Shown here: positions 1 to 64,000 of the stretch, in pieces
Position numbering within the stretch: the first letter of the stretch is position 1
How the letters are laid out: the number at the start of each line of letters is the position of its first letter
Origin: Gelatoporia subvermispora B
Lineage: Eukaryota; Basidiomycota; Agaricomycetes; Polyporales; Gelatoporiaceae
DNA length: 64,000 bases
Direction of reading: 5' to 3'
Assembly: GCA_000320605.2 (NCBI GenBank)
Contig: KB445821.1
Coordinates: forward strand, 83,703 to 147,702
The notes under the pieces: generated by a model
Database searches by the model: none
Told to the model about the DNA's origin: nothing
What the model saw: only the letters and a program-made list of their open reading frames with translations
Made by a program: the position numbers and the translations under genes

Positions 1-149
1 GCTTCACGGGCGAACTTGGGAGAACCGCTCAGACGGAGGAGTCCGAGGACCTCGAGTACCGATAGCAGGACCTATGAAACCGTGCGACTTGTCGGGTCCG
101 TGGTAGTGTATGCGCTGTGCGAGATATGTATCGTAGCACGTGACACCTA

Positions 150-620
150 CTGCTGGCGAATGAGATCATCATCCTCCTCCTCCTCCTCGGCGCTCGGTTG
201 TCTCGGACGTGGCCATATTGGAGAATATCACTACTCAAAGCCCTTTATTTCAACCGCCCTGATACGCTCAACTTCTGACACCAACGTATTCTTCGCGATA
301 AGCGCAACGACTTTGCGATGCTACTTGCTTATGCCCGCGTGGTCCTGATAGAAATTGATCACGTCAGGCTCAATCTCGAACTCTCGACGGGCAATATCTG
401 AGCAACGAAACACAGATTGTGTTTGCAGGCTGCTTTCGCACCAAGCTCATGCAAGAATTCTCCGCCTCTCGAGTTCTCGTCAGCCTAGCCATAAAACTAG
501 TTCCGCTGCGCACGGAGAAAGACGAGCGTCGGGTGATGTGACACGACTCGGAAACGCACGGCACCCGCGGTTCACCGATCACGTCTAGTGCTTCCGCTGG
601 CTCTGAGATGGAGGAGGCGT
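150..620 (+). pseudogene. Unidentified coding-like remnant
   Basis: One forward frame reads as hydrophobic then amphipathic protein (LRDKRNDFAMLLAYARVVL at about 299-355) and, after a possible acceptor near 429, as GCFRTKLMQEFSASRVLVSL. It is broken by stops at about 272, 408 and 538. I do not recognise the family. It could be the 3' part of a gene starting left of the window. The run of CTC/TCC codons at 168-188 is low complexity and may inflate the coding impression. Confidence 0.2.
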
Positions 621-1179
621 GATGTGTGGTGTCATCCAGCTGCAGGTATGACTAGTCAATCGAGTGTTTGATGAGATATTGTAACTGAATGATTCCCCGA
701 TTCATTCTCATTTGTCTGGATAATGCCGTTATCGACTATTTCGTTGTCTAATTCAGCTCGTGTCATACATGCAAAGGTCATCATCAAGAGTCATCCCGCA
801 GGACGCAAGCAAGATGCGTCCAAAGTGCTCTCCGCCATTGTCCTGTCACCCAGGTTGCATGTTCACGGGCGAAGGTCGCAATGTGAGCACTTGTGGAGAC
901 GCGTGACTGCGTTCTGGATGCCTGGCACCCGCTATACACGAGGTGAGTACCGGGACGAAGTGTACCTCACTCTGCGCATATTGAGAGGGATGACAGTACG
1001 CTGCATAGTTTCATATATATTTCAACCTCGTCCATCCCGGTTTGCACATCGCGGCCAAGCGCTATCCACCCTCGGAGTCCTCTGCGCACGGCCTCATCTT
1101 TTAGCACATTGAACTGGTTCCCGTAAGTTTGCCAATCACGTGGACGCAGCACACTTCCAATGTCTCCACCAGAAGTGCG

Positions 1180-1371
1180 CTGGCACCCTAGTCGTTCGCG
1201 AGGTGCGAGCACTAGACTGGCAAAGTCACGGCAGATCAAGGGTTGGCGTTGGGCACTCAATTGGTGCTACGACTCTGTACGTACAATTCTCTATCGCTCA
1301 TGTCAATCATCCTAAGCTTCTTAGTAGACTGGTCTCGACTCTGCCTGATTGTATCGTGTGACATTACCTCC
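1180..1371 (+). pseudogene. Alpha/beta-hydrolase remnant
   Basis: The forward frame reads VVREVRALDWQSHGRS followed directly by RVGVGHSIGATTL and then a short tail ending in a stop at 1369-1371. LDWQSHG is the strand just before the oxyanion region of a fungal alpha/beta-hydrolase family, and GHSIGA is its nucleophile elbow, serine still present. In intact relatives several dozen residues separate these two motifs; here they are fused, so an internal segment is deleted. The same family recurs as dead copies at 38.7-39.7 kb and 44.8-46.1 kb, which supports the identification. No intact 5' part was found upstream. Confidence 0.5.
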
Positions 1372-2139
1372 CGTTGAGGACACCCTCACAACACGGGCAG
1401 TATTTGCCCAACATGCCGCTATGAAGCGGGCTGCACTAGATATAAATGAATTAGAGCATCAACAAGCGGCGAGAGATTTGGGACAGTTCACCCTCAGCTC
1501 TGGAGTACTTTTCGAGGAGGCGTCTTAAGAATGCACCGGGAAAGTGTGCCTTCAATGTCTTCGTTGTATGTGGGATTTCGCCACGGTTATCTTCTCCGGT
1601 AACCTCTCATCATTCCATTTCAGACACGTGGTCTACGCGCTGTATCTCCCACCGATGCGGGCAGCACCACAGTAATTATAACATGCAGCAAATTACAGGA
1701 GGATGCATACGCCAACGACGGACCCCACGTCCTCGTTGTAGGACATCTAGGCTAATTCGACATAGCTATCGACGCTTACGTTGTCACCGGACAAAAGTAC
1801 GATGTGATGTGAGCTACGGCTAGCAGGTGCCTTGAAGGGCACTGCGTCAGGTCGTCGTAGGTGCATGATGCATAAATAGCACGGAAGCGGATCCTGGGTG
1901 GTTTGCGTCGTGGACTGCGCCGTGGACTGCTGGCAAGATCAGTCGGGCAAAGAGGTATCGGGAGACGCCTCCATAACGAGCGTATGGGACTCATTGAGGT
2001 TGTGAATGATAACTTCTGGCTTCGTATTGCTATGCCGTATGCCCTTGGGTGTATGTATAATTATACATTCCGCGTAGTCCGTTACTGACATCAATAGTGG
2101 CTAGTCTCTGAGGCTCACATGTTTGGTGACTGAAAACAC

Positions 2140-2640
2140 CCCGAAGTTGAAGGCTTTGATGGATGTGCGCCATCTGTCTCGACTAGTACCACGATATCCA
2201 GTAAGTCGCAACTTACCCAGGTCTGTGAAATTGCCTCGGATAAGTCGCTCACGATTGCCTTGCAGGCCTGATGACTTCGTCCGACACTACCATTGACCGA
2301 ACTCATTCATCCTGAGTGCTACGTTACTCGCGGTGACGGCCCAGGCAGCAGTGAAGGGCCGTCTGGTGCTTGATAGCATCGAGGATCACACTACACGTTA
2401 GTAGCAAGCCTTTGCTGAGACCTGAGCGTCGACGTTCACCAAACCTTGCTACAGATTGTCCGCGAACACTAAGAGAGGGGAGAAGGTGACTTTGCCACTC
2501 TGTGCGATTGTGTACTGCTGCTGACCGGAGATTAGGCGCTTCGAAAAGAACTTCAAAAGCGATGTGGAGGCACATACGAAGAAGCTATTCATAGAGTCGA
2601 AGGATCCGAAGAATCTAGAAGCGTTCAAGCGCAAGTAGCG
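2140..2640 (+). pseudogene. Unidentified decayed coding sequence
   Basis: A single forward frame from about 2332 to 2637 contains coding-like blocks, VTAQAAVKGRLVLDSIEDHT and, near the end, RRFEKNFKSDVEAHTKKLF followed by a lysine-rich tail and a TAG stop, separated by four or five in-frame stops. Another coding-like block lies upstream (SKSQLTQVCEIASDKSLTIA). The composition is soluble, charged and helical. I cannot assign a family. The stops may be partly intronic, so decay is likely but not certain. Confidence 0.25.
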
Positions 2641-3060
2641 GTACAGGTACGTATATGCTGAGGTCGGATATGCGAGAGCGTGCACTTCAGTTCACTGTGG
2701 ACTTTCGCGCGTCCCGTAAGTCGCAAATGGTGATCCTCGTTACACGATGCTGACCATCAAACGAGCAGGAATGCGTCGCGGACTAGTGTGATTGATTCTA
2801 ACGTCCGCCTTGTCGAGTTGCACTACCATTGCCCAATTGATGTTCGAGAGCAAGCGCGACCTGTGCTTTCTCAGCCAACATCCGTTGACCATTCTGTTTG
2901 TATGGCGTATTTTTGGGCATAAGCTTATACGCTCGAATTTTAGCCTGTTGATTTGTCTAATATGCTCCCTTCAACGACAAGGGTGATGCAATTTGCTCAT
3001 GATGGTGAAATGCGGGAGCGTCTGGCATAAAATCCGAGCGTGTAGACACAAAAAGAATGG

Positions 3061-3114
3061 CGGAGCGAGGAATCGAACGACGACGTCAGAAACCTTAACC
3101 CGAGAGGCGCTCCG
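3061..3114 (-). other. tRNA-like element, truncated
   Basis: The ends form a perfect 7-bp inverted repeat (CGGAGCG / CGCTCCG). On the minus strand the 3' half carries GTTCGATTCC, matching the box B / T-loop consensus, and GGGTTAAG resembles a D-loop. The span is only 54 nt and the anticodon and T stems do not pair well, so this is a tRNA-derived remnant or chance similarity, not a functional tRNA. It lies just upstream of DLD. Confidence 0.22.
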
Positions 3115-3188
3115 AAGACACCCGCGCGAGGCCGAGGTCGCCTCGTCCGACGCGCTGCCCCAAAATCTTCAGTCCACTCCTCTCCGTC

Positions 3189-6143
<2,955 letters not shown>

Positions 6144-6220
6144 ACGCATCATCACGTTGCCCGTCCCATATGTCGCGTACTACAGTGCAGTGTTCCGTGA
6201 TATATCTTTGTAATTTTTCC

Positions 6221-6226
6221 AATAAA
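6221..6226 (+). terminator. Probable poly(A) signal of DLD
   Basis: AATAAA 78 nt after the DLD stop codon, in AT-rich context. Fungal poly(A) signals are loose, so this is the most likely site rather than a proven one. Confidence 0.5.
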
Positions 6227-6534
6227 AGCCAGCTCAAGAACCAGTCTCGCTGTGTGCTTGTGCCTATCATCGGCCTGGACGGTGATTTCCTTGCACTTGT
6301 TGTGAGTTGACTGCTCCGCTGCAGAACTATCTCATCGCATTAGCTCTGGAAACAAAGCAACATCTAGGAGAACCGCATCACAAGCTCAAGGTAGCCATCT
6401 CAATGCTATGACAAACAATACAAGCGAGGTACGAGGTATGAAGGTGTCAGAACTAGCGACTAGTATCTCGGGATGACTTCGGTACAGCAGGGGTTTCACG
6501 ATACTGAAGACCTAGATTTCCTTCGTTAAAAATG

Positions 6535-7916
6535 TCAGTCGGCTAGAGACAGCGTAGGGCCACCCACGTGCTCGAGCCATTGGATCTTGAGGGCGGGTCG
6601 CCGGAAGATGACTTCGTCGATTTGCGAGATGGACCCAAGCCTGACAACCGGACGAATGAGGACGTGAATACCCGAGGTACCTGATCTTAACTTACACGGC
6701 CCAGTTCTGTGCGTTGTTGCATTGTTGGATAGGTCCCAGAGCATATGCGCACCTTGCACATAAGGTGTATCAGTAAGTTAGGCGAAAGAGGTACTTCTGA
6801 TCCCACTCACTGGTCCGGCTCGTACTTAAAGTCCTCCAAGCCACTTCCCAGGCCCGTTAAGAGCATCGTGTGTTGAGCCTCATGAAACATAGTCTAATGG
6901 AAGTACGTGAATGGTTAGCCGGAGGTATCAATGGTCCCCACTCACGAAACCTTCACGAAAAATTCTCAGCGATCAGCGCTTCTCTCACATGTAGACTACG
7001 CGGCGCACCTGGATACGCCGGGGAGGGAACTCCGTGACCACTGTGTCTATGTTCGTCTTCTCCTCCCTGTACGCCTCTACAACGGTGTCAAAATCCCCTT
7101 CGTCGAATTCGAAAGCGGTTTCGCAAACTACGATGGCGTTGTAGCGCGCGTCTTTTTTGCCGCGATTGGTTGTCTCGGCCGCGGCCCTTCCCTCGCAGGT
7201 GAGGCCGAACATGTTGTCCAGTGGGTTCGTATTCCGCGGCAAGTAGCTAATGTAGATGGTGTTTTCCGGTGCCTCCCCCAGAGTATACCCCATCCCATTC
7301 GAAGCGTCAACATTTGTATCGCGTTTGGGTCACTGGGTAGACGATCGTAGACGTTCCGGAAATGATACTGAGCGGCGACGCTCAGTCCTGCTTGATCCCC
7401 AATGCCTACACGAAGGGGAAGCACGTCAAATTTTTGCATGTCTGAAAGGTCTATGGTTTGGAATACTTACCTTCCATCCAGATATCGAGCCCAGGGGATC
7501 CCAATGCGCTGTCGCTACTTATCACATTGGCCGCTGCCAAGGCCAGACCTCCTGCATTTCCTAGGGCAGATTTGATCCACTGGACTTGCTTGGGATTACA
7601 AGCTCCAACTGCGTCTGTCGGCCCGTTTATGATATTGGTAATGGGAGGTGCAACGAACGTGCTGCGGGCAACCTCGATATGATGTTTGCTCCCAGATGAA
7701 GGTAGAACGGGGGTGTGAAATACCTTCCCCGCTTAGGATCAGACAGTATTATCAGCTTCAATTGACGGTACTAAGTCGGGATTGTAAGTGTCCTCACCGT
7801 TGTTCAGAGAACCTACATCTACGATCACGGTGAGGTTTGAATTTATGATGGGTTAGGCTGATGCAGTAGAGGTAGCGAGTGCGAACAACGCCACAACCTG
7901 ATATAAGTAACTTCAT
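6535..7916 (-). pseudogene. Decayed secreted zinc metallopeptidase-like gene (M35-like)
   Basis: Read from 7916 downwards: ATG and MKLLIS, then, one base out of frame, a hydrophobic core VVALFALATSTASA typical of a signal peptide; a TAA stop follows at once. Further exons read NPKQVQWIKSALGNAGGLAL ending at a clean donor near 7470, then AAQYHFRNVYDRLPSDPN, a one-base frame change near 7330, NVDASNGMGYTLGEAPENT, and NAIVVCETAFEFDEGDF. A separate exon at 6833-6892 gives MFHEAQHTMLLTGLG, where HEAQH is an HExxH zinc site, followed by GLEDFKYEPDQ and a donor. The last block contains NNAQNWA in one frame. The order (signal peptide, helical CxPxQ segment, HExxH, NAxNWA) fits aspzincin/deuterolysin-like peptidases. 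At least three disablements make it a pseudogene unless they are sequencing errors. Confidence 0.55.
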
Positions 7917-7919
7917 TGC

Positions 7920-8605
7920 GGCGTCCGGGAATGAGAACTTAATTTACTTCCGCGGCTCTGGTTTGCGCGTTGTATGCATGTTACAGTAGGAGAGAATATG
8001 CACAACTCGCCGATCAAACGTGCCACCAAGAAATAGCCAACAACGTGCCGGACACGAATGGACGGATCCATCGAACTTTCGCAAGTCGGTGCCGACTGTC
8101 ACAAATAACTAACCCCGTCCTTGTCAGGTACGCATTGACAGCACTGCCACTTTTTGAATGTCATGAGGACCGAAATTTCAACGATCGGGTCGAGCAATGG
8201 GTCTGCTTCCTCCGACATTTTCGGCAAATGATCCAAGCCTGTGTCCGTTGAGGCCGAAGACAGATATCCACCGCTGAGCTGCGGTCTTTAAGCAGCTTCA
8301 GAACGTCAGCGTTGCTTGAATGAGTATCAGATGTAACTTCATATGGGCACTGCGACTTGTGTGCATCAAGAAAGACACGCTGAGCGCCAGTGTGCAATGT
8401 GTGATCCCGCTGGGAAATATAATACAATAATCGTAAGGATACATGATACGCCAACAGTGGGTATGGGGATCTGGTCTGCGTAGTAACAACACGTCCCTGC
8501 CGAACATCGTCAAGTTATCTCTGAATGTAGAGAATAGAGACGATCAGATACGATGATTATCGTCGTTGGGCGCAGGGCACTTCTGGTATAGCGTTGGATT
8601 TTAAA
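7920..8605. other. No recognisable gene
   Basis: I see no splice-consistent exon series or family motif on either strand here. A 97-aa minus-strand frame at 8161-8454 has no recognisable features. Confidence 0.4.
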
Positions 8606-8608
8606 CCT

Positions 8609-10709
8609 CTAGTGTAGAAGAACCCATCTAGACTTGGATCAGTGTTAGCCTCTTACGGGAGAAATGGCAGTACTTACGTGGGGCAGCTGGAAGTCAAGCA
8701 CGATACGTGGCGGACTGTTCGTATCGCCCTCGGAAATTGCGTCCGTGTCCGAGAATGTCTGTGGTACGTCAATCAAGCATCCGAATGACAACATACAGAT
8801 ATCTGCTCACGTCAGCAGGATGCGTAGCTGAGACAGTGCTTGGAATACGGAACTGGCCAGCTAACACTGAAGTGAACTTGGTGCGGTCGCCGGTCATTGT
8901 GCGAAGGCCGGCGGGCATACTACGCAGCTTTTCGCGTGCGTTTAAACTGAGGTACATGACAAATGGCGAGGCTCCAATGAGTACTCAAATGCTCATTTCG
9001 GAGAGATTTGAGGGCTTACGTGGCAATTGCGGTGTTCACATAGCCTGACGACTAATCAGTACAAAAATCGGATACCGAAAGAACAGACGTACATTTGCTC
9101 ACGAGCGAGAATGGAATGACAAACCAGTTTGTGCCGAGGGTTACATTAGACTGTGGAATGTGTCAAAGTGCGCCAAGTATCTAGGCGTAAAGTGGAATAC
9201 TGACTACAGTGATTGCGCAAATAGCGAGAACCCTGTCCCGTGCATCAGGATGGTGTCTCTAACTCAGCGTATAACGACGAACGAAGTAACCAAGCCGGTA
9301 TTGACAGTATACAGGACGAGCACGTTGATGAGCTTGTCCGTCCTACAGGCTTCATCATTCAACTGTGTATACTCTCAGTGAAGCTATCAATCACCTAGAT
9401 ACTCCAGAGCGAATCTTGCGGAGATAGTAGCACAGAGAGCAGGTGATGGTGATGTCAGCTGTCATGCTGCAAGCGAGCCCAGCAGTAGAAGCCCACTATA
9501 ATATGTGAAGTCAGTTCAGAGGGCTCAGTGATGCCGTCAGAACAAACCGATATCGCTGTGAATGTTGAGATAGATGGATCTTGTGCTCTATGATAGTCAA
9601 GCATATGTGAGGTCATCCCGACAAGAAAATGACTTCTGTTCTCACATCCTAACAGTATAAACTGGTAAAACCCCATGCGTTATCATATTCCGGTCGTATG
9701 CCAAGCAACAACTTACACATTCCGAAAGCTGTATGAGAGACCGTTCACTGATCATTATGACATTCCAGGAAAGATTTGAGAACGATGACCAACCAAATTG
9801 TGCGAGTGAGAACGAAGTCTTTCAATGTGTGTCAGCGGAATTATATGGAACCAACCCCGGAGTTTTTGACATACAACCACAACAGGAATTACGATGCTTC
9901 TGCTCACTGGCGTAACATAAGTTTCAGTAGCAAGACGCGGTGAACGGTATAGACTTACGCATCCACACACGTGTGGCGAAGAAACTGTGTTGTGTAGGTT
10001 GGTCAACGGAGAACGTGACAGTTTGGATGGATTTACCACTGGGACACAAGGCCTAGGGTGATCTGTTTAACCATTCTCAACATCACCATGAACTATGGAC
10101 TGAAACTCGCGATCTCTCACCGTCAGAGCGATATCAGCCTATCGTGGCAGCTGGTCAGCCGAAACAGATTGGCATATGCCGTCCAACTCACAGCGATTCC
10201 TCTGGAGAAGTACTGTGAGTATCAGAACTAATCACACGGAAGTAACACCTACAATGGTACCTGTTGAATGGCAGCAAGGTCTCCGAAGTTATGAATCAGG
10301 TACAACCAAGTTCCATAAACGAGACCACCGAGCTGGGCCGTGTCCAGCATTCTGAGCAAGTGGTATGACGTCATCATGCGAGTCTCTAAGTGAAGGAAGA
10401 CGACCACACGGACACGAGGATGCCGACCTAGTGCACAATTCCAGCCTTCGGTCAGAAGCATTGACGGAGCCAGCATCTGTACTCACGAACGCCCGCACAT
10501 ATCGTCGGTCGTCAGGATACCGAGTAAAATAGAGGTATGCTTGCAAGATGGTGATTCCATGGAACCTATATTTGCATCGAATAAATCAAAATTAGGCGAA
10601 CTCAGCGAAGTAGCACTCACAATGCAGCAAACGGTACTGCCAAGAACAGCGCACCACAGTTTGGTATAACAAGTGTTTCTATCGAGTGGTTGGAAATGGG
10701 GGACGCCAT
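8609..10709 (-). CDS. DUF6534 seven-TM membrane protein, copy A
   Basis: Function unknown; a multi-pass membrane protein family expanded in Agaricomycetes. Exons: 10621-10709, 10487-10565, 10414-10427, 10253-10351, 10192-10201, 10121-10138, 10037-10062, 9959-9984, 9875-9906, 9794-9818, 9717-9728, 9646-9661, 9548-9587, 9395-9495, 9283-9342, 9205-9232, 9093-9150, 9020-9044, 8811-8946, 8678-8758, 8609-8632; 999 nt, 332 aa, no stop, all splice sites GT-AG. Landmarks: VIPNCGALFLAVPFAAL (TM1), GITILQAYLYFTRYPDDRR, LDTAQLGGLVYGTWLYL, microexon-encoded GIA-ADIALT-ITLGLVSQC-FFATRVWM (TM4), then the DUF6534 signature ADITITCSLCYYLRKIRSG, TDKLINVLVLYTVNTGLVTS, WFVIPFSLVSKCYVN and LNAREKLR. The C-terminal tail is hydrophilic. 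Exon 1 begins at the ATG aligned in all minus-strand copies. Confidence 0.85.
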
Positions 10710-10749
10710 CGTTCTCAAAAGAATCCGATGCAAGGGCGTTATTTTGAAG

Positions 10750-11730
10750 GAATAGGGGAGTCACTGTCTAGAGAAAATGACATCCGCTGACCCGTATCGG
10801 CTTATCTGGAAGCTCAGGTGGTTCGAGAAATAGCCCGTGATCCCCGTCTCACAGCATAATGATTCAATCATGATAAGAAGGATTCTATCAAAGCAGAGAA
10901 CCACCATAGATGTCACGTCGATCTGGGTTGACGGCATCGACTTTCGTTGCCTGAGAGCTGTGCACATGTTACATCGTCGACATGTCCATACTACCACAGA
11001 TGCAGCCGCAAGACGAGCAGGACATCTCTGTGGTGTGGTCGGCTGTCCTCAAAATCAGAGTATCCAGGGCAAATGCAGTATGTGAGACCACGCTCCAAGT
11101 TTAGCTGTGAATACAGTGAACGTGCAACTGCCACGTTGAGCCGCAGTCGCACAGGAAACCAATCGCAAAGTCAACTTTAGAGAATGTTTCTCATAAGACA
11201 TGATTTCATCAAGGTAGAAAACACAGAAGCCAGGGGGTTGAGATGCTCAAGTGCGTTCGACAGAAGTAGCTACACGGTCTCTGGAAATGGTAGCAATGCA
11301 AGCGGGACTGTCGTCAAACCCGCTTTCGCTTAACGCCATAATGAGCTTACATAATGTATCCGAGTCAAGGGATCCAGTTCGCATCACTGAATGTTTCCTC
11401 CGCGGTCTCTTCTTTCCCTAGCCTCTTGCGAACATTCTGCCCACCCAGACTGTATTCGATCCACTTAGTGCTGGCTGCAACGGAACGAAGTCCGTGAATC
11501 TGATTCTTCGGGGTCCAACAACGGATGTGATTGCTATGAGGCTCACTGTATTGGAGTAAATGGGAAGTTGACTACAAGAGCGAACCTATCAGGAGTCGTA
11601 GTGAGAACCCTGGGTACACAGCTGGGTTACCATCCGTGCTGCGCTTCTTTGCTGTCCATCGCTACCAGAGAAACATGATAAATGACATGACAAATTCCTC
11701 GATACACCCGCGCTGCGCGCAGACCTGCCC
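10750..11730. other. No recognisable gene
   Basis: About 1 kb between DUF6534-A and the SET/MYND gene. No coherent coding frame, repeat or RNA was seen. The part next to 10710-10800 should hold the copy A promoter, but no clear TATA element was found. Confidence 0.4.
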
Positions 11731-11736
11731 CCAACA

Positions 11737-13274
11737 TCAAGCTCTCGACATCTCATGCGTACGTGCACCAACTTTCTTGGACAAATGGGGTTCTATAAGG
11801 GACCGCGCGGCCTTGTTTAACAATGTCTTCTCGGCGGAGATGGGCACCACCCCTCGGATGGGCGACCGCGTGCCAATCACGTCTTTGGCGTATTTGATGG
11901 CGTTCGGTTTGTCGCCAAGGGCTGCGCAAACAAAGGCCAACTTCTGTCTGGTGTTTCTATAGCCTTGAAGGAGTTGTAAGTTCTCTTCCTCGATAAGCCT
12001 CAGGAGACGCAGGAGTTGCATCTTGTACTGATCATCAACTTGAGGCGGCTTCCGCAACCATCTCTCGAAAGTGGCGTCCTTCCACAGATGGTGAGACGCA
12101 TGGATGCGGCGCCGACGCACGTCGGAATCGATCCGATGCTGACATGCCTCGCAAGCACAGGTGAATCCGTAAGGTGAGAGCGTACGCCGTCGCGTAGTAC
12201 AGGGGTCCAGTAGGTCGCAGTACATCGTAGTGATTTCTTCACCCTCGGCGATGTTTCGAACAGCACTGACCCTCAGGGACAAGGAACATAGGTCGAAATC
12301 GACATGGGAGTTGGGACTGCAACTACGGTCGCATCAAGTGTGAGCTCAGGAACCAATGGCACTTTGCATATTGCTTACCTGTGATTGATCCTCGACAACT
12401 CTTTTCCGATAACTGTGAACATACCCATGGGCCCCTCTGGCAGCTGCGTGATGACCTCCCGCAATCTCTCACCTACGCTGAACCCATTTGTTCTGAGAAT
12501 GCCAAACAGTTCCGGGGAGCCATCACGAAGATGCGAATTTGACAACGCGCAGTATGCCGCTCTATTCGCCGGTGTCATCCGCTTGATAGCGCATTTGAGC
12601 ATCTCGTTGGAGTGTGCGATCATACTCTCTCGGTCAAATCCTCTCCCCTGCGTCGGCCAGAATGCCGCCGGCATGAGTAGCAGCGGCCGCTCGGCGAATA
12701 TGAGCTCGTGGGCTCGGATCGCGCGCGTCGCGAACATCCCGAGGCCGGCGCCTACCGAAGGAGCGATTTGATGGGCGGGGACCAGCGCGCGCGGCACAGC
12801 CTTGGGGAAGTCAGGCTGCGCGCAGATGGCCTCCTTCATGCCGCCGTACAGGATGCATTCTGTCACGCCGTCGGCATCGTTCGCGGCAGTGTTGAAGTAT
12901 GTGGCAGGGAGTCCCGCGAATCTGTATTGGTCATAGTTGATTGTCGTCGGCGCTGAGGTGTTGCCAGGCAGCTCTGGGTCCATTTCCATCAGGTGAAGCC
13001 CTCCAAAGGAGCGTTGGAGTGCACACAAAACACTTGCATGATCGTGTTCGCTCGGCGTACCGCCCAGACGGCACACTAATTTGTGTACTTTCCAGTGCTT
13101 GCGTTGGCACTCTTTGTTCTTAGGAATCCACTTCGGCGTCAGCGAAATACCTCATAGATGGATAGTGTGGCTTACACAGTATGTGGCCCTCTTACATGAT
13201 GAGCAGACGTTGAGCTGCGGGCCGTCTACGGTTGGCCGAGCATGGCACTGGAAGCAGAGAGCGACTGTAGACAT
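11737..13274 (-). CDS. SET and MYND domain protein, copy 1
   Basis: SMYD-like protein: an N-terminal MYND zinc finger and a split SET methyltransferase domain; targets unknown. Exons 13176-13274, 12379-13118, 11737-12322 give 1425 nt, 474 aa. The MYND finger spans the first intron: CFQCHARP and CSSCKRATYC in exon 1, then ECQRKHWKVHKLVC. The SET part shows GAGLGMFATRAIRAHELIFAE (S-adenosylmethionine side), LRTNGFSVGERL, then NHSCSPNS formed across intron 2, which requires the acceptor after 12323; the next AG would delete the Cys. It continues with the post-SET YGFTCACEACQ and a helical C-terminus. It is closely related to the intact + strand copy at 49.9-51.7 kb and is the left member of a tandem duplication with the P450 behind it. 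Confidence 0.88.
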
Positions 13275-13751
13275 TGCGTTAGGGATCGTTTCGTATCAGA
13301 GAGAACAGGTCTAGGCGGTTGAGTCTGCAGAAATTTGTAGAACTGTTGATTCCCCGACATTGGCAATAGTGTCATATATATACACAATGACATTGCGGTG
13401 TGGCCCGACAAGGAGTGGCCATCGAAGGCCACAGTCTGCGACGACGAAAGCGACAGAGGTCTGTAGCGCTCGTGGCGCTTTCTCGGCAGCTTGCGGGTGG
13501 CTTGGCGGTGGTAACGGAAGCTGTGCAGCGAAAGCGCGCTGTGGACAATCCAGAATGCATCCACCGACCCGATACATTGGAGTTGCTGTCGACTCGAGCT
13601 ACCTGACCTGTGTGTCCAACGCACTATGACCATGGTTCCAGTGGGAGTAGTTCGCACGTATGAGAGGGTATAGCAGTGGTATTCAGCCATTTCGAAATCA
13701 TACAAAATGAGTACGCAGAACTGTCTTCATAAACTGCGCAAGATCGAACTA

Positions 13752-15919
13752 TTACACTGGACCTCTGCTGCGGACCCCGATCTCAACCAACAGGTCCGCC
13801 CTCTTGATCACGAAGTAATCCTTCAACTTGCTCTCATACGAATCTATATCGTAGCCAGGCGCGAAGCGAAGCTCCAAGCGTTGCAGCATATGGCAGACTA
13901 CCATACGCATCTCCTGCAGAGCCAGATTCTTGCCGACGCAGTTCGAGGGGCCGAAGGAGAATGGCATGAACGCGTTGGTATCATGGACAAATGTGCTCTC
14001 GTTGATGCCGGCTTCCTGTGATGTCATCTCGCCGATCGCGATCAGCCAGCGATTGGGCCAGAAGGAGGATGTGTACGGCGCAAAATTACGGGCATCGCGG
14101 TTCACACAATATGTTGGGATGATTGTGCCAGTGCCCTCGGGTATATAGCTGGTGGGGGCGATGTCATTAGATCGAGGTCAACTTCCGCAAATGGGCAAAT
14201 ACTTACTATGGACCCACGACCTTGCCTCCAGGGGGACTGACGCGCTGGCTACCACCAGGGACAACGGGAAATAGGCGCAGAGCCTCGTTTCTGGCTACAT
14301 TGTAAGGTATCCAAGCCTTGTATAGGGATAAGTGATGACATACATCGCGGCATTAAGAATTGGCATGGTCTGATGATGCTTCGTGTCGAGAGCGTTCTCT
14401 CCAGCTGGGTAGTACTTGTCGATCTCAGCCTGAAGCCGCTTGTACTCGGCAGGGTTCGCAAGTAGGAAGTAGAACAGGTTCGTCAATACATTTGCCGTGG
14501 TGTCCGACCCGGCAATAAGAGCGAGGATCCCGTCGTTGATGACTTCAGGAAGGGAACGTTTGTGTTTCTCCAAACCGTCTTCGTCGTTCTGCGCGATGGA
14601 ACATCAGACAGTGTGAAGAGTATCTGCACACGTGGAAGTGGGATTACGAGATGGTAGAATAAATCCTTGGAAATCGATCCTCGCTCAACACGGCGCTTTG
14701 CACGACCCGTGCAGTATTCTCGGAATCGATGGATGTCTTTTCCGAGACCCAGAGGGACTAGCTGCTTAACATACATTGCGCCCCATGGCATGTATGAGAA
14801 GACTTGGCCAGCTCTGTATCAAATTGTGTCACTAGAAGATGCATCTGATTGCAAGAACGGCTTACTCTTGACTGTCTTGCATGATACCCCACACACCATC
14901 GACGTCCCCATTTGCAAGCATGTGGGGGCCTTCACCGAACCTGTGTTACTGTGTATCAATATGTCTGGGTCTCGACATGTATGAACGTACGCTATACGAC
15001 TAATAACATCGAATCTGAATAATGCCGTAAGCATCTTAGATGAATTGCAAATAGTCTCGAGGCGGGCTTACGTGAACCAGCTGAAGTAGGTTCCGAGATC
15101 GAAGCTTCCCGTCTGTCTCCCCACTGTATCCACGAGCTCTTGTACGAATCCTGCAACTATGAGCTCGTATTCCTTGAGTGCTGTTGAATTGAAACCGCGG
15201 TTCCACCGCTTGCGTAAAGCAGAATGATGCTCTCCGGACGTAGATATGAGAGATACTACTGGAGGATACAGACCCCGAGCTTTGTATGCTGTGACAGGAC
15301 AGCTGGGTCATAATATCTGACATGGCCGCATCTCCTGAAGCCACGTACTTTCATTTTTGGGAAGCCCGGAAGTACCCAGCATACCAGGTATTGCCGCAGG
15401 ATCGCGAATGGAGAGAGCGTTTGGTCCTAGAGAGCACAAGATCAGCGCTCAGTTCATTGGCGCCTATTGCGAAAAGCTTACCGACACGAACAACATCACC
15501 GTATCGCTCATGCAGCTGATCGAGGTGCATGTGTTGGAAACCTCCCAGGGCGACACGCGTAAACGCCAAGCGGGAGACTTTGTGCAGAAGGGGGCCGGGG
15601 TACTGTGCAAGAGGATGAAACGGAGACAGGCGGTATATCACAACAGAGCTAGCAAGAATCGCCCAGTACACAAGGGATGTACCCCAGATCGAGAGTAGTG
15701 TACCATCGTAAGACGTGAAAGCAGAAAGCAAGACAGGCGGGATACCAAGGATCACAAGATGAACAAGTGGTTCTTTGGGCTCATATCGCCTGAAGGTCCA
15801 GTGCGCCATCTAAGGACGCGTTATGGCAAATCATCTAAATGAGATCAGCTGGCACTTACGATAGATGCAATGGCTACGATTGGGATGGACTTCATCTCCG
15901 GGGATTCAAGAACCGACAT
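13752..15919 (-). CDS. Cytochrome P450 monooxygenase, copy A (intact)
   Basis: Membrane-anchored haem monooxygenase; substrate unknown. Exons 15860-15919, 15482-15809, 15349-15426, 15072-15279, 14991-15014, 14866-14940, 14648-14813, 14344-14588, 14207-14290, 13752-14148; 1665 nt, 554 aa, in frame throughout. A hydrophobic N-terminus (two segments) precedes the proline hinge region YPGPLLHKVSRL. Then come HERYGDVVRVGPNALSIRDP, SGEHHSALRKRWNRGF (helix C), the I-helix AGSDTT, the ExxR motif in NEALRLFP, and the haem loop FSFGPSNCVGKNLA with its cysteine ligand. The hinge and PNALSI block are of the benzoate 4-monooxygenase-like kind. It is duplicated as decayed copy B at 17.7-19.8 kb. Microexon 14991-15014 (24 nt) is supported by the same exon in copy B. 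Confidence 0.9.
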
Positions 15920-15980
15920 GGTGGCGGGGTGCTCACACTACGTCGTGAGCCAAGTAATGGCCCGGATGGAGAAGGAGTCG

Positions 15981-15990
15981 GTATATAAAG
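15981..15990 (-). promoter_or_regulatory. TATA-like element of P450-A
   Basis: CTTTATATAC on the minus strand, about 62-71 nt upstream of the ATG at 15919. The aligned position in copy B (about 19879-19888) reads CTGTGTATAC, so the TATA core is lost there while its flanks are conserved. This suggests the element matters for copy A. Confidence 0.5.
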
Positions 15991-16799
15991 TCTGGTAAAT
16001 GCTGCCGAGATCTGGGCGTCCCAACGCGCGTCCAGCTGGCCGATAACCAGCAATTGAGGCAGGGTCAGATTTATGAGGCTATGCAACGGATTCTCCACGT
16101 CGAGAAGCACAGTCATCGGACTTCCGTACACGTGATGTGTCCCAAGCCGCGGGGATATCCCACAATGCAGATTCGAACCGCTGTGAATCCCGTCAAGATT
16201 CGACATTGCCGGAGATACATGCTGCATCTGTCCCATCTGTCATCCCGATAGTCAGGCTCAGTCCATGTTTCGCGGACGTCGGCAACATTGAGCATACGGT
16301 CCGCGGCAAAATTAGCGCTTTCACGTGCTCCAGGTAGCGAAGTATATGAGACAGAATTGATCGCACCTGACGCTCAGCTCATGATACAAGCACATAGCTG
16401 TGTAGGTCGGAGTACACCCCGATCATCGCCAAATAACTCGATCCCTTCAAAGTCTGATGCGAGTGATATAGCCGTCATCTGTAGTGCAAGCCGCTCCTCA
16501 CCCGATATCGCCATCTGACAACTACTCCCATGAGACATCGAGACGCGCGTATATCCGCTATAGCACCTTCTATGAGTCTCAGTACTGGTTTGTGCTAGCG
16601 AATGTCTGTAAGGGAGAGTTCGTCAGACCGAGTGGCTGTGGAACTCTTTCGCAGCTACATTTCTCACTGGACATGCTTTAGGCGCTGTACATTCTGACTC
16701 CTGAGTGAGGCCATCGCCAGTGCGCAGCCGAATTGAAGCTGACGACCGAGATGAAGATCATGGCAGAAAGCAGCGTGGAGATGAAGGTAACGAGGAAAA

Positions 16800-17144
16800 G
16801 TATCTGCCTGATGATTGTCGTCGGCGCTGAGGTGTGGGCAGACAGTTCTGGATCCATTTCCATCAGGTGCAGCCTCTCAAAGGAGCCTTGAAGCGCCCAC
16901 AGAGCACTTGCGTGATCTTCTTCGCTCGGCGTACCGTGCAGACGGCACACTGATCTGTGGACTTTCCAGCGCATCCATTGACTTTGTTTTTAGGAACACA
17001 TTTTAGTATCAGCGTGATACCTCGCAGATGGATGGTGTAGCTTACACAACATGTAGCTCTCTTACATGACGAGCAGGCGTTGAGCTGCGGACCGTCTACG
17101 GTTGGCCGCGCATGGCACTGGAAGCAGAGAGCGACTGCAGACAT
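16800..17144 (-). pseudogene. SET/MYND copy 2, truncated remnant
   Basis: Exon 1 from the ATG at 17144 matches copy 1 almost residue for residue (CFQCHARPTVDGPQLNACSS), but the last MYND-exon Tyr-Cys pair is changed to Cys-Cys. The intron 1 acceptor that reads CCTAAG in copy 1 is CCTAAA here, and the following WKVHRSVCRLHGTPSEEDHAS is in another frame. The sequence stops at the duplication junction near 16820, so the SET domain is absent. Confidence 0.8.
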
Positions 17145-20100
17145 TGCGTTAGGGATCGTTTCGTATCAGAGAGGAAGGCTCGGGGCGATTGAGTCTGCAG
17201 CGACTCGTAGAATTTTCAATTGTCGATGTCCCGACTTGGTCCCGACATTGCCAGTAGCGTCATATATACACATAGTGAGTTTGCGGTGTGGCACGACAAG
17301 GAGTGGCCATCGAAGGCCACAATCTGCGACAACAAAAGCGACAGAGGTCTGTAGCGCCAGGCTATAGTGCTTTTCGGCTGCTTGCGGGGGGCGTGGCGGT
17401 GGCAACGCAAGCTGTGCAGTGAACGCGTACTACTAAATGGACAATCCAGAATCAACCTATTAGTCTGATGCCTTTATATTGCTGTCGACTCAAGCTACTT
17501 GGCCTGTGTCCAGCGCGCTGTAACCGTGCTTCCAGCGGGAGTGGTGCCCAAGAATGAGAGGATGTAGCAGTGGTGTTAGTCAATTCAAAATGATGCAAAT
17601 TGAGTAAGCGGAACTATCATCATAAACAAGGCAAGAATCCCAAGGCGAGTTATGACCACTACAGGGAACATCTGCTGCGAGGCGTCACCTCAACCGATAG
17701 CTCCGCCCTCTTAATTACGAAGTAATCCTTCAACTTGCTCTCATACGAATCTACGTCGTAGCCAGGCGCAAAGCGAAGCTCCAAACGCTGGAGGGTATGG
17801 CAGACTACCATTCGCATCTCCTGCAGAGCCAGATTCTTGCCCACGCAGTTCGAAGGCCCGAATGAGAACGGGATAAACGCGTTGGAATTGTAGACAAATG
17901 TGCTTTCGTCGATACCAGCCTCCTGCGGGGTCATCTCGCCGGTTGCGATGAGCCAACGATCGGGCCAGAAGGATGTGGTATACGGTGCGAAGTTGCGAGG
18001 GTCTCGGTTCATGGAGTACGTCGGGATGATTGTAAAGGTACTTTCCGGTATATAGCTGGGTACTGGCGGTATCATCAGATAGCAGTCGACTCGCCCAAAT
18101 ATTAATCTACTCACTAGGAGCCAACGACCTTACCACCGGGGGGACAAACGCGCTGGCTCCCGCCGGGAACAACGGGCAACAGGCGCAGAGCTTCATTTCT
18201 GTGCAGACCATAAGGCTCTGGAATATACATATGAATATTTGACAACATACATCACAGCGTTGAGAATCGGCATATTCTGATGATGCTCCGTGTCGAGAGC
18301 GTTCTCGCCAAGTGGGTAGTACTTGTCAATCTCTACCTGGAGACGCTTGTACTCGGCAGGGTTCGCGAGGAGAAGGTAGAATAGATTCGTCAGCGCGTTT
18401 GCCGTGGTATCTGATCCGGCGAGGATGGCAAGGATCCCGTCGTTGACAACATGAGAAAGGGGGCGTCCCCGCTTGCCTGAGCCGTCTTCATTATTCTACG
18501 AGAGTAAAAGTTAGACATCGTGAATGAGATTAAACAACACCACTGACGAGGTAATAAAAGAGATCCTTGTGTAACGATCCTCGCTCCACACGCCGATTTG
18601 CGCGATCTGTGCAATAATTGCGGAATTTCTAGATGTTTCGGCCGATCCCCAGAGGTATCATTTTCTTCACATACATTGCTAGCCATGGCATGTATGAAAA
18701 GAACTGGCCGGCCCTATTTGTCAGAAGCATGAGGCGAAGTTGATTGTCCACAATGACATCGATCTTACTCTTGACTGTCCTGCATTATACTCCATACGCC
18801 CTCAATGTCTCCGTCTGCAAGCATGTGAGACCCTTCTCCGAATCTAGGTAGCCTTGGCTCAAGACTCTGGGCTCTCGGAACTGGCGGACTTACGCTATAC
18901 GACTAATCACATCGAATCTGGGCCAAGCCATCCGCAGCTCAGTTGGGTTACAGATAGTCTAGATATTCACGACTTACGTGAACCAGCTAAAGTAGGTTCC
19001 AAGATCGAAGCTTCCCGTCTTTTTGCCCACTACGTCCACGAGTTCCTCCACAAATCCTGCGACAATTTGCTCATAGTCTTTGAGTGCCGTAGAAGTGAAA
19101 CCGCGGTTCCATAGCTTGCGCATCGCCGAATGGTCGTCACCAGACATGGAAATAAGAGACATAATACGTGGGTATAGGCCGCGCGCTTGATATGCTGTGG
19201 AAGGAAAACCATGGTCTAATCTCCTCAGCACGTGAGACCTATTGTAAGCACACACTGTCGCACTTGGGGAGGCTAGCGGTGCCAAGCATACCGGGAATTG
19301 CAGAGGGGTCGCGAATGGATAGTGCGTTTGGTCCTATACAACATCGGATGAGCGATCGAGTCTAGATACGGGTGAAGGTAGACTTACCAACACGAACAAT
19401 GTCACCATAACGTCCATGTAGTTGATCGATATGCATGTGCGAGGATCCTCCCAGAGCAACACGTGTAAACGCGACGCGAGTGACTTTGTGCAGAAGCGGA
19501 CCAGGGTATCGTGCTAGAGGATGAAATGGAGACAGATGGTATATCGTAATAGAGCTAGCAAGAATCGCCCAGTACACAAGGGACGTAACCCAGATCCAGA
19601 GTAGTGAGCCATCATGAGACGTGAAGGCAGAAAGCAAGACAGGCGGGACGACAAGGATCGCAAGATGAACAAGTGGTTCTTTAGGCTCGTATCGCCTGAA
19701 GGTCCAGTGCGCAATATAAGGACACGTTATAGGAAATCATCCATGTGAGATCAACCGGTACTCGCGATGGACGCGATGGCTACAATCGGGATGGACTTCA
19801 TCTCCAGGGGTTGAAGAACTGCCATGGTGGCGGGGTGCTCACATTACGTCGTGAGACAAGTAATGGCTGAAGGAGTCGGTATACACAGTCTCCTAAATCT
19901 CTTCGAGATATGGGTGTCCCAGCGAGCGTCCTGTTGGCCGTTAACCCACACTGGAGGCGGCGTCAGACTCTGGAGGCTATGCAACAGATTCTCCACGTCG
20001 AGAAGCGCAGTTAGACTTCCGTACACGCGATGTGTCCCAAGCCGCGGGTATATCCCACAATGCGGATTCGAACCGCTGTGAATCCCGTCAAGATTCGACA

Positions 20101-20450
20101 GTGCCGGGGGTACATGGCAAACCGCTCCTCACCCGAGATCGCCGTTTGACAACCACTCCACGAGACATCGAGACGCGCACATATCCGTTACAGCACCTTC
20201 TATGAGTCTCGATACTGGTTCGTTCTAATGACTGTCTTGAGGGGAAAGTTCTTCAGAACGAGTGGCTTTGCAAGTCTCTCGCACTCACATCTCCGCCTGG
20301 ACATGCTAAGTTAGACGCTGTATATCCTGAGCGAGGCAAACATTGCTCGTGCGTAGCCGATTTGAAGCAGACGATAGGAAGATAACGAGAGAAAGCAGGG
20401 TGGAGAAGAAGATAACGAGGGAAAGTATCTCTTTGCTATTGCAAGGCTAG
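16820..20450. repeat. Segmental tandem duplication, unit 2
   Basis: Second, decayed unit of the SET/MYND + P450 duplication. Similarity continues past the P450-B start codon through its upstream region to about 20430, where both units end in GAGAAAG...GAAAGTATCT. Confidence 0.85.
17659..19825 (-). pseudogene. Cytochrome P450, copy B (decayed duplicate of A)
   Basis: Every exon of copy A has a recognisable counterpart, down to AGSDTT, NEALRLLP and FSFGPSNCVGKNLA. Disablements: an in-frame TAG at 18629-18631 where copy A has a His codon in GKDIHRF; the first exon ends at GCGAGT instead of GTAAGT; and the acceptor before exon 2 is CCTTAT where copy A has CCTTAG. The stop lies upstream of the I-helix, so no haem domain could be made. 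The promoter TATA is also lost. The C-terminal exon is intact and ends at 17659. Confidence 0.85.
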
Positions 20451-20459
20451 AACTCGGAG

Positions 20460-21035
20460 CCCGATTTGAACGTCGAGAGCGTGCCTCCGGGTGTCCCGGG
20501 TCGTACATAGAAGGCATCTTGGGGTCCTCGTATTGATCTTCCCTAATTTAAAGATTTCCCATGTCTCCATCCCACCCTCCAACCGGTATCTAGGACCACT
20601 ACCTAGGATAATTATCATTCGAATTGGAACCATCCATAATGAACCCGAGCACCACACAGCGATTCTCAGTGAGCGTGAGCGTTGTATGAGTCATCTGATT
20701 CAGGCCTTTGCCCAGTTTAACCTCGAAAAAACGCCAAATGAAGGTCCTAGTGGTGATATACACGAGCCGACAACCACCCAACTCAAGTCGAGGTCAGCTG
20801 CGAACATCGCTAAAAATGGACCCAACCGTATTTCCAGTTCACATAGCACGACGGCAGTGACTGGCGCCAACACGTATTGTACACTGATATCACTGCGGCT
20901 TATAATGTTACTGGCGAGGTAATGTACTTAAATCGATAACGACCTCCAGCTGCTCTGTAGATTGTGCATGTGGTCAGGTGAGATTGGATCAGGTAACCCA
21001 CGGTGAGTTCAAGATATCTTTCATCAGACATCTGC
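20460..21035. other. No recognisable gene
   Basis: Lies between the duplication end and DUF6534-B. Forward and reverse frames here are short and show no motif. Confidence 0.35.
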
Positions 21036-21042
21036 ACTCATG

Positions 21043-22990
21043 TCATCCTAGCAACGCTCGATCAGTCTTTTCTAAAGAAGCCCATTGTGACGAACACACC
21101 ATGCTTGACTTTGTACCTGGCGTCCTGTCGAATGGATGGCCCCTAACGATGATGGTCGACGATCGGGGAGATTGTAGATCTGAGCGCTCGAGCAAGCTGG
21201 GATTAAGCGTCAAACCCGAGTTCATGTGACGCAGCTTCTCCCGCGCGTTGAGACTGGGATGCAGACGTCGAGTGGTCAGCATCAGCATCGGAATACCTAC
21301 TTGTAAAGGCTCACGTTGCGAGAACCGAGTTCACGTAGCCTATGGGAGATCAGCAAGGCCTTGGAGCATAGTCGAGGAAGTGTCACTCACACTTGCTGAT
21401 GAGGCAGAACGGAACAGATAGCCAAAGCGTCTTTGGGAATACGGTGGTCTACGACATAACTAATCTCTCCAAATCTGGACACTCCAGGGCTCACCAGAAT
21501 TATTGCGCACGTCGACACCATGCTGGAGGAGGTCAGAAAGTCGTATGTCCAATCCTCAAAGGACGCACGATGTCAGAACGCCGGTATTTACTGTGTACAT
21601 GACGATCACATTGATTAGCCGGTCGGTTCTGCGCATGCAGGAAGCGATCAGCAGCATTCAGCTGAACATAATATCTAAGGCTCAACTTGAGCATCCCTGA
21701 TCGTATCTTGCGCAGATAGTAGCACAGCGAGGCCGAGATCACGAAATCATTGGCCATGCTGCATCCAATACCTGCTATGGGTGACCACTGCGAATCGACT
21801 GTCATTAGGTAGTACCAGCATCGGGATAATGATGACTCACCGACACTTTCGCAAGGGTTATTTCCAGGTGACTCTTTGATCTAACAAGATGTCAGTGATG
21901 CTTCTCAGACATGCTCCGGACGTACATACATCTCGAAGGCATAGACTGTAGTCGAATAAGCTATTAGGGGTGTAACCTGAGCATGTTTAAAGAGACGTAC
22001 ATATGCCAAGAGCTAAGGGACATGCTGGTGAGTAGGAGGCTGATCTTGTTACAAGAAGCAGCCTACTGAATTGCGCCAGTGCCAGGATAACCTTTCAATA
22101 CTGCATCAAGATCAGATTTCGGATGAGAACATGGAGAGCTTACGATAATGACTGGGATGAAAATGTTGCCTTCGCTTGCTGTATGGCAATGACTCAACAT
22201 GGAAAGCGACTCCTATTTATTGCGGTCTCCTTACTTCTGTACACGCGTAGACCGAAGAAACTGTTCCAATGGGTTGGGTCATTGCCTTTGAGCGTGGATC
22301 CTGGAGCTCACCATTGTACCATCAGGCCCATGGAGATCTGAGAGCTATTAAAATTGGGAGATTGTATCTCAAAGAAGGGCGCACTGTGATCGCGACATCC
22401 TCCTGCGTTGCGGAGTGCCGCATTATTCAGATGTTGTACACCAGAGGAAATTTGACCTACCGCAATTCCACTGTTATCTCGCATATCAGTGACATCCTTC
22501 TGGTGTGCAAGACAAACATACGGTGGGACCAGTTCATTAGCCGAGAGGTTCCCGTAATTGATAACTAGGGACCACCACGAACTGTACAGAATAAAGGCGA
22601 GCTGTAATGTATCCATGATTCTATATCGAATGATGAGCGTGCCTCAAGTGGGTAATGAAAAAGTTCTACTTACACAAGGGCAGTTACCTGCAGCCGTCGC
22701 AAACATGTAATATGGCAAATGAGAAGCAGAAGCAGGCTCACAAATATCTTTAGAATTCTCCGATCATCCCAATAATGTCCGTAGTAGATATAAGCTTGTA
22801 GGGCCGTAATACCATAGAACCTATGAATGCGGCAATCGTTCAGTATCGGACCGTTCAGCACCAATCATGGAGACACGGAGAAACCATTGTCTGAAACTTA
22901 CACAGCACTGAAGACTACCGAGAGGAGCAGTGCTCCGCCATTAGGCACCACCAGCGACTGAATGACTTCCTCAGGAATGGGAGACGACAT
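21043..22990 (-). CDS. DUF6534 seven-TM membrane protein, copy B
   Basis: Exons 22902-22990, 22742-22820, 22674-22687, 22522-22620, 22461-22470, 22385-22402, 22312-22337, 22235-22260, 22144-22178, 22067-22091, 22001-22012, 21930-21945, 21841-21880, 21687-21787, 21569-21628, 21495-21522, 21391-21448, 21315-21339, 21043-21253; 972 nt, 323 aa, uninterrupted. It shares exon lengths and phases with copy A except exon 9 (35 nt). Landmarks: VVPNGGALLLSVVFSAV, GITALQAYIYYGHYWDDRR, MDTLQLAFILYSSWWSLVI, GIA-EDVAIT-ISMGLMVQC-FFGLRVYR across four microexons, NDFVISASLCYYLRKIRSG, TDRLINVIVMYTVNTGVLTS, LNAREKLR. Taking the last exon straight to the TGA at 21043 is the simplest reading; a further C-terminal intron is possible. 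Function unknown. Confidence 0.83.
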
Positions 22991-24131
22991 CACAGAACCA
23001 GCCCCGTCAAGAGGAGAAGAGAGAAGGTGATAGAAGGTGATACCGAGAACATCAGCCCACCCTCCCGGAAGTGCTCGAGATATGCACATACAGGCTGCGT
23101 ACGTCTGTCATGCCGCGGAGATTCCATGCGTACAGACGTTGCGCAATCAGTCACCTCGGACGTCGGGCTCCGCATTTCAATCAGTCTGAGGGCCGCGTGA
23201 GCCCCGCATAGACAGGCCGATCCTCGAGACCGCATTTAATGCGCCAATTAGTTCGCGGGTTCCCAGAAGCATTGGTAGGCGCATTGATATGAACGTCCAT
23301 GTGGGCAGTGCGTGCATCACGGCTCCGCTCAACGGCCTCGGACTAGCAACGGGCCAGCATGCGTATTGATGGCTATTGCACTCGCGACCTGTCAATACTC
23401 TGATGTATTGCGTCGCGCTGCCAATGATGAGTATGTGATAGATTAGCGTTTTGGTGACTCGATGTGCGTGAAACAGGGTAGGTCGTCGCACGGATGCTGC
23501 TCACGGATGCTGTTTCATTCCGTATCCACTGAGCTACAAAGACGTTGAGAGGGACTGAGCTGGTCTCCATCATGGGCAGCGCAGAGGTTCGACTGTGACC
23601 GTGGGAGAAGTATCATATGACAAGCCCCCTGGGCGCTCAGTATGAGCGACGATGTTCGATTCCCTCGTTGTATGGAGTTATAGCTTGTGCGTGCATGCTG
23701 GATGTATTAGTTCTGGTCAGTATGTGTGGCAGCGACTCGGTGTTTGTCAGAGCTACGTTAGGTCTGCGCGGAAGGGAGAGACGCGGTTCCCTCAATCAGG
23801 TTCCGCTAACAGGTATCACTGTTTGACAGATGTGATGCAGGATTCTCTGGCATGTGTAATTCACCAGAGGTACAGTCACTCAGGGTCAGGGCGCACTGTA
23901 GGAGGTCGATACAGTCTGTCCTAGTTGGCCACCATAATGTTCAATACTTCAAACGATCCACAGGCGGAATACAAACGATCTCGATAACGTCGCAGAGTAC
24001 CTGCTCCGCAGGTAGAGCATCGTCCACTAAATGGGCAACCAGCCCGGCTCACAAAGGTACCTCTCATCCATAGCTCAGACACTTATGACCATGCCATACT
24101 AGTCGCATCGCCCAGTGAGCTTGTTGACTGG

Positions 24132-26121
24132 TCACGTTCGGAGGCATATAAGACTTACACTGGTCAACTTCTTCGACGGAACGCTGTACACGGGAGCAGC
24201 GAGGCGCACCTCCGAGACGACCTGCAGTAAGATAAGACGTTAGCAATGTCTCACCAGCATATCACAGAGCACAATGCGGTGTCGACTCACCAATGCCGAG
24301 GGACGATCAGGCTGTGTGCTTTCATAATGCACAAACATGCTGTGGTCAAGCGGAGGTCCGGAATGTATGTTGCGCAGGTTGGCGCGTGCGTTGAGGCTGT
24401 CCAGTGAACTATCTCAGTGACTATTATGTACTTAAGAGTCTACCTGGGAGGGCTTGCTTACGTGGAAAGAACCGAATTTACATAGCCTGGGCTGTTGTCA
24501 GATGTGACGCTACCACCGGATGAGGAGATACCCACATTTGCTGACAAGAGAGAATGGAATTGCGAGCCATAAGCTTTCACTAAATGCGACGGTCTGCGCC
24601 CAAAGTGAAGTAGCTCCATAACGTCTCATCCACGCAATGGCCTTACCAAAACAATAGCGAACACTGCAACCACGCTGTAGAGATGTCAGCACGGATATTT
24701 ATTTGAGGACACTAGAGCTCACGAGGTCAGGAGGCCAGTATTGACTATATACATGATGATCACACTGATCAGCCTGTCCGACCTTAAGATGTCAAAGAGT
24801 TGGATGCAATACGTAGAGCCTAAGTCTGCATCTCACTTGAGTAACCCGGAGCTGAACCTGCGCAGATAGCAACACAGGGAGATTGTAATGAGAAAGTCCG
24901 CCGTCATGCTGCACGCAAGCCCAGTTGCAGCAGCCCACTGCGGTGAAGCCATGGGCAGTCAGAATATGATCAAGGGCGAATTCAACGTACGGATACTTCC
25001 GAGAGTGCTGGAGCAAATTGGGTTCTTTCACTGCGCTGCGGTAAGAAAACGCATCGTACGGGACAGAGAATACCTGCATAAAGGTAGCATAGACTGTAGC
25101 ATCGTGCAAGTCAGTATGCTCCCGGAGTCATCTTTTATGACACTGACAAATTCCGAATGCTAGGAGTACGAAGAACGCTCTCGTGAGTCCATCGTGAAGA
25201 TGCGTACAAGTAGCGATGTACCAAATTGTGCCAATGAAAGGCCAATCTTGTGACCTTATCAGCATACATATCAAGGATTCCGCAAATTAAAGACGAACGA
25301 TCAATATCGGGATGATCATATTTCCTTGGCTCGCTTGGCAGTCCGTTAGCTTTCTAAATCACCTGCATGCATGCTGTCGTACTTCTCCACACACGCATCG
25401 CGAAGAAGCTGCATCAAGATTGAACTCTATGTGTTGTGATTGGCCGAGTAATGTTTTACCTCTGGACGAGAAGACCCATACAAATCTGTTACAAAGGAAG
25501 CCCAAATAGGTATCACGTCTTTTGTATCACAGCAATGGACTCACAGTCACTGCGATATCTGCCTGATTGGACGATGTAACAACACGTTAGGATGTACAAT
25601 ACATGATTCCACCTACTGCGATTCCTCTGTACCAGGGTCAACCAAGATTCGCGGCCTCGAATTAGGTGCTCACGGGGGTATCAATTCGATCGATTGAAAG
25701 TTGCCGTAGTTGGTAACGAGTGACCACCAGGCGCTGTAGATACTGAAGACGATTTGCACTGTATCGAAGGTTCTGCCACGTTCCATGAATATCGCTCGTG
25801 TATATGGTTCATATCGGGATACCTACGCTAGAACTCCAACCCACAGACATGCTATTACCGTCACTCGCTGGGATGAAGGCAGCGGTCACTCACGAAGACC
25901 TTCAGCAATGACCGGTCATTCCAGTACCGGTCGTAATATATGTACGTCTGTAGGACCGTGATCCCGTAGAGCCTGTATTTGGTGCAGTATCAATGTTGAC
26001 ATGCATTACTGGAACCGAGATCAGGAGCTTACAAAGCGTTAAAAACAGCCGAAAGAAAAAGTGCGCCCCCGTTAGGCTCCACGAAGGAATGTATAAGGCC
26101 TTCTGAGTCGGGCACAGACAT
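24132..26121 (-). CDS. DUF6534 seven-TM membrane protein, copy C (probably disabled)
   Basis: Exons 26033-26121, 25894-25972, 25851-25867, 25674-25772, 25617-25626, 25545-25562, 25460-25485, 25383-25408, 25299-25333, 25222-25246, 25148-25159, 25078-25093, 24991-25030, 24837-24937, 24723-24782, 24647-24674, 24536-24593, 24462-24486, 24291-24396, 24132-24221; 960 nt, 319 aa if spliced so. Everything matches the family except microexon 3, whose donor reads ATGTCT where the others have GTxxxx; one base (25850) accounts for it. The alternative GT two bases further on creates a stop at the next junction. The intron after 25078-25093 uses a GC donor (GCAGGT). Landmarks: EPNGGALFLSAVFNAL, GITVLQTYIYYDRYWNDRS, TADFLITISLCCYLRRFSSG, WLAIPFSLVSKCYVN. 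Likely a young pseudogene, or a sequence error at one base. Confidence 0.72.
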
Positions 26122-26329
26122 GGCAGAAATGCCCCGTCGAGGGGAGTGGTTCGAAGGAGTGATGGGACGAGAACGCAATTTGAGCGACAAGATATACAGC
26201 GCCCATTCTTGCCTGCCATGTGGAAGAGAGATTCGACAATATATCACCTGCCATAAAGCTACAGATCCGTTGGATATCCCCGCGCCCCCATGAAAAAAGT
26301 TGGCGCGCCTTGTTCACATCACAGTAAGT

Positions 26330-27545
26330 TGAGATGGGTACAAATGGTCTTCCTGAGACCTCCTAGACCATCGGGCTTCTCAAGAACGGTATAAATGAAC
26401 GTTGAGCTGGATGGGCAGGTAATTATAAGACATAAGGTAACCGATGACGTGCCTCTGACTGCGTCGACTGGATCGACACGAGGAGAGTATAGCCGTTGCC
26501 ACTCCTGTCAGACAGCCTGGTGATGGCAGTTGTTCTGGAAGCTGTGCATAATCACTGTCAAAGTCTGGCTACTTCGAACAAATATCGCATGCACGTCGTT
26601 TCAGTATTGTAAAGAGACTTCAAGCAGGAGCTGCAGCCCTGACAAAGTCAGAGCGAATCTGGCAAATCATCCTTGAGCGACGGCAGGCGCTATCCTCGGT
26701 GCTTGTGGCTATGAAGTCGTGGGATGTGCTGACCTAAATCGCATGTTGTCTTTGTCATTCCCGTATGAGCGCCTGCGGATTGAACGCTACACCAAAGGTT
26801 CAGCGCGAATTCTCCAAAATTCGGGCTGCCTGGCTGACAGCTCTGACATTTGCCTTTGTCTCCGCTGTCGTGAACCTCTAATTGGTGTATCCTGCGCACT
26901 GACTTCTGTTTCCCTGTCGACTATCTCATCTATTTACCATTTAATTATCGACGTAACAATCGTCGTCGAGTGCCTCCCCGGTCCCAAGATTGGCAGGGTG
27001 GCTTCTCAAGCACCCGTATCTTGGAGGGTGTGAGACATATAAGTCGTCTCACAACCGTTGGCTCCCTGCACGAGCGGACGAAATCGCAATCAACCCAGTC
27101 GTTTCTCGGTTTCTCAGCCATTCACGGAGGGCCTCCGACATTGCAACAGGCGTACCTGAAGATACCAAGATTGTGTACAATTTCTACGGTGATACAAACG
27201 TATATACAGAGATACAGTAGTCCCATGATATTCTCAAACATATCCAGTATGTAACTGTCCTGGGTTTTGATTCGGCAAGCGCTCTCTAGCATGCGTTCAT
27301 AGTGATGAGGAAGGATACTGGAGTGAATGCGGTGGAGGAGTCCCATAATGTTCAGACAGTGGACTCATCGCTCCCATATACTTCAAAGGGCTGTGTCTTG
27401 AACAGATCCTAATGATGCACGGTGATCTATGAATGACAGCTCCGCGAGTCTAAAATAGTCGACACACCTCGGATGGCTTGTCTTCATTCGCACCATCCCG
27501 TATGATGTCCAAACAGTGCGTTGCGTGAACGCCCGAGATGCCCTG
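26330..27545. other. No recognisable gene
   Basis: Between copies C and D. I looked for further DUF6534 exons on both strands and found none. No other family motif was seen. Confidence 0.35.
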
Positions 27546-27552
27546 CGATGGA

Positions 27553-29449
27553 TCAGAAAAATGCCAAACAAACTATTATCTTCAGAAACCGCACACTATC
27601 ATGCCTCCCCGTTGAGAAAGCAATGCCTGGTGCGCGAATGCGACCGGTCACATCCGTTGTGAATTGCACACCGTCGCTGGTCATTGTGATGGCACCTGCG
27701 GGCATGTTGCGAAGTTTGATGCGGGCGTTCAAGCTTTTGCAGAGATAAGTATCGTTCGCTATGCACAATTGGAAGGCGTACGTGGCGAGGGTTGTGTTCA
27801 CATAGCCTATGCTGTGGTCAGTCAAGGTATATTGAAAATGGGTGCGAGTACCTACATTTGCTCACAAGAGAGAATGGTATAACCAGCCAGTTCGTTTTGC
27901 TGAACACGGACGACTACGAGATGTGCGTAAGTAACTATGCCATCTGATAAGCCATGTTGAATTCGGACAATAGTAATCGCGAATATGCCGACCACGCTGC
28001 GACCTCGCTCAGTAATCATCGACGTATGCAATGCGACCTGACGAACGAGGTAATGAGTCCGGTGTTGACGGTATAGATCACCAGAACTCTGATAAGCTTA
28101 TCCGTCCTGACAGCGCTTTCAGTAGGGAGCCCACTGTATACCTCGTGAACTCACTTGGACATTCCGGACCGGATCTTGCGTAGATAGTAGCACAGTGCAA
28201 GCGTGATGACCAAATTTGATGCCATGCTGCAACTTAGTCCCACTGCGGTGCACCACTGTGAGGAGGCATTGGTGAGCCTTTTCACGTCCCCGGAGAATAA
28301 TGTCACGTACAACGAGTTGCGCAAACACGAGAACCGTGCCACTTCTCTGGCTGCGTCGGTGTCAGCGAGATGCAACCCGTGTGGAGGAATATGTTACATC
28401 ATCACCACATAGTCTGAAAAGCAAAGAGGGAATCAGTATGTATCTCGGTTGAGTCTCATGAACACGTACAGATACCGAATGCTGTTGAACATTATCAATG
28501 AGCTCATTCCTGAAGCCAAAGGAGGTAGTCAATGCTTACCAAACTGTAATAGGGAAAGTGCGGTCTTAAGATCTGAGCTTCAGCGTTGGCCATCCATGAT
28601 ATAGGCGGAGCGTACAATTATGAAGGGTAACACCGCATTGCGGCTCACTAGACGAGGATATAAGGAAAATTCTGCTGCAGTATTTCGAATGCTTACTGAT
28701 CCATACACGATGTGCGAAAAAACTACACCACAGTCAGATCTCAGTTGAGACGAGCTTTTCCTTCCAGAACTCTTACCACTGTACGAAAAGCCCGAGAACT
28801 GTCTAGTGGAATGTCGTTCCTGAGCATATCGCACAAAGGAGTGCAACCTGTGCTACTCACCGTCATGATTGTCTCTGCCTGTGCACCAAGTGTCAATAAT
28901 CCACGGCTATAAGCATCATGTCAAATGTACATACCGCTATTCCACTATCCAGTGTCATGAATAAGCTACGTGAGTAACAATGAGGACATCCTGAACGCAC
29001 AATGAAAGGAGCTCTATGGAGGCCAGGTTTCCGTAGTTCGGAATGAGATACCACCAAGCGCTGTAAATCACAAATACGAGCTGCGCTGTGTCGCAGAGAC
29101 TACAAGCAAAATATGAGTCCATTCCTAAGATAACGTGACCGGAATGTACGCACGAGATAACTGCCACCTTCCAGATAGATCAGAGAGTCGAGTATTGAGT
29201 GCGCGGCAATGACTCACGAAGAGTTTCAAGTACAGCGGGTCATCGGCATACCGATCATAGTAAAGGTATGTTTGCAAGACCGTGACACCGTAAAACCTGT
29301 CAATTGCATATGACACGCACAGTTGGCCCGATGTCCAAAGGATGGATTCTGTTTACTCACAGAGAAGCGAAAGGGACTGCCAGAAAGAGCGCGCCACAGT
29401 TTGGCACAACAACGGAGCGAATCAGCTCGGCGGGAATGGGAGACTCCAT
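27553..29449 (-). CDS. DUF6534 seven-TM membrane protein, copy D
   Basis: Exons 29361-29449, 29218-29296, 29154-29167, 29001-29099, 28935-28944, 28861-28878, 28777-28802, 28697-28722, 28616-28647, 28540-28564, 28470-28481, 28398-28413, 28311-28350, 28155-28255, 28047-28106, 27969-27996, 27856-27913, 27782-27806, 27553-27733; 939 nt, 312 aa, uninterrupted, all GT-AG. Exon 9 is 32 nt as in copy A, and A and D are also similar in TM1 (VVPNCGALFLAVPFASL), which suggests they are sister copies. Landmarks: GVTVLQTYLYYDRYADDPLY, DTAQLVFVIYSAWWYLI, SNLVITLALCYYLRKIRSG, TDKLIRVLVIYTVNTGLITS, WLVIPFSLVSKCYVN, LNARIKLRNM. Function unknown. Confidence 0.84.
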
Positions 29450-29595
29450 TGTGTGGATTGTCCAGAGCCTCAGGGGTCGGAGTAGATGACGTGGTGTACT
29501 AGCAGAGGGTCGACCGGTGAGAGTTCGTGCAAGATGTGGCGTCGGTTATATGGGACAAACGCCACCCTGCTCCTAGCCAGAAAGGGAAGCTGCCC

Positions 29596-29870
29596 TTAGG
29601 TCGCTCGCACAGTGCGACAATCACCGAAGAAGGCAAGCATGTCGGGCATCCACTGGCCAAACTTCCGAAGGTCACCCAAGGATACTTGGATTGATAAATT
29701 GATTATCCACATCGCGAGATCAGCTGCTGCCACCGCACCGCCAAATCCTGTATCGCCAATTTGAACACATACCTTGTCCATGACAACAGCGGAGAGGAAT
29801 GCTCTTGTTGATGGTCTACAAACGCGATGGTTACCAACTTGTGACGAAGGCGCGCCGCCGCTCACATCTC
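29596..29870 (-). other. Possible short coding remnant, unidentified
   Basis: The minus strand reads STRAFLSAVVMDK up to a possible donor near 29775, then GGAVAAADLAMWIINLSIQV and DLRKFGQWMPDMLAFFGDCR before a stop at 29596. It looks coding in composition, but I could not assign a family or find other exons. Confidence 0.2.
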
Positions 29871-30371
29871 TGGTCTAAGGTGATCCGTGACACTTGCCCT
29901 CTCTGTCCGAGCGAAAGATTGCACAAGAGGAAATTGGCAAAGCGACTCTCCAGGCAAGATGATACCCACGATGCAGCAGAGGTCGCTAACGTGATTGTTC
30001 ACGCAGCCTGGCTGGCATCTACGGCGCTAAACTCCAGTAAGCGATGATCATGCTTACCTAAATGAGGCTCGAGTGTCGCAGCCTTTCTCGACGACCCCGG
30101 CTGCTGTGTCTCATATCCTAATGACAACTAAGATGGGAAAAGGGCCTTTATGATCCAACTCTTATCTTGACTTGTTTGTTCTGGAGTCCTCAACTCCGAC
30201 CAATGCTCCCTATGATATATTGCTAGGTTTCACACCGTCGATGGTGTATGCGACGTTCTGCGCGCCTTTGATACCTGCCTGAAGCTGTACAGACAAGTTG
30301 TTGGACAGACACTGTCCAATGTCCACAGTTTAAGATAACTCTTAACTTGCTTGCACAAGGTCAGGTCTGCC

Positions 30372-30714
30372 AAGCACTTCACAGCTGCGCTCTATGGAAT
30401 CTGTCACGCCATATTATAATCTCTTCTATGCCACCCGACAGCGGGAGAAGTCATGTCTCCGAAACTTGCGCTCGCTGAGTCAAAACGTAGTCTTCGGTGC
30501 TTCTTGTGCTTAATCTGACATTGTGGGGGAGCTCTTGACAGCTGAACTTCGCAGCTGCGGTCTATGGAATACTCTGTGATGCCAGGGAATCATCCCTTCT
30601 ATGTCACAGTGGCAGAAGTCCTGTCTCCGCGACTTGCGTTCGATGAGTCAAACCATCATCCTCGGTGCTTTTTGCGATTAATATGATAGTTTGAGGGAGT
30701 CCCCGACAACTGAT
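30372..30714. repeat. Tandem duplication of about 171 bp
   Basis: Two diverged direct copies, about 30372-30543 and 30544-30714. Both contain CAGCTGCG(C/G)TCTATGGAAT, then ATGTCTCCGAAACTTGCG / CTGTCTCCGCGACTTGCG, GAGTCAAA and CTTCGGTGCTTCTTG / CCTCGGTGCTTTTTG in the same order. Flanking similarity near 30185 and 30716 suggests a further partial unit. No coding frame was recognised. Confidence 0.6.
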
Positions 30715-31148
30715 GTCCTCTCGACTCCCACCATTGCTACCGCGATCTGATCGAGCCGTCAGTGCAGGAATACTTCTACCATTGACATGCCAAGCGCTGA
30801 CAGCCGAGACCATTGACAGCGAGAGATTTACGCAGTAAATTGAATCGGCCGTGTGATTCTATACTACCTCACCTCATGGGGCAACAGCGTATCAGCCGAA
30901 CAGCGTCGCAAAAGAATATCATCCACATCATGTGACCCGCAGTCAATTCCTGTGTCCTGAGACTGCCAGCATATATTATATACCACCTGAACACAAAGAG
31001 AGAGCATGTACTAGGGCTGAGCAAGGCCATGAATGAGAAACAGGCGCATCGCCGTAGCACGGCACGGCTCGCACTCGCGGCTCCCCGGTCGGCATCGACA
31101 TCACACTACCTCTGACACGTCCTGATAGCAGAGATAAGAAAAGAAGCT

Positions 31149-33205
31149 TCAATGCATTGTATGCTGCACGTACATCGCGCATTTTCGAGTCTCCTCTGAT
31201 GTCATGGTCATGCACCACGTCGATTTCTGAAGGTACCTGGCCAATAACAATGAGCGGCTGGGGGCTTGAGCAGCACACGCATTACGAACGCTCTCGTGCA
31301 CATCCCGAGTAACGGTTGTTGATTTAGTGACCCGTACGTGGTTTAGCTCAACCTGGGTAGCAATTGTACCAACAGTCAAAGTATGAGGCAGGTTACGCAG
31401 TTTGTCGCGCGCGTTCAATCTGCAGCTCAAGGATTACTACTGTACAATAATGATCGTTGCAGGAGACTTACGTGGCAAGTGCGGAGTTGACGTAGCGTAT
31501 GCATATAGTTAATGCATCAGCTTTGGCAGTCGGATTTTCCAACAAGTCAAGAACACCAACATTTGCTGACGAGGCAGAAAGGCAGTAGTAGCCAAAATGC
31601 AGTGGCGAACACATTTGACTGAGCAGCCCGCGCACATGTCAGAGCATGACATCATGATACAAAGACACACATACCAGTATAATTGCGCATATCGCTACAA
31701 CACTTGTACGTGGTCGGAATCAAAGCAGAGATTTGTGATGAAAATATTGACGAACGAGGTTAGCAGTCCGGTATTGACCGTGTAGACCATTAGGACATTG
31801 ATCAACTTGTCGGTCCTGCCAACAGAATTAAATCGGTACGTCAGCCATAGACCTGGTAGACTGACCCTTGGTACGCACCGCTTTACTCCAGAGCGGTTCC
31901 GGTGGAGATTGTAGCACATGGCCATGGTGATGAGAAAGTCTCCCGCCATGCTGCATGCGAGTCCTGAGGTAGCGGCCCACTAAACCTCAATCAGACAGAT
32001 AGTGCAAGCTCACAGCCCCAGTTACATGCCGCAAGTTTCGGTAAAGCTGCCGTTTGGTGCGTCTTCTGTCTGCAAAGTCATGTCAACAAAATTTCGAACA
32101 TCTTTGCAGTCTAAGAGGACTGCTTACACAATCGAGGCATAGTCTTCCGTGAGGAGAAATAGTAAGATAGCTCGGTCCCACGAGACCGTACGTATGGACT
32201 CACATGGTCCAAACACTATGATGACCGATCAGTCGATTGCTGTGGTATATGAAGCGGTCATACCCCATTGTGCCAATGACAATGTTACCTACGAGAAATG
32301 ATAGCATGATGAGATGAAGTCAAATGTCCACTAAGCAGATGAGGTACGCACTATAATCGAAGGAATCACGAGCTTGCGTGATGTCTCAATATTATTGCCA
32401 CTCGCTGCGCAACATAAGTGACGATGCTGAAAGTCAAGGAATGATAAAAAACCCCTACTTAGATAAACACGCATTGCAAAGAAGCTATATATTGCGACGG
32501 TTCAGAGATTCGAGCAAGGAGTGGCAGGCGGCTGTACCTCTGAACGAAAAGGCCGATAGATACCTGTGAGGAAATACACATCAGGGAAAATGCGCATACG
32601 GTGTATCCTAAGTGACGACACTAACTGTAGTGATGATTTCTGCCTGTAGAGACCAGTATCGAAGTGACGTAGAGCAGTACATAGAGGAGCAAACGTACCA
32701 CAACGCCACTGAAGCCTTGTTAGTACGCTCAGAATCCACGCATTTCCCAACAGGCAACACTCACGAGACATAGATTGCGAGCGACGCCGGATTTCCATAG
32801 TTCGATATGACATAGAACCATACCGTGTCAATAACAGAGATCATTTGCGCAGTGTCGGAGATCCTGTCCGAGTCATACGTTACTAGGGTGGAATGGAAGA
32901 GATCCATGATAAACGCAGACCATAGTGCCGCGACCTGTCACAAAACTGGCCTCAGCGTTGACAGTGCTCTGAAATTGATAAAACATACGAAGAGCTTCAT
33001 CCATATCGAGTCCCGACTATAGCGATCATAGTAGGTAAAGGTCTGGAGGATGGTAATTCCGTAAAAGCTGCAGAGATGGTATCAGCTCAATGAAAACCTA
33101 CACACATGGGACTCACATCGCGCTGAATGCCATGGCCAGAACAAGAGCACCACAGTTCGGCACGATCTGTGTCTGGATAATCTCAGAGGATATGGGAGGT
33201 GCCAT
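31149..33205 (-). CDS. DUF6534 seven-TM membrane protein, copy E
   Basis: Exons 33117-33205, 32989-33067, 32921-32934, 32765-32863, 32699-32708, 32626-32643, 32538-32563, 32459-32484, 32352-32404, 32264-32288, 32204-32215, 32128-32143, 32030-32069, 31879-31979, 31756-31815, 31675-31702, 31561-31618, 31472-31520, 31149-31419; 1074 nt, 357 aa. The acceptor used by all other copies for exon 18 reads CATAC here instead of an AG, but an AG 24 nt upstream keeps frame and adds eight residues before YVNSALAT. The intron after exon 13 has a GC donor (GCATGT). Exon 9 is 53 nt, shared only with copy F. Landmarks: IVPNCGALVLAMAFSAM, GITILQTFTYYDRYSRDS, GDFLITMAMCYNLHRNRSG, TDKLINVLMVYTVNTGLLTS, LNARDKLRNL. 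Function unknown. Confidence 0.8.
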
Positions 33206-33229
33206 TGTATAGCGGGAATGGCCTCAAGT

Positions 33230-34170
33230 GATAACAGATGCTGGTAGTAGTCGACGAATTCCAGAGTAGAGATAGTGATGCTGTACCAATATATGCACCT
33301 GGATGACGTCTGGGTACTATTTGCAACACATCATCGACTCGATGAGATATTTACCATTGCATCATATGTCACGCGCGTCTGCGATCATAAACCTCGACTG
33401 CGAACAACTTCTACGGTACTTTATCAAATGAAGCCGTCGGTCTATCTGACAGCCTTTGGGAGGCCTAGAGAAGGATGTTGGACTTCTTCTACGGCTTGTC
33501 GGGCTTCTGTGACGGCAGTCTCATGGATATGCACACGCTGTTGAGTTGTGACTACGAATTTACTTGAGCTGGAGTCCAGAATCTCAGAAGATCAGAGCGC
33601 CTTACACCGGTATCCGCCCAATCAGAGTCTATCATGTCATGTGTGATCTTTGGCAATGGTTCAGAACTGTTCTCGTCCCGTCAACAATGAATGCACTTCC
33701 TGACTTCGCCCTGATGTATTTATCTATCCTACCTGTGTTCACCAGCGATATATTGAGAGGAACCTGATGGTGCAAGAGTGAGCATGAACTAACGTACGTT
33801 CGTAAGTCTCCGACATCACTTCAGCTGTATCTCATGCGGGCCCGTCTTAAGGATACCACTTCCTCACAATTAGCTGTCATTCCGGCGTACTCGGGCGCAC
33901 TTGTGAACCAGCGGAGACATGTGTCGTTACTGTAACAAGTACGTTACCACAATTACAATAATCAATTCGAGCTCTTAGTGAGATAAAGCCATGGACAATT
34001 CGGATCACAACATCGTGGCCGAAATTGTGTTTCCGGATTCCATCGTTGTCTACAGAAGCCGGTCAGCGGGGAACTCTATCATGTCGATAGGTTCTGATTC
34101 GATATCAGTACATGCTGCTTGCAACTGACAATCGGCATTGGACGTACATCATAAAGCATAGGGCCACTTG
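33230..34170. other. No recognisable gene
   Basis: Intergenic between copies E and F. Scattered short frames, no motif, no extra DUF6534 exon. Confidence 0.35.
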
Positions 34171-34178
34171 CCCCTTGA

Positions 34179-36189
34179 TCACCCTGAGGACCGTCGAGTG
34201 GCAAAACAGCCTGCTGCTAGAGCCATCATGAAATAGGAATGGGTCTCGACCCAACAAAACAGTATACAACAGACCTTATCCCGTATCTTGTGGGAGGTAT
34301 CACTTGACCTTTGTACACGTAGTCGACCTGACTCCATCTCTGCGATGTCGATCGTACTAAATGTCACGGTAGCTGATATGTTGCGCAGCCTATCGCGAGC
34401 ATTCAGGCTAGGTGTGATGCCGACAAGATGGTAAGTGCATTTGTGAGTCAGACACTCTAGACATTGGTGGAGCGCTGGAACTTACATTGCAAGTGCTGAG
34501 TTTACGTAGCCTGTTACATTTTGTGAGAAGCAGCGTCATAGCTTGTCGGGTTGAACCTGGACAGCTCACATTTTCCGATAAGCAAGAACGGCAACAGTAG
34601 CCAGAACGTTGCTAGGAGCATATTTGACTGTGGACGATGGATCAGGCGATGTCAATGTTGCTAGTAGCCTTGACAACGCACTAATATAATCGCAAGGATC
34701 ACAACAATTCTGGAGGCGCAGCGGTATTAGAGGGAAGAATGCTCATGGAACAATGCCTACGGACGTTGGAACCAATCCAGAGTTGATAGTATACACGATG
34801 AGCACGTTGATTAACTTGTCGGATCTGAATATATCAGCAAGTCAACAAGAATCCACCGATCTCATTGTTGTCTCCTCACCGCTTGAGACCTGAGCGACTC
34901 TTGTGTAGATTGTAGCACATAGCAGTAGTGATCAGGATGTCGCCGGCCAGATTACATGCAAGTCCAGCTGTGGAAACCCACTGAGTAACGTCAGCTGCAA
35001 ACAACACGGCCCCTGAACAATACAACATACCGCAAGTGAAGGGAGTGTTGATGTACTATGAGCGTTTTGACTGATGATCTAATTCAGTGTTTAAGACGGT
35101 TAGTGAAGCGAAGACATTTACGCTGTTGTAGCATAGTCTGGGCTGTAGCGTCAGACCGACTGCGAGAGAATGTTGAGGCCAACACTTCAAAGATGCTCAC
35201 AGACTCCAAATGCTGAAGGTGCACGTCAGGCTGCTTCTCGAGAGGTGACTCCCAGAGGACATACCCCATTGCGCAATGGACAAACCCACCTACACTGTCG
35301 TCAGCGGCTGCCAGCACATATCCACGCCCTATGCACCACCTCTTATACTCACAATGAGAATTGGGATTGTAGCCTTCCTCTGGGCCGAGAGATAAGCCCC
35401 GCTCACTAGGCACAATACGTTTGGAGGTAATAGACCGAATCAAAATGGCTTACTCAGATACAGACGTACCGCGAAGAAGCTTCAATTATTTAGTGACAGT
35501 TGTACGGGGATCAACCGATATTACCTCTGCACGAGCAACCCTATGGAGACCTACAGGGTATTTGTCCTACAGGGCGTATGCAATCGGATATCGAGGAGCT
35601 TACTGTGATGACAATCTCCGCCTGCGATCGCACCATCTTCAACTCAAGTATCAGCGGGATAAAGCATGAACACGCACCACAGTTCCTCTACAGACTTTGA
35701 GCATGTTCATGATTACAACTCAGACGTTCAGGCTACTCACGGGGCGTATGCTGAGAGAGATGCAAGATTGCCGTAGTTCTCAACGACGTAGAACCAAACA
35801 ATGTCAATGACGGAGGCCATCTGTGCTGTGTCTAGTACCCTGAGATGGTGGGACGATGTTGTCAAAAGGATGTCGCAATTTCGAAATGGAAGAACACACA
35901 ACAGCAAAGCGACCTACCCGCGCCGTTAAATAAGCCTTAAGAGCTCACTCTAAGTAAAAATGCTGACTTACGTAGCACTTCAACCAGGCCAAATCTCGAG
36001 AGTATTTGTCGTAGTAAGTATAGGTTTGTAAAATGGTGATACCGTACAATCTAACAATCATTTAGTATGTGAATGTACGGATTGCGCGTTTGTTCTGTAC
36101 ATTGCATTAAATGCTGCAGCGAGCACGAGTGGCCCGCATTTGGGTACAACCTGTGATTGTATGACGTCCAAGGTAGGGGCAAGAGACAT
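34179..36189 (-). CDS. DUF6534 seven-TM membrane protein, copy F
   Basis: Exons 36101-36189, 35972-36050, 35900-35913, 35741-35839, 35678-35687, 35604-35621, 35525-35550, 35454-35479, 35353-35405, 35265-35289, 35201-35212, 35122-35137, 35031-35070, 34880-34980, 34765-34824, 34682-34709, 34570-34627, 34486-34510, 34179-34407; 1008 nt, 335 aa, uninterrupted, GT-AG throughout. Closest to copy E: 53-nt exon 9, YYDKYSRDLAW in loop 1, AQWG at the end of exon 10, CYNLH in the DUF6534 signature. Landmarks: VVPKCGPLVLAAAFNAM, LDTAQMASVIDIVWFYVV, GDILITTAMCYNLHKSRSG, SDKLINVLIVYTINSGLVPT, LNARDRLRNI. The last exon is read straight to the TGA at 34179; a C-terminal intron is possible. Function unknown. 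Confidence 0.84.
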
Positions 36190-36656
36190 TTAGTCAGAAT
36201 GGGAGACGAAACAGTTGTCGTACGGGTTTGGAGCCATCAAAAAGTTGTCGGGGATGGATGTGTGCTCAGCTGCACCACTGGGGTTGTTCACACGAGAAGT
36301 CATATGCTATCGCCCGGTCGAAGTGGACATCCGCCATCACAGAATCGAGCTGTGACTAGCCGTGTTGACAGCCTGCGACGTTAAAAAAGTGAACCCTGGG
36401 AGCTCGGTTAGAGTTTTGAGAAGCATGTGCACCTAATGGTGAACAGTATGTAACTGTGCGGCATGCCGGCAGTCCCGTGAGCATGACACATAACGTAATC
36501 TCAGTAGATGTCGGACATTATGAGATGCCGAACCGTGACGACAACATCTTGCAAATTTGGTTTGCTGAATCAAAAGATGTATCAACCTGTCGGGAAGTGC
36601 TGCGCAGACATTCGAGATCGGTGGTAGGTACTTCGAAGCATCGACGAGGACTCACA

Positions 36657-38612
36657 TAGTGATGCTGCAGGATTCCATCGATATACTTCGTGGATGACGC
36701 CTTCAATGTAGGGCAAATGCGGACGGTCTCCAAAACTCGGTAGGCAACGCGGACCGGCCACTCTGTCCAGCTGCTCCTGGACACGTTTCTGCACGTCAAC
36801 GTAGATGCTCATGGAGAGAAAGAACGACTCGAGTGCGGAAATGCTCTGTGCGAACGAGATGAGCGCCTTCTTTTGCGGCGCATGATTGCGACCACTTACC
36901 GTATCAGACCCCCTGAGTTCTACTTGGTCACCACTCCACGTCCAGCGAGATCTGGTTGAGGCACTTATGACCGGACAGGCTGGCGGCCATCCATCGAAAT
37001 ATGCTGTCTCGATACGCGGTCCTTTTGGGATGACTCTCGATCAGATTGGCAATGAAGGAGGGTACGGCCGTCTCTTTCTTTTGAAATTAGTATTAGGAAA
37101 CGTCTCGTACAAGATAACATATCGTGCTCATGACTTAGTTCTCAATAACCTCGTACTCTTCATCCCGAATTCTCTCCATACTCCGCCTCCGTTTACTGGC
37201 ACGTCGCTTGAAGCCAGCACCAGGGAACCAACGTAGAATGTATCGCACTGATGCAAGTCGTTAGATGCGGAAGTCATGGGAGAGAATCTCACTCACGGAT
37301 ATGAAGCACGTCAACGAAGTACGCTCCAGGAGTAGTCGCGGCAGAGAAGTCGCTCGCAGCCTGGTACGCTAGAGTGAGCACGGGATCGTAGACATCCCTC
37401 ACATTGTGGCCATGCGAAACCTTCAAAACGATGCTCGCCACAAGCCTGGATCTCGTGAGCGTCATGATGTCTTCCACAACTTCATGTGCTCCGCACCAGA
37501 GGATGTGCACGCGCAACGCGGAAGGGTAGCCAGAAGTGAGAGTCAGGAACGGCTGCACCTTCTGTATGTGCACAGGATAGAGCTACTTGGACGAGCGAGG
37601 GCTGACCACATCTGCGAAGAGCTTGTGCATCTCACGATGGCGCGGGCCGCATGTGCACGGAACGGGGGGGGGGGGGGGGGGGGGGNNNNNNNNNNNNNNN
37701 NNNNNNNNNNNNNNNNNNNNNNNNNNNNNNNNNNNNNNNNNNNNNNNNNNNNNNNNNNNNNNNNNNNNNNNNNNNNNNNNNNNNNNNNNNNNNNNNNNNN
37801 NNNNNNNNNNNNNNNNNNNNNNNNNNNNNNNNNNNNNNNNNNNNNNNNNNNNNNNNNNNNNNNNNNNNNNNNNNNNNNNNNNNNNNNNNNNNNNNNNNNN
37901 NNNNNNNNNNNNNNNNNNNNNNNNNNNNNNNNNNNNNNNNNNNNNNNNNNNNNNNNNNNNNNNNNNNNNNNNNNNNNNNNNNNNNNNNNNNNNNNNNNNN
38001 NNNNNNNNNNNNNNNNNNNNNNNNNNNNNNNNNNNNNNNNNNNNNNNNNNNNNNNNNNNNNNNNNNNNNNNNNNNNNNNNNNNNNNNNNNNNNNNNNNNN
38101 NNNNNNNNNNNNNNNNNNNNNNNNNNNNNNNNNNNNNNNNNNNNNNNNNNNNNNNNNNNNNNNNNNNNNNNNNNNNNNNNNNNNNNNNNNNNNNNNNNNN
38201 NNNNNNNNNNNNNNNNNNNNNNNNNNNNNNNNNNNNNNNNNNNNNNNNNNNNNNNNNNNNNNNNNNNNNNNNNNNNNNNNNNNNNNNNNNNNNNNNNNNN
38301 NNNNNNNNNNNNNNNNNNNNNNNNNNNNNNNNNNNNNNNNNNNNNNNNNNNNNNNNNNNNNNNNNNNNNNNNNNNNNNNNGGGGAGTTCTTGTATCCAAC
38401 ACTGCAAAACATCTGGGTGAGCACTCACAGCACTCACAGCACCGTGTTGTCAAACACAGGACGTGCGGTTCACCCGCCATCGATAATGCAGGTCAATCGG
38501 AATATATGATGATCCCTTCTCAAGAACATCGAATACCACTTTCGATGAGCTCAAGGCGAGAATCTCTGTCCTGAATGCAGATAGGTGGATGATCTCTCCC
38601 TCGATCATTCCC
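36657..38612 (-). pseudogene. CYP5144-like cytochrome P450, copy D (truncated, decayed)
   Basis: It matches the intact copy at 41.8-43.9 kb exon by exon from about 38610 to 36657: [72 protein letters not shown]. Disablements: TGA in the IYSD-RP block near 38493, a GC at the following donor, and TAG at 37583-37585. The N-terminal anchor exon and everything after YRWNP, including the haem loop, are missing. The N gap at 37686-38380 falls inside it. Confidence 0.8.
37664..38384. other. Assembly gap flanked by G homopolymer
   Basis: 22 G (37664-37685), 695 N (37686-38380), then GGGG. Frames translating through it as polyglycine/polyproline are artefacts. Alignment to the P450 paralogue indicates little or nothing is missing (see findings). 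Confidence 0.95.
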
Positions 38613-38666
38613 ACAATAAGCGCAGGGGGGAGTGGAAGATGCCAAGAACCCCCTTGTAAAACCTAG

Positions 38667-39706
38667 TTAGTTCGCAATACGTATGAGAGGACTCTGGTCA
38701 AAGGAGACAAGCCCACATACAAAATGTCCTGCATCAGGGACACGGCTGACAGATAGGTGCTGTCGCAGCGCAAGGACCGAGTCGTGCAAAGACTGAGGTT
38801 TGTTGAATGCAATTTTCTCAGAACACAAGGCGATTGAGGGCAGGAGAACAGGTTTAACGTACATCGCGTCGTAGTTCTCGTCTAGGATGACGTGAGTCTC
38901 GACGCTATACGGGAGGTCCCTCCAGTGATCCGTCGCGAGACAATGTGGTTCGCGGTGATCATACGCATCGTTTTCGTGGATCTTATGGCATGCGCGTTTT
39001 GCGCTCGGTCATTCGCCTCCCGAGGCAGGCACGTCCAGTAGGCCATGTTTTTGCACCGTAGCGCATGAAGTGGCGGATGGCCTTGATGCATTCCTCGACA
39101 GCTTCGAGGTCGGTCAGGAGGTATGTGGCTGCATATTGAGCAAGTCATTGCACTCACGGATTACTTTCGATACCCCAGTCAACTGTGCCTGGTTCAGCAC
39201 TGCGGACCACCCATGGCTGTGCCAATCCAGCGACCACGCCTCCCTCATCAGCGGTACGCTACCTTCTTCGAGCCTTCAAAAGCGAGGCAATCACGGGTTC
39301 CCAAACTTCTCAATGCAATGTGATGTACATCAAGTTAGACATGCACATTGAGAGAGGAAGAGATACTTACGGGGCCCGGCGCAATAGATGAAGACTAGGG
39401 TCATTACATGCGTCGCATGACGCGGTGGTGCGTCTCGTTTTGCTGCAACTCTGAGATCTGAGGCCTGAGGCCTGGAGCAATAGCGTTGGGATATTTAAAA
39501 ACAAGTGTAGAAAGCGCATACATTGGATCTGATCGGAGGAAAGCCTGAGGCGTCCCGGAGATTGCCAACGCTCTCATGGAACGGTGACGTCGGCTCCAGT
39601 GAGGGCGCTCAATGTCAAGTGTATCAACATTCATCCTCGTGACCAGTTTTCTAGAGGGGATGGCGCTTGTTCTGCCTTCGCCCGAGGCGGGTTCCTCGAG
39701 TCCCAA
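38667..39706 (-). pseudogene. Alpha/beta-hydrolase, decayed copy 2
   Basis: Minus-strand blocks in family order: a YLLTDLEAVEECIKAIRHFM segment (39122-39063), then a region with several stops, VETHVILDENYDAM, HDSVLALRQHLSV and VPDAGHF (about 38720), where the last His matches the catalytic histidine region of the family. The block around the nucleophile is shattered by stops and frame changes. The copy at 44.8-46.1 kb aligns with it. Function of the ancestral enzyme unknown. Confidence 0.6.
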
Positions 39707-39719
39707 GTGTCATGAATCT

Positions 39720-40555
39720 CTACCTCGTACCTTACAGTACCAGAAGCAAAGATAACTAGGAATATCACGAACTCATGCATGTGCGGAGCATCGGTCAAGT
39801 CCTCGGGCTCTCTCCACTTGCTATGTCATGATCGAACGCCACGGCCGCGGCCGCACAAGAAGTATTAGCTCTGATCTGGCATTGGTCTCAACGCGGTCCA
39901 CATTGCAGTGATGTGATGGAGCGTACGCGACGCATGACTAGTACTAGTAAGTTACGAAGCACCCCGAAACCGGAACACAAAGTCCATAGCGCCGCCGTTA
40001 GGTTGGCGGCCCGCCGACCTAACGATGCACGTCTCGATAATATTTCACCACTCCCCTCCTTGTCATAACGCATTTCCCCCTACCCCAGTGCCGCAGTGAT
40101 ATTGATTATCACCCTTCTCCTGCCTTGCCTATGGCTTTCATATTCGTCAAAAGGGTGCTCTTCCTCCCAGTCCGAAGCAAGTCTTAGGTGGACTGTTATC
40201 CGTCCTACGTCGCAAATATGCTTGGCTGTTCTTCCATGATTTTTTTAGCTGTATGGTGCGAGCCCCTGTAGTGCTCATCTTGTCAGCACTAATTCTCACA
40301 AACCGTTCTAGGTGATATCAGCATGCTGAGAATTTTCGGACGCTCCGTAGTGGTCATCAGCTCATTCTAAGCGGCGCATGAGATATTCGGCAAGAGATCT
40401 GCGATGTACTCTCAGCGAGCCGCGATCAAAACCGTCCAACTGTGCGCCCTTCGATGTCTCATGATTGAGGGGCTCACTGGAGTACAGCTCTTGCCTCGTG
40501 TCCACAGTGTCATTCATGAACGTTGAGCCTGTTTTCTTTACAATTCACAAAAGGC
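39720..40555. other. No recognisable gene
   Basis: Includes pyrimidine-rich sequence around 40045-40170. No motif was recognised. Confidence 0.35.
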
Positions 40556-40740
40556 ATTTCGGGGCCAGTTACCGTACGATGCACTCAAAGGGATATTACA
40601 CCGATTTTGAGCGTGTGTCGGCGCTCCTGCTGCGCTCAACGCTGCAAGGTCCTTCTCCGGATGCACTAGAGAAGAACATCGATCTGTATGCTACCATGCA
40701 CTTCCTGTGTCTTCCAAATTTGCTGACTCAAGCTTGTATA

Positions 40741-41110
40741 TAGGCCAGTGGATGCGCTGATCATGAAGGTCTCAATCAATTACAACATAGGAGATGTTCC
40801 TGGAGACCTTATATGTCCCAAAATACAGGACTTGTCAAACTTCGCTACAGGCGTCCCCGGCGCGACATCTGCATTCCTCGATATCTTCCCCATCCGTTAG
40901 TTGCTCATATAATTTGCTCTAAATCCGGTAAGGTGGGGCTAACCAGATTCTCCGCTGTCAGGTGAGCTTCATGATGACTTTAGGTCTCTATCTCGCGATC
41001 CGCATGTTTATTCAAAGCCCGAAAACTTTGATCCGTTGCGGTACTTGCATGCAGATGGAGTGAGCCCTATATCGCACATCTTCGGTCATGGACAACGGCG
41101 AATGTGTTGT
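40741..41110 (+). pseudogene. Cytochrome P450 fragment on the opposite strand
   Basis: Forward strand: IQDLSNFATGVPGATSAFLD, matching the [10 protein letters not shown] block of the neighbouring P450s; then RDPHVYSKPENFDPLRYLHA and, just after, a degenerate haem loop FGHGQRRMC. The region between these blocks (helices F to K) is missing, so only two pieces of a CYP5144-like gene survive. Orientation is opposite to copies C and D. Confidence 0.6.
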
Positions 41111-41114
41111 ATCT

Positions 41115-41745
41115 GCCTGATGATGGTCCCTTGGTCTATATTATATCGAAGCATCTGCTACTACATAGCGCAAGACTTATTGACGTGTCACATCTCAACG
41201 ATCTCTACACCACTTCGCATGAGATCCCCAAAGATCCGCCTGGCTAGCATGTCATAAGGAGACATAACATACGCCACCGCTTATGCCATAACCTGAGCAA
41301 CATTAGCCACTATATTCATCTAATCATCATGACACGCTCAGTCGAGCATAAGGATGGGCTGTACGAATGATCCACATCATCTTAGGCATCGTTCGTGGCA
41401 GCTATCAGCGGGCAGAAGCGCAGTCTGTCTGGTTCATTGGGTGTTGCATTCCTACGTTCAATGGTCCAGGCTCCTGGTATACTACGGAAATTGTCCCGTG
41501 GGTTAGGGCGCGGGAAGCCGTTATAGGACTTCATCGGTTTGAGTTTGGCTCATGGAAGATCCGCCGCCCACTCCAGAATCAATATGTCACGAAGTGGGGC
41601 TTTCTCAATGGCGATAGTCCTGCAGGAGCTCCAGTAGCCGTAGTCTCGGCACCATACCATATGAGGTTTCTCTCGTTAGAGTACTCTCACTGTATCTCGT
41701 ACGTTTGATCGTTGTAGCAGGCATCACGTGCATTCGCATACACCG
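41115..41745. other. No recognisable gene
   Basis: A 113-aa forward frame (41367-41708) has no recognisable motif and overlaps the P450-C 3' flank. Confidence 0.3.
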
Positions 41746-41750
41746 GAAGC

Positions 41751-43876
41751 TCATACATCGAGTAATGCCCTGACGGCTGACGAACGCAGCTTGACCGAGC
41801 ACTTTACATGGACAGGATGGCTGCCGTAAATATCGGCATGAGCATCTATCTGTTTGACTTCTATCTGCACTCACCTGATCATCTCCGGGGTGTACATCAC
41901 GTCGACAGATTCCGGTTCAACGTTTTGATCTTTTGCCGGACTAATCGTAAACAGGTGCAGAGTCATGGACACTGCGGCGAATAGGGAGTCGTCCGCGAGA
42001 CGCTCGCCTGGGCACGCACTATGGATTGCGCAGTGATGAGCGCATCTAGCCTAGCAGAACAGGTGAATTGAAGCGGGAATGTAGGACACACCGGCGGCCG
42101 TAGCCAAATGCAAATGCTCGCGGGTCGGGGTTGATACCACTATCTTGTTCGCCAAGGTATCGCTCGGGTTTGAAATCCATAGGATCTGGATAGATCACGG
42201 GATCGTGAAGTATAGCCCTGTACAATATTGAAGAAGTCCGCGTGAGCTGAGTCGGATCGGAGCATGACCATACCAGCTGTTCGCAAATACGATCGAACCA
42301 GCTCTGAGGTGGTACCCTTTGTAGACATCATCTCTAGTTAGCCTATGCGGAAGCGCTGCGAAATGGGTGAAATCATTCATAGGTCCTTTTCAACAACAGC
42401 GCGAACTCACAGAGCGGTGCCACTGGGTTCCATCTATATATTTCACGGATGACGGCCTCGATGTAGGGTAGATGCGGACGGTCGCCAGAATTCGGTAGAC
42501 GGTTTGGGCCGACAACCCTCTCAAGCTCCTCTTGTGCACGTCTCTGCACGTCAGGGCAAACACTCATGGAGAGGAAGAAGGATTCTATTGCCGACACGCT
42601 CTGCACGACCGACATGAGCGCCTTTTTCTGCGGTATATCTGGGCTACTTACTGTATCAGATCCGCCTGGGTCCCACCTGGTCAAGCATCTGGATCCAACG
42701 AGTTCTAGTAAGGGCACTGACCGCCGTACAGACCAACAGCCGTCCATCGGAAGATATTGTCTTGATCTGCGGTTCTCTCAGGATGATTTTCAATCACGTT
42801 GGCAATGAAGGAAGACGTTGCCGTCCCTTGTTTCTAACGTCTGTATAAAGAAATGTTTCGCGTAAGGTGATACATCGCGCTTACGACTTGTTGTTCGATG
42901 ACTTCGTACTCCTCATCCCGGATCCTTTTCATCCGCTGCCGCCATTCTCCAGCTTTCCGTTTGAATCCGGCGCCAGGAAACCAGTTTGGGACCAATCGCA
43001 CTTATTCAAGTCTTCAGACAGGGACGGAGAGGTACGGGAGCAACTTTCACTCACAGATAGGGAGCACATCGACAAAGTACGCTCCAGGGGTGGTTGCAGC
43101 AGAGAAGTCGCTAGTAGCCTGGTCCGCTAGCGTAAGTAAGGGATCATCGATATCCTTTACGTTGCGCCCATGTGATATGTTCAAAACGATGCTCCCCACA
43201 AGCCTAAGTCTTGTGAGTACAAAATAGTCTCTCGAGAACTCCTGTCTTTCTCACCAGCGAATGTGCGCTCGCAACGCAGACGGATCCTCAGCGATACGAG
43301 CCAGGAACAGCTGAACCTTCTGCAGATACATCGGATAGAGTACCTTGGAAGAGCGGGTACTGATCACGTCCGCAAGGAGCTTGCGCATCTCGCGATACCG
43401 TGGGCCATATGCGCACAATGGGAGCGCATCCTTGTATCCAACCCTGCAAGGCATCTACATGAGTACACCAGTAGCTCTCATAGTGCGTGCCGCCTGGACG
43501 TACAGTTCACCCGCCATAGGCAACGTGGGTCTATCGGAATAAATCGTGCTCCTCTTCTCGAGCAGATCGGATACAACTTTTGGGGAACTCAGGACTACGA
43601 TTTCTGTTCCAAGTGCAGAAAGATGAATGATATCCCCTGATAGGCCAAGTGAGCTCTACCATAGTGCGGGGCAATGTGAAACGCACCGTATTGCTTTGCC
43701 CACTCAGCAAATTGCAGCCACGTGCGTCCTTGGGGCATGTGTAGTGCATTGTCTATGAAAGGTAGTTTGGGTGGTCCTGGAGGAACCGGGCCTCGACGTC
43801 GTAAACAACATCTGCATGCCGCAAGTGCGACGAGGAGTAGCGACCAGTAGAGAAACATCAGCCTAAGAGCAGCCAA
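41751..43876 (-). CDS. CYP5144-like cytochrome P450, copy C (intact)
   Basis: Exons 43687-43876, 43504-43636, 43255-43443, 43055-43203, 42885-43000, 42722-42833, 42411-42665, 42274-42355, 42092-42217, 41875-42018, 41751-41820; 1566 nt, 521 aa, in frame. An N-terminal hydrophobic anchor is followed by [40 protein letters not shown] (helix B region), [35 protein letters not shown] at the I-helix position, [19 protein letters not shown] with the ExxR motif, and the haem loop [17 protein letters not shown], whose RRACPG is formed across an intron. A 24-nt GTAAG..CAG stretch inside 42411-42665 is too short to be an intron and reads in frame, so it was kept. The I-helix has SDT rather than the usual DTT. 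Substrate unknown. Confidence 0.88.
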
Positions 43877-44799
43877 TGGTATCAGTTACTTGATATAGCG
43901 TCCCAGCAGAGAATCCTACCTCCAAAACCTCGTATTAAGTTCTGATTTTTGAGAGCAGGCTGACAGACGGCGGATAGTCTCAAGCCGTTCTGTCATGCGA
44001 AGTCAGCACGCGGGGACATTGCAATTAGGACGATGTCCTCTATTCGGGGCGCTAAATTGGCCGATTGCACCAAGAATGGGCCACGCTTTTGCCGCGAGGC
44101 GCCGCGATCCACATCTCGGTGACACCAAGTATGGTACTGCAGAGCAGTGATGGCTGGTCATTATTCGGCGGATGATGCTGAATGCCGACCACGAGAGGAC
44201 AGCAATATCTGTGGATATCTTCAACATCGGGCAAGAAATAAGCCACTAGACCCTTTGAGATCTTTGACATACGTTGCGGCCATGAAACCATACGGAGCGA
44301 GCATGGATTTGATCAGCTTATGACCCTACCGCGATGTCGCGGAACATTGGTAAAGCATCACACTAGGCAGCATTATGAAGACAGTCGCCTCCTACAGTGC
44401 CCGTCTCAGTGGCGTGTGAAGAGAGTGCAACCAACACAGACTGCAGGTGGACGTCAAGGCCATCGCACTCTTTGCACGTGCTGTGGCATAAACAGCACGA
44501 GCCCCGGACCCCCGCAAACAGAGGGATATATCATCAATCGTTTGCGATGTGTGCTCAATCGCGTAGCGCGTATCCCGTCACATTCGTGTTCACAAGATGT
44601 TTTTGAGCCACGTAAAATACAGAGAAACTCGCTTGACCTGATGGTCCTCGAGCAGAACAAAATTCAGACTCTACTCTTTCTAGATTGGCCCAGGGATCTT
44701 GGGTAAATCTAACCTGACGCTACAGGGGATATGAAGTATGCAAGTTCACGATGAGGCAAAGCTTGCGCCGGCCAATTTACTCTTCGATACACAGTAGAT

Positions 44800-46090
44800 G
44801 CTTTAGTTGATATGACATTCACAGTCGGCCCCAGATGGCTGTCCCGAAATTGACCATGAATAACGCTCACAAGATGCCCCGCATCAGGGACGTGGTTGAC
44901 AGATGCATACTGTCGTAACGCAAGGGCTGAGTCGTGTGACGTCTGAAGTCCGGGTGTATTGTGTCTGTTAGAGTACGGAAGAGTGCAGGGAATTGATAGA
45001 TGCTGACGCACATGACGTCGTAGTTTTCGCCAAAGACGACATGCGATGTGGGAGGTCCCTCCAACAATCATCACGAGAAAATGCGGTTTGTGGTGCTCAC
45101 ACGCGTCATTTTCGTGGATCTTGCTACATGCGAGTTTTACGCTAGGTGCTTCGTTTCTCGCAGCAGGGACATCTAGCGGGCCATGTTTCTGCACGGTAAT
45201 ACGGAGTGTCTGTCCAATAAAAATGAAGCAATAGAATGACAATGACATGAAAGACGCACTACAAGTAACTGCAATACGAGTTCATCCCCCCGAGCTCCAC
45301 GAATATCCCTGAGCGAAGTACGCGCAGACTTCATCCCGATCAAGCCACGTATCTTGACGTCGCATGATGGCCTTATGTATCATAGCGAGGGCAACTTGAT
45401 AGCCGGTGATGTTTTTGTCGAAGACCTCTTACGTGGTCCACGGGTCTTCAACGTTGATGAGGCCAAGGTACGGGTTGTCGTTTATCGCAGAAAAGACTGT
45501 AGAGAACTCTCCCATCGCAAAAGCGGTACATTGTGAGAAGAAGAGCGACGTTTAATGCAGTTGCACCGATGGGGTGACCGATCCCGACGAGACGATTCTC
45601 ATGCAGGCGCCACGAGGTAATGGAGTGGCGAATGGCCTTGACCCGTTCCTCGACAGCTTCGAGGCCAGTCAGCAGGTATCTGCATATCGAACAAGTCATC
45701 GCACTCACGCATTTCTCTCGACACCCCAGTCAACTGCGCTTGCCTCAAACCCGCGGACCATTCATGGCTCTGCCAGTCCAGCGATCACGCCTCCCTCACG
45801 AGCGGTACGCCACCTTCGAGCTTCAAAAGCGAGTATACAACGGGTTCATAGATCTCATTATCGAATACGATATGCAGCAAGTTAGACGTGGGCTTTGACG
45901 GAGAGAGGAACACTTACGATAACCGGCGCAGTGGGTGTACAGTAGGGACAATCCATGCGGTGCAGGACGCGGTGGTGCGTATCGCTTTGCCGCAACTCTG
46001 AGGCCTGGAGGAATAGCATCTGAGTACTCGAAGGTGATCGTATACAACGTATACGTTGTACTGGTACGGAGAAAAGCCCGGGTCATTCAG
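44800..46090 (-). pseudogene. Alpha/beta-hydrolase, decayed copy 3
   Basis: Minus-strand blocks in order: AKRYAPPRPAPHGLSLLYTH (46020-45960), LEGGVPLVREA (about 45820), LDWQSHEWSAGLRQAQLTGV, YLLTGLEAVEERVKAIRHS, NRLVGIGHPIGATALNVALL (about 45590-45530), TSHVVFGENYDVM, HDSALALRQYASV, VPDAGHLV (about 44875). Blocks lie in different frames, with stops between. The nucleophile elbow GHSIGA has become GHPIGA, so the catalytic serine is lost as well. The same family as the remnants at 1.2 kb and 38.7-39.7 kb. Confidence 0.65.
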
Positions 46091-46306
46091 AAAGTTGCCA
46101 ACGACCTCAGAGAACGGTGAAGTTGGCTCCACCCAGGGCGCTCAATGTCAAGCGAATCAACGTCCGTCCTCGTGACCAGTTCTCTCGAGGGGATGGCGCT
46201 TCTTGTACGTACTCAAGTTGCAAGTGTCATGAATTTCTACATAGGACAGTACAGTAACAGAAGCAAAGATAAATAGTAATATTGTACAGCGAATAAAGAT
46301 ACACGA

Positions 46307-48499
46307 TTAGACATCGAGATTTAGTCTCTCGACATTCGGCCGTGGTCCAACTACACCCGATTGTCCACAATCTGCCTCTTTCATCTCCCACCGCGGTTCC
46401 CGTTCGTCATGCAGTGGCAATCCATTCATGGGTAGGCTCACAAGTAATCCAAGCCCGGACACTGCAATCAGAACGACCCAGAGTGTCGATATAGATTCCG
46501 CATATGCTACACGTACTTCGTCCTGGAGTGGCTGAGACAACTTCGGGATCTGCGGAATAATCGAGTACGCCATGCTCGCTCCATCGCTCTCAAAGTGCGC
46601 GCTGAACGACTCGGGAAGCCGTGCCGAGAGCCCGTTCTGGAGGATCGTCCCGCCGATCGCGACCGCCCACACCTGCACCACAAGTCGTATGTCAGCACGC
46701 TCCTCGGACAGCAGGCGACGCGACTCACCTGCGCAAGCGTCCTAAGGAACGTGTAAAATGCAAGAGCGAGAGCGCTCTGCGCAACCGGAAGCGGCGCGAG
46801 CACGGGGAAGTATCCCGTGCTGTATACGAGCCCCACACCCACGCCTGCGACGGCCTGGAACCCGACCGACGCGCCGCGCGCCGTGTCTGCGCGGAGCGTG
46901 TACAGCAAGCCCACGCCCGCGGCGGTAAGTGCCCAACCGGCCCACAGTTGTGGGCGATACTGTTTCGTGAGTCCGACGCTCAGCCCGGTGAGGATGGAGG
47001 TGGGCGCGATGGTGAAGGTGAGCCCGAAGATGGAGACGCCGGAACCGGTGGGTGAGGCGGAGTGGCAGGCTTGGTAGTAGATCGGGAGGTAGTCTGTGGA
47101 ATGGAAGGAGGAGGAGGTTAGTGAGGGGCAGAGGAGGTGGGAGGAAAGAGTGTACAGAGGAGGTTCACGTTGATGAATGAGCAAAGGAAGACTTGGAGGT
47201 AGCTGGATGTCGTTTGTGAGAATCTAATCTGGGCCCGAGAGAGGACGACGCACCCACTAAGACTTGTTCGATTCGATACAATTGAGAGTGGGACCTGTCT
47301 CAATGGTTTAGTAGGGAAAAGAAACAATTATGGCAACGCACAATGAACTTACAATTGGACAAGGACAAAAACATAATTCGTACACGAAGAAAGCCACAAT
47401 TCCGCAAAGACCGGTGATCAAAGGGATCATCACTCGAGCGGAAGTCCAGGGGTATACGGTTCCACCCCATGTGAAAGCCAGGACGCAGGCGCAGCTCGAG
47501 GCGATGATAATTCCGCTCCCGCTGTTGAGCTGTTAATGCTTCCGCATTATGGGAAGCTATGACGAACGTACAGCCAGTCAATCTTCTTCATTTTCTCTTG
47601 GAACGTTCCCGTCGGTATTGGTAGATCGAGAAAGAAGAATACCAAGAGGAATGATACTGCTGCAATAGGTACGTTCAAATCTGACATTCCCAATCAGTTG
47701 CGCATTTAAGACATGAAAACTAAGGGGAAACGTACAGAAAAGCCAACGCCAGTTACCGGGTGTCACCAGTCCACCCCCGATGACCGGCGCTACGCCTCCG
47801 GCGGCGGCCCATGTACTGCATGGAAAGTCAATCGAACATAGCCTAACATGAGAGGACGGTTACTCACAGACCAAATACTCCGGAATACGTCCCCCTTTCT
47901 CGCAGTGTCACAAGATCGGACAAGATAATTTGGGAAAGGGCAAAAATGCCGCCCGCGCCTGCACCCTGGACAGCTGTGGGATGACTGATACTGAACAACG
48001 TCTACCAAGAGTCCAGAACCCACACACCTCTCGCAGCGATCAGCATATTCATGCTCTGAGACGCTCCTCCAATTGCGCTACCAGCCGCAAAGAGAAAGAG
48101 CGAAATTAGCATGATGGGTCGTCGTCCGAAGACCTAGTGTCGTATAAGCTAAGTTTAAGGTAGATGATGATGTATAGACGCACCTCGGCGAGGCCGCCAC
48201 TCAATGGGAGAAGAGCAGTGGAGGTGAGCCCGTAAGCGCTTGGTATCCACAGAAATTGGGTTCCATGCAGGCTATCGACTATTGTGGGTAGAGCGGTCGC
48301 AATAGCGCCCTAACACAGAATACAATGAGCGGGAACAGTGGCCAAACTATGGAAACATACTGACGCTTTCAAGAATTGCAAGGAACAGTGAAACAACGAG
48401 CGACGAGAGGATGAGCCAAAACCGAATGCCCTTGCCTCTGGGAGGTACATCGGGAACGAGAGTAGAAGGAATGGAGGCTGAAACACAGCTATCAGACAT
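46307..48499 (-). CDS. MFS drug/proton antiporter-like transporter (DHA2-like)
   Basis: Multi-pass plasma-membrane transporter of about 555 aa. Eleven exons were traced; the clearest are 48365-48499 (ATG to ILES), the next two (GAIATALPTIVDSLHGTQF and VFGRRPIMLISLF), 46729-47093 and 46307-46672. MFS motif A is seen as SGGLAEVFGRRP. Other landmarks: AVQGAGAGGIFALSQIIL and GGLVTPGNWRWLF in the N-half; YLPIYYQACHSASPTGSG and LRTLAQVWAVAIGGTILQNG in the C-half, the last being the usual DHA2 penultimate region. All introns are GT-AG; one exon (YLQVFLCSFINVNLLY) needs the acceptor TCCAG near 47200 and the donor GTACAC to stay in frame. Substrate unknown. It is divergent from the SET/MYND gene at 49.9 kb. 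Confidence 0.85.
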
Positions 48500-48519
48500 A
48501 AGGAATGAGCTGGACGCAA

Positions 48520-49915
48520 GGGGACCGACCTCAGGTCACCGTCGGACCCATATAACAGGCCCAGGGTGGCGCCGCATCGCGGGACGGGCGGGGATACAAG
48601 CAGCGCAAGACTGAGTGGCGTTCGCACCAGTATCTTCCTGCCCGTTTGAGCGAATCCCGCCAGACAAGATAGCAGCACACCGGAGGCGCAAGATGGTGCC
48701 ACTGCAGACCGCGTGCAACCAAAGCCGTAGTGCGGCGGGGCGCTTGACCGTGCTCGCTGCCGTGCAGTACTCCCAGTATGGCGTACTACGATCATGCGGC
48801 CGAGTTGGGCTGCGAATTCGCCTCCTGACCTTTGATCATCTGTCATGCCGCTGTAGATCACGCCCGAGGGTGCCCTCCGGAGCGCGTCGCTTTCGCCCGG
48901 CTGATGGTACTGATGCAGAGCGGGTGAAGAACACACTGCGCGTCTTGAAGTGTGGTGGGAAGCACTGTGTTATGTCGCTTCGGAAGACTTGTGAGCGGTG
49001 TTCGGTCGGTTTGAGATGGAACACCGGGCGTCCGGAGCAACTAGCTGGCGTCGATTGTAGCTACCAGGAATTGAAGCTCGCCGTTCCACGGGTGAGACGC
49101 TTTGGTGATCCGTGAGCACTTCTGGAAAGTGACATGCTCGGGCCGCTCCCCATAGAAAGTTTCGGAATGTAGCTGAATCTATGGGGGGTGGATGCAAGAT
49201 ATCTCGAACATGCTGAGGCAAGAATCGCGAAGCCATGAGCAAGTCGAGACGCCCTAGTCGCCGGGAGGTCGCCGTGTGCTGCGCATCTACCCACAGTCAC
49301 GGGATGGGCGCTTCTGGATCAACCGTCGACCAGTCTCGACCTCTGAAAGTTCCCGGTCGCTTTCTTCCGCAATTCTGGTTGCATTTGACTCTCTGACTCG
49401 ATGCTGTGCTTTCTCTGGAAGAGACCTTCCGACTGAAGTATGCTTGCTATTACTGCTGGGCAATCTCACCGGACCGATCACGCACGTTGCGGCCATGATC
49501 GCCACGTATACCATCCGCTACGTTGGGGATTTATCAGTTTCAACATGGTGCATCGAGGCTTGAAGCCAGAAGTGCAGAGCGGCCACCTTGGTCAAGATGA
49601 GAGAGGACTCGGGATGCGGATGATTATGGTGTTACCAGGTGACTCAACGTTGATCGCCGATCGGATATCGGTCGATATATCGCTGAGAAAGGAAATCGAT
49701 GTTGATTGCCTGGTTGTGGCCCATTTCGTGTCCTCGTTTCTTCTTGATTCCTTTATCGATTACTTTCAGCTCCTTTTATTTACCTCAATCCCACGATCCA
49801 AGTACTTGCACACATCCTCAACCTCCCAAGCCCAAAAATCTATAGGCAAACTCAAGACTTCTGTTGTTGGTTGTATCGAGATTTGTACTCAAAACGCGTC
49901 CGGATCGCTTGACCT
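48520..49915. other. Divergent intergenic region, no gene recognised
   Basis: 1.4 kb between the divergently transcribed MFS and SET/MYND genes. Long minus- and plus-strand frames at 48.3-49.1 kb overlap each other and carry no motif; they reflect GC-rich composition. Promoters of both neighbours must lie here. Confidence 0.4.
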
Positions 49916-49923
49916 CTAGATTC

Positions 49924-51693
49924 ATGACTGAAGTCGCTCGCCCTGTAGACATCACCTCACTGTGCTATCATTGTGCGACTGCTAGAGCAGATGATGCCCC
50001 ACCCCTGAGAAGATGCTCAGCGTGCCACAGAGTGTGGTACTGTGTACGTCTCCTTCGACTCTGGCTATCATGCTTCAAAATAATGGCTGACAAATTAAAG
50101 CAGACCGCGGAGTGTCAGAAGAAGCACTGGAAGGTCCACAAGCCCATGTGCCGCACCAAAGGCTCGGACAAGCAGGTCAAGGGCCTCTCTGCTGGTCTTG
50201 CGGCGATCGAAGCAAGCTCTGGGCTACTTATCAGGGAAATGGATCCCGTGCAGCAATCAAGCTCGACGAACCCTGAACAATACAGACTGACTTCACTCCC
50301 CGCGACGTACTTCGATCCGGCCAAAAATGATCCCGACGGCTGGACCGAATGCATCCTCCGCCCTGGCATGAAAGAGGCGCTCCTCGCGCAGCCCGGGTTC
50401 CCGATCCGCGTGCCACGCCCCTCGTCACCCGCGCACCGTATCGGCCCCATTGACGGTGCCGGCCTGGGCATGTTCGCGACGCGCGCGATCGAAGCGGGCG
50501 ACCTGATCTTTGCCGAGCGCCCGCTCCTGCTCGGGCCTGGCGCGTGGACGTATGTGCTCGAGCGAGACCCGGGGACGGACCGCATGGATATGCTCTTCCG
50601 CGAGTGGGAGGAGTACATGAAAGTTGCCGTGGACAGGATGGATCCGGCAAAGCAGGCTGCGTATCGTGCGCTGTCGAATGCGCATCTGGACGACGGTTCC
50701 CTGCCCCTGGTCGGCATCTTAAGGACGAATGGCTTCTCGGTAACTGGTGTACTGCGCAAGGTGGTCCCGGATCTGCCAAAGGGCGAGATCCACGAGCTCA
50801 CCGCGATTGGCGAGGTGCTTTCGCGTGTGAACCACAGGTGCGTCTATCTCCACTCCCCGTGCATACGGCCGGCTTAGAATTCTCTCAGCTGCCGGCCCAA
50901 CGCACACGTCCGGATGGACACGCACTCGCTCTCGCTGCAGCTCGTTGCACTACGTCCCATCGCCTCAGGAGAACAAGTCACGGTCGCTTACACCGACATC
51001 CTCGCCCCGTACACAACGCGCAAGCGCAAGCTCGCGCCGTACGGATTCACATGCTCCTGCCTCTCCTGCGCGGACCCCGTGCGCTCGGACCGGCGCCGCC
51101 GCACGCTTGCCCTCGCGCGGCGCGTCCTCCACCGCGAGGACTTCACCGTCTGGCTGCACCCGGCCTCGGGGCTATCCGACGAGCACATGTCCGGGCTCTT
51201 GGAGGAGGTTCGCGAGAAGATCGAGGCGGAGGGCCTGTGGGACACGCCGATGTACGCGGAGTACCTCATGCGCATGCGCGACATGTACGCCGCGCTGGGT
51301 AAAAGGGAAGAGCTGGAGAAGGCCGCGCTGAGGGTGCTAGAGTACGCGTCGGCGCACGAGGGGTACATCGAGCCGCTTGTCAGGAAGAGTGCGGCGATCG
51401 TGCATGGGCACCCGGGGAACTGTGAGTTTTGGGACGTTAGAGCGAAGTTTAGGGAGAACCCTCCCCCTGTGGACGAGTCTCTCAGCGAGGAAGAACTCGA
51501 GCGCATGTACAAGAGCAAGCAAGATAAGGAAGAGTCCGACGAGAAAAAAGAGCCAGACGAGAAGCAGCAGGACCAGGTGAAGACGGATGAGGGACAAGAA
51601 GAGGGCATCCAAAAACAAGAACAGGATAATGCCCAACAGCAAAACCTGGAGCAAGAAGCGAAGACTGCAATGGAGACTACTCCGACTGTTTGA
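49924..51693 (+). CDS. SET and MYND domain protein, copy 3
   Basis: Exons 49924-50043, 50101-50837, 50889-51693; 1662 nt, 553 aa. The MYND zinc finger is CYHCATARADD...CSACHRVWYC followed, across intron 1, by ECQKKHWKVHKPMC. SET part: GAGLGMFATRAIEAGDLIFAE, LRTNGFSVTGVL, NHSCRPNAHV across intron 2, GEQVTVAYTDILAP and post-SET YGFTCSCLSCADP. After the helical domain the C-terminus (from about residue 480) is a Glu/Lys/Gln-rich, probably disordered tail, absent from copy 1. SMYD family proteins methylate lysines; the target here is unknown. Intron positions are the same as in copy 1, so the two are paralogues in opposite orientation, 37 kb apart. Confidence 0.92.
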
Positions 51694-51699
51694 TTCCTG

Positions 51700-52745
51700 A
51701 GTCTGTTCGAATCATGGTGTCAGATTGCAAGCGGTCGAAGTTTCGTGCAATGCATTAGTAGTGTCTGTATTGTCACCATACTCTCATGTATCCTGTAGCA
51801 TCGAATTATGTCTTATCAAATGCTGCCGAGCGAAAGAATTGGAACATAAATTCTTCCTTCGAAATCTCCCGCCGCAAGTGGGTAGATCCTATCGCCGGCG
51901 CCTCAAGTCATGACACGTCTGACGTGTTGAGCGCCTCGCAAGTCGCGCTCTGCTCAATTGCGACGCTCCTGGCCGAGTCTTCAAGACAATGTTCTCCACC
52001 ACTGCCCTTGATGCTTGATATCAATCTAGTTCGCTCTTTGTTGAACTTTGTGGAGACTCAAAAACCTCGCTAAGATCCGACACTGATCTTTGACGCGCTG
52101 AGAGATAGGACTGGATCCCCTCAGCTCTCTAACTTTCAGAAGCCCAGCGACAGTTTACACCGTCTGTAGTCTGGCAGTCGTACGAAAGAACATCCTCAAT
52201 TTGGGGCACAGTGTGCTCCACTGTTCTCCATGTGAGTGCGGAGCACAGCAAACAGAGAATCTTGCGCACTATCCTCGTGGTGTGGCGTCATTTCTGACAT
52301 GTTGTATCTCTGATATCAACCCGCTGCGACGTAGCATGAATGGCGGACACCGCAACATCAGCTGCATGGAACAAGTTAGCTTCTTCAAGTGCCATGCGTG
52401 GCAGAACAAGTATCAGCCCGGTGCATGATGACGCTTTGTCTCCGAATAAGAGGATCGCTGTGTCCACATCCATGGTTGATGGTCATACTGTTCGTCCATG
52501 GATATGGTCGACCATGCGCTCATTTGCCTCAAGCGCATAAGTGAGTTCTCGATGTAGTCGCATCAAATCTATTCCTACTGCCGGCGACGATCCTTCTGTT
52601 CGCATTCCAGATTTCACCGTGATTAGAGCCTTTGGAGTCAATGGTGAGCCAAGAGATGTGCGTGTACATGTAAGGCAGGTATGATTGATTACGGGACTCG
52701 ATGCTTGATACAAGGACGCTATTTACAGTGCAATCGCAGGCTCCA
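51700..52745. other. No recognisable gene
   Basis: Between SET/MYND copy 3 and DUF6534-G. Short frames only. Confidence 0.35.
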
Positions 52746-52774
52746 GACTCATCCCACCTACAACTACTCTTGTG

Positions 52775-54667
52775 ATGTCGCTTGGGACCACCTTCGGAGC
52801 CATCCTGCTCGGTGAGCATATCTGTCTCTATCTGCGTAGCTTGCCATTCATGTGCCGCTTAGGTCTGGTTACATCAGCAGTGTGAGCAAGGGATTCTATT
52901 CCGGACGTCAACATATTAAAGTCAACGGCGCCAGCTTGTACGGCATCACAACGGTTCAGACCTACATCTATTTCCGACGCTATGGAGATGATAAGCCCGT
53001 CCTAAAGTATACCGTAAGCCAAGGCCTGTTCCATTTTCATACAATCCATACGTAGTTTTCACCGATACCAATAGGTATCCGTCTTGTGGTATGCTCTATG
53101 AATGGTGAAGATATACTTTACTCATCGTATGCGAAGGGTCCTCGACACGTTTCATCAAGTGTTGGTAACACACATTGGGTATACTTTGTTGGTGGTGCGA
53201 TGGGGTAGTCTGACCGCTCTTGTGGTACCCCCATGGTATGCATCCCCATCTACTTCTTGTGCAAAAAACTTGGCTCAATGTGCTTTGGGGAATGATCAAT
53301 AAGGAGCATTCCGGTGAGCGCTGCCTTGTTTGTCTGGTAGGGTCAAGAATATTTCATATCTCGATAGGCGACCATTATCTGCACGGTACGCTCAGATACC
53401 ATGCCGTACAGCGGTGTGTTGACTGTTCGCAGGTTATCAGCGATTCAATTGTCAGGCTGTGAGCACTTTGATCTGCTCTCAAGTCCGCTAATCAAACTCG
53501 AATTATAGCCTGTACGCCTATAGGCTCCTGAAGTGTGCGTATTACTCCTCTCAGAGAAACATCTACTTCATCCGCTTTTAGTGAGCGGCGGCAACTATTG
53601 GATAACACTTCCGACGGTATGCCGTCCAGAAATCTCCGATGTATAGGAACCTATGAGGCGCTAATCAGTCGCAGGTCATCGGTAGTGCGATGAATCTAGG
53701 TATCGCCTCTTTCTTGAGCATTGTACACATCACTTAGTGGTGACTCGGAATGTTCACAGCTGCTAGCACAGGCAAGTTTTTTGGGCTATATAATTTGCAC
53801 TTCTGACAATTCATGCTTCAGCGTACACTGCCCAAGTGTAAGTGGCATGATATTTTCGACAACTGCGTTTCAAACGGGCTGCGTTATAAAATTTCAGGGC
53901 CAGACTTGACTTCGACAAGTGGGCAACAGTCAAGGTCAGTAGTGTTTTCACAGTGCCCGATAACTGAAACCCTTACGATCTATAGTGGAGTTTCTACTGG
54001 GGGACTGCCGGTGGATACACAGCCGATCTGTGGCTTGCTATCTGTTTTGTGGCGATCTTGATCAGAAGCCGCACCGGTTTCCGAAGGTTTGAAAGCCAGT
54101 TCATTGAGATATGTTTCTCTTCAGCCACCCACTCATCTACACCTGGCTGTCCAGGACAGACTCCGTGATACGCAGACTAATGGTCTACTGTGTGAATACT
54201 ACACTACTCACAAGGTAAGTGTATTCTGTCGACGTCTGTTTCATAGCTTATACGCGGCCCAGTCTTACTCTGCTAGTAATGGTGGTCACGGTGCGTGTTT
54301 TTGGACGCTTGTTCTTCAACGGTTATCAACACCCTAAGGAGCAGTTCACTGTCATGCCGGACAATCTCGTCTACATCGCATTCTATATGCTGTGGCCGAA
54401 GTGTCGGTAATCTCATTTGTTGACTGGGCATCACGCAGCTGAAAGCACGCAGTGCTTCTGAACGCCGGCTTAGCCACTTACAACGCTAGAGATAGTCTAC
54501 GCGGAGATGCACATTCTCCCAGCGAGCTGCTATCCATCCCTTTGTCCCACACGAGTTACGCATCCGCTTTTGGCTCAACGAGAGCTCCCACCAATCCGGT
54601 CGGTTCGCGGATTTTTCTGGAAGATACTTGCTCACTTTCAAGAGCAGGTTCTAAATATTCACATTGA
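52775..54667 (+). CDS. DUF6534 seven-TM membrane protein, copy G (probably disabled)
   Basis: Exons 52775-52811, 52863-52881, 52935-53013, 53075-53088, 53137-53235, 53304-53313, 53368-53385, 53433-53458, 53509-53534, 53582-53616, 53675-53699, 53738-53749, 53822-53837, 53898-53934, 53986-54086, 54155-54214, 54263-54290, 54339-54402, 54453-54667; 921 nt, 306 aa. Two doubts. The expected start, seen in copy I 58 nt before the first donor, is not ATG here, so the internal ATG of MSLGTTFGAILLG was taken. The 12-nt microexon 12 has donor ATGTTC. Alternatively a 9-nt exon at 53767-53775 with GT-AG ends could replace it. Landmarks: GITTVQTYIYFRRYGDDKP, LDTFHQVLVTHIGYTLLV, TADLWLAICFVAILIRSRTG, VMPDNLVYIAFYMLWPK, ATYNARDSLR. 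Confidence 0.72.
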
Positions 54668-55864
54668 GAAGTTAACGGAAACTGACGCTACCGGTGGCAG
54701 CACGGAGTGATGTACGTCCGGCTCTCATATCGATTCTATGTTGCGATTAAGCATCCGTGTAGATATCCGCACGTGCCAGCAATGGAGGTACAACGTGGCT
54801 AACCCCAGAGCCACACGACTTCGAGCTCCAGCAACCGCGATAGGGTATATACACTGCGCTGAGAATTTGGTGCTCGGCCTTGGGTTCTTGAATTTTGAAG
54901 TCTCTTGCAGATGAGCCACTTCGCTAAATAATTCATAAACGATTGTGCATCCGTATGCGGTGTAGCTCACTCAATGTATTCTTGAAGTCGTCAAATGTCC
55001 TGTATCGAAGAGTTGGAGCATCGATAACTGGCGCTCTGACACAGCGGCTAGTATATCGCATCACCGGGCGCTACAATCGCGGCATGTCTGACATACTCGG
55101 CACCTTCCGCTCTGTCATCTGTGTCCGGGTGGTTCCATCACAATGTTCCTTGCTGTCTACTGTATCCAAGCTATAGCAACAGATCACACCCTTGGCGTAA
55201 TGTTCGGACACAATGCCGAGTCAAGGTATCGGCTCGGAGGCAATACTACATCTTTGCAGCTCCGTGCTCTCCTTCTGAGCGGGCCACGTCAGGACTAGTG
55301 TGACAGGTGCACTGCATCTTTTACGAAAGATTCCTTGTTCAACAGAAGTTCCAGAGTGTGACCCATAGAGTCAGTCGCTGTTTATATCGGTGCTTATAGT
55401 AAGTACCACATCCCTCCTTGACTTGTTTGCAATGGCCGCATGACTCTTGTATCGGGGTTCAGCAGCTCGGGCAATCCTCAACCTCGAAAGCGGATTGGAC
55501 GAATTAAGAAGGTCGAGTTGCTCATCTTGAAGGACCTCGCTGATCTGATTAATTGAGGGTACAATGAACCGCCGATCGACAAAACGCCACATATCAGACG
55601 CTAGTCTGGAATGAGTATGACGCTGCCGAAGAAATGAGCGGACGGCGGCTTTCGCTGCAAAGAACAGGGTGTTGCGAAAGACATGATCACTACTTCTCCC
55701 GTCTGCGATATCAGACGCAACCGGTAGTCGGTATAGCTGCCTACCGAGTAGCGGTTACACTGTAGTACTTGGATACGTATTCTCTACGCACCTCACTTCT
55801 TCACGAGCCCCCCACACACCTCACTCACCTGAGTAACTAACAGACTTCACACAGATTCTGCTCA

Positions 55865-57510
55865 ATGTCTACTGGAGCCGAACCTTCCGAGATTATAGAC
55901 GACTTCCAGGGCGCGTCAGTATGCTCTCAGCTCTCAATCGGACATACGCCGATTGCGCAATGGCAGCTTTACAGATGCTCGTATTGCTTGCGCAATATTT
56001 GGTGCGTCTTGAGCGCTGCTGTACGTCAACCAAGTATCTGAACCTGATTTCGCTTATTGCAGCGGTCGTACTATACGAACAGCTTATTACTATTTACCGT
56101 GCACGCGAATTTATATGGGCGCAGAAGTTCACTTATGTTACCTTAATGTTTCACCTGAATAGATGGTCTCTCTTGACATGGTCGGCATGCCTGCTGATAT
56201 CGGCATTTGTGAACACATCTTCACTGCCGGTACGTTCTGATCATCCTATAGATTCTACTGGACAAAGAGACTAAGGAATACGTTGCAGGGGCAAGTCAAC
56301 TCCATTCTGGTACGGAGGTACAACTTGACCCGTGAACCCATAGATGTTATGCAATGGTTGTGGTGTATAGTGCTGCTAGCATCATTCTGTTCATCATTTC
56401 GCTGGGTGATATAGCATTCCATAATGTCGAATAAGACTGACACTGACTCAGATCTAGTTTATACATCCGTCCGCGTCTACGCACTCAGCTTCGGCAGTTG
56501 GAGATTGACCTTGACCGTTATGACTATTCTCACGGTTCCCCTGGGACTCAACATAGTACGTGATGCTATCGCACATAAAACCAGTCTCGCTCATGCATTG
56601 TCTCATGTAGTATGCTTTGTCTGTGGGATTCTCTCTAACATTGGTCATCTCTCCCGGAATCGGGGCGGCTTGCGTTCCCAGGCATACCATTTCGCAGTTA
56701 GCTCTCCGCGAGTGCGTTCCCTTCCAGGCTTTCACGTTATATGATGGTTGAAATCGTTGTTTCAACAGCCGTACGTATAACGTGAATCTGTCCTTGAACT
56801 TCTCCGAACTGGCTGCACTCTAGTTGTGAGCATCGGGTTCTCGTTCAGCGTGGTTGCAGACATACTCGTCTTAGTCCTGATCTGGACCAAGACATACAAG
56901 CTGTCGAGAGAGCAAAATCGACTTGGAATTAGAAGTTATATCGCAAGCTCTCTCTTGTGCAACGGTGTGTGGATCATCTTCCACAGCTACGAGCCTGGCG
57001 CTAATGCGATCACACAGGAACAGCATGCTTTGTGTATGTATCCATGTGACTTCTGAGACGCTGCTAACCGATTTATCAATAAGTATCATGACCATAATGA
57101 ATATTGTCAACCTTGCAACAAGATTGACCAATGTATGCTTGCTTCTATTCTCTTCCTAGTGTGTGTGCTCACTCGTCTTATGCAAAGTCCTTCGATGAAG
57201 GAGGAAGCGTGGGAACAGTGTATGACCTCTGCGAGACTTCGCCTCTTACATGACTAATTTGAGCACAACTAGGGTAAATTCGATGATGATCAGCCGTTTC
57301 TTGTTAAGTCTCCGGCAAGCCGCTTACAGCACACCTGACGGTGCGATGGACACACTGTTCTCGTTTGGTCGGGCCTCTGACGGCACAGACGTGCCTCTGC
57401 CACACTCGCTCCATTTTGCGTCGTTTGTTGGCAACATGGGTGTCGAACTCGACTGGGAAGCAGATGGGGAGGATAGACAGGAATCCGATTTCACAGTGCT
57501 GCCTCCGTAA
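55865..57510 (+). CDS. DUF6533 membrane protein (H)
   Basis: Function unknown; DUF6533 proteins are multi-pass membrane proteins frequent in Agaricomycetes. ATG at 55865 (MSTGAEPSEIIDDFQGAS), a probable 27-nt exon near 55973-55999, then 56035-56229 with YLNLISLIAAVVLYEQLITI and YRAREFIWAQKFTYVTLMFH, the DUF6533 signature. Further blocks: CYAMVVVYSAASIILFII, VRVYALSFGSWRLTLTVMTI, FSFSVVADILVLVLIWTKTY, and the C-terminal ISRFLLSLRQAAYSTPDG, with the stop at 57508-57510. Not all intervening junctions were resolved, so exon 3-5 boundaries and full integrity remain open. The region 54680-55860 before it holds no recognised gene. Confidence 0.65.
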
Positions 57511-57872
57511 CTGTGAATGATAGCTCCAGAGAAATGAGGCCTTACGTTACTTCGATTGCGAGAGGTTCTACGGACGCCGCTGCCCTTGATGGAATAGCGA
57601 GAAATGCGTAGTTTGTAAACCTGGCTGTTTATTGTCGCTACCTACGGCGACACGCGTGTACCCTAAGGAATCACGAGCACCTGAAAGACCGAGGAGAGCG
57701 CGGGAACATTTGTACCGAGCGCCTCTGGCCGCTATGAGCCATATTAGTCCCGTGACGTGGATTGTTCAATAAAAAGCTGCGCTCAAGGATTCGGAATTTC
57801 CGCTGTTCTCCGTTGACCTCCTCTTTCCTACAGCCTTCTCTCACAAGCTAACTGATGTCTCATTGTGAGAGG

Positions 57873-58848
57873 TACAGCACGCGGAGAAGCAGAAGGAACT
57901 GCTGCAACGAGTGCTCGAACCATGTGGCATGACTCTTGAACAGCTAGCACAGAAGATTAATCACTATCAGCGCATCCAGACGAAATCCGCGAAAGTCCTC
58001 GCGAGCGACCGAGCCAAGGTACGTAAGCTTTGGACACACGCCTTCGCCTCCGAGGCTCTTCAGGATAACGTGGTATTGATAGAAGCTGGGTCATCGGTGT
58101 ATGTGTTCGGTACCTCGGAAACAAAGGATTACCTGCCGAACGACCTGGACAAGGCGTTCTCACAGTACGATGAATATCGAGAGAGAGAGCAGCAGACATC
58201 TGAAGAGTGCGTTCCTATCTCATTGGTGTACTACGACGGTCTCATCTGTACGAAGCCACTTCTGGACAGCGATTTATTCTTCCACTGCCGCTGATCTCCT
58301 GTACTATGATATGATCATCGGTCCGGTGCAGAGTATACCTGGTGTCCGCACCAGTTATACCAGGTGTTGTGCTCAGCTGTACGTGGCCGTGTCATTTGCG
58401 CTTATACGTGCGCATGCTCAGTCGCGCCACCAACAATGCCATTATGATGCGGGAGACATTGCTTCAGGAACACCAGAACCTGATGGCCCAAGCAGATGCG
58501 CAGCGGGAGTACCACACCCCACTGGTAGTCTTTCGGACGGTCTCCACAGAGCCCCCACGACCTTACAACAGCGATCATGCCATCGAGACCTCAATCTTCC
58601 TCTGTATAACCGCTGAGCGCGCCAGGGGCCTTATTGCGGATGTTAGGGCGCTCAGCACCCGGAAAGTCAGATTTGCCGGTAGCTCCCATGATGTGTCCGA
58701 AGGTGTCAAACTTCATTGCTGGAAGTTTATTGCTGCGTACGTTCAGTCATCGACGTACGATGTTGTCCTCGCTGAGAGCCGAACCCGAATCGAGGTGACC
58801 GAGCAGGAGCTTCTTGATCTCCTCTTGGACAATGAGGAGATGGTTTAA
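57873..58848 (+). CDS. Unidentified protein, possibly incomplete
   Basis: Two long coding blocks in the same direction. The first (57880-58207) reads EKQKELLQRVLEPCGMTLEQ, LAQKINHYQRIQTKSAKVLA, WTHAFASEALQDNVVLIEAG, with an AG acceptor at its start. The second (about 58425-58848) reads NNAIMMRETLLQEHQNLMAQ, HCWKFIAAYVQSSTYDVVLA and ends EVTEQELLDLLLDNEEMV before TAA. A small block between them (SSTAADLLYYDMIIGPVQ) needs one frame change that I could not explain by splicing. Helical, soluble, no motif recognised. No 5' exon with a start codon was found. It lies between DUF6533-H and DUF6534-I on the same strand. Confidence 0.45.
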
Positions 58849-58859
58849 CTCTCTTTCAA

Positions 58860-59500
58860 GTTGCTCGGCCAGGAGTTCTCCTTATATTGACAGCTCAAAG
58901 CAGCCCAATTTGACAGGATATCCAAAAGTTCAAGCACCCCGGCATGCTACTTCAGACATCACTTACTGAAGATCATGGTGGTGACTGTTTGAGCTCTGCG
59001 GCGCCGGCAAAGATGATGACGTGATGCTCAGTACTGGCGCACACGGTGAGCGTGATGCCGTAGCCTGAGACTGAAGAGCATATAACGACTGTCCTGTGAA
59101 TGGGATCAATGCTCGATTCTCATGGGCTCCGATGCTGACGTTGAGCAGTGACGGGGTGGGGGAACTTTGCGAACGCGGCAGAGTTCGGACCTGTTGTCCC
59201 AGTAGATATTGTCGCCCTTAGTCATGGCGCCGATCCCCTTCTGGCAAATACGGTAACAAATGTTATATCCTTAGATCGCCCGAAATGTGGCCATGTGCAG
59301 ATACGGCTGCCTGGGCTCTAGTGCCAAGGCACCGACGTCGAGCGACAATGGAAGCTTGCTGTGGCACCCGAACTCGGAGCCGCATCGACAGCATTCAGTC
59401 GATAACGAGCGACTCTCTGCCGATGACGACCTATAGAAGCCCGGGCAGTCTCATGTCTTCCGACCTACAAGCACGTCCCATCTCCCTTGAAAGTGATCCA
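58860..59500. other. No recognisable gene
   Basis: Upstream of DUF6534-I. A minus-strand block ATISTGTTGPNSAAFAKFPH near 59150-59210 is coding-like but isolated. Confidence 0.3.
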
Positions 59501-59508
59501 AGATAGAG

Positions 59509-61654
59509 ATGGCTCCGTACCTCGTGCAAGATTCGCTCAATAACACTGTGGGCGCCTGTCTTCTCGGTGAGTTGGTTTCTCTGAACTCTATATGCTATCG
59601 TAATCTGACATACGGCTCGCGCCTAGGGCTCGTCGGGGCGTCGATGTGAGCATGATCCATGTCTACTTGTCTCGGTGCCAGTGACAACCAGCTGGTAGAA
59701 TGTATGGTGTGACAAACATCCAGATTTATACCTACTACACCAAATATCGAGATGACAGGCTTACTACCAAGTTGATTGTTCGTGTCTAAATCCCCCTCAA
59801 ACTCTTCTGTCTGTCTTATAATCTTACCACAGGTCTTTTCCCTATGGTATGTAGATACAAGTTGTCTGAGTTGCGGATGCATTTGAGTGATGAGTTCAAT
59901 TTGCAGGATTTTAGATACAGTGCACGAAGTGTTCGTCATCGATTCCGTCTATATAGACTTGGTTACACGGTTTGGTGACTTGGTGGCGTTGACACATCCT
60001 CCATGGTATGCCAATCGCATGGTCAACCTCATCAACATGCTCATAAACGTATTTGGATCCCAGGAGCACACTTGTGAGGTATATTCGACATGCGGAAGGA
60101 GTCAGATGCTGACGTACGTTGCGCTCTGGCAGGCTGGGGTGGTCTTGACTGTGAGTTGCATGACCTGACCCAGACCCCAGGCTCCTCGAGAGGCAGAGCT
60201 GATGAGCGCCCCACGTGGGACTGGGTTGACTCAGGGGTGTAGCAACCTTTTCGTACGAATGTGAGTCCAGCTAAGACCATGAAAATGTTCCCTTCAACGT
60301 TCCACTGTGCCTAGGATCCTAGCCCGTAGGCTCTACAAGTGTGCGTTCATTTCTCGCGGCTCATTGGTAATTGACCCCACGCTGACTGTGTTTTCTAGTG
60401 ACCGGTAACAATTGGTACTTGCTGGTACCGAATGTGAGTTCGTGCTCAACTCTGAACTTTCGGCGGCATCATAACAGTGGCATGGGCCCTAGGTGCTTGG
60501 TGCTATCATGAATCTAGGTTCGCCCATACCCCTCACCCCTCCACTTAACATATTTGTGAGATCTAATATCATGTTCCGATACATAGTGGCGAGCCTAGGT
60601 AAGTCCTCACAAGGACTCTTGCGTGAACCTGTGTTGTTGAGCCCACATATGCGATTCTCCCCGATAGTCTTCGCCATCCAAGCGTCTGTACCTTTGTCTC
60701 TCCGTATCCCCGCTGTGCATCTCACCCACCTACATATGCAGTGCTCCTCTCGATTTCTTCCAGTGGACCCAGATAGACGTGAGTCATGTCGGACTCATAC
60801 AAACTGGAACTTAGGTACTAAACTCCACTATAACGATTCAATGCGAAGTGGACCTTCTACTGGGGTACCGCTGCCGGGTTCTTGAGCGACCTCTGGCTTG
60901 CCGCGTGCTTGATTGTTTTGTTCAGAAATTCGAGAACTGGGTTTCGTAGGCAAGTGTATAGTTTCTTCACAGTAAGGGCGAGAAGGCTTACTGTTATGAG
61001 GTTCTGAAATTCAGCACGGATTCAGTCCTCCATGTCCTCATGGTGTATTGCATCAATACGACGCTGGTCACGACGTGAGTTTTTGTTTCCCGTATAAATG
61101 ACCAGCATGCGGCTGACTGACCCACAACGCAGCTTGTGCGAGCTTGCAACGCTGATCACGGTACGCGTGACTTTCTGTCCCCGTGTCGGGATGCAAATCC
61201 AAGCAAAGGTGGATCTAGCTGACCTTTTTGCAACTCGCGCAGTTCGCCCTGATGCCAAATACGAGTGTCGACTACATCTTCTACCTGCTCTCCCCAAAAC
61301 GTGCGTTGTGCTATCCCGCAGACTTTCCTGACCTCCAGCATTGCACTAACCCGGACGGTCCGCTGCACATACATGCGTCCCAGTGCTCCTGAACGCCTTG
61401 CTCGCAACTTACAATGCGCGCCAAGACATGCGTAAGCTCGCGCACGCTCAGGTGCCCCTGGTGCTGAGGGCGACCGAGGTGACAACGGGCTCGGTCCGTT
61501 TTGGCTCTGCGAGCTCGTTTGGACGGGTGAGCTGTCAATGCTTACTCGTGGATGCTGTGTGCTGACTATGTTCGGGCAGGTGATAGATATTGAGGGTGGA
61601 AAAGACGAGCCCAATCGGGTGCTGGGAGAAGAACGTGTTTTACCAACATGTTAG
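59509..61654 (+). CDS. DUF6534 seven-TM membrane protein, copy I
   Basis: Exons 59509-59566, 59627-59645, 59699-59777, 59833-59846, 59907-60005, 60064-60073, 60133-60150, 60235-60260, 60315-60340, 60399-60433, 60493-60517, 60587-60598, 60668-60683, 60742-60778, 60849-60949, 61015-61074, 61133-61160, 61243-61300, 61384-61526, 61580-61654; 939 nt, 312 aa, uninterrupted. One GC donor (after 60949). It keeps the 14, 99, 10, 18, 26, 26, 25, 12 and 16 nt internal exons of the minus-strand copies but has two first exons (58 + 19 nt) where those have one of 89 nt. Landmarks: GVTNIQIYTYYTKYRDDR, LDTVHEVFVIDSVYIDLV, LSDLWLAACLIVLFRNSRTG, LMPNTSVDYIFYLLSPK, LLATYNARQDMR. Function unknown. Confidence 0.85.
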
Positions 61655-62224
61655 GTCGTCAAGGTCGATGATAGAAGGAAGTAGACAGTGATATAACTCA
61701 TGGACATGATATGTTCTTGTTACTAGGAATCATCAACTGGACGAGTTGGACGACTTTCAGGCAGCCATAATGGCTCATTGACCGCGCAGCTTCAGTACAG
61801 GGCGCAATACGCACGCGATGGTACACGCGCACGCACCGCTGACCTCACCTCCCAGCACATCTGATGGTCCTGCCGTAATCCAAAGTCGAACAACTCGGTG
61901 GTCCCTTCTGGCTGCATGTTGTACACCCATGGCTTCCAGAGCGGATCCTGCTTGAACGGTCCCGCCGGGACGTATGGTTATCATCGGCGAGCGAGTCCGG
62001 AGGAGCGTGGGTTAGCATTCGACACCGAGGAAGTGGGATCGAGCCCGCTCGACCGGTCGCATACTCAGCGCGGTTCCGTACGGGTCGGCGCGCGGAGTGA
62101 TTGTAGAGCAAGGTGTCCACGACTTTAGGGAGTGTTCATACATGTAGGTGCTACTAACCTATCCTATCCTATATATAGCGAGACGCGAGGTAGATGTCGC
62201 CCGTCTGCTATCTCTACCTTTACG

Positions 62225-62850
62225 ATGGGCGTTAGAAAGTTTCACACCCGAGCTTCCTATAACCTCCTAACCTCTTTTTTCGATGCGACAATATATGTAC
62301 AGAACGGGGCTGTGCTGCATATTCCCTGGGAAGAGTGGGGCCACTCTCTATACTTCGAGCGACAAGGCACGGGCACAGAGGTCATCGTTATGATGGAGTC
62401 TGCCCTCTAGCTTGTTTTGATCTATTGCATACGCTGACCCTGCCTTTGCAGGCTGAACGCTGCGCTGTGGTGGCGCAGCTACCAGCTGGAACACTTTGCG
62501 CACAACATAGACTACTCGATTTTGGTATTACCGTATTAGACAATCGCGGCGTGGCTAAAGCGGGGTGCTGAAAGGGCTGTACAGGTATGTGCACATGCTG
62601 CACCTATTTCTCTCATGTAGTAATAACGTGTGTGTATGCGGGCAGCACGAACGCCCTAGCGGACGATGTGACCGTCCTTTTAAACCTTGTCAGCTGGACG
62701 GCCCGCCGGGACATACTTATTGTCGGCGTCTCAATGGGCGGGATAATTGCGCAAGGTCAGGCGCATTGATATGTCTCCGGCAATAAATGCCGATGTTGGG
62801 AGCCCAACTCTGTTGAAAGAGTTAGCATGCAGGATCCCAGAGTGCATGGC
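62225..62850 (+). pseudogene. Alpha/beta-hydrolase of a second subfamily, frameshifted
   Basis: ATG at 62225, then GHSLYFERQGTGTEVIVMM, an intron to 62451, LNAALWWRSYQLEHFAHNID and YSILVL. Here GTATTACCGTATTA (62525-62538) shifts the frame; downstream DNRGVAKAG is in another frame. Another intron leads to the 62648 block LADDVTVLLNLVSWTARRDI and the nucleophile elbow GVSMGG, followed by ELACRIPECMAFLTLARRKS. Motif order matches epoxide-hydrolase/esterase-like alpha/beta-hydrolases (DNRGxG strand, GxSMGG). The gene is cut off after this point, where DUF6534 sequence begins, so the acid and His of the triad are missing. Confidence 0.65.
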
Positions 62851-62909
62851 CTTCCTTACGCTGGCACGTCGCAAAAGCAGGTGGACGACAACTCCTTGTT
62901 TACGGCGTA

Positions 62910-63385
62910 TCGTATCGTATCTGCGACGTCTGTTGTCTTGTGACGGTATGTGACGTTGACGAAGTGCATGATTCTTCCCTCAATGCCTCACGTCCACCAG
63001 TTCGTAGCTTCCCCGAACACCTTTATATATGTCGCGTTCTTCGTGGTTTTTTCCAAGCGTGGGTGCCAATAATGTTCTGCTACATCCTGTGAACTCGCTA
63101 ATACAACGCACATTGAAAACTATAGTATCCTTCAATGCACTGCTCACAAATCTGAACGCGCGAGGCTTTCTTCAGAAAACTTTGAACAAACCCATCTGCT
63201 CGTCCGGCCGTCCGGCGACCGATTTTGATAGCGTCTCGTCACTCGCGGTGGCGAGTCACCCCGAGTATCAGCGGAGTGGTACTGGGGTCATCAATTTGGT
63301 AACTTCGGATACGAAAGCTGCGTCCGGAAAGGACTTCATAGAGTCCGATGTCACTACTCACGCGTCTGAAGCAGAAGTGGTGTAG
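62910..63385 (+). pseudogene. 3' fragment of a further DUF6534 gene
   Basis: A 58-nt exon (63001-63058) reads VASPNTFIYVAFFVVFSK and is joined in phase to 63126-63385 reading LSFNALLTNLNARGFLQ, then a hydrophilic tail ending TAG. This is the DUF6534 C-terminus with the family exon length and phase. A 28-nt block ending at the donor at 62946 resembles the preceding family exon. No upstream exons exist; decayed hydrolase sequence abuts it at about 62850-62910. Confidence 0.7.
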
Positions 63386-63539
63386 GATCCACGCTTATGC
63401 ATTCTGTTTGACACCACGTCTTAGCTATGATATCTAAACGCGCAGCTTGTACAGTACCTGTAGAAACAGAGCCACGTCGTGGCCTGTAAGTGCAGCGACA
63501 TTTGACGATGAAGACTACTGAAGTCTCCGTAGAACACGG

Positions 63540-64000
63540 GCGTGCCGCAATGCCCCGATGGTCACGACAGGACGAGTTTCACGCCACGCCTACAAGCTGC
63601 AGGTTCCCCAGGGCTGGGACTGCGCGCACGAGCCGCGCGAGCCGATTGTGAGCGCGTGATACGACGATCTGCGGCTGCAATACGGATGCGCGTGGGCCGC
63701 GCGGCGGCTTCGAACAACGGCGGGGGCGGAGACGGCGACGCAGACGCAGACGCGCACGAGTCCTTGTCAGCGTCAGAGGCCTGCCCGCAGCTCCAAGCAC
63801 GCCAAGCCCCGTCCGCGCGCGCGTCTGCCCCGCGCGCTTGTGCGTGAGCCGCGCGAGGGCGGCCGCGGGGAGCAGGGTGCGCACAGAGTCGCACAGCGCG
63901 CGCGCGTCCAGGAGACCGGTGGGGCGGAGCGCGTGGGGGTGGGGGCGGGTTGAGCTTGCGCGGTGAGGACCGTGCAGGTGGGACCGCGGGCGCGGGATCG
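63540..64000. other. GC-rich right edge, possible start of a neighbouring gene
   Basis: Composition jumps to strongly GC-rich with CG repeats. A minus-strand frame reads LRTLLPAAALARLTHKRAGQ and could be the downstream part of a gene entering from the right, but arginine/alanine-rich frames arise easily in such composition. No family recognised. Confidence 0.25.

What the first reader, a model, noticed from the sequence alone, without database searches (positions are those of the whole stretch)
8609..61654. Array of eight DUF6534 genes built from conserved microexons
Seen in sequence: eight paralogues (A-F minus, G and I plus) share one exon pattern. Exons of 14, 99, 10, 18, 26 and 26 nt follow each other, then 25, 12 and 16 nt, then (in most) 40 or 37, 101, 60, 28, 58. 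Phases are identical in all. About half of each gene is introns of 45-65 nt, and up to nine exons per gene are under 30 nt. Protein sequence between copies is widely diverged while exon lengths are almost frozen. Six copies read through 19-21 exons without a stop. That is hard to explain unless the splicing pattern is under selection. Whether the genes are expressed, and what these seven-TM proteins do, is unknown.
Basis: partly seen in the sequence, partly recalled or inferred. Interest (0 to 1): 0.88.

Follow-up and report, generated by a model that had tools for sequence, protein, structure and literature searches.

The report
Receptor-like genes stitched from microexons
A white-rot fungus carries dozens of copies of a receptor-like membrane protein gene that is cut into about twenty short coding pieces, and most of the cut points have stayed in place to the base although the proteins now share only about 30% of their letters.

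Summary
The window is from Gelatoporia subvermispora B. The exon chain 14-99-10-18-26-26, sought by length, splice dinucleotides and open frame alone, occurs at 7 places; 200 shuffles average 0.015. Spliced alignment puts all 17 core introns in 7 of 8 window copies (C is disrupted) and in 21 of 37 copies on 13 contigs, at median 30% pairwise identity. Elsewhere introns are cleanly missing and microexons are fused to neighbours. Fourteen of 14 homologues from unnamed read or metagenome assemblies hold every residue of nine microexons; nine sit on contigs too short for the introns.

The parts
8769..10709 (-). Copy A, DUF6534 7TM gene; 17/17 core introns. Exons: 10621-10709, 10487-10565, 10414-10427 (14), 10253-10351 (99), 10192-10201 (10), 10121-10138 (18), 10037-10062 (26), 9959-9984 (26), 9875-9906 (32), 9794-9818 (25), 9717-9728 (12), 9646-9661 (16), 9548-9587 (40), 9395-9495 (101), 9283-9342 (60), 9205-9232 (28), 9093-9150 (58), 9020-9044 (25), tail from 8946; the public protein suggests a further tail exon
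   Evidence: core model contained letter for letter in public protein P0010
21043..23089 (-). Copy B, 17/17 core introns; the start codon may be the downstream ATG (aligned part 21172-22990)
24240..26121 (-). Copy C, 15/17 core introns; the 79+14 exon pair does not fit (83+7 with a 38-nt intron), doubtful there
   Evidence: public protein P0017 begins only downstream
27553..29449 (-). Copy D, 17/17 core introns
   Evidence: core model contained letter for letter in P0025
31149..33205 (-). Copy E, 17/17 core introns; GC donor after the 40-nt exon; second 25-nt exon reads as 49
   Evidence: public protein P0002 holds intron sequence and lacks microexon residues; Obba rivulosa P0001 aligns at 75%
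34179..36189 (-). Copy F, 17/17 core introns, 53-nt loop exon
   Evidence: public protein P0016 is truncated and lacks the residues of the two 26-nt exons
52757..54667 (+). Copy G, 17/17 core introns plus the 19-nt exon; GC donor after the 12-nt exon; start codon not fixed
   Evidence: missed by the first two fits
59509..61565 (+). Copy I, 17/17 core introns plus the 19-nt exon
   Evidence: public protein P0024 holds extra sequence around the 12-nt exon

Best explanation
A large family of seven-transmembrane, GPCR-like proteins (DUF6534) whose common gene in this fungus already held about 17 short introns, so that helix 3 is assembled from exons of 10, 18, 26 and 26 nt and helix 4 mostly from exons of 25, 12 and 16 nt with the ends of their neighbours. 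Tandem and dispersed duplication spread the gene. Each intron of about 55 nt carries its own donor, branch-like motif and acceptor, so it is most likely recognised across the intron and removed as a unit; exon size then hardly matters. Exon lengths stay frozen because the microexons encode helix interior, where indels are harmful, and because introns are lost rarely. Shown: gene structure, shared positions and phases, coding constraint, fused homologues. Strongly suggested: inclusion in mRNA of relatives. Inferred: that the 17 introns are ancestral to the class, intron-definition splicing in a stepwise order, and receptor function (outer half variable for ligands, inner half conserved for a common partner).
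Confidence: 0.8

Rival explanations
1. The microexon chain is kept because its splicing matters: it works as an all-or-none gate, since skipping most exons or keeping an intron breaks the frame.
For: Seven of the nine microexons (all but 12 and 18 nt) are not multiples of three; introns change rarely over a very long tree; 37 copies share most of the chain.
Against: The 8 introns beside exons of 18 nt or less account for 17 of the 24 minimum changes; leaving out doubtful copies C, L030, L031, L033, L040 and one shifted site in L043, my hand count is 8 of 12. That is the opposite of preferential keeping. Two other classes do without the chain. Intron sequences have diverged beyond recognition.
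Confidence: 0.1
2. The microexons are artefacts of fitting; the true genes have fewer, longer exons or are pseudogenes.
For: Public proteins of C, E, F and I differ from the microexon models; copy C does not fit cleanly.
Against: Length-only chain search, fused homologues, drop at third codon positions, core models of A, D and four other copies contained in public proteins, and 14 of 14 unnamed-assembly homologues without a missing microexon residue.
Confidence: 0.03
3. Recent duplication alone explains the shared pattern.
For: Tandem arrangement in the window.
Against: Median 30% amino acid identity among the 37 copies, saturated synonymous sites between window copies, introns not alignable; copies lie on 13 contigs.
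Confidence: 0.02
4. Introner-like elements inserted the introns recently.
For: L037 carries extra introns inside the 79- and 99-nt exons.
Against: Of 743 introns compared with short-word BLAST at E <= 1e-3, no similar pair at different positions and one at the same position; a shuffled control also gave one pair.
Confidence: 0.05

Closest known systems
DUF6534 family (PF20152), proposed as a new fungal GPCR class in PMC12842992 (passages and section 3.5 read)
   Same: Same Pfam domain, 7TM, many copies in Agaricomycetes
   Different: The held main text has no occurrence of 'intron' or 'exon'; its Ste2 passages that I saw concern known receptors, and I saw no fold comparison of DUF6534 with Ste2
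Conserved microexons of land plants (PMC8831610, passages read)
   Same: Tiny coding exons conserved in position and phase, often misannotated, sometimes merged to a longer exon by intron loss
   Different: There 45 clusters of exons of 1-15 nt, with tags spanning 3 to 5 exons; here about ten short exons stand in one gene, seven of them in two helices
Microexons in P450 genes of Phanerochaete chrysosporium (PMC1184071, passages read)
   Same: White-rot fungus, introns of 45-55 bp, microexons of 2-10 aa, tandem clusters with shared structure
   Different: The passages read describe no chain shared by tens of paralogues at about 30% identity
Micro-exon genes (MEGs) of Schistosoma (PMC10526429, passages read)
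   Same: Genes of 10-20 very short exons, hard to annotate
   Different: Exons mostly multiples of three, long introns, secreted proteins; here mostly not multiples of three, short introns, membrane proteins
Ste2, class D GPCR (PDB 7ad3)
   Same: Best VIA-align row for both models, 256-257 residues, 3.6-3.7 A
   Different: 8-9% identity; no Pfam match to a Ste2 family at E <= 1 in six proteins; Ste2-like receptors are stated to be confined to Ascomycota (passage of PMC12842992)

Membership tests
DUF6534 (PF20152) | Score above Pfam gathering cut-off 28.2 | tested here: met
   Public proteins of A, D, I, E score 71.7, 66.8, 53.1, 48.2; C, D, E match over the cut-off piece by piece in DNA, A and B do not in DNA. 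B, C, F and G were not scored as whole proteins; the listings give PF20152 for the public proteins of C and F.
GPCR (broad) | Seven transmembrane helices, N outside, C inside | tested here: met
   Seven long helices in two models; K/R content 0.19-0.29 around loops 1, 3, 5 and the end of helix 7 against 0.02-0.09 around loops 2, 4, 6. Prediction only.
GPCR (broad) | Couples to a G protein on ligand binding | not testable with these tools
   Needs an assay
Class D GPCR, Ste2 | Ste2 fold | tested here: inconclusive
Class D GPCR, Ste2 | Sequence match to the Ste2 family profile | tested here: not met
   Only PF20152 and one chance row at E <= 1 for six proteins; no GPCR in the PDB profile search
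Conserved microexon genes (plant type) | Coding exons of 15 nt or less conserved in size and phase across homologues | tested here: met
   14 nt in 36 of 36, 10 nt in 31 of 31, 12 nt in 33 of 33 exon instances that have both flanking core introns, within one genome
Conserved microexon genes (plant type) | Inclusion shown by RNA-seq of the same gene | not testable with these tools
   No reads; cDNA-like contigs of relatives only
Schistosome MEG | Exons mostly multiples of three; secreted product | tested here: not met
   7 of the 9 microexons are not multiples of three; predicted 7TM product
Introner-derived introns | Introns at different positions alike in sequence | tested here: not met
   0 pairs among 743 introns of this family; other genes not tested

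The most novel reading that the evidence does not exclude
DUF6534 is an unrecognised Ste2-fold (class D) receptor family of mushroom-forming fungi, and its old chain of mostly frame-breaking microexons makes receptor expression depend on complete stepwise splicing, so that a change in splicing state could switch a whole receptor repertoire on or off.
Probability: 0.08. Interest if true: 0.92.

Novelty: new variant of a known kind. Interest (0 to 1): 0.6.

Why it matters
It gives a natural test of how small an exon can be under intron-defined splicing, with paralogues in the same genome that lack single introns as controls. It shows that public models of a large candidate receptor family are partly wrong at microexons, which affects any functional work. 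And the fold match and the inside/outside conservation make the proposed receptor role of the family testable.

Tried and rejected

The first fits missed introns in copy G, L021 and L026; after allowing GC donors more freely and rebuilding the profile they were found. L040 and L033 stayed irregular, L030 reads 10 nt in place of the 16-nt exon, L043 shifts one junction and L037 one junction.

The ends of gaps of 3 or more columns in listed proteins of other species fall within 0.7 column of the same junctions in 12 of 34 cases (4.4 expected, binomial 0.0008). I counted these by hand after leaving out the G. subvermispora proteins; the 0.7 limit was set after seeing the list and the two ends of a gap are not independent, so I take it only as a hint that the introns exist in other genera. 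Insertions there were too few to test.

No DNA of other fungi was searched (none is held in the collections I could use), so sharing between species at DNA level is untested. dN/dS among window copies is saturated and gives only the direction of selection. Ten of the 27 ORFs of 150 aa or more listed were scanned with Pfam: one hit. L048 (fragment) was dropped before the tree and the refit. P0033 was left out of the unnamed-assembly count because its nearest copies belong to another class. E's public protein and Obba homologue favour a 53-nt loop exon, but the refit used 35 and one search counts it so.

Paper searches listed no paper that I could recognise as describing this gene structure. Of the four papers that hold 'DUF6534' I opened one; for most others only titles and starts of abstracts were seen.

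Full report
What the window is. It is part of contig C31 (211,011 bases) of a 37.7-Mb assembly of 52 contigs. The lengths of contigs C1, C4, C8, C18, C19, C22 and C31 equal those of contigs holding proteins named CERSUDRAFT_* of Gelatoporia subvermispora B, and several of those proteins contain models made here letter for letter. So this is that white-rot fungus (also called Ceriporiopsis subvermispora, recalled).

The observation. A search using only exon lengths 14-99-10-18-26-26, GT or GC donors, AG acceptors, introns of 40-90 nt and no stop found seven loci in phase 0, the phase of the genes; phase 1 gave two alternative paths at one of the same loci. A GT-only version gave 7 bins of 2.5 kb against a mean of 0.015 and a maximum of 1 in 200 dinucleotide shuffles, and a mean of 0.058 and a maximum of 2 for 120 permutations of the exon order. 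After refitting with GC donors allowed more freely, seven of eight have all 17 core introns; copy C lacks a clean 14-nt exon. All eight models have no stop inside.

It is genome-wide. Of 47 copies refitted (one fragment, L048, left out), 37 share 13 to 17 of 17 core introns and 21 share all; these 37 lie on 13 contigs. Their pairwise amino acid identity runs from 22% to 90%, median 30%. One copy shares 5, three share 3 and six share 0 or 1; these have other introns, and the three have other short exons. The 37 group together on a tree of the first-fit proteins, but the support of that branch is weak (50). Two further introns, at columns 21 (13 copies) and 251 (24 copies), divide the 37 between them. 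The search for copies keeps only the best candidates, so the numbers are lower bounds.

The microexons are coding. First, single introns are cleanly missing in other copies, and the microexon is then continuous with its neighbour: 10+18, 99+10, 25+12, 12+16, 16+40, 35+25, 101+60, 60+28 and 28+58. Inside the 37 no such fusion covers the 14-nt or the two 26-nt exons; those are fused only in the other classes. Second, in nine exons under 30 nt of the seven intact window copies, identity is 0.50, 0.61 and 0.30 at codon positions 1, 2 and 3. Third, six core models, among them window copies A and D, are contained letter for letter in public proteins. Fourth, 14 of 14 homologues known only from sources marked lgn or jgi, in the lists shown to me (13 among the 120 of 399 hits listed, plus P0013), contain every residue of nine microexons. 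Nine of them (P0013, P0054, P0058, P0096, P0101, P0104, P0118, P0126, P0130) have a longest contig of 1,007 to 1,437 bases, which leaves at most about 535 bases beside the reading frame, not enough for 17 introns of 48 bases or more. They are most simply cDNA; none of the 47 copies here is intronless. They come from relatives, not from the window copies, and a transcript with a skipped exon might not have entered such a list.

Public models are often wrong at these exons. The public proteins of copy E (P0002), F (P0016), C (P0017) and I (P0024) differ from the microexon models, that of the copy on C4 (P0004) lacks exactly the 12-nt exon, and that of the copy on C22 (P0125) has an 18-residue insert at one core junction. 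Over 131 other listed proteins, whole microexons are absent in 1 (14), 1 (18), 1 (26a), 2 (26b), 2 (25), 3 (12) and 1 (16) cases. B and G did not appear in my three protein searches.

Why the lengths are frozen. Mapped on the predicted structure, exons 10, 18, 26 and 26 hold residues 95-121 of helix 3 (94-122), and exons 25, 12 and 16 hold 132-149 of helix 4 (126-151). Of 568 exon instances with both flanking core introns, 547 have the modal length and all 21 others differ by multiples of three; 16 of the 21 are in the two exons that span loops, and none in exons 14, 10, 18, 26, 26, 25, 12, 16 and 28. The second 25-nt exon, in helix 7, has one exception (49 in copy E). Not counted there, because a junction is displaced, are L030 (10 in place of 16), C (83+7), L043 (32+54 in place of 28+58), L037 (37+7 in place of 18+26) and irregular stretches of L033 and L040. 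Coding constraint on helices and inherited introns therefore explain the pattern. If splicing of microexons were specially protected, the introns beside them should change least; in fact the eight introns beside exons of 18 nt or less carry 17 of 24 minimum changes, and 8 of 12 by my hand count without the doubtful fits. Introns themselves have diverged beyond recognition: 743 introns gave one similar pair, between the two closest copies, and the shuffled control also gave one.

How it is spliced (inference). In the 37 copies introns have a median of 55 nt, +5 G in 59-100% by position, and a CTNAY motif in 66% against 32% after shuffling (the fit gave a small bonus for a branch motif, so 66% is an upper figure). 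With such introns, recognition across the intron is expected and a 10-nt exon is no obstacle, but neighbouring introns probably cannot be worked on at the same time, so removal should be stepwise. Basidiomycete exons down to 1 bp are reported for Cryptococcus (PMC3990503, passages).

Selection. dN/dS is 0.07, 0.11 and 0.12 in three close pairs (L025-L041, L010-L029, L023-L044). Between window copies synonymous sites are saturated (pS 0.70-0.87) with pN 0.21-0.55.

Verdict. Real, broader than reported, and explained by ordinary protein constraint; the selection-on-splicing reading is possible but not supported by the loss pattern. Conserved microexons in plants, and microexons in white-rot P450 genes, are known (PMC8831610, PMC1184071). 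What looks new is a chain of about ten short exons in one gene, shared by tens of very diverged paralogues, in a candidate receptor family.

Noticed in passing
L037 (G000:C3:2203700-2207600): A copy fitted with 22 exons: the 79-nt exon is split into 27+15+37 and the 99-nt exon into 48+51, one core intron is missing and another lies nearby; looks like intron gain in one lineage.
   Followed up: partly
L020, L035, L036 (C16, C11, C3): A second DUF6534 class with its own short exons (for example 12, 14, 25 nt) at other positions, sharing only three core introns.
   Followed up: partly
window 49864-50877 (+): ORF with a MYND finger (PF01753) beside the array.
   Followed up: no
window 31472-31520 (-): In copy E the next-to-last exon is 24 nt longer than in the other copies and its upstream intron only 40 nt, as if the old acceptor was lost and an upstream AG is used.
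   Followed up: partly
window 37686-38380: 695 bases read N (withheld or gap) inside long overlapping ORFs on both strands.
   Followed up: no
   Followed up: no
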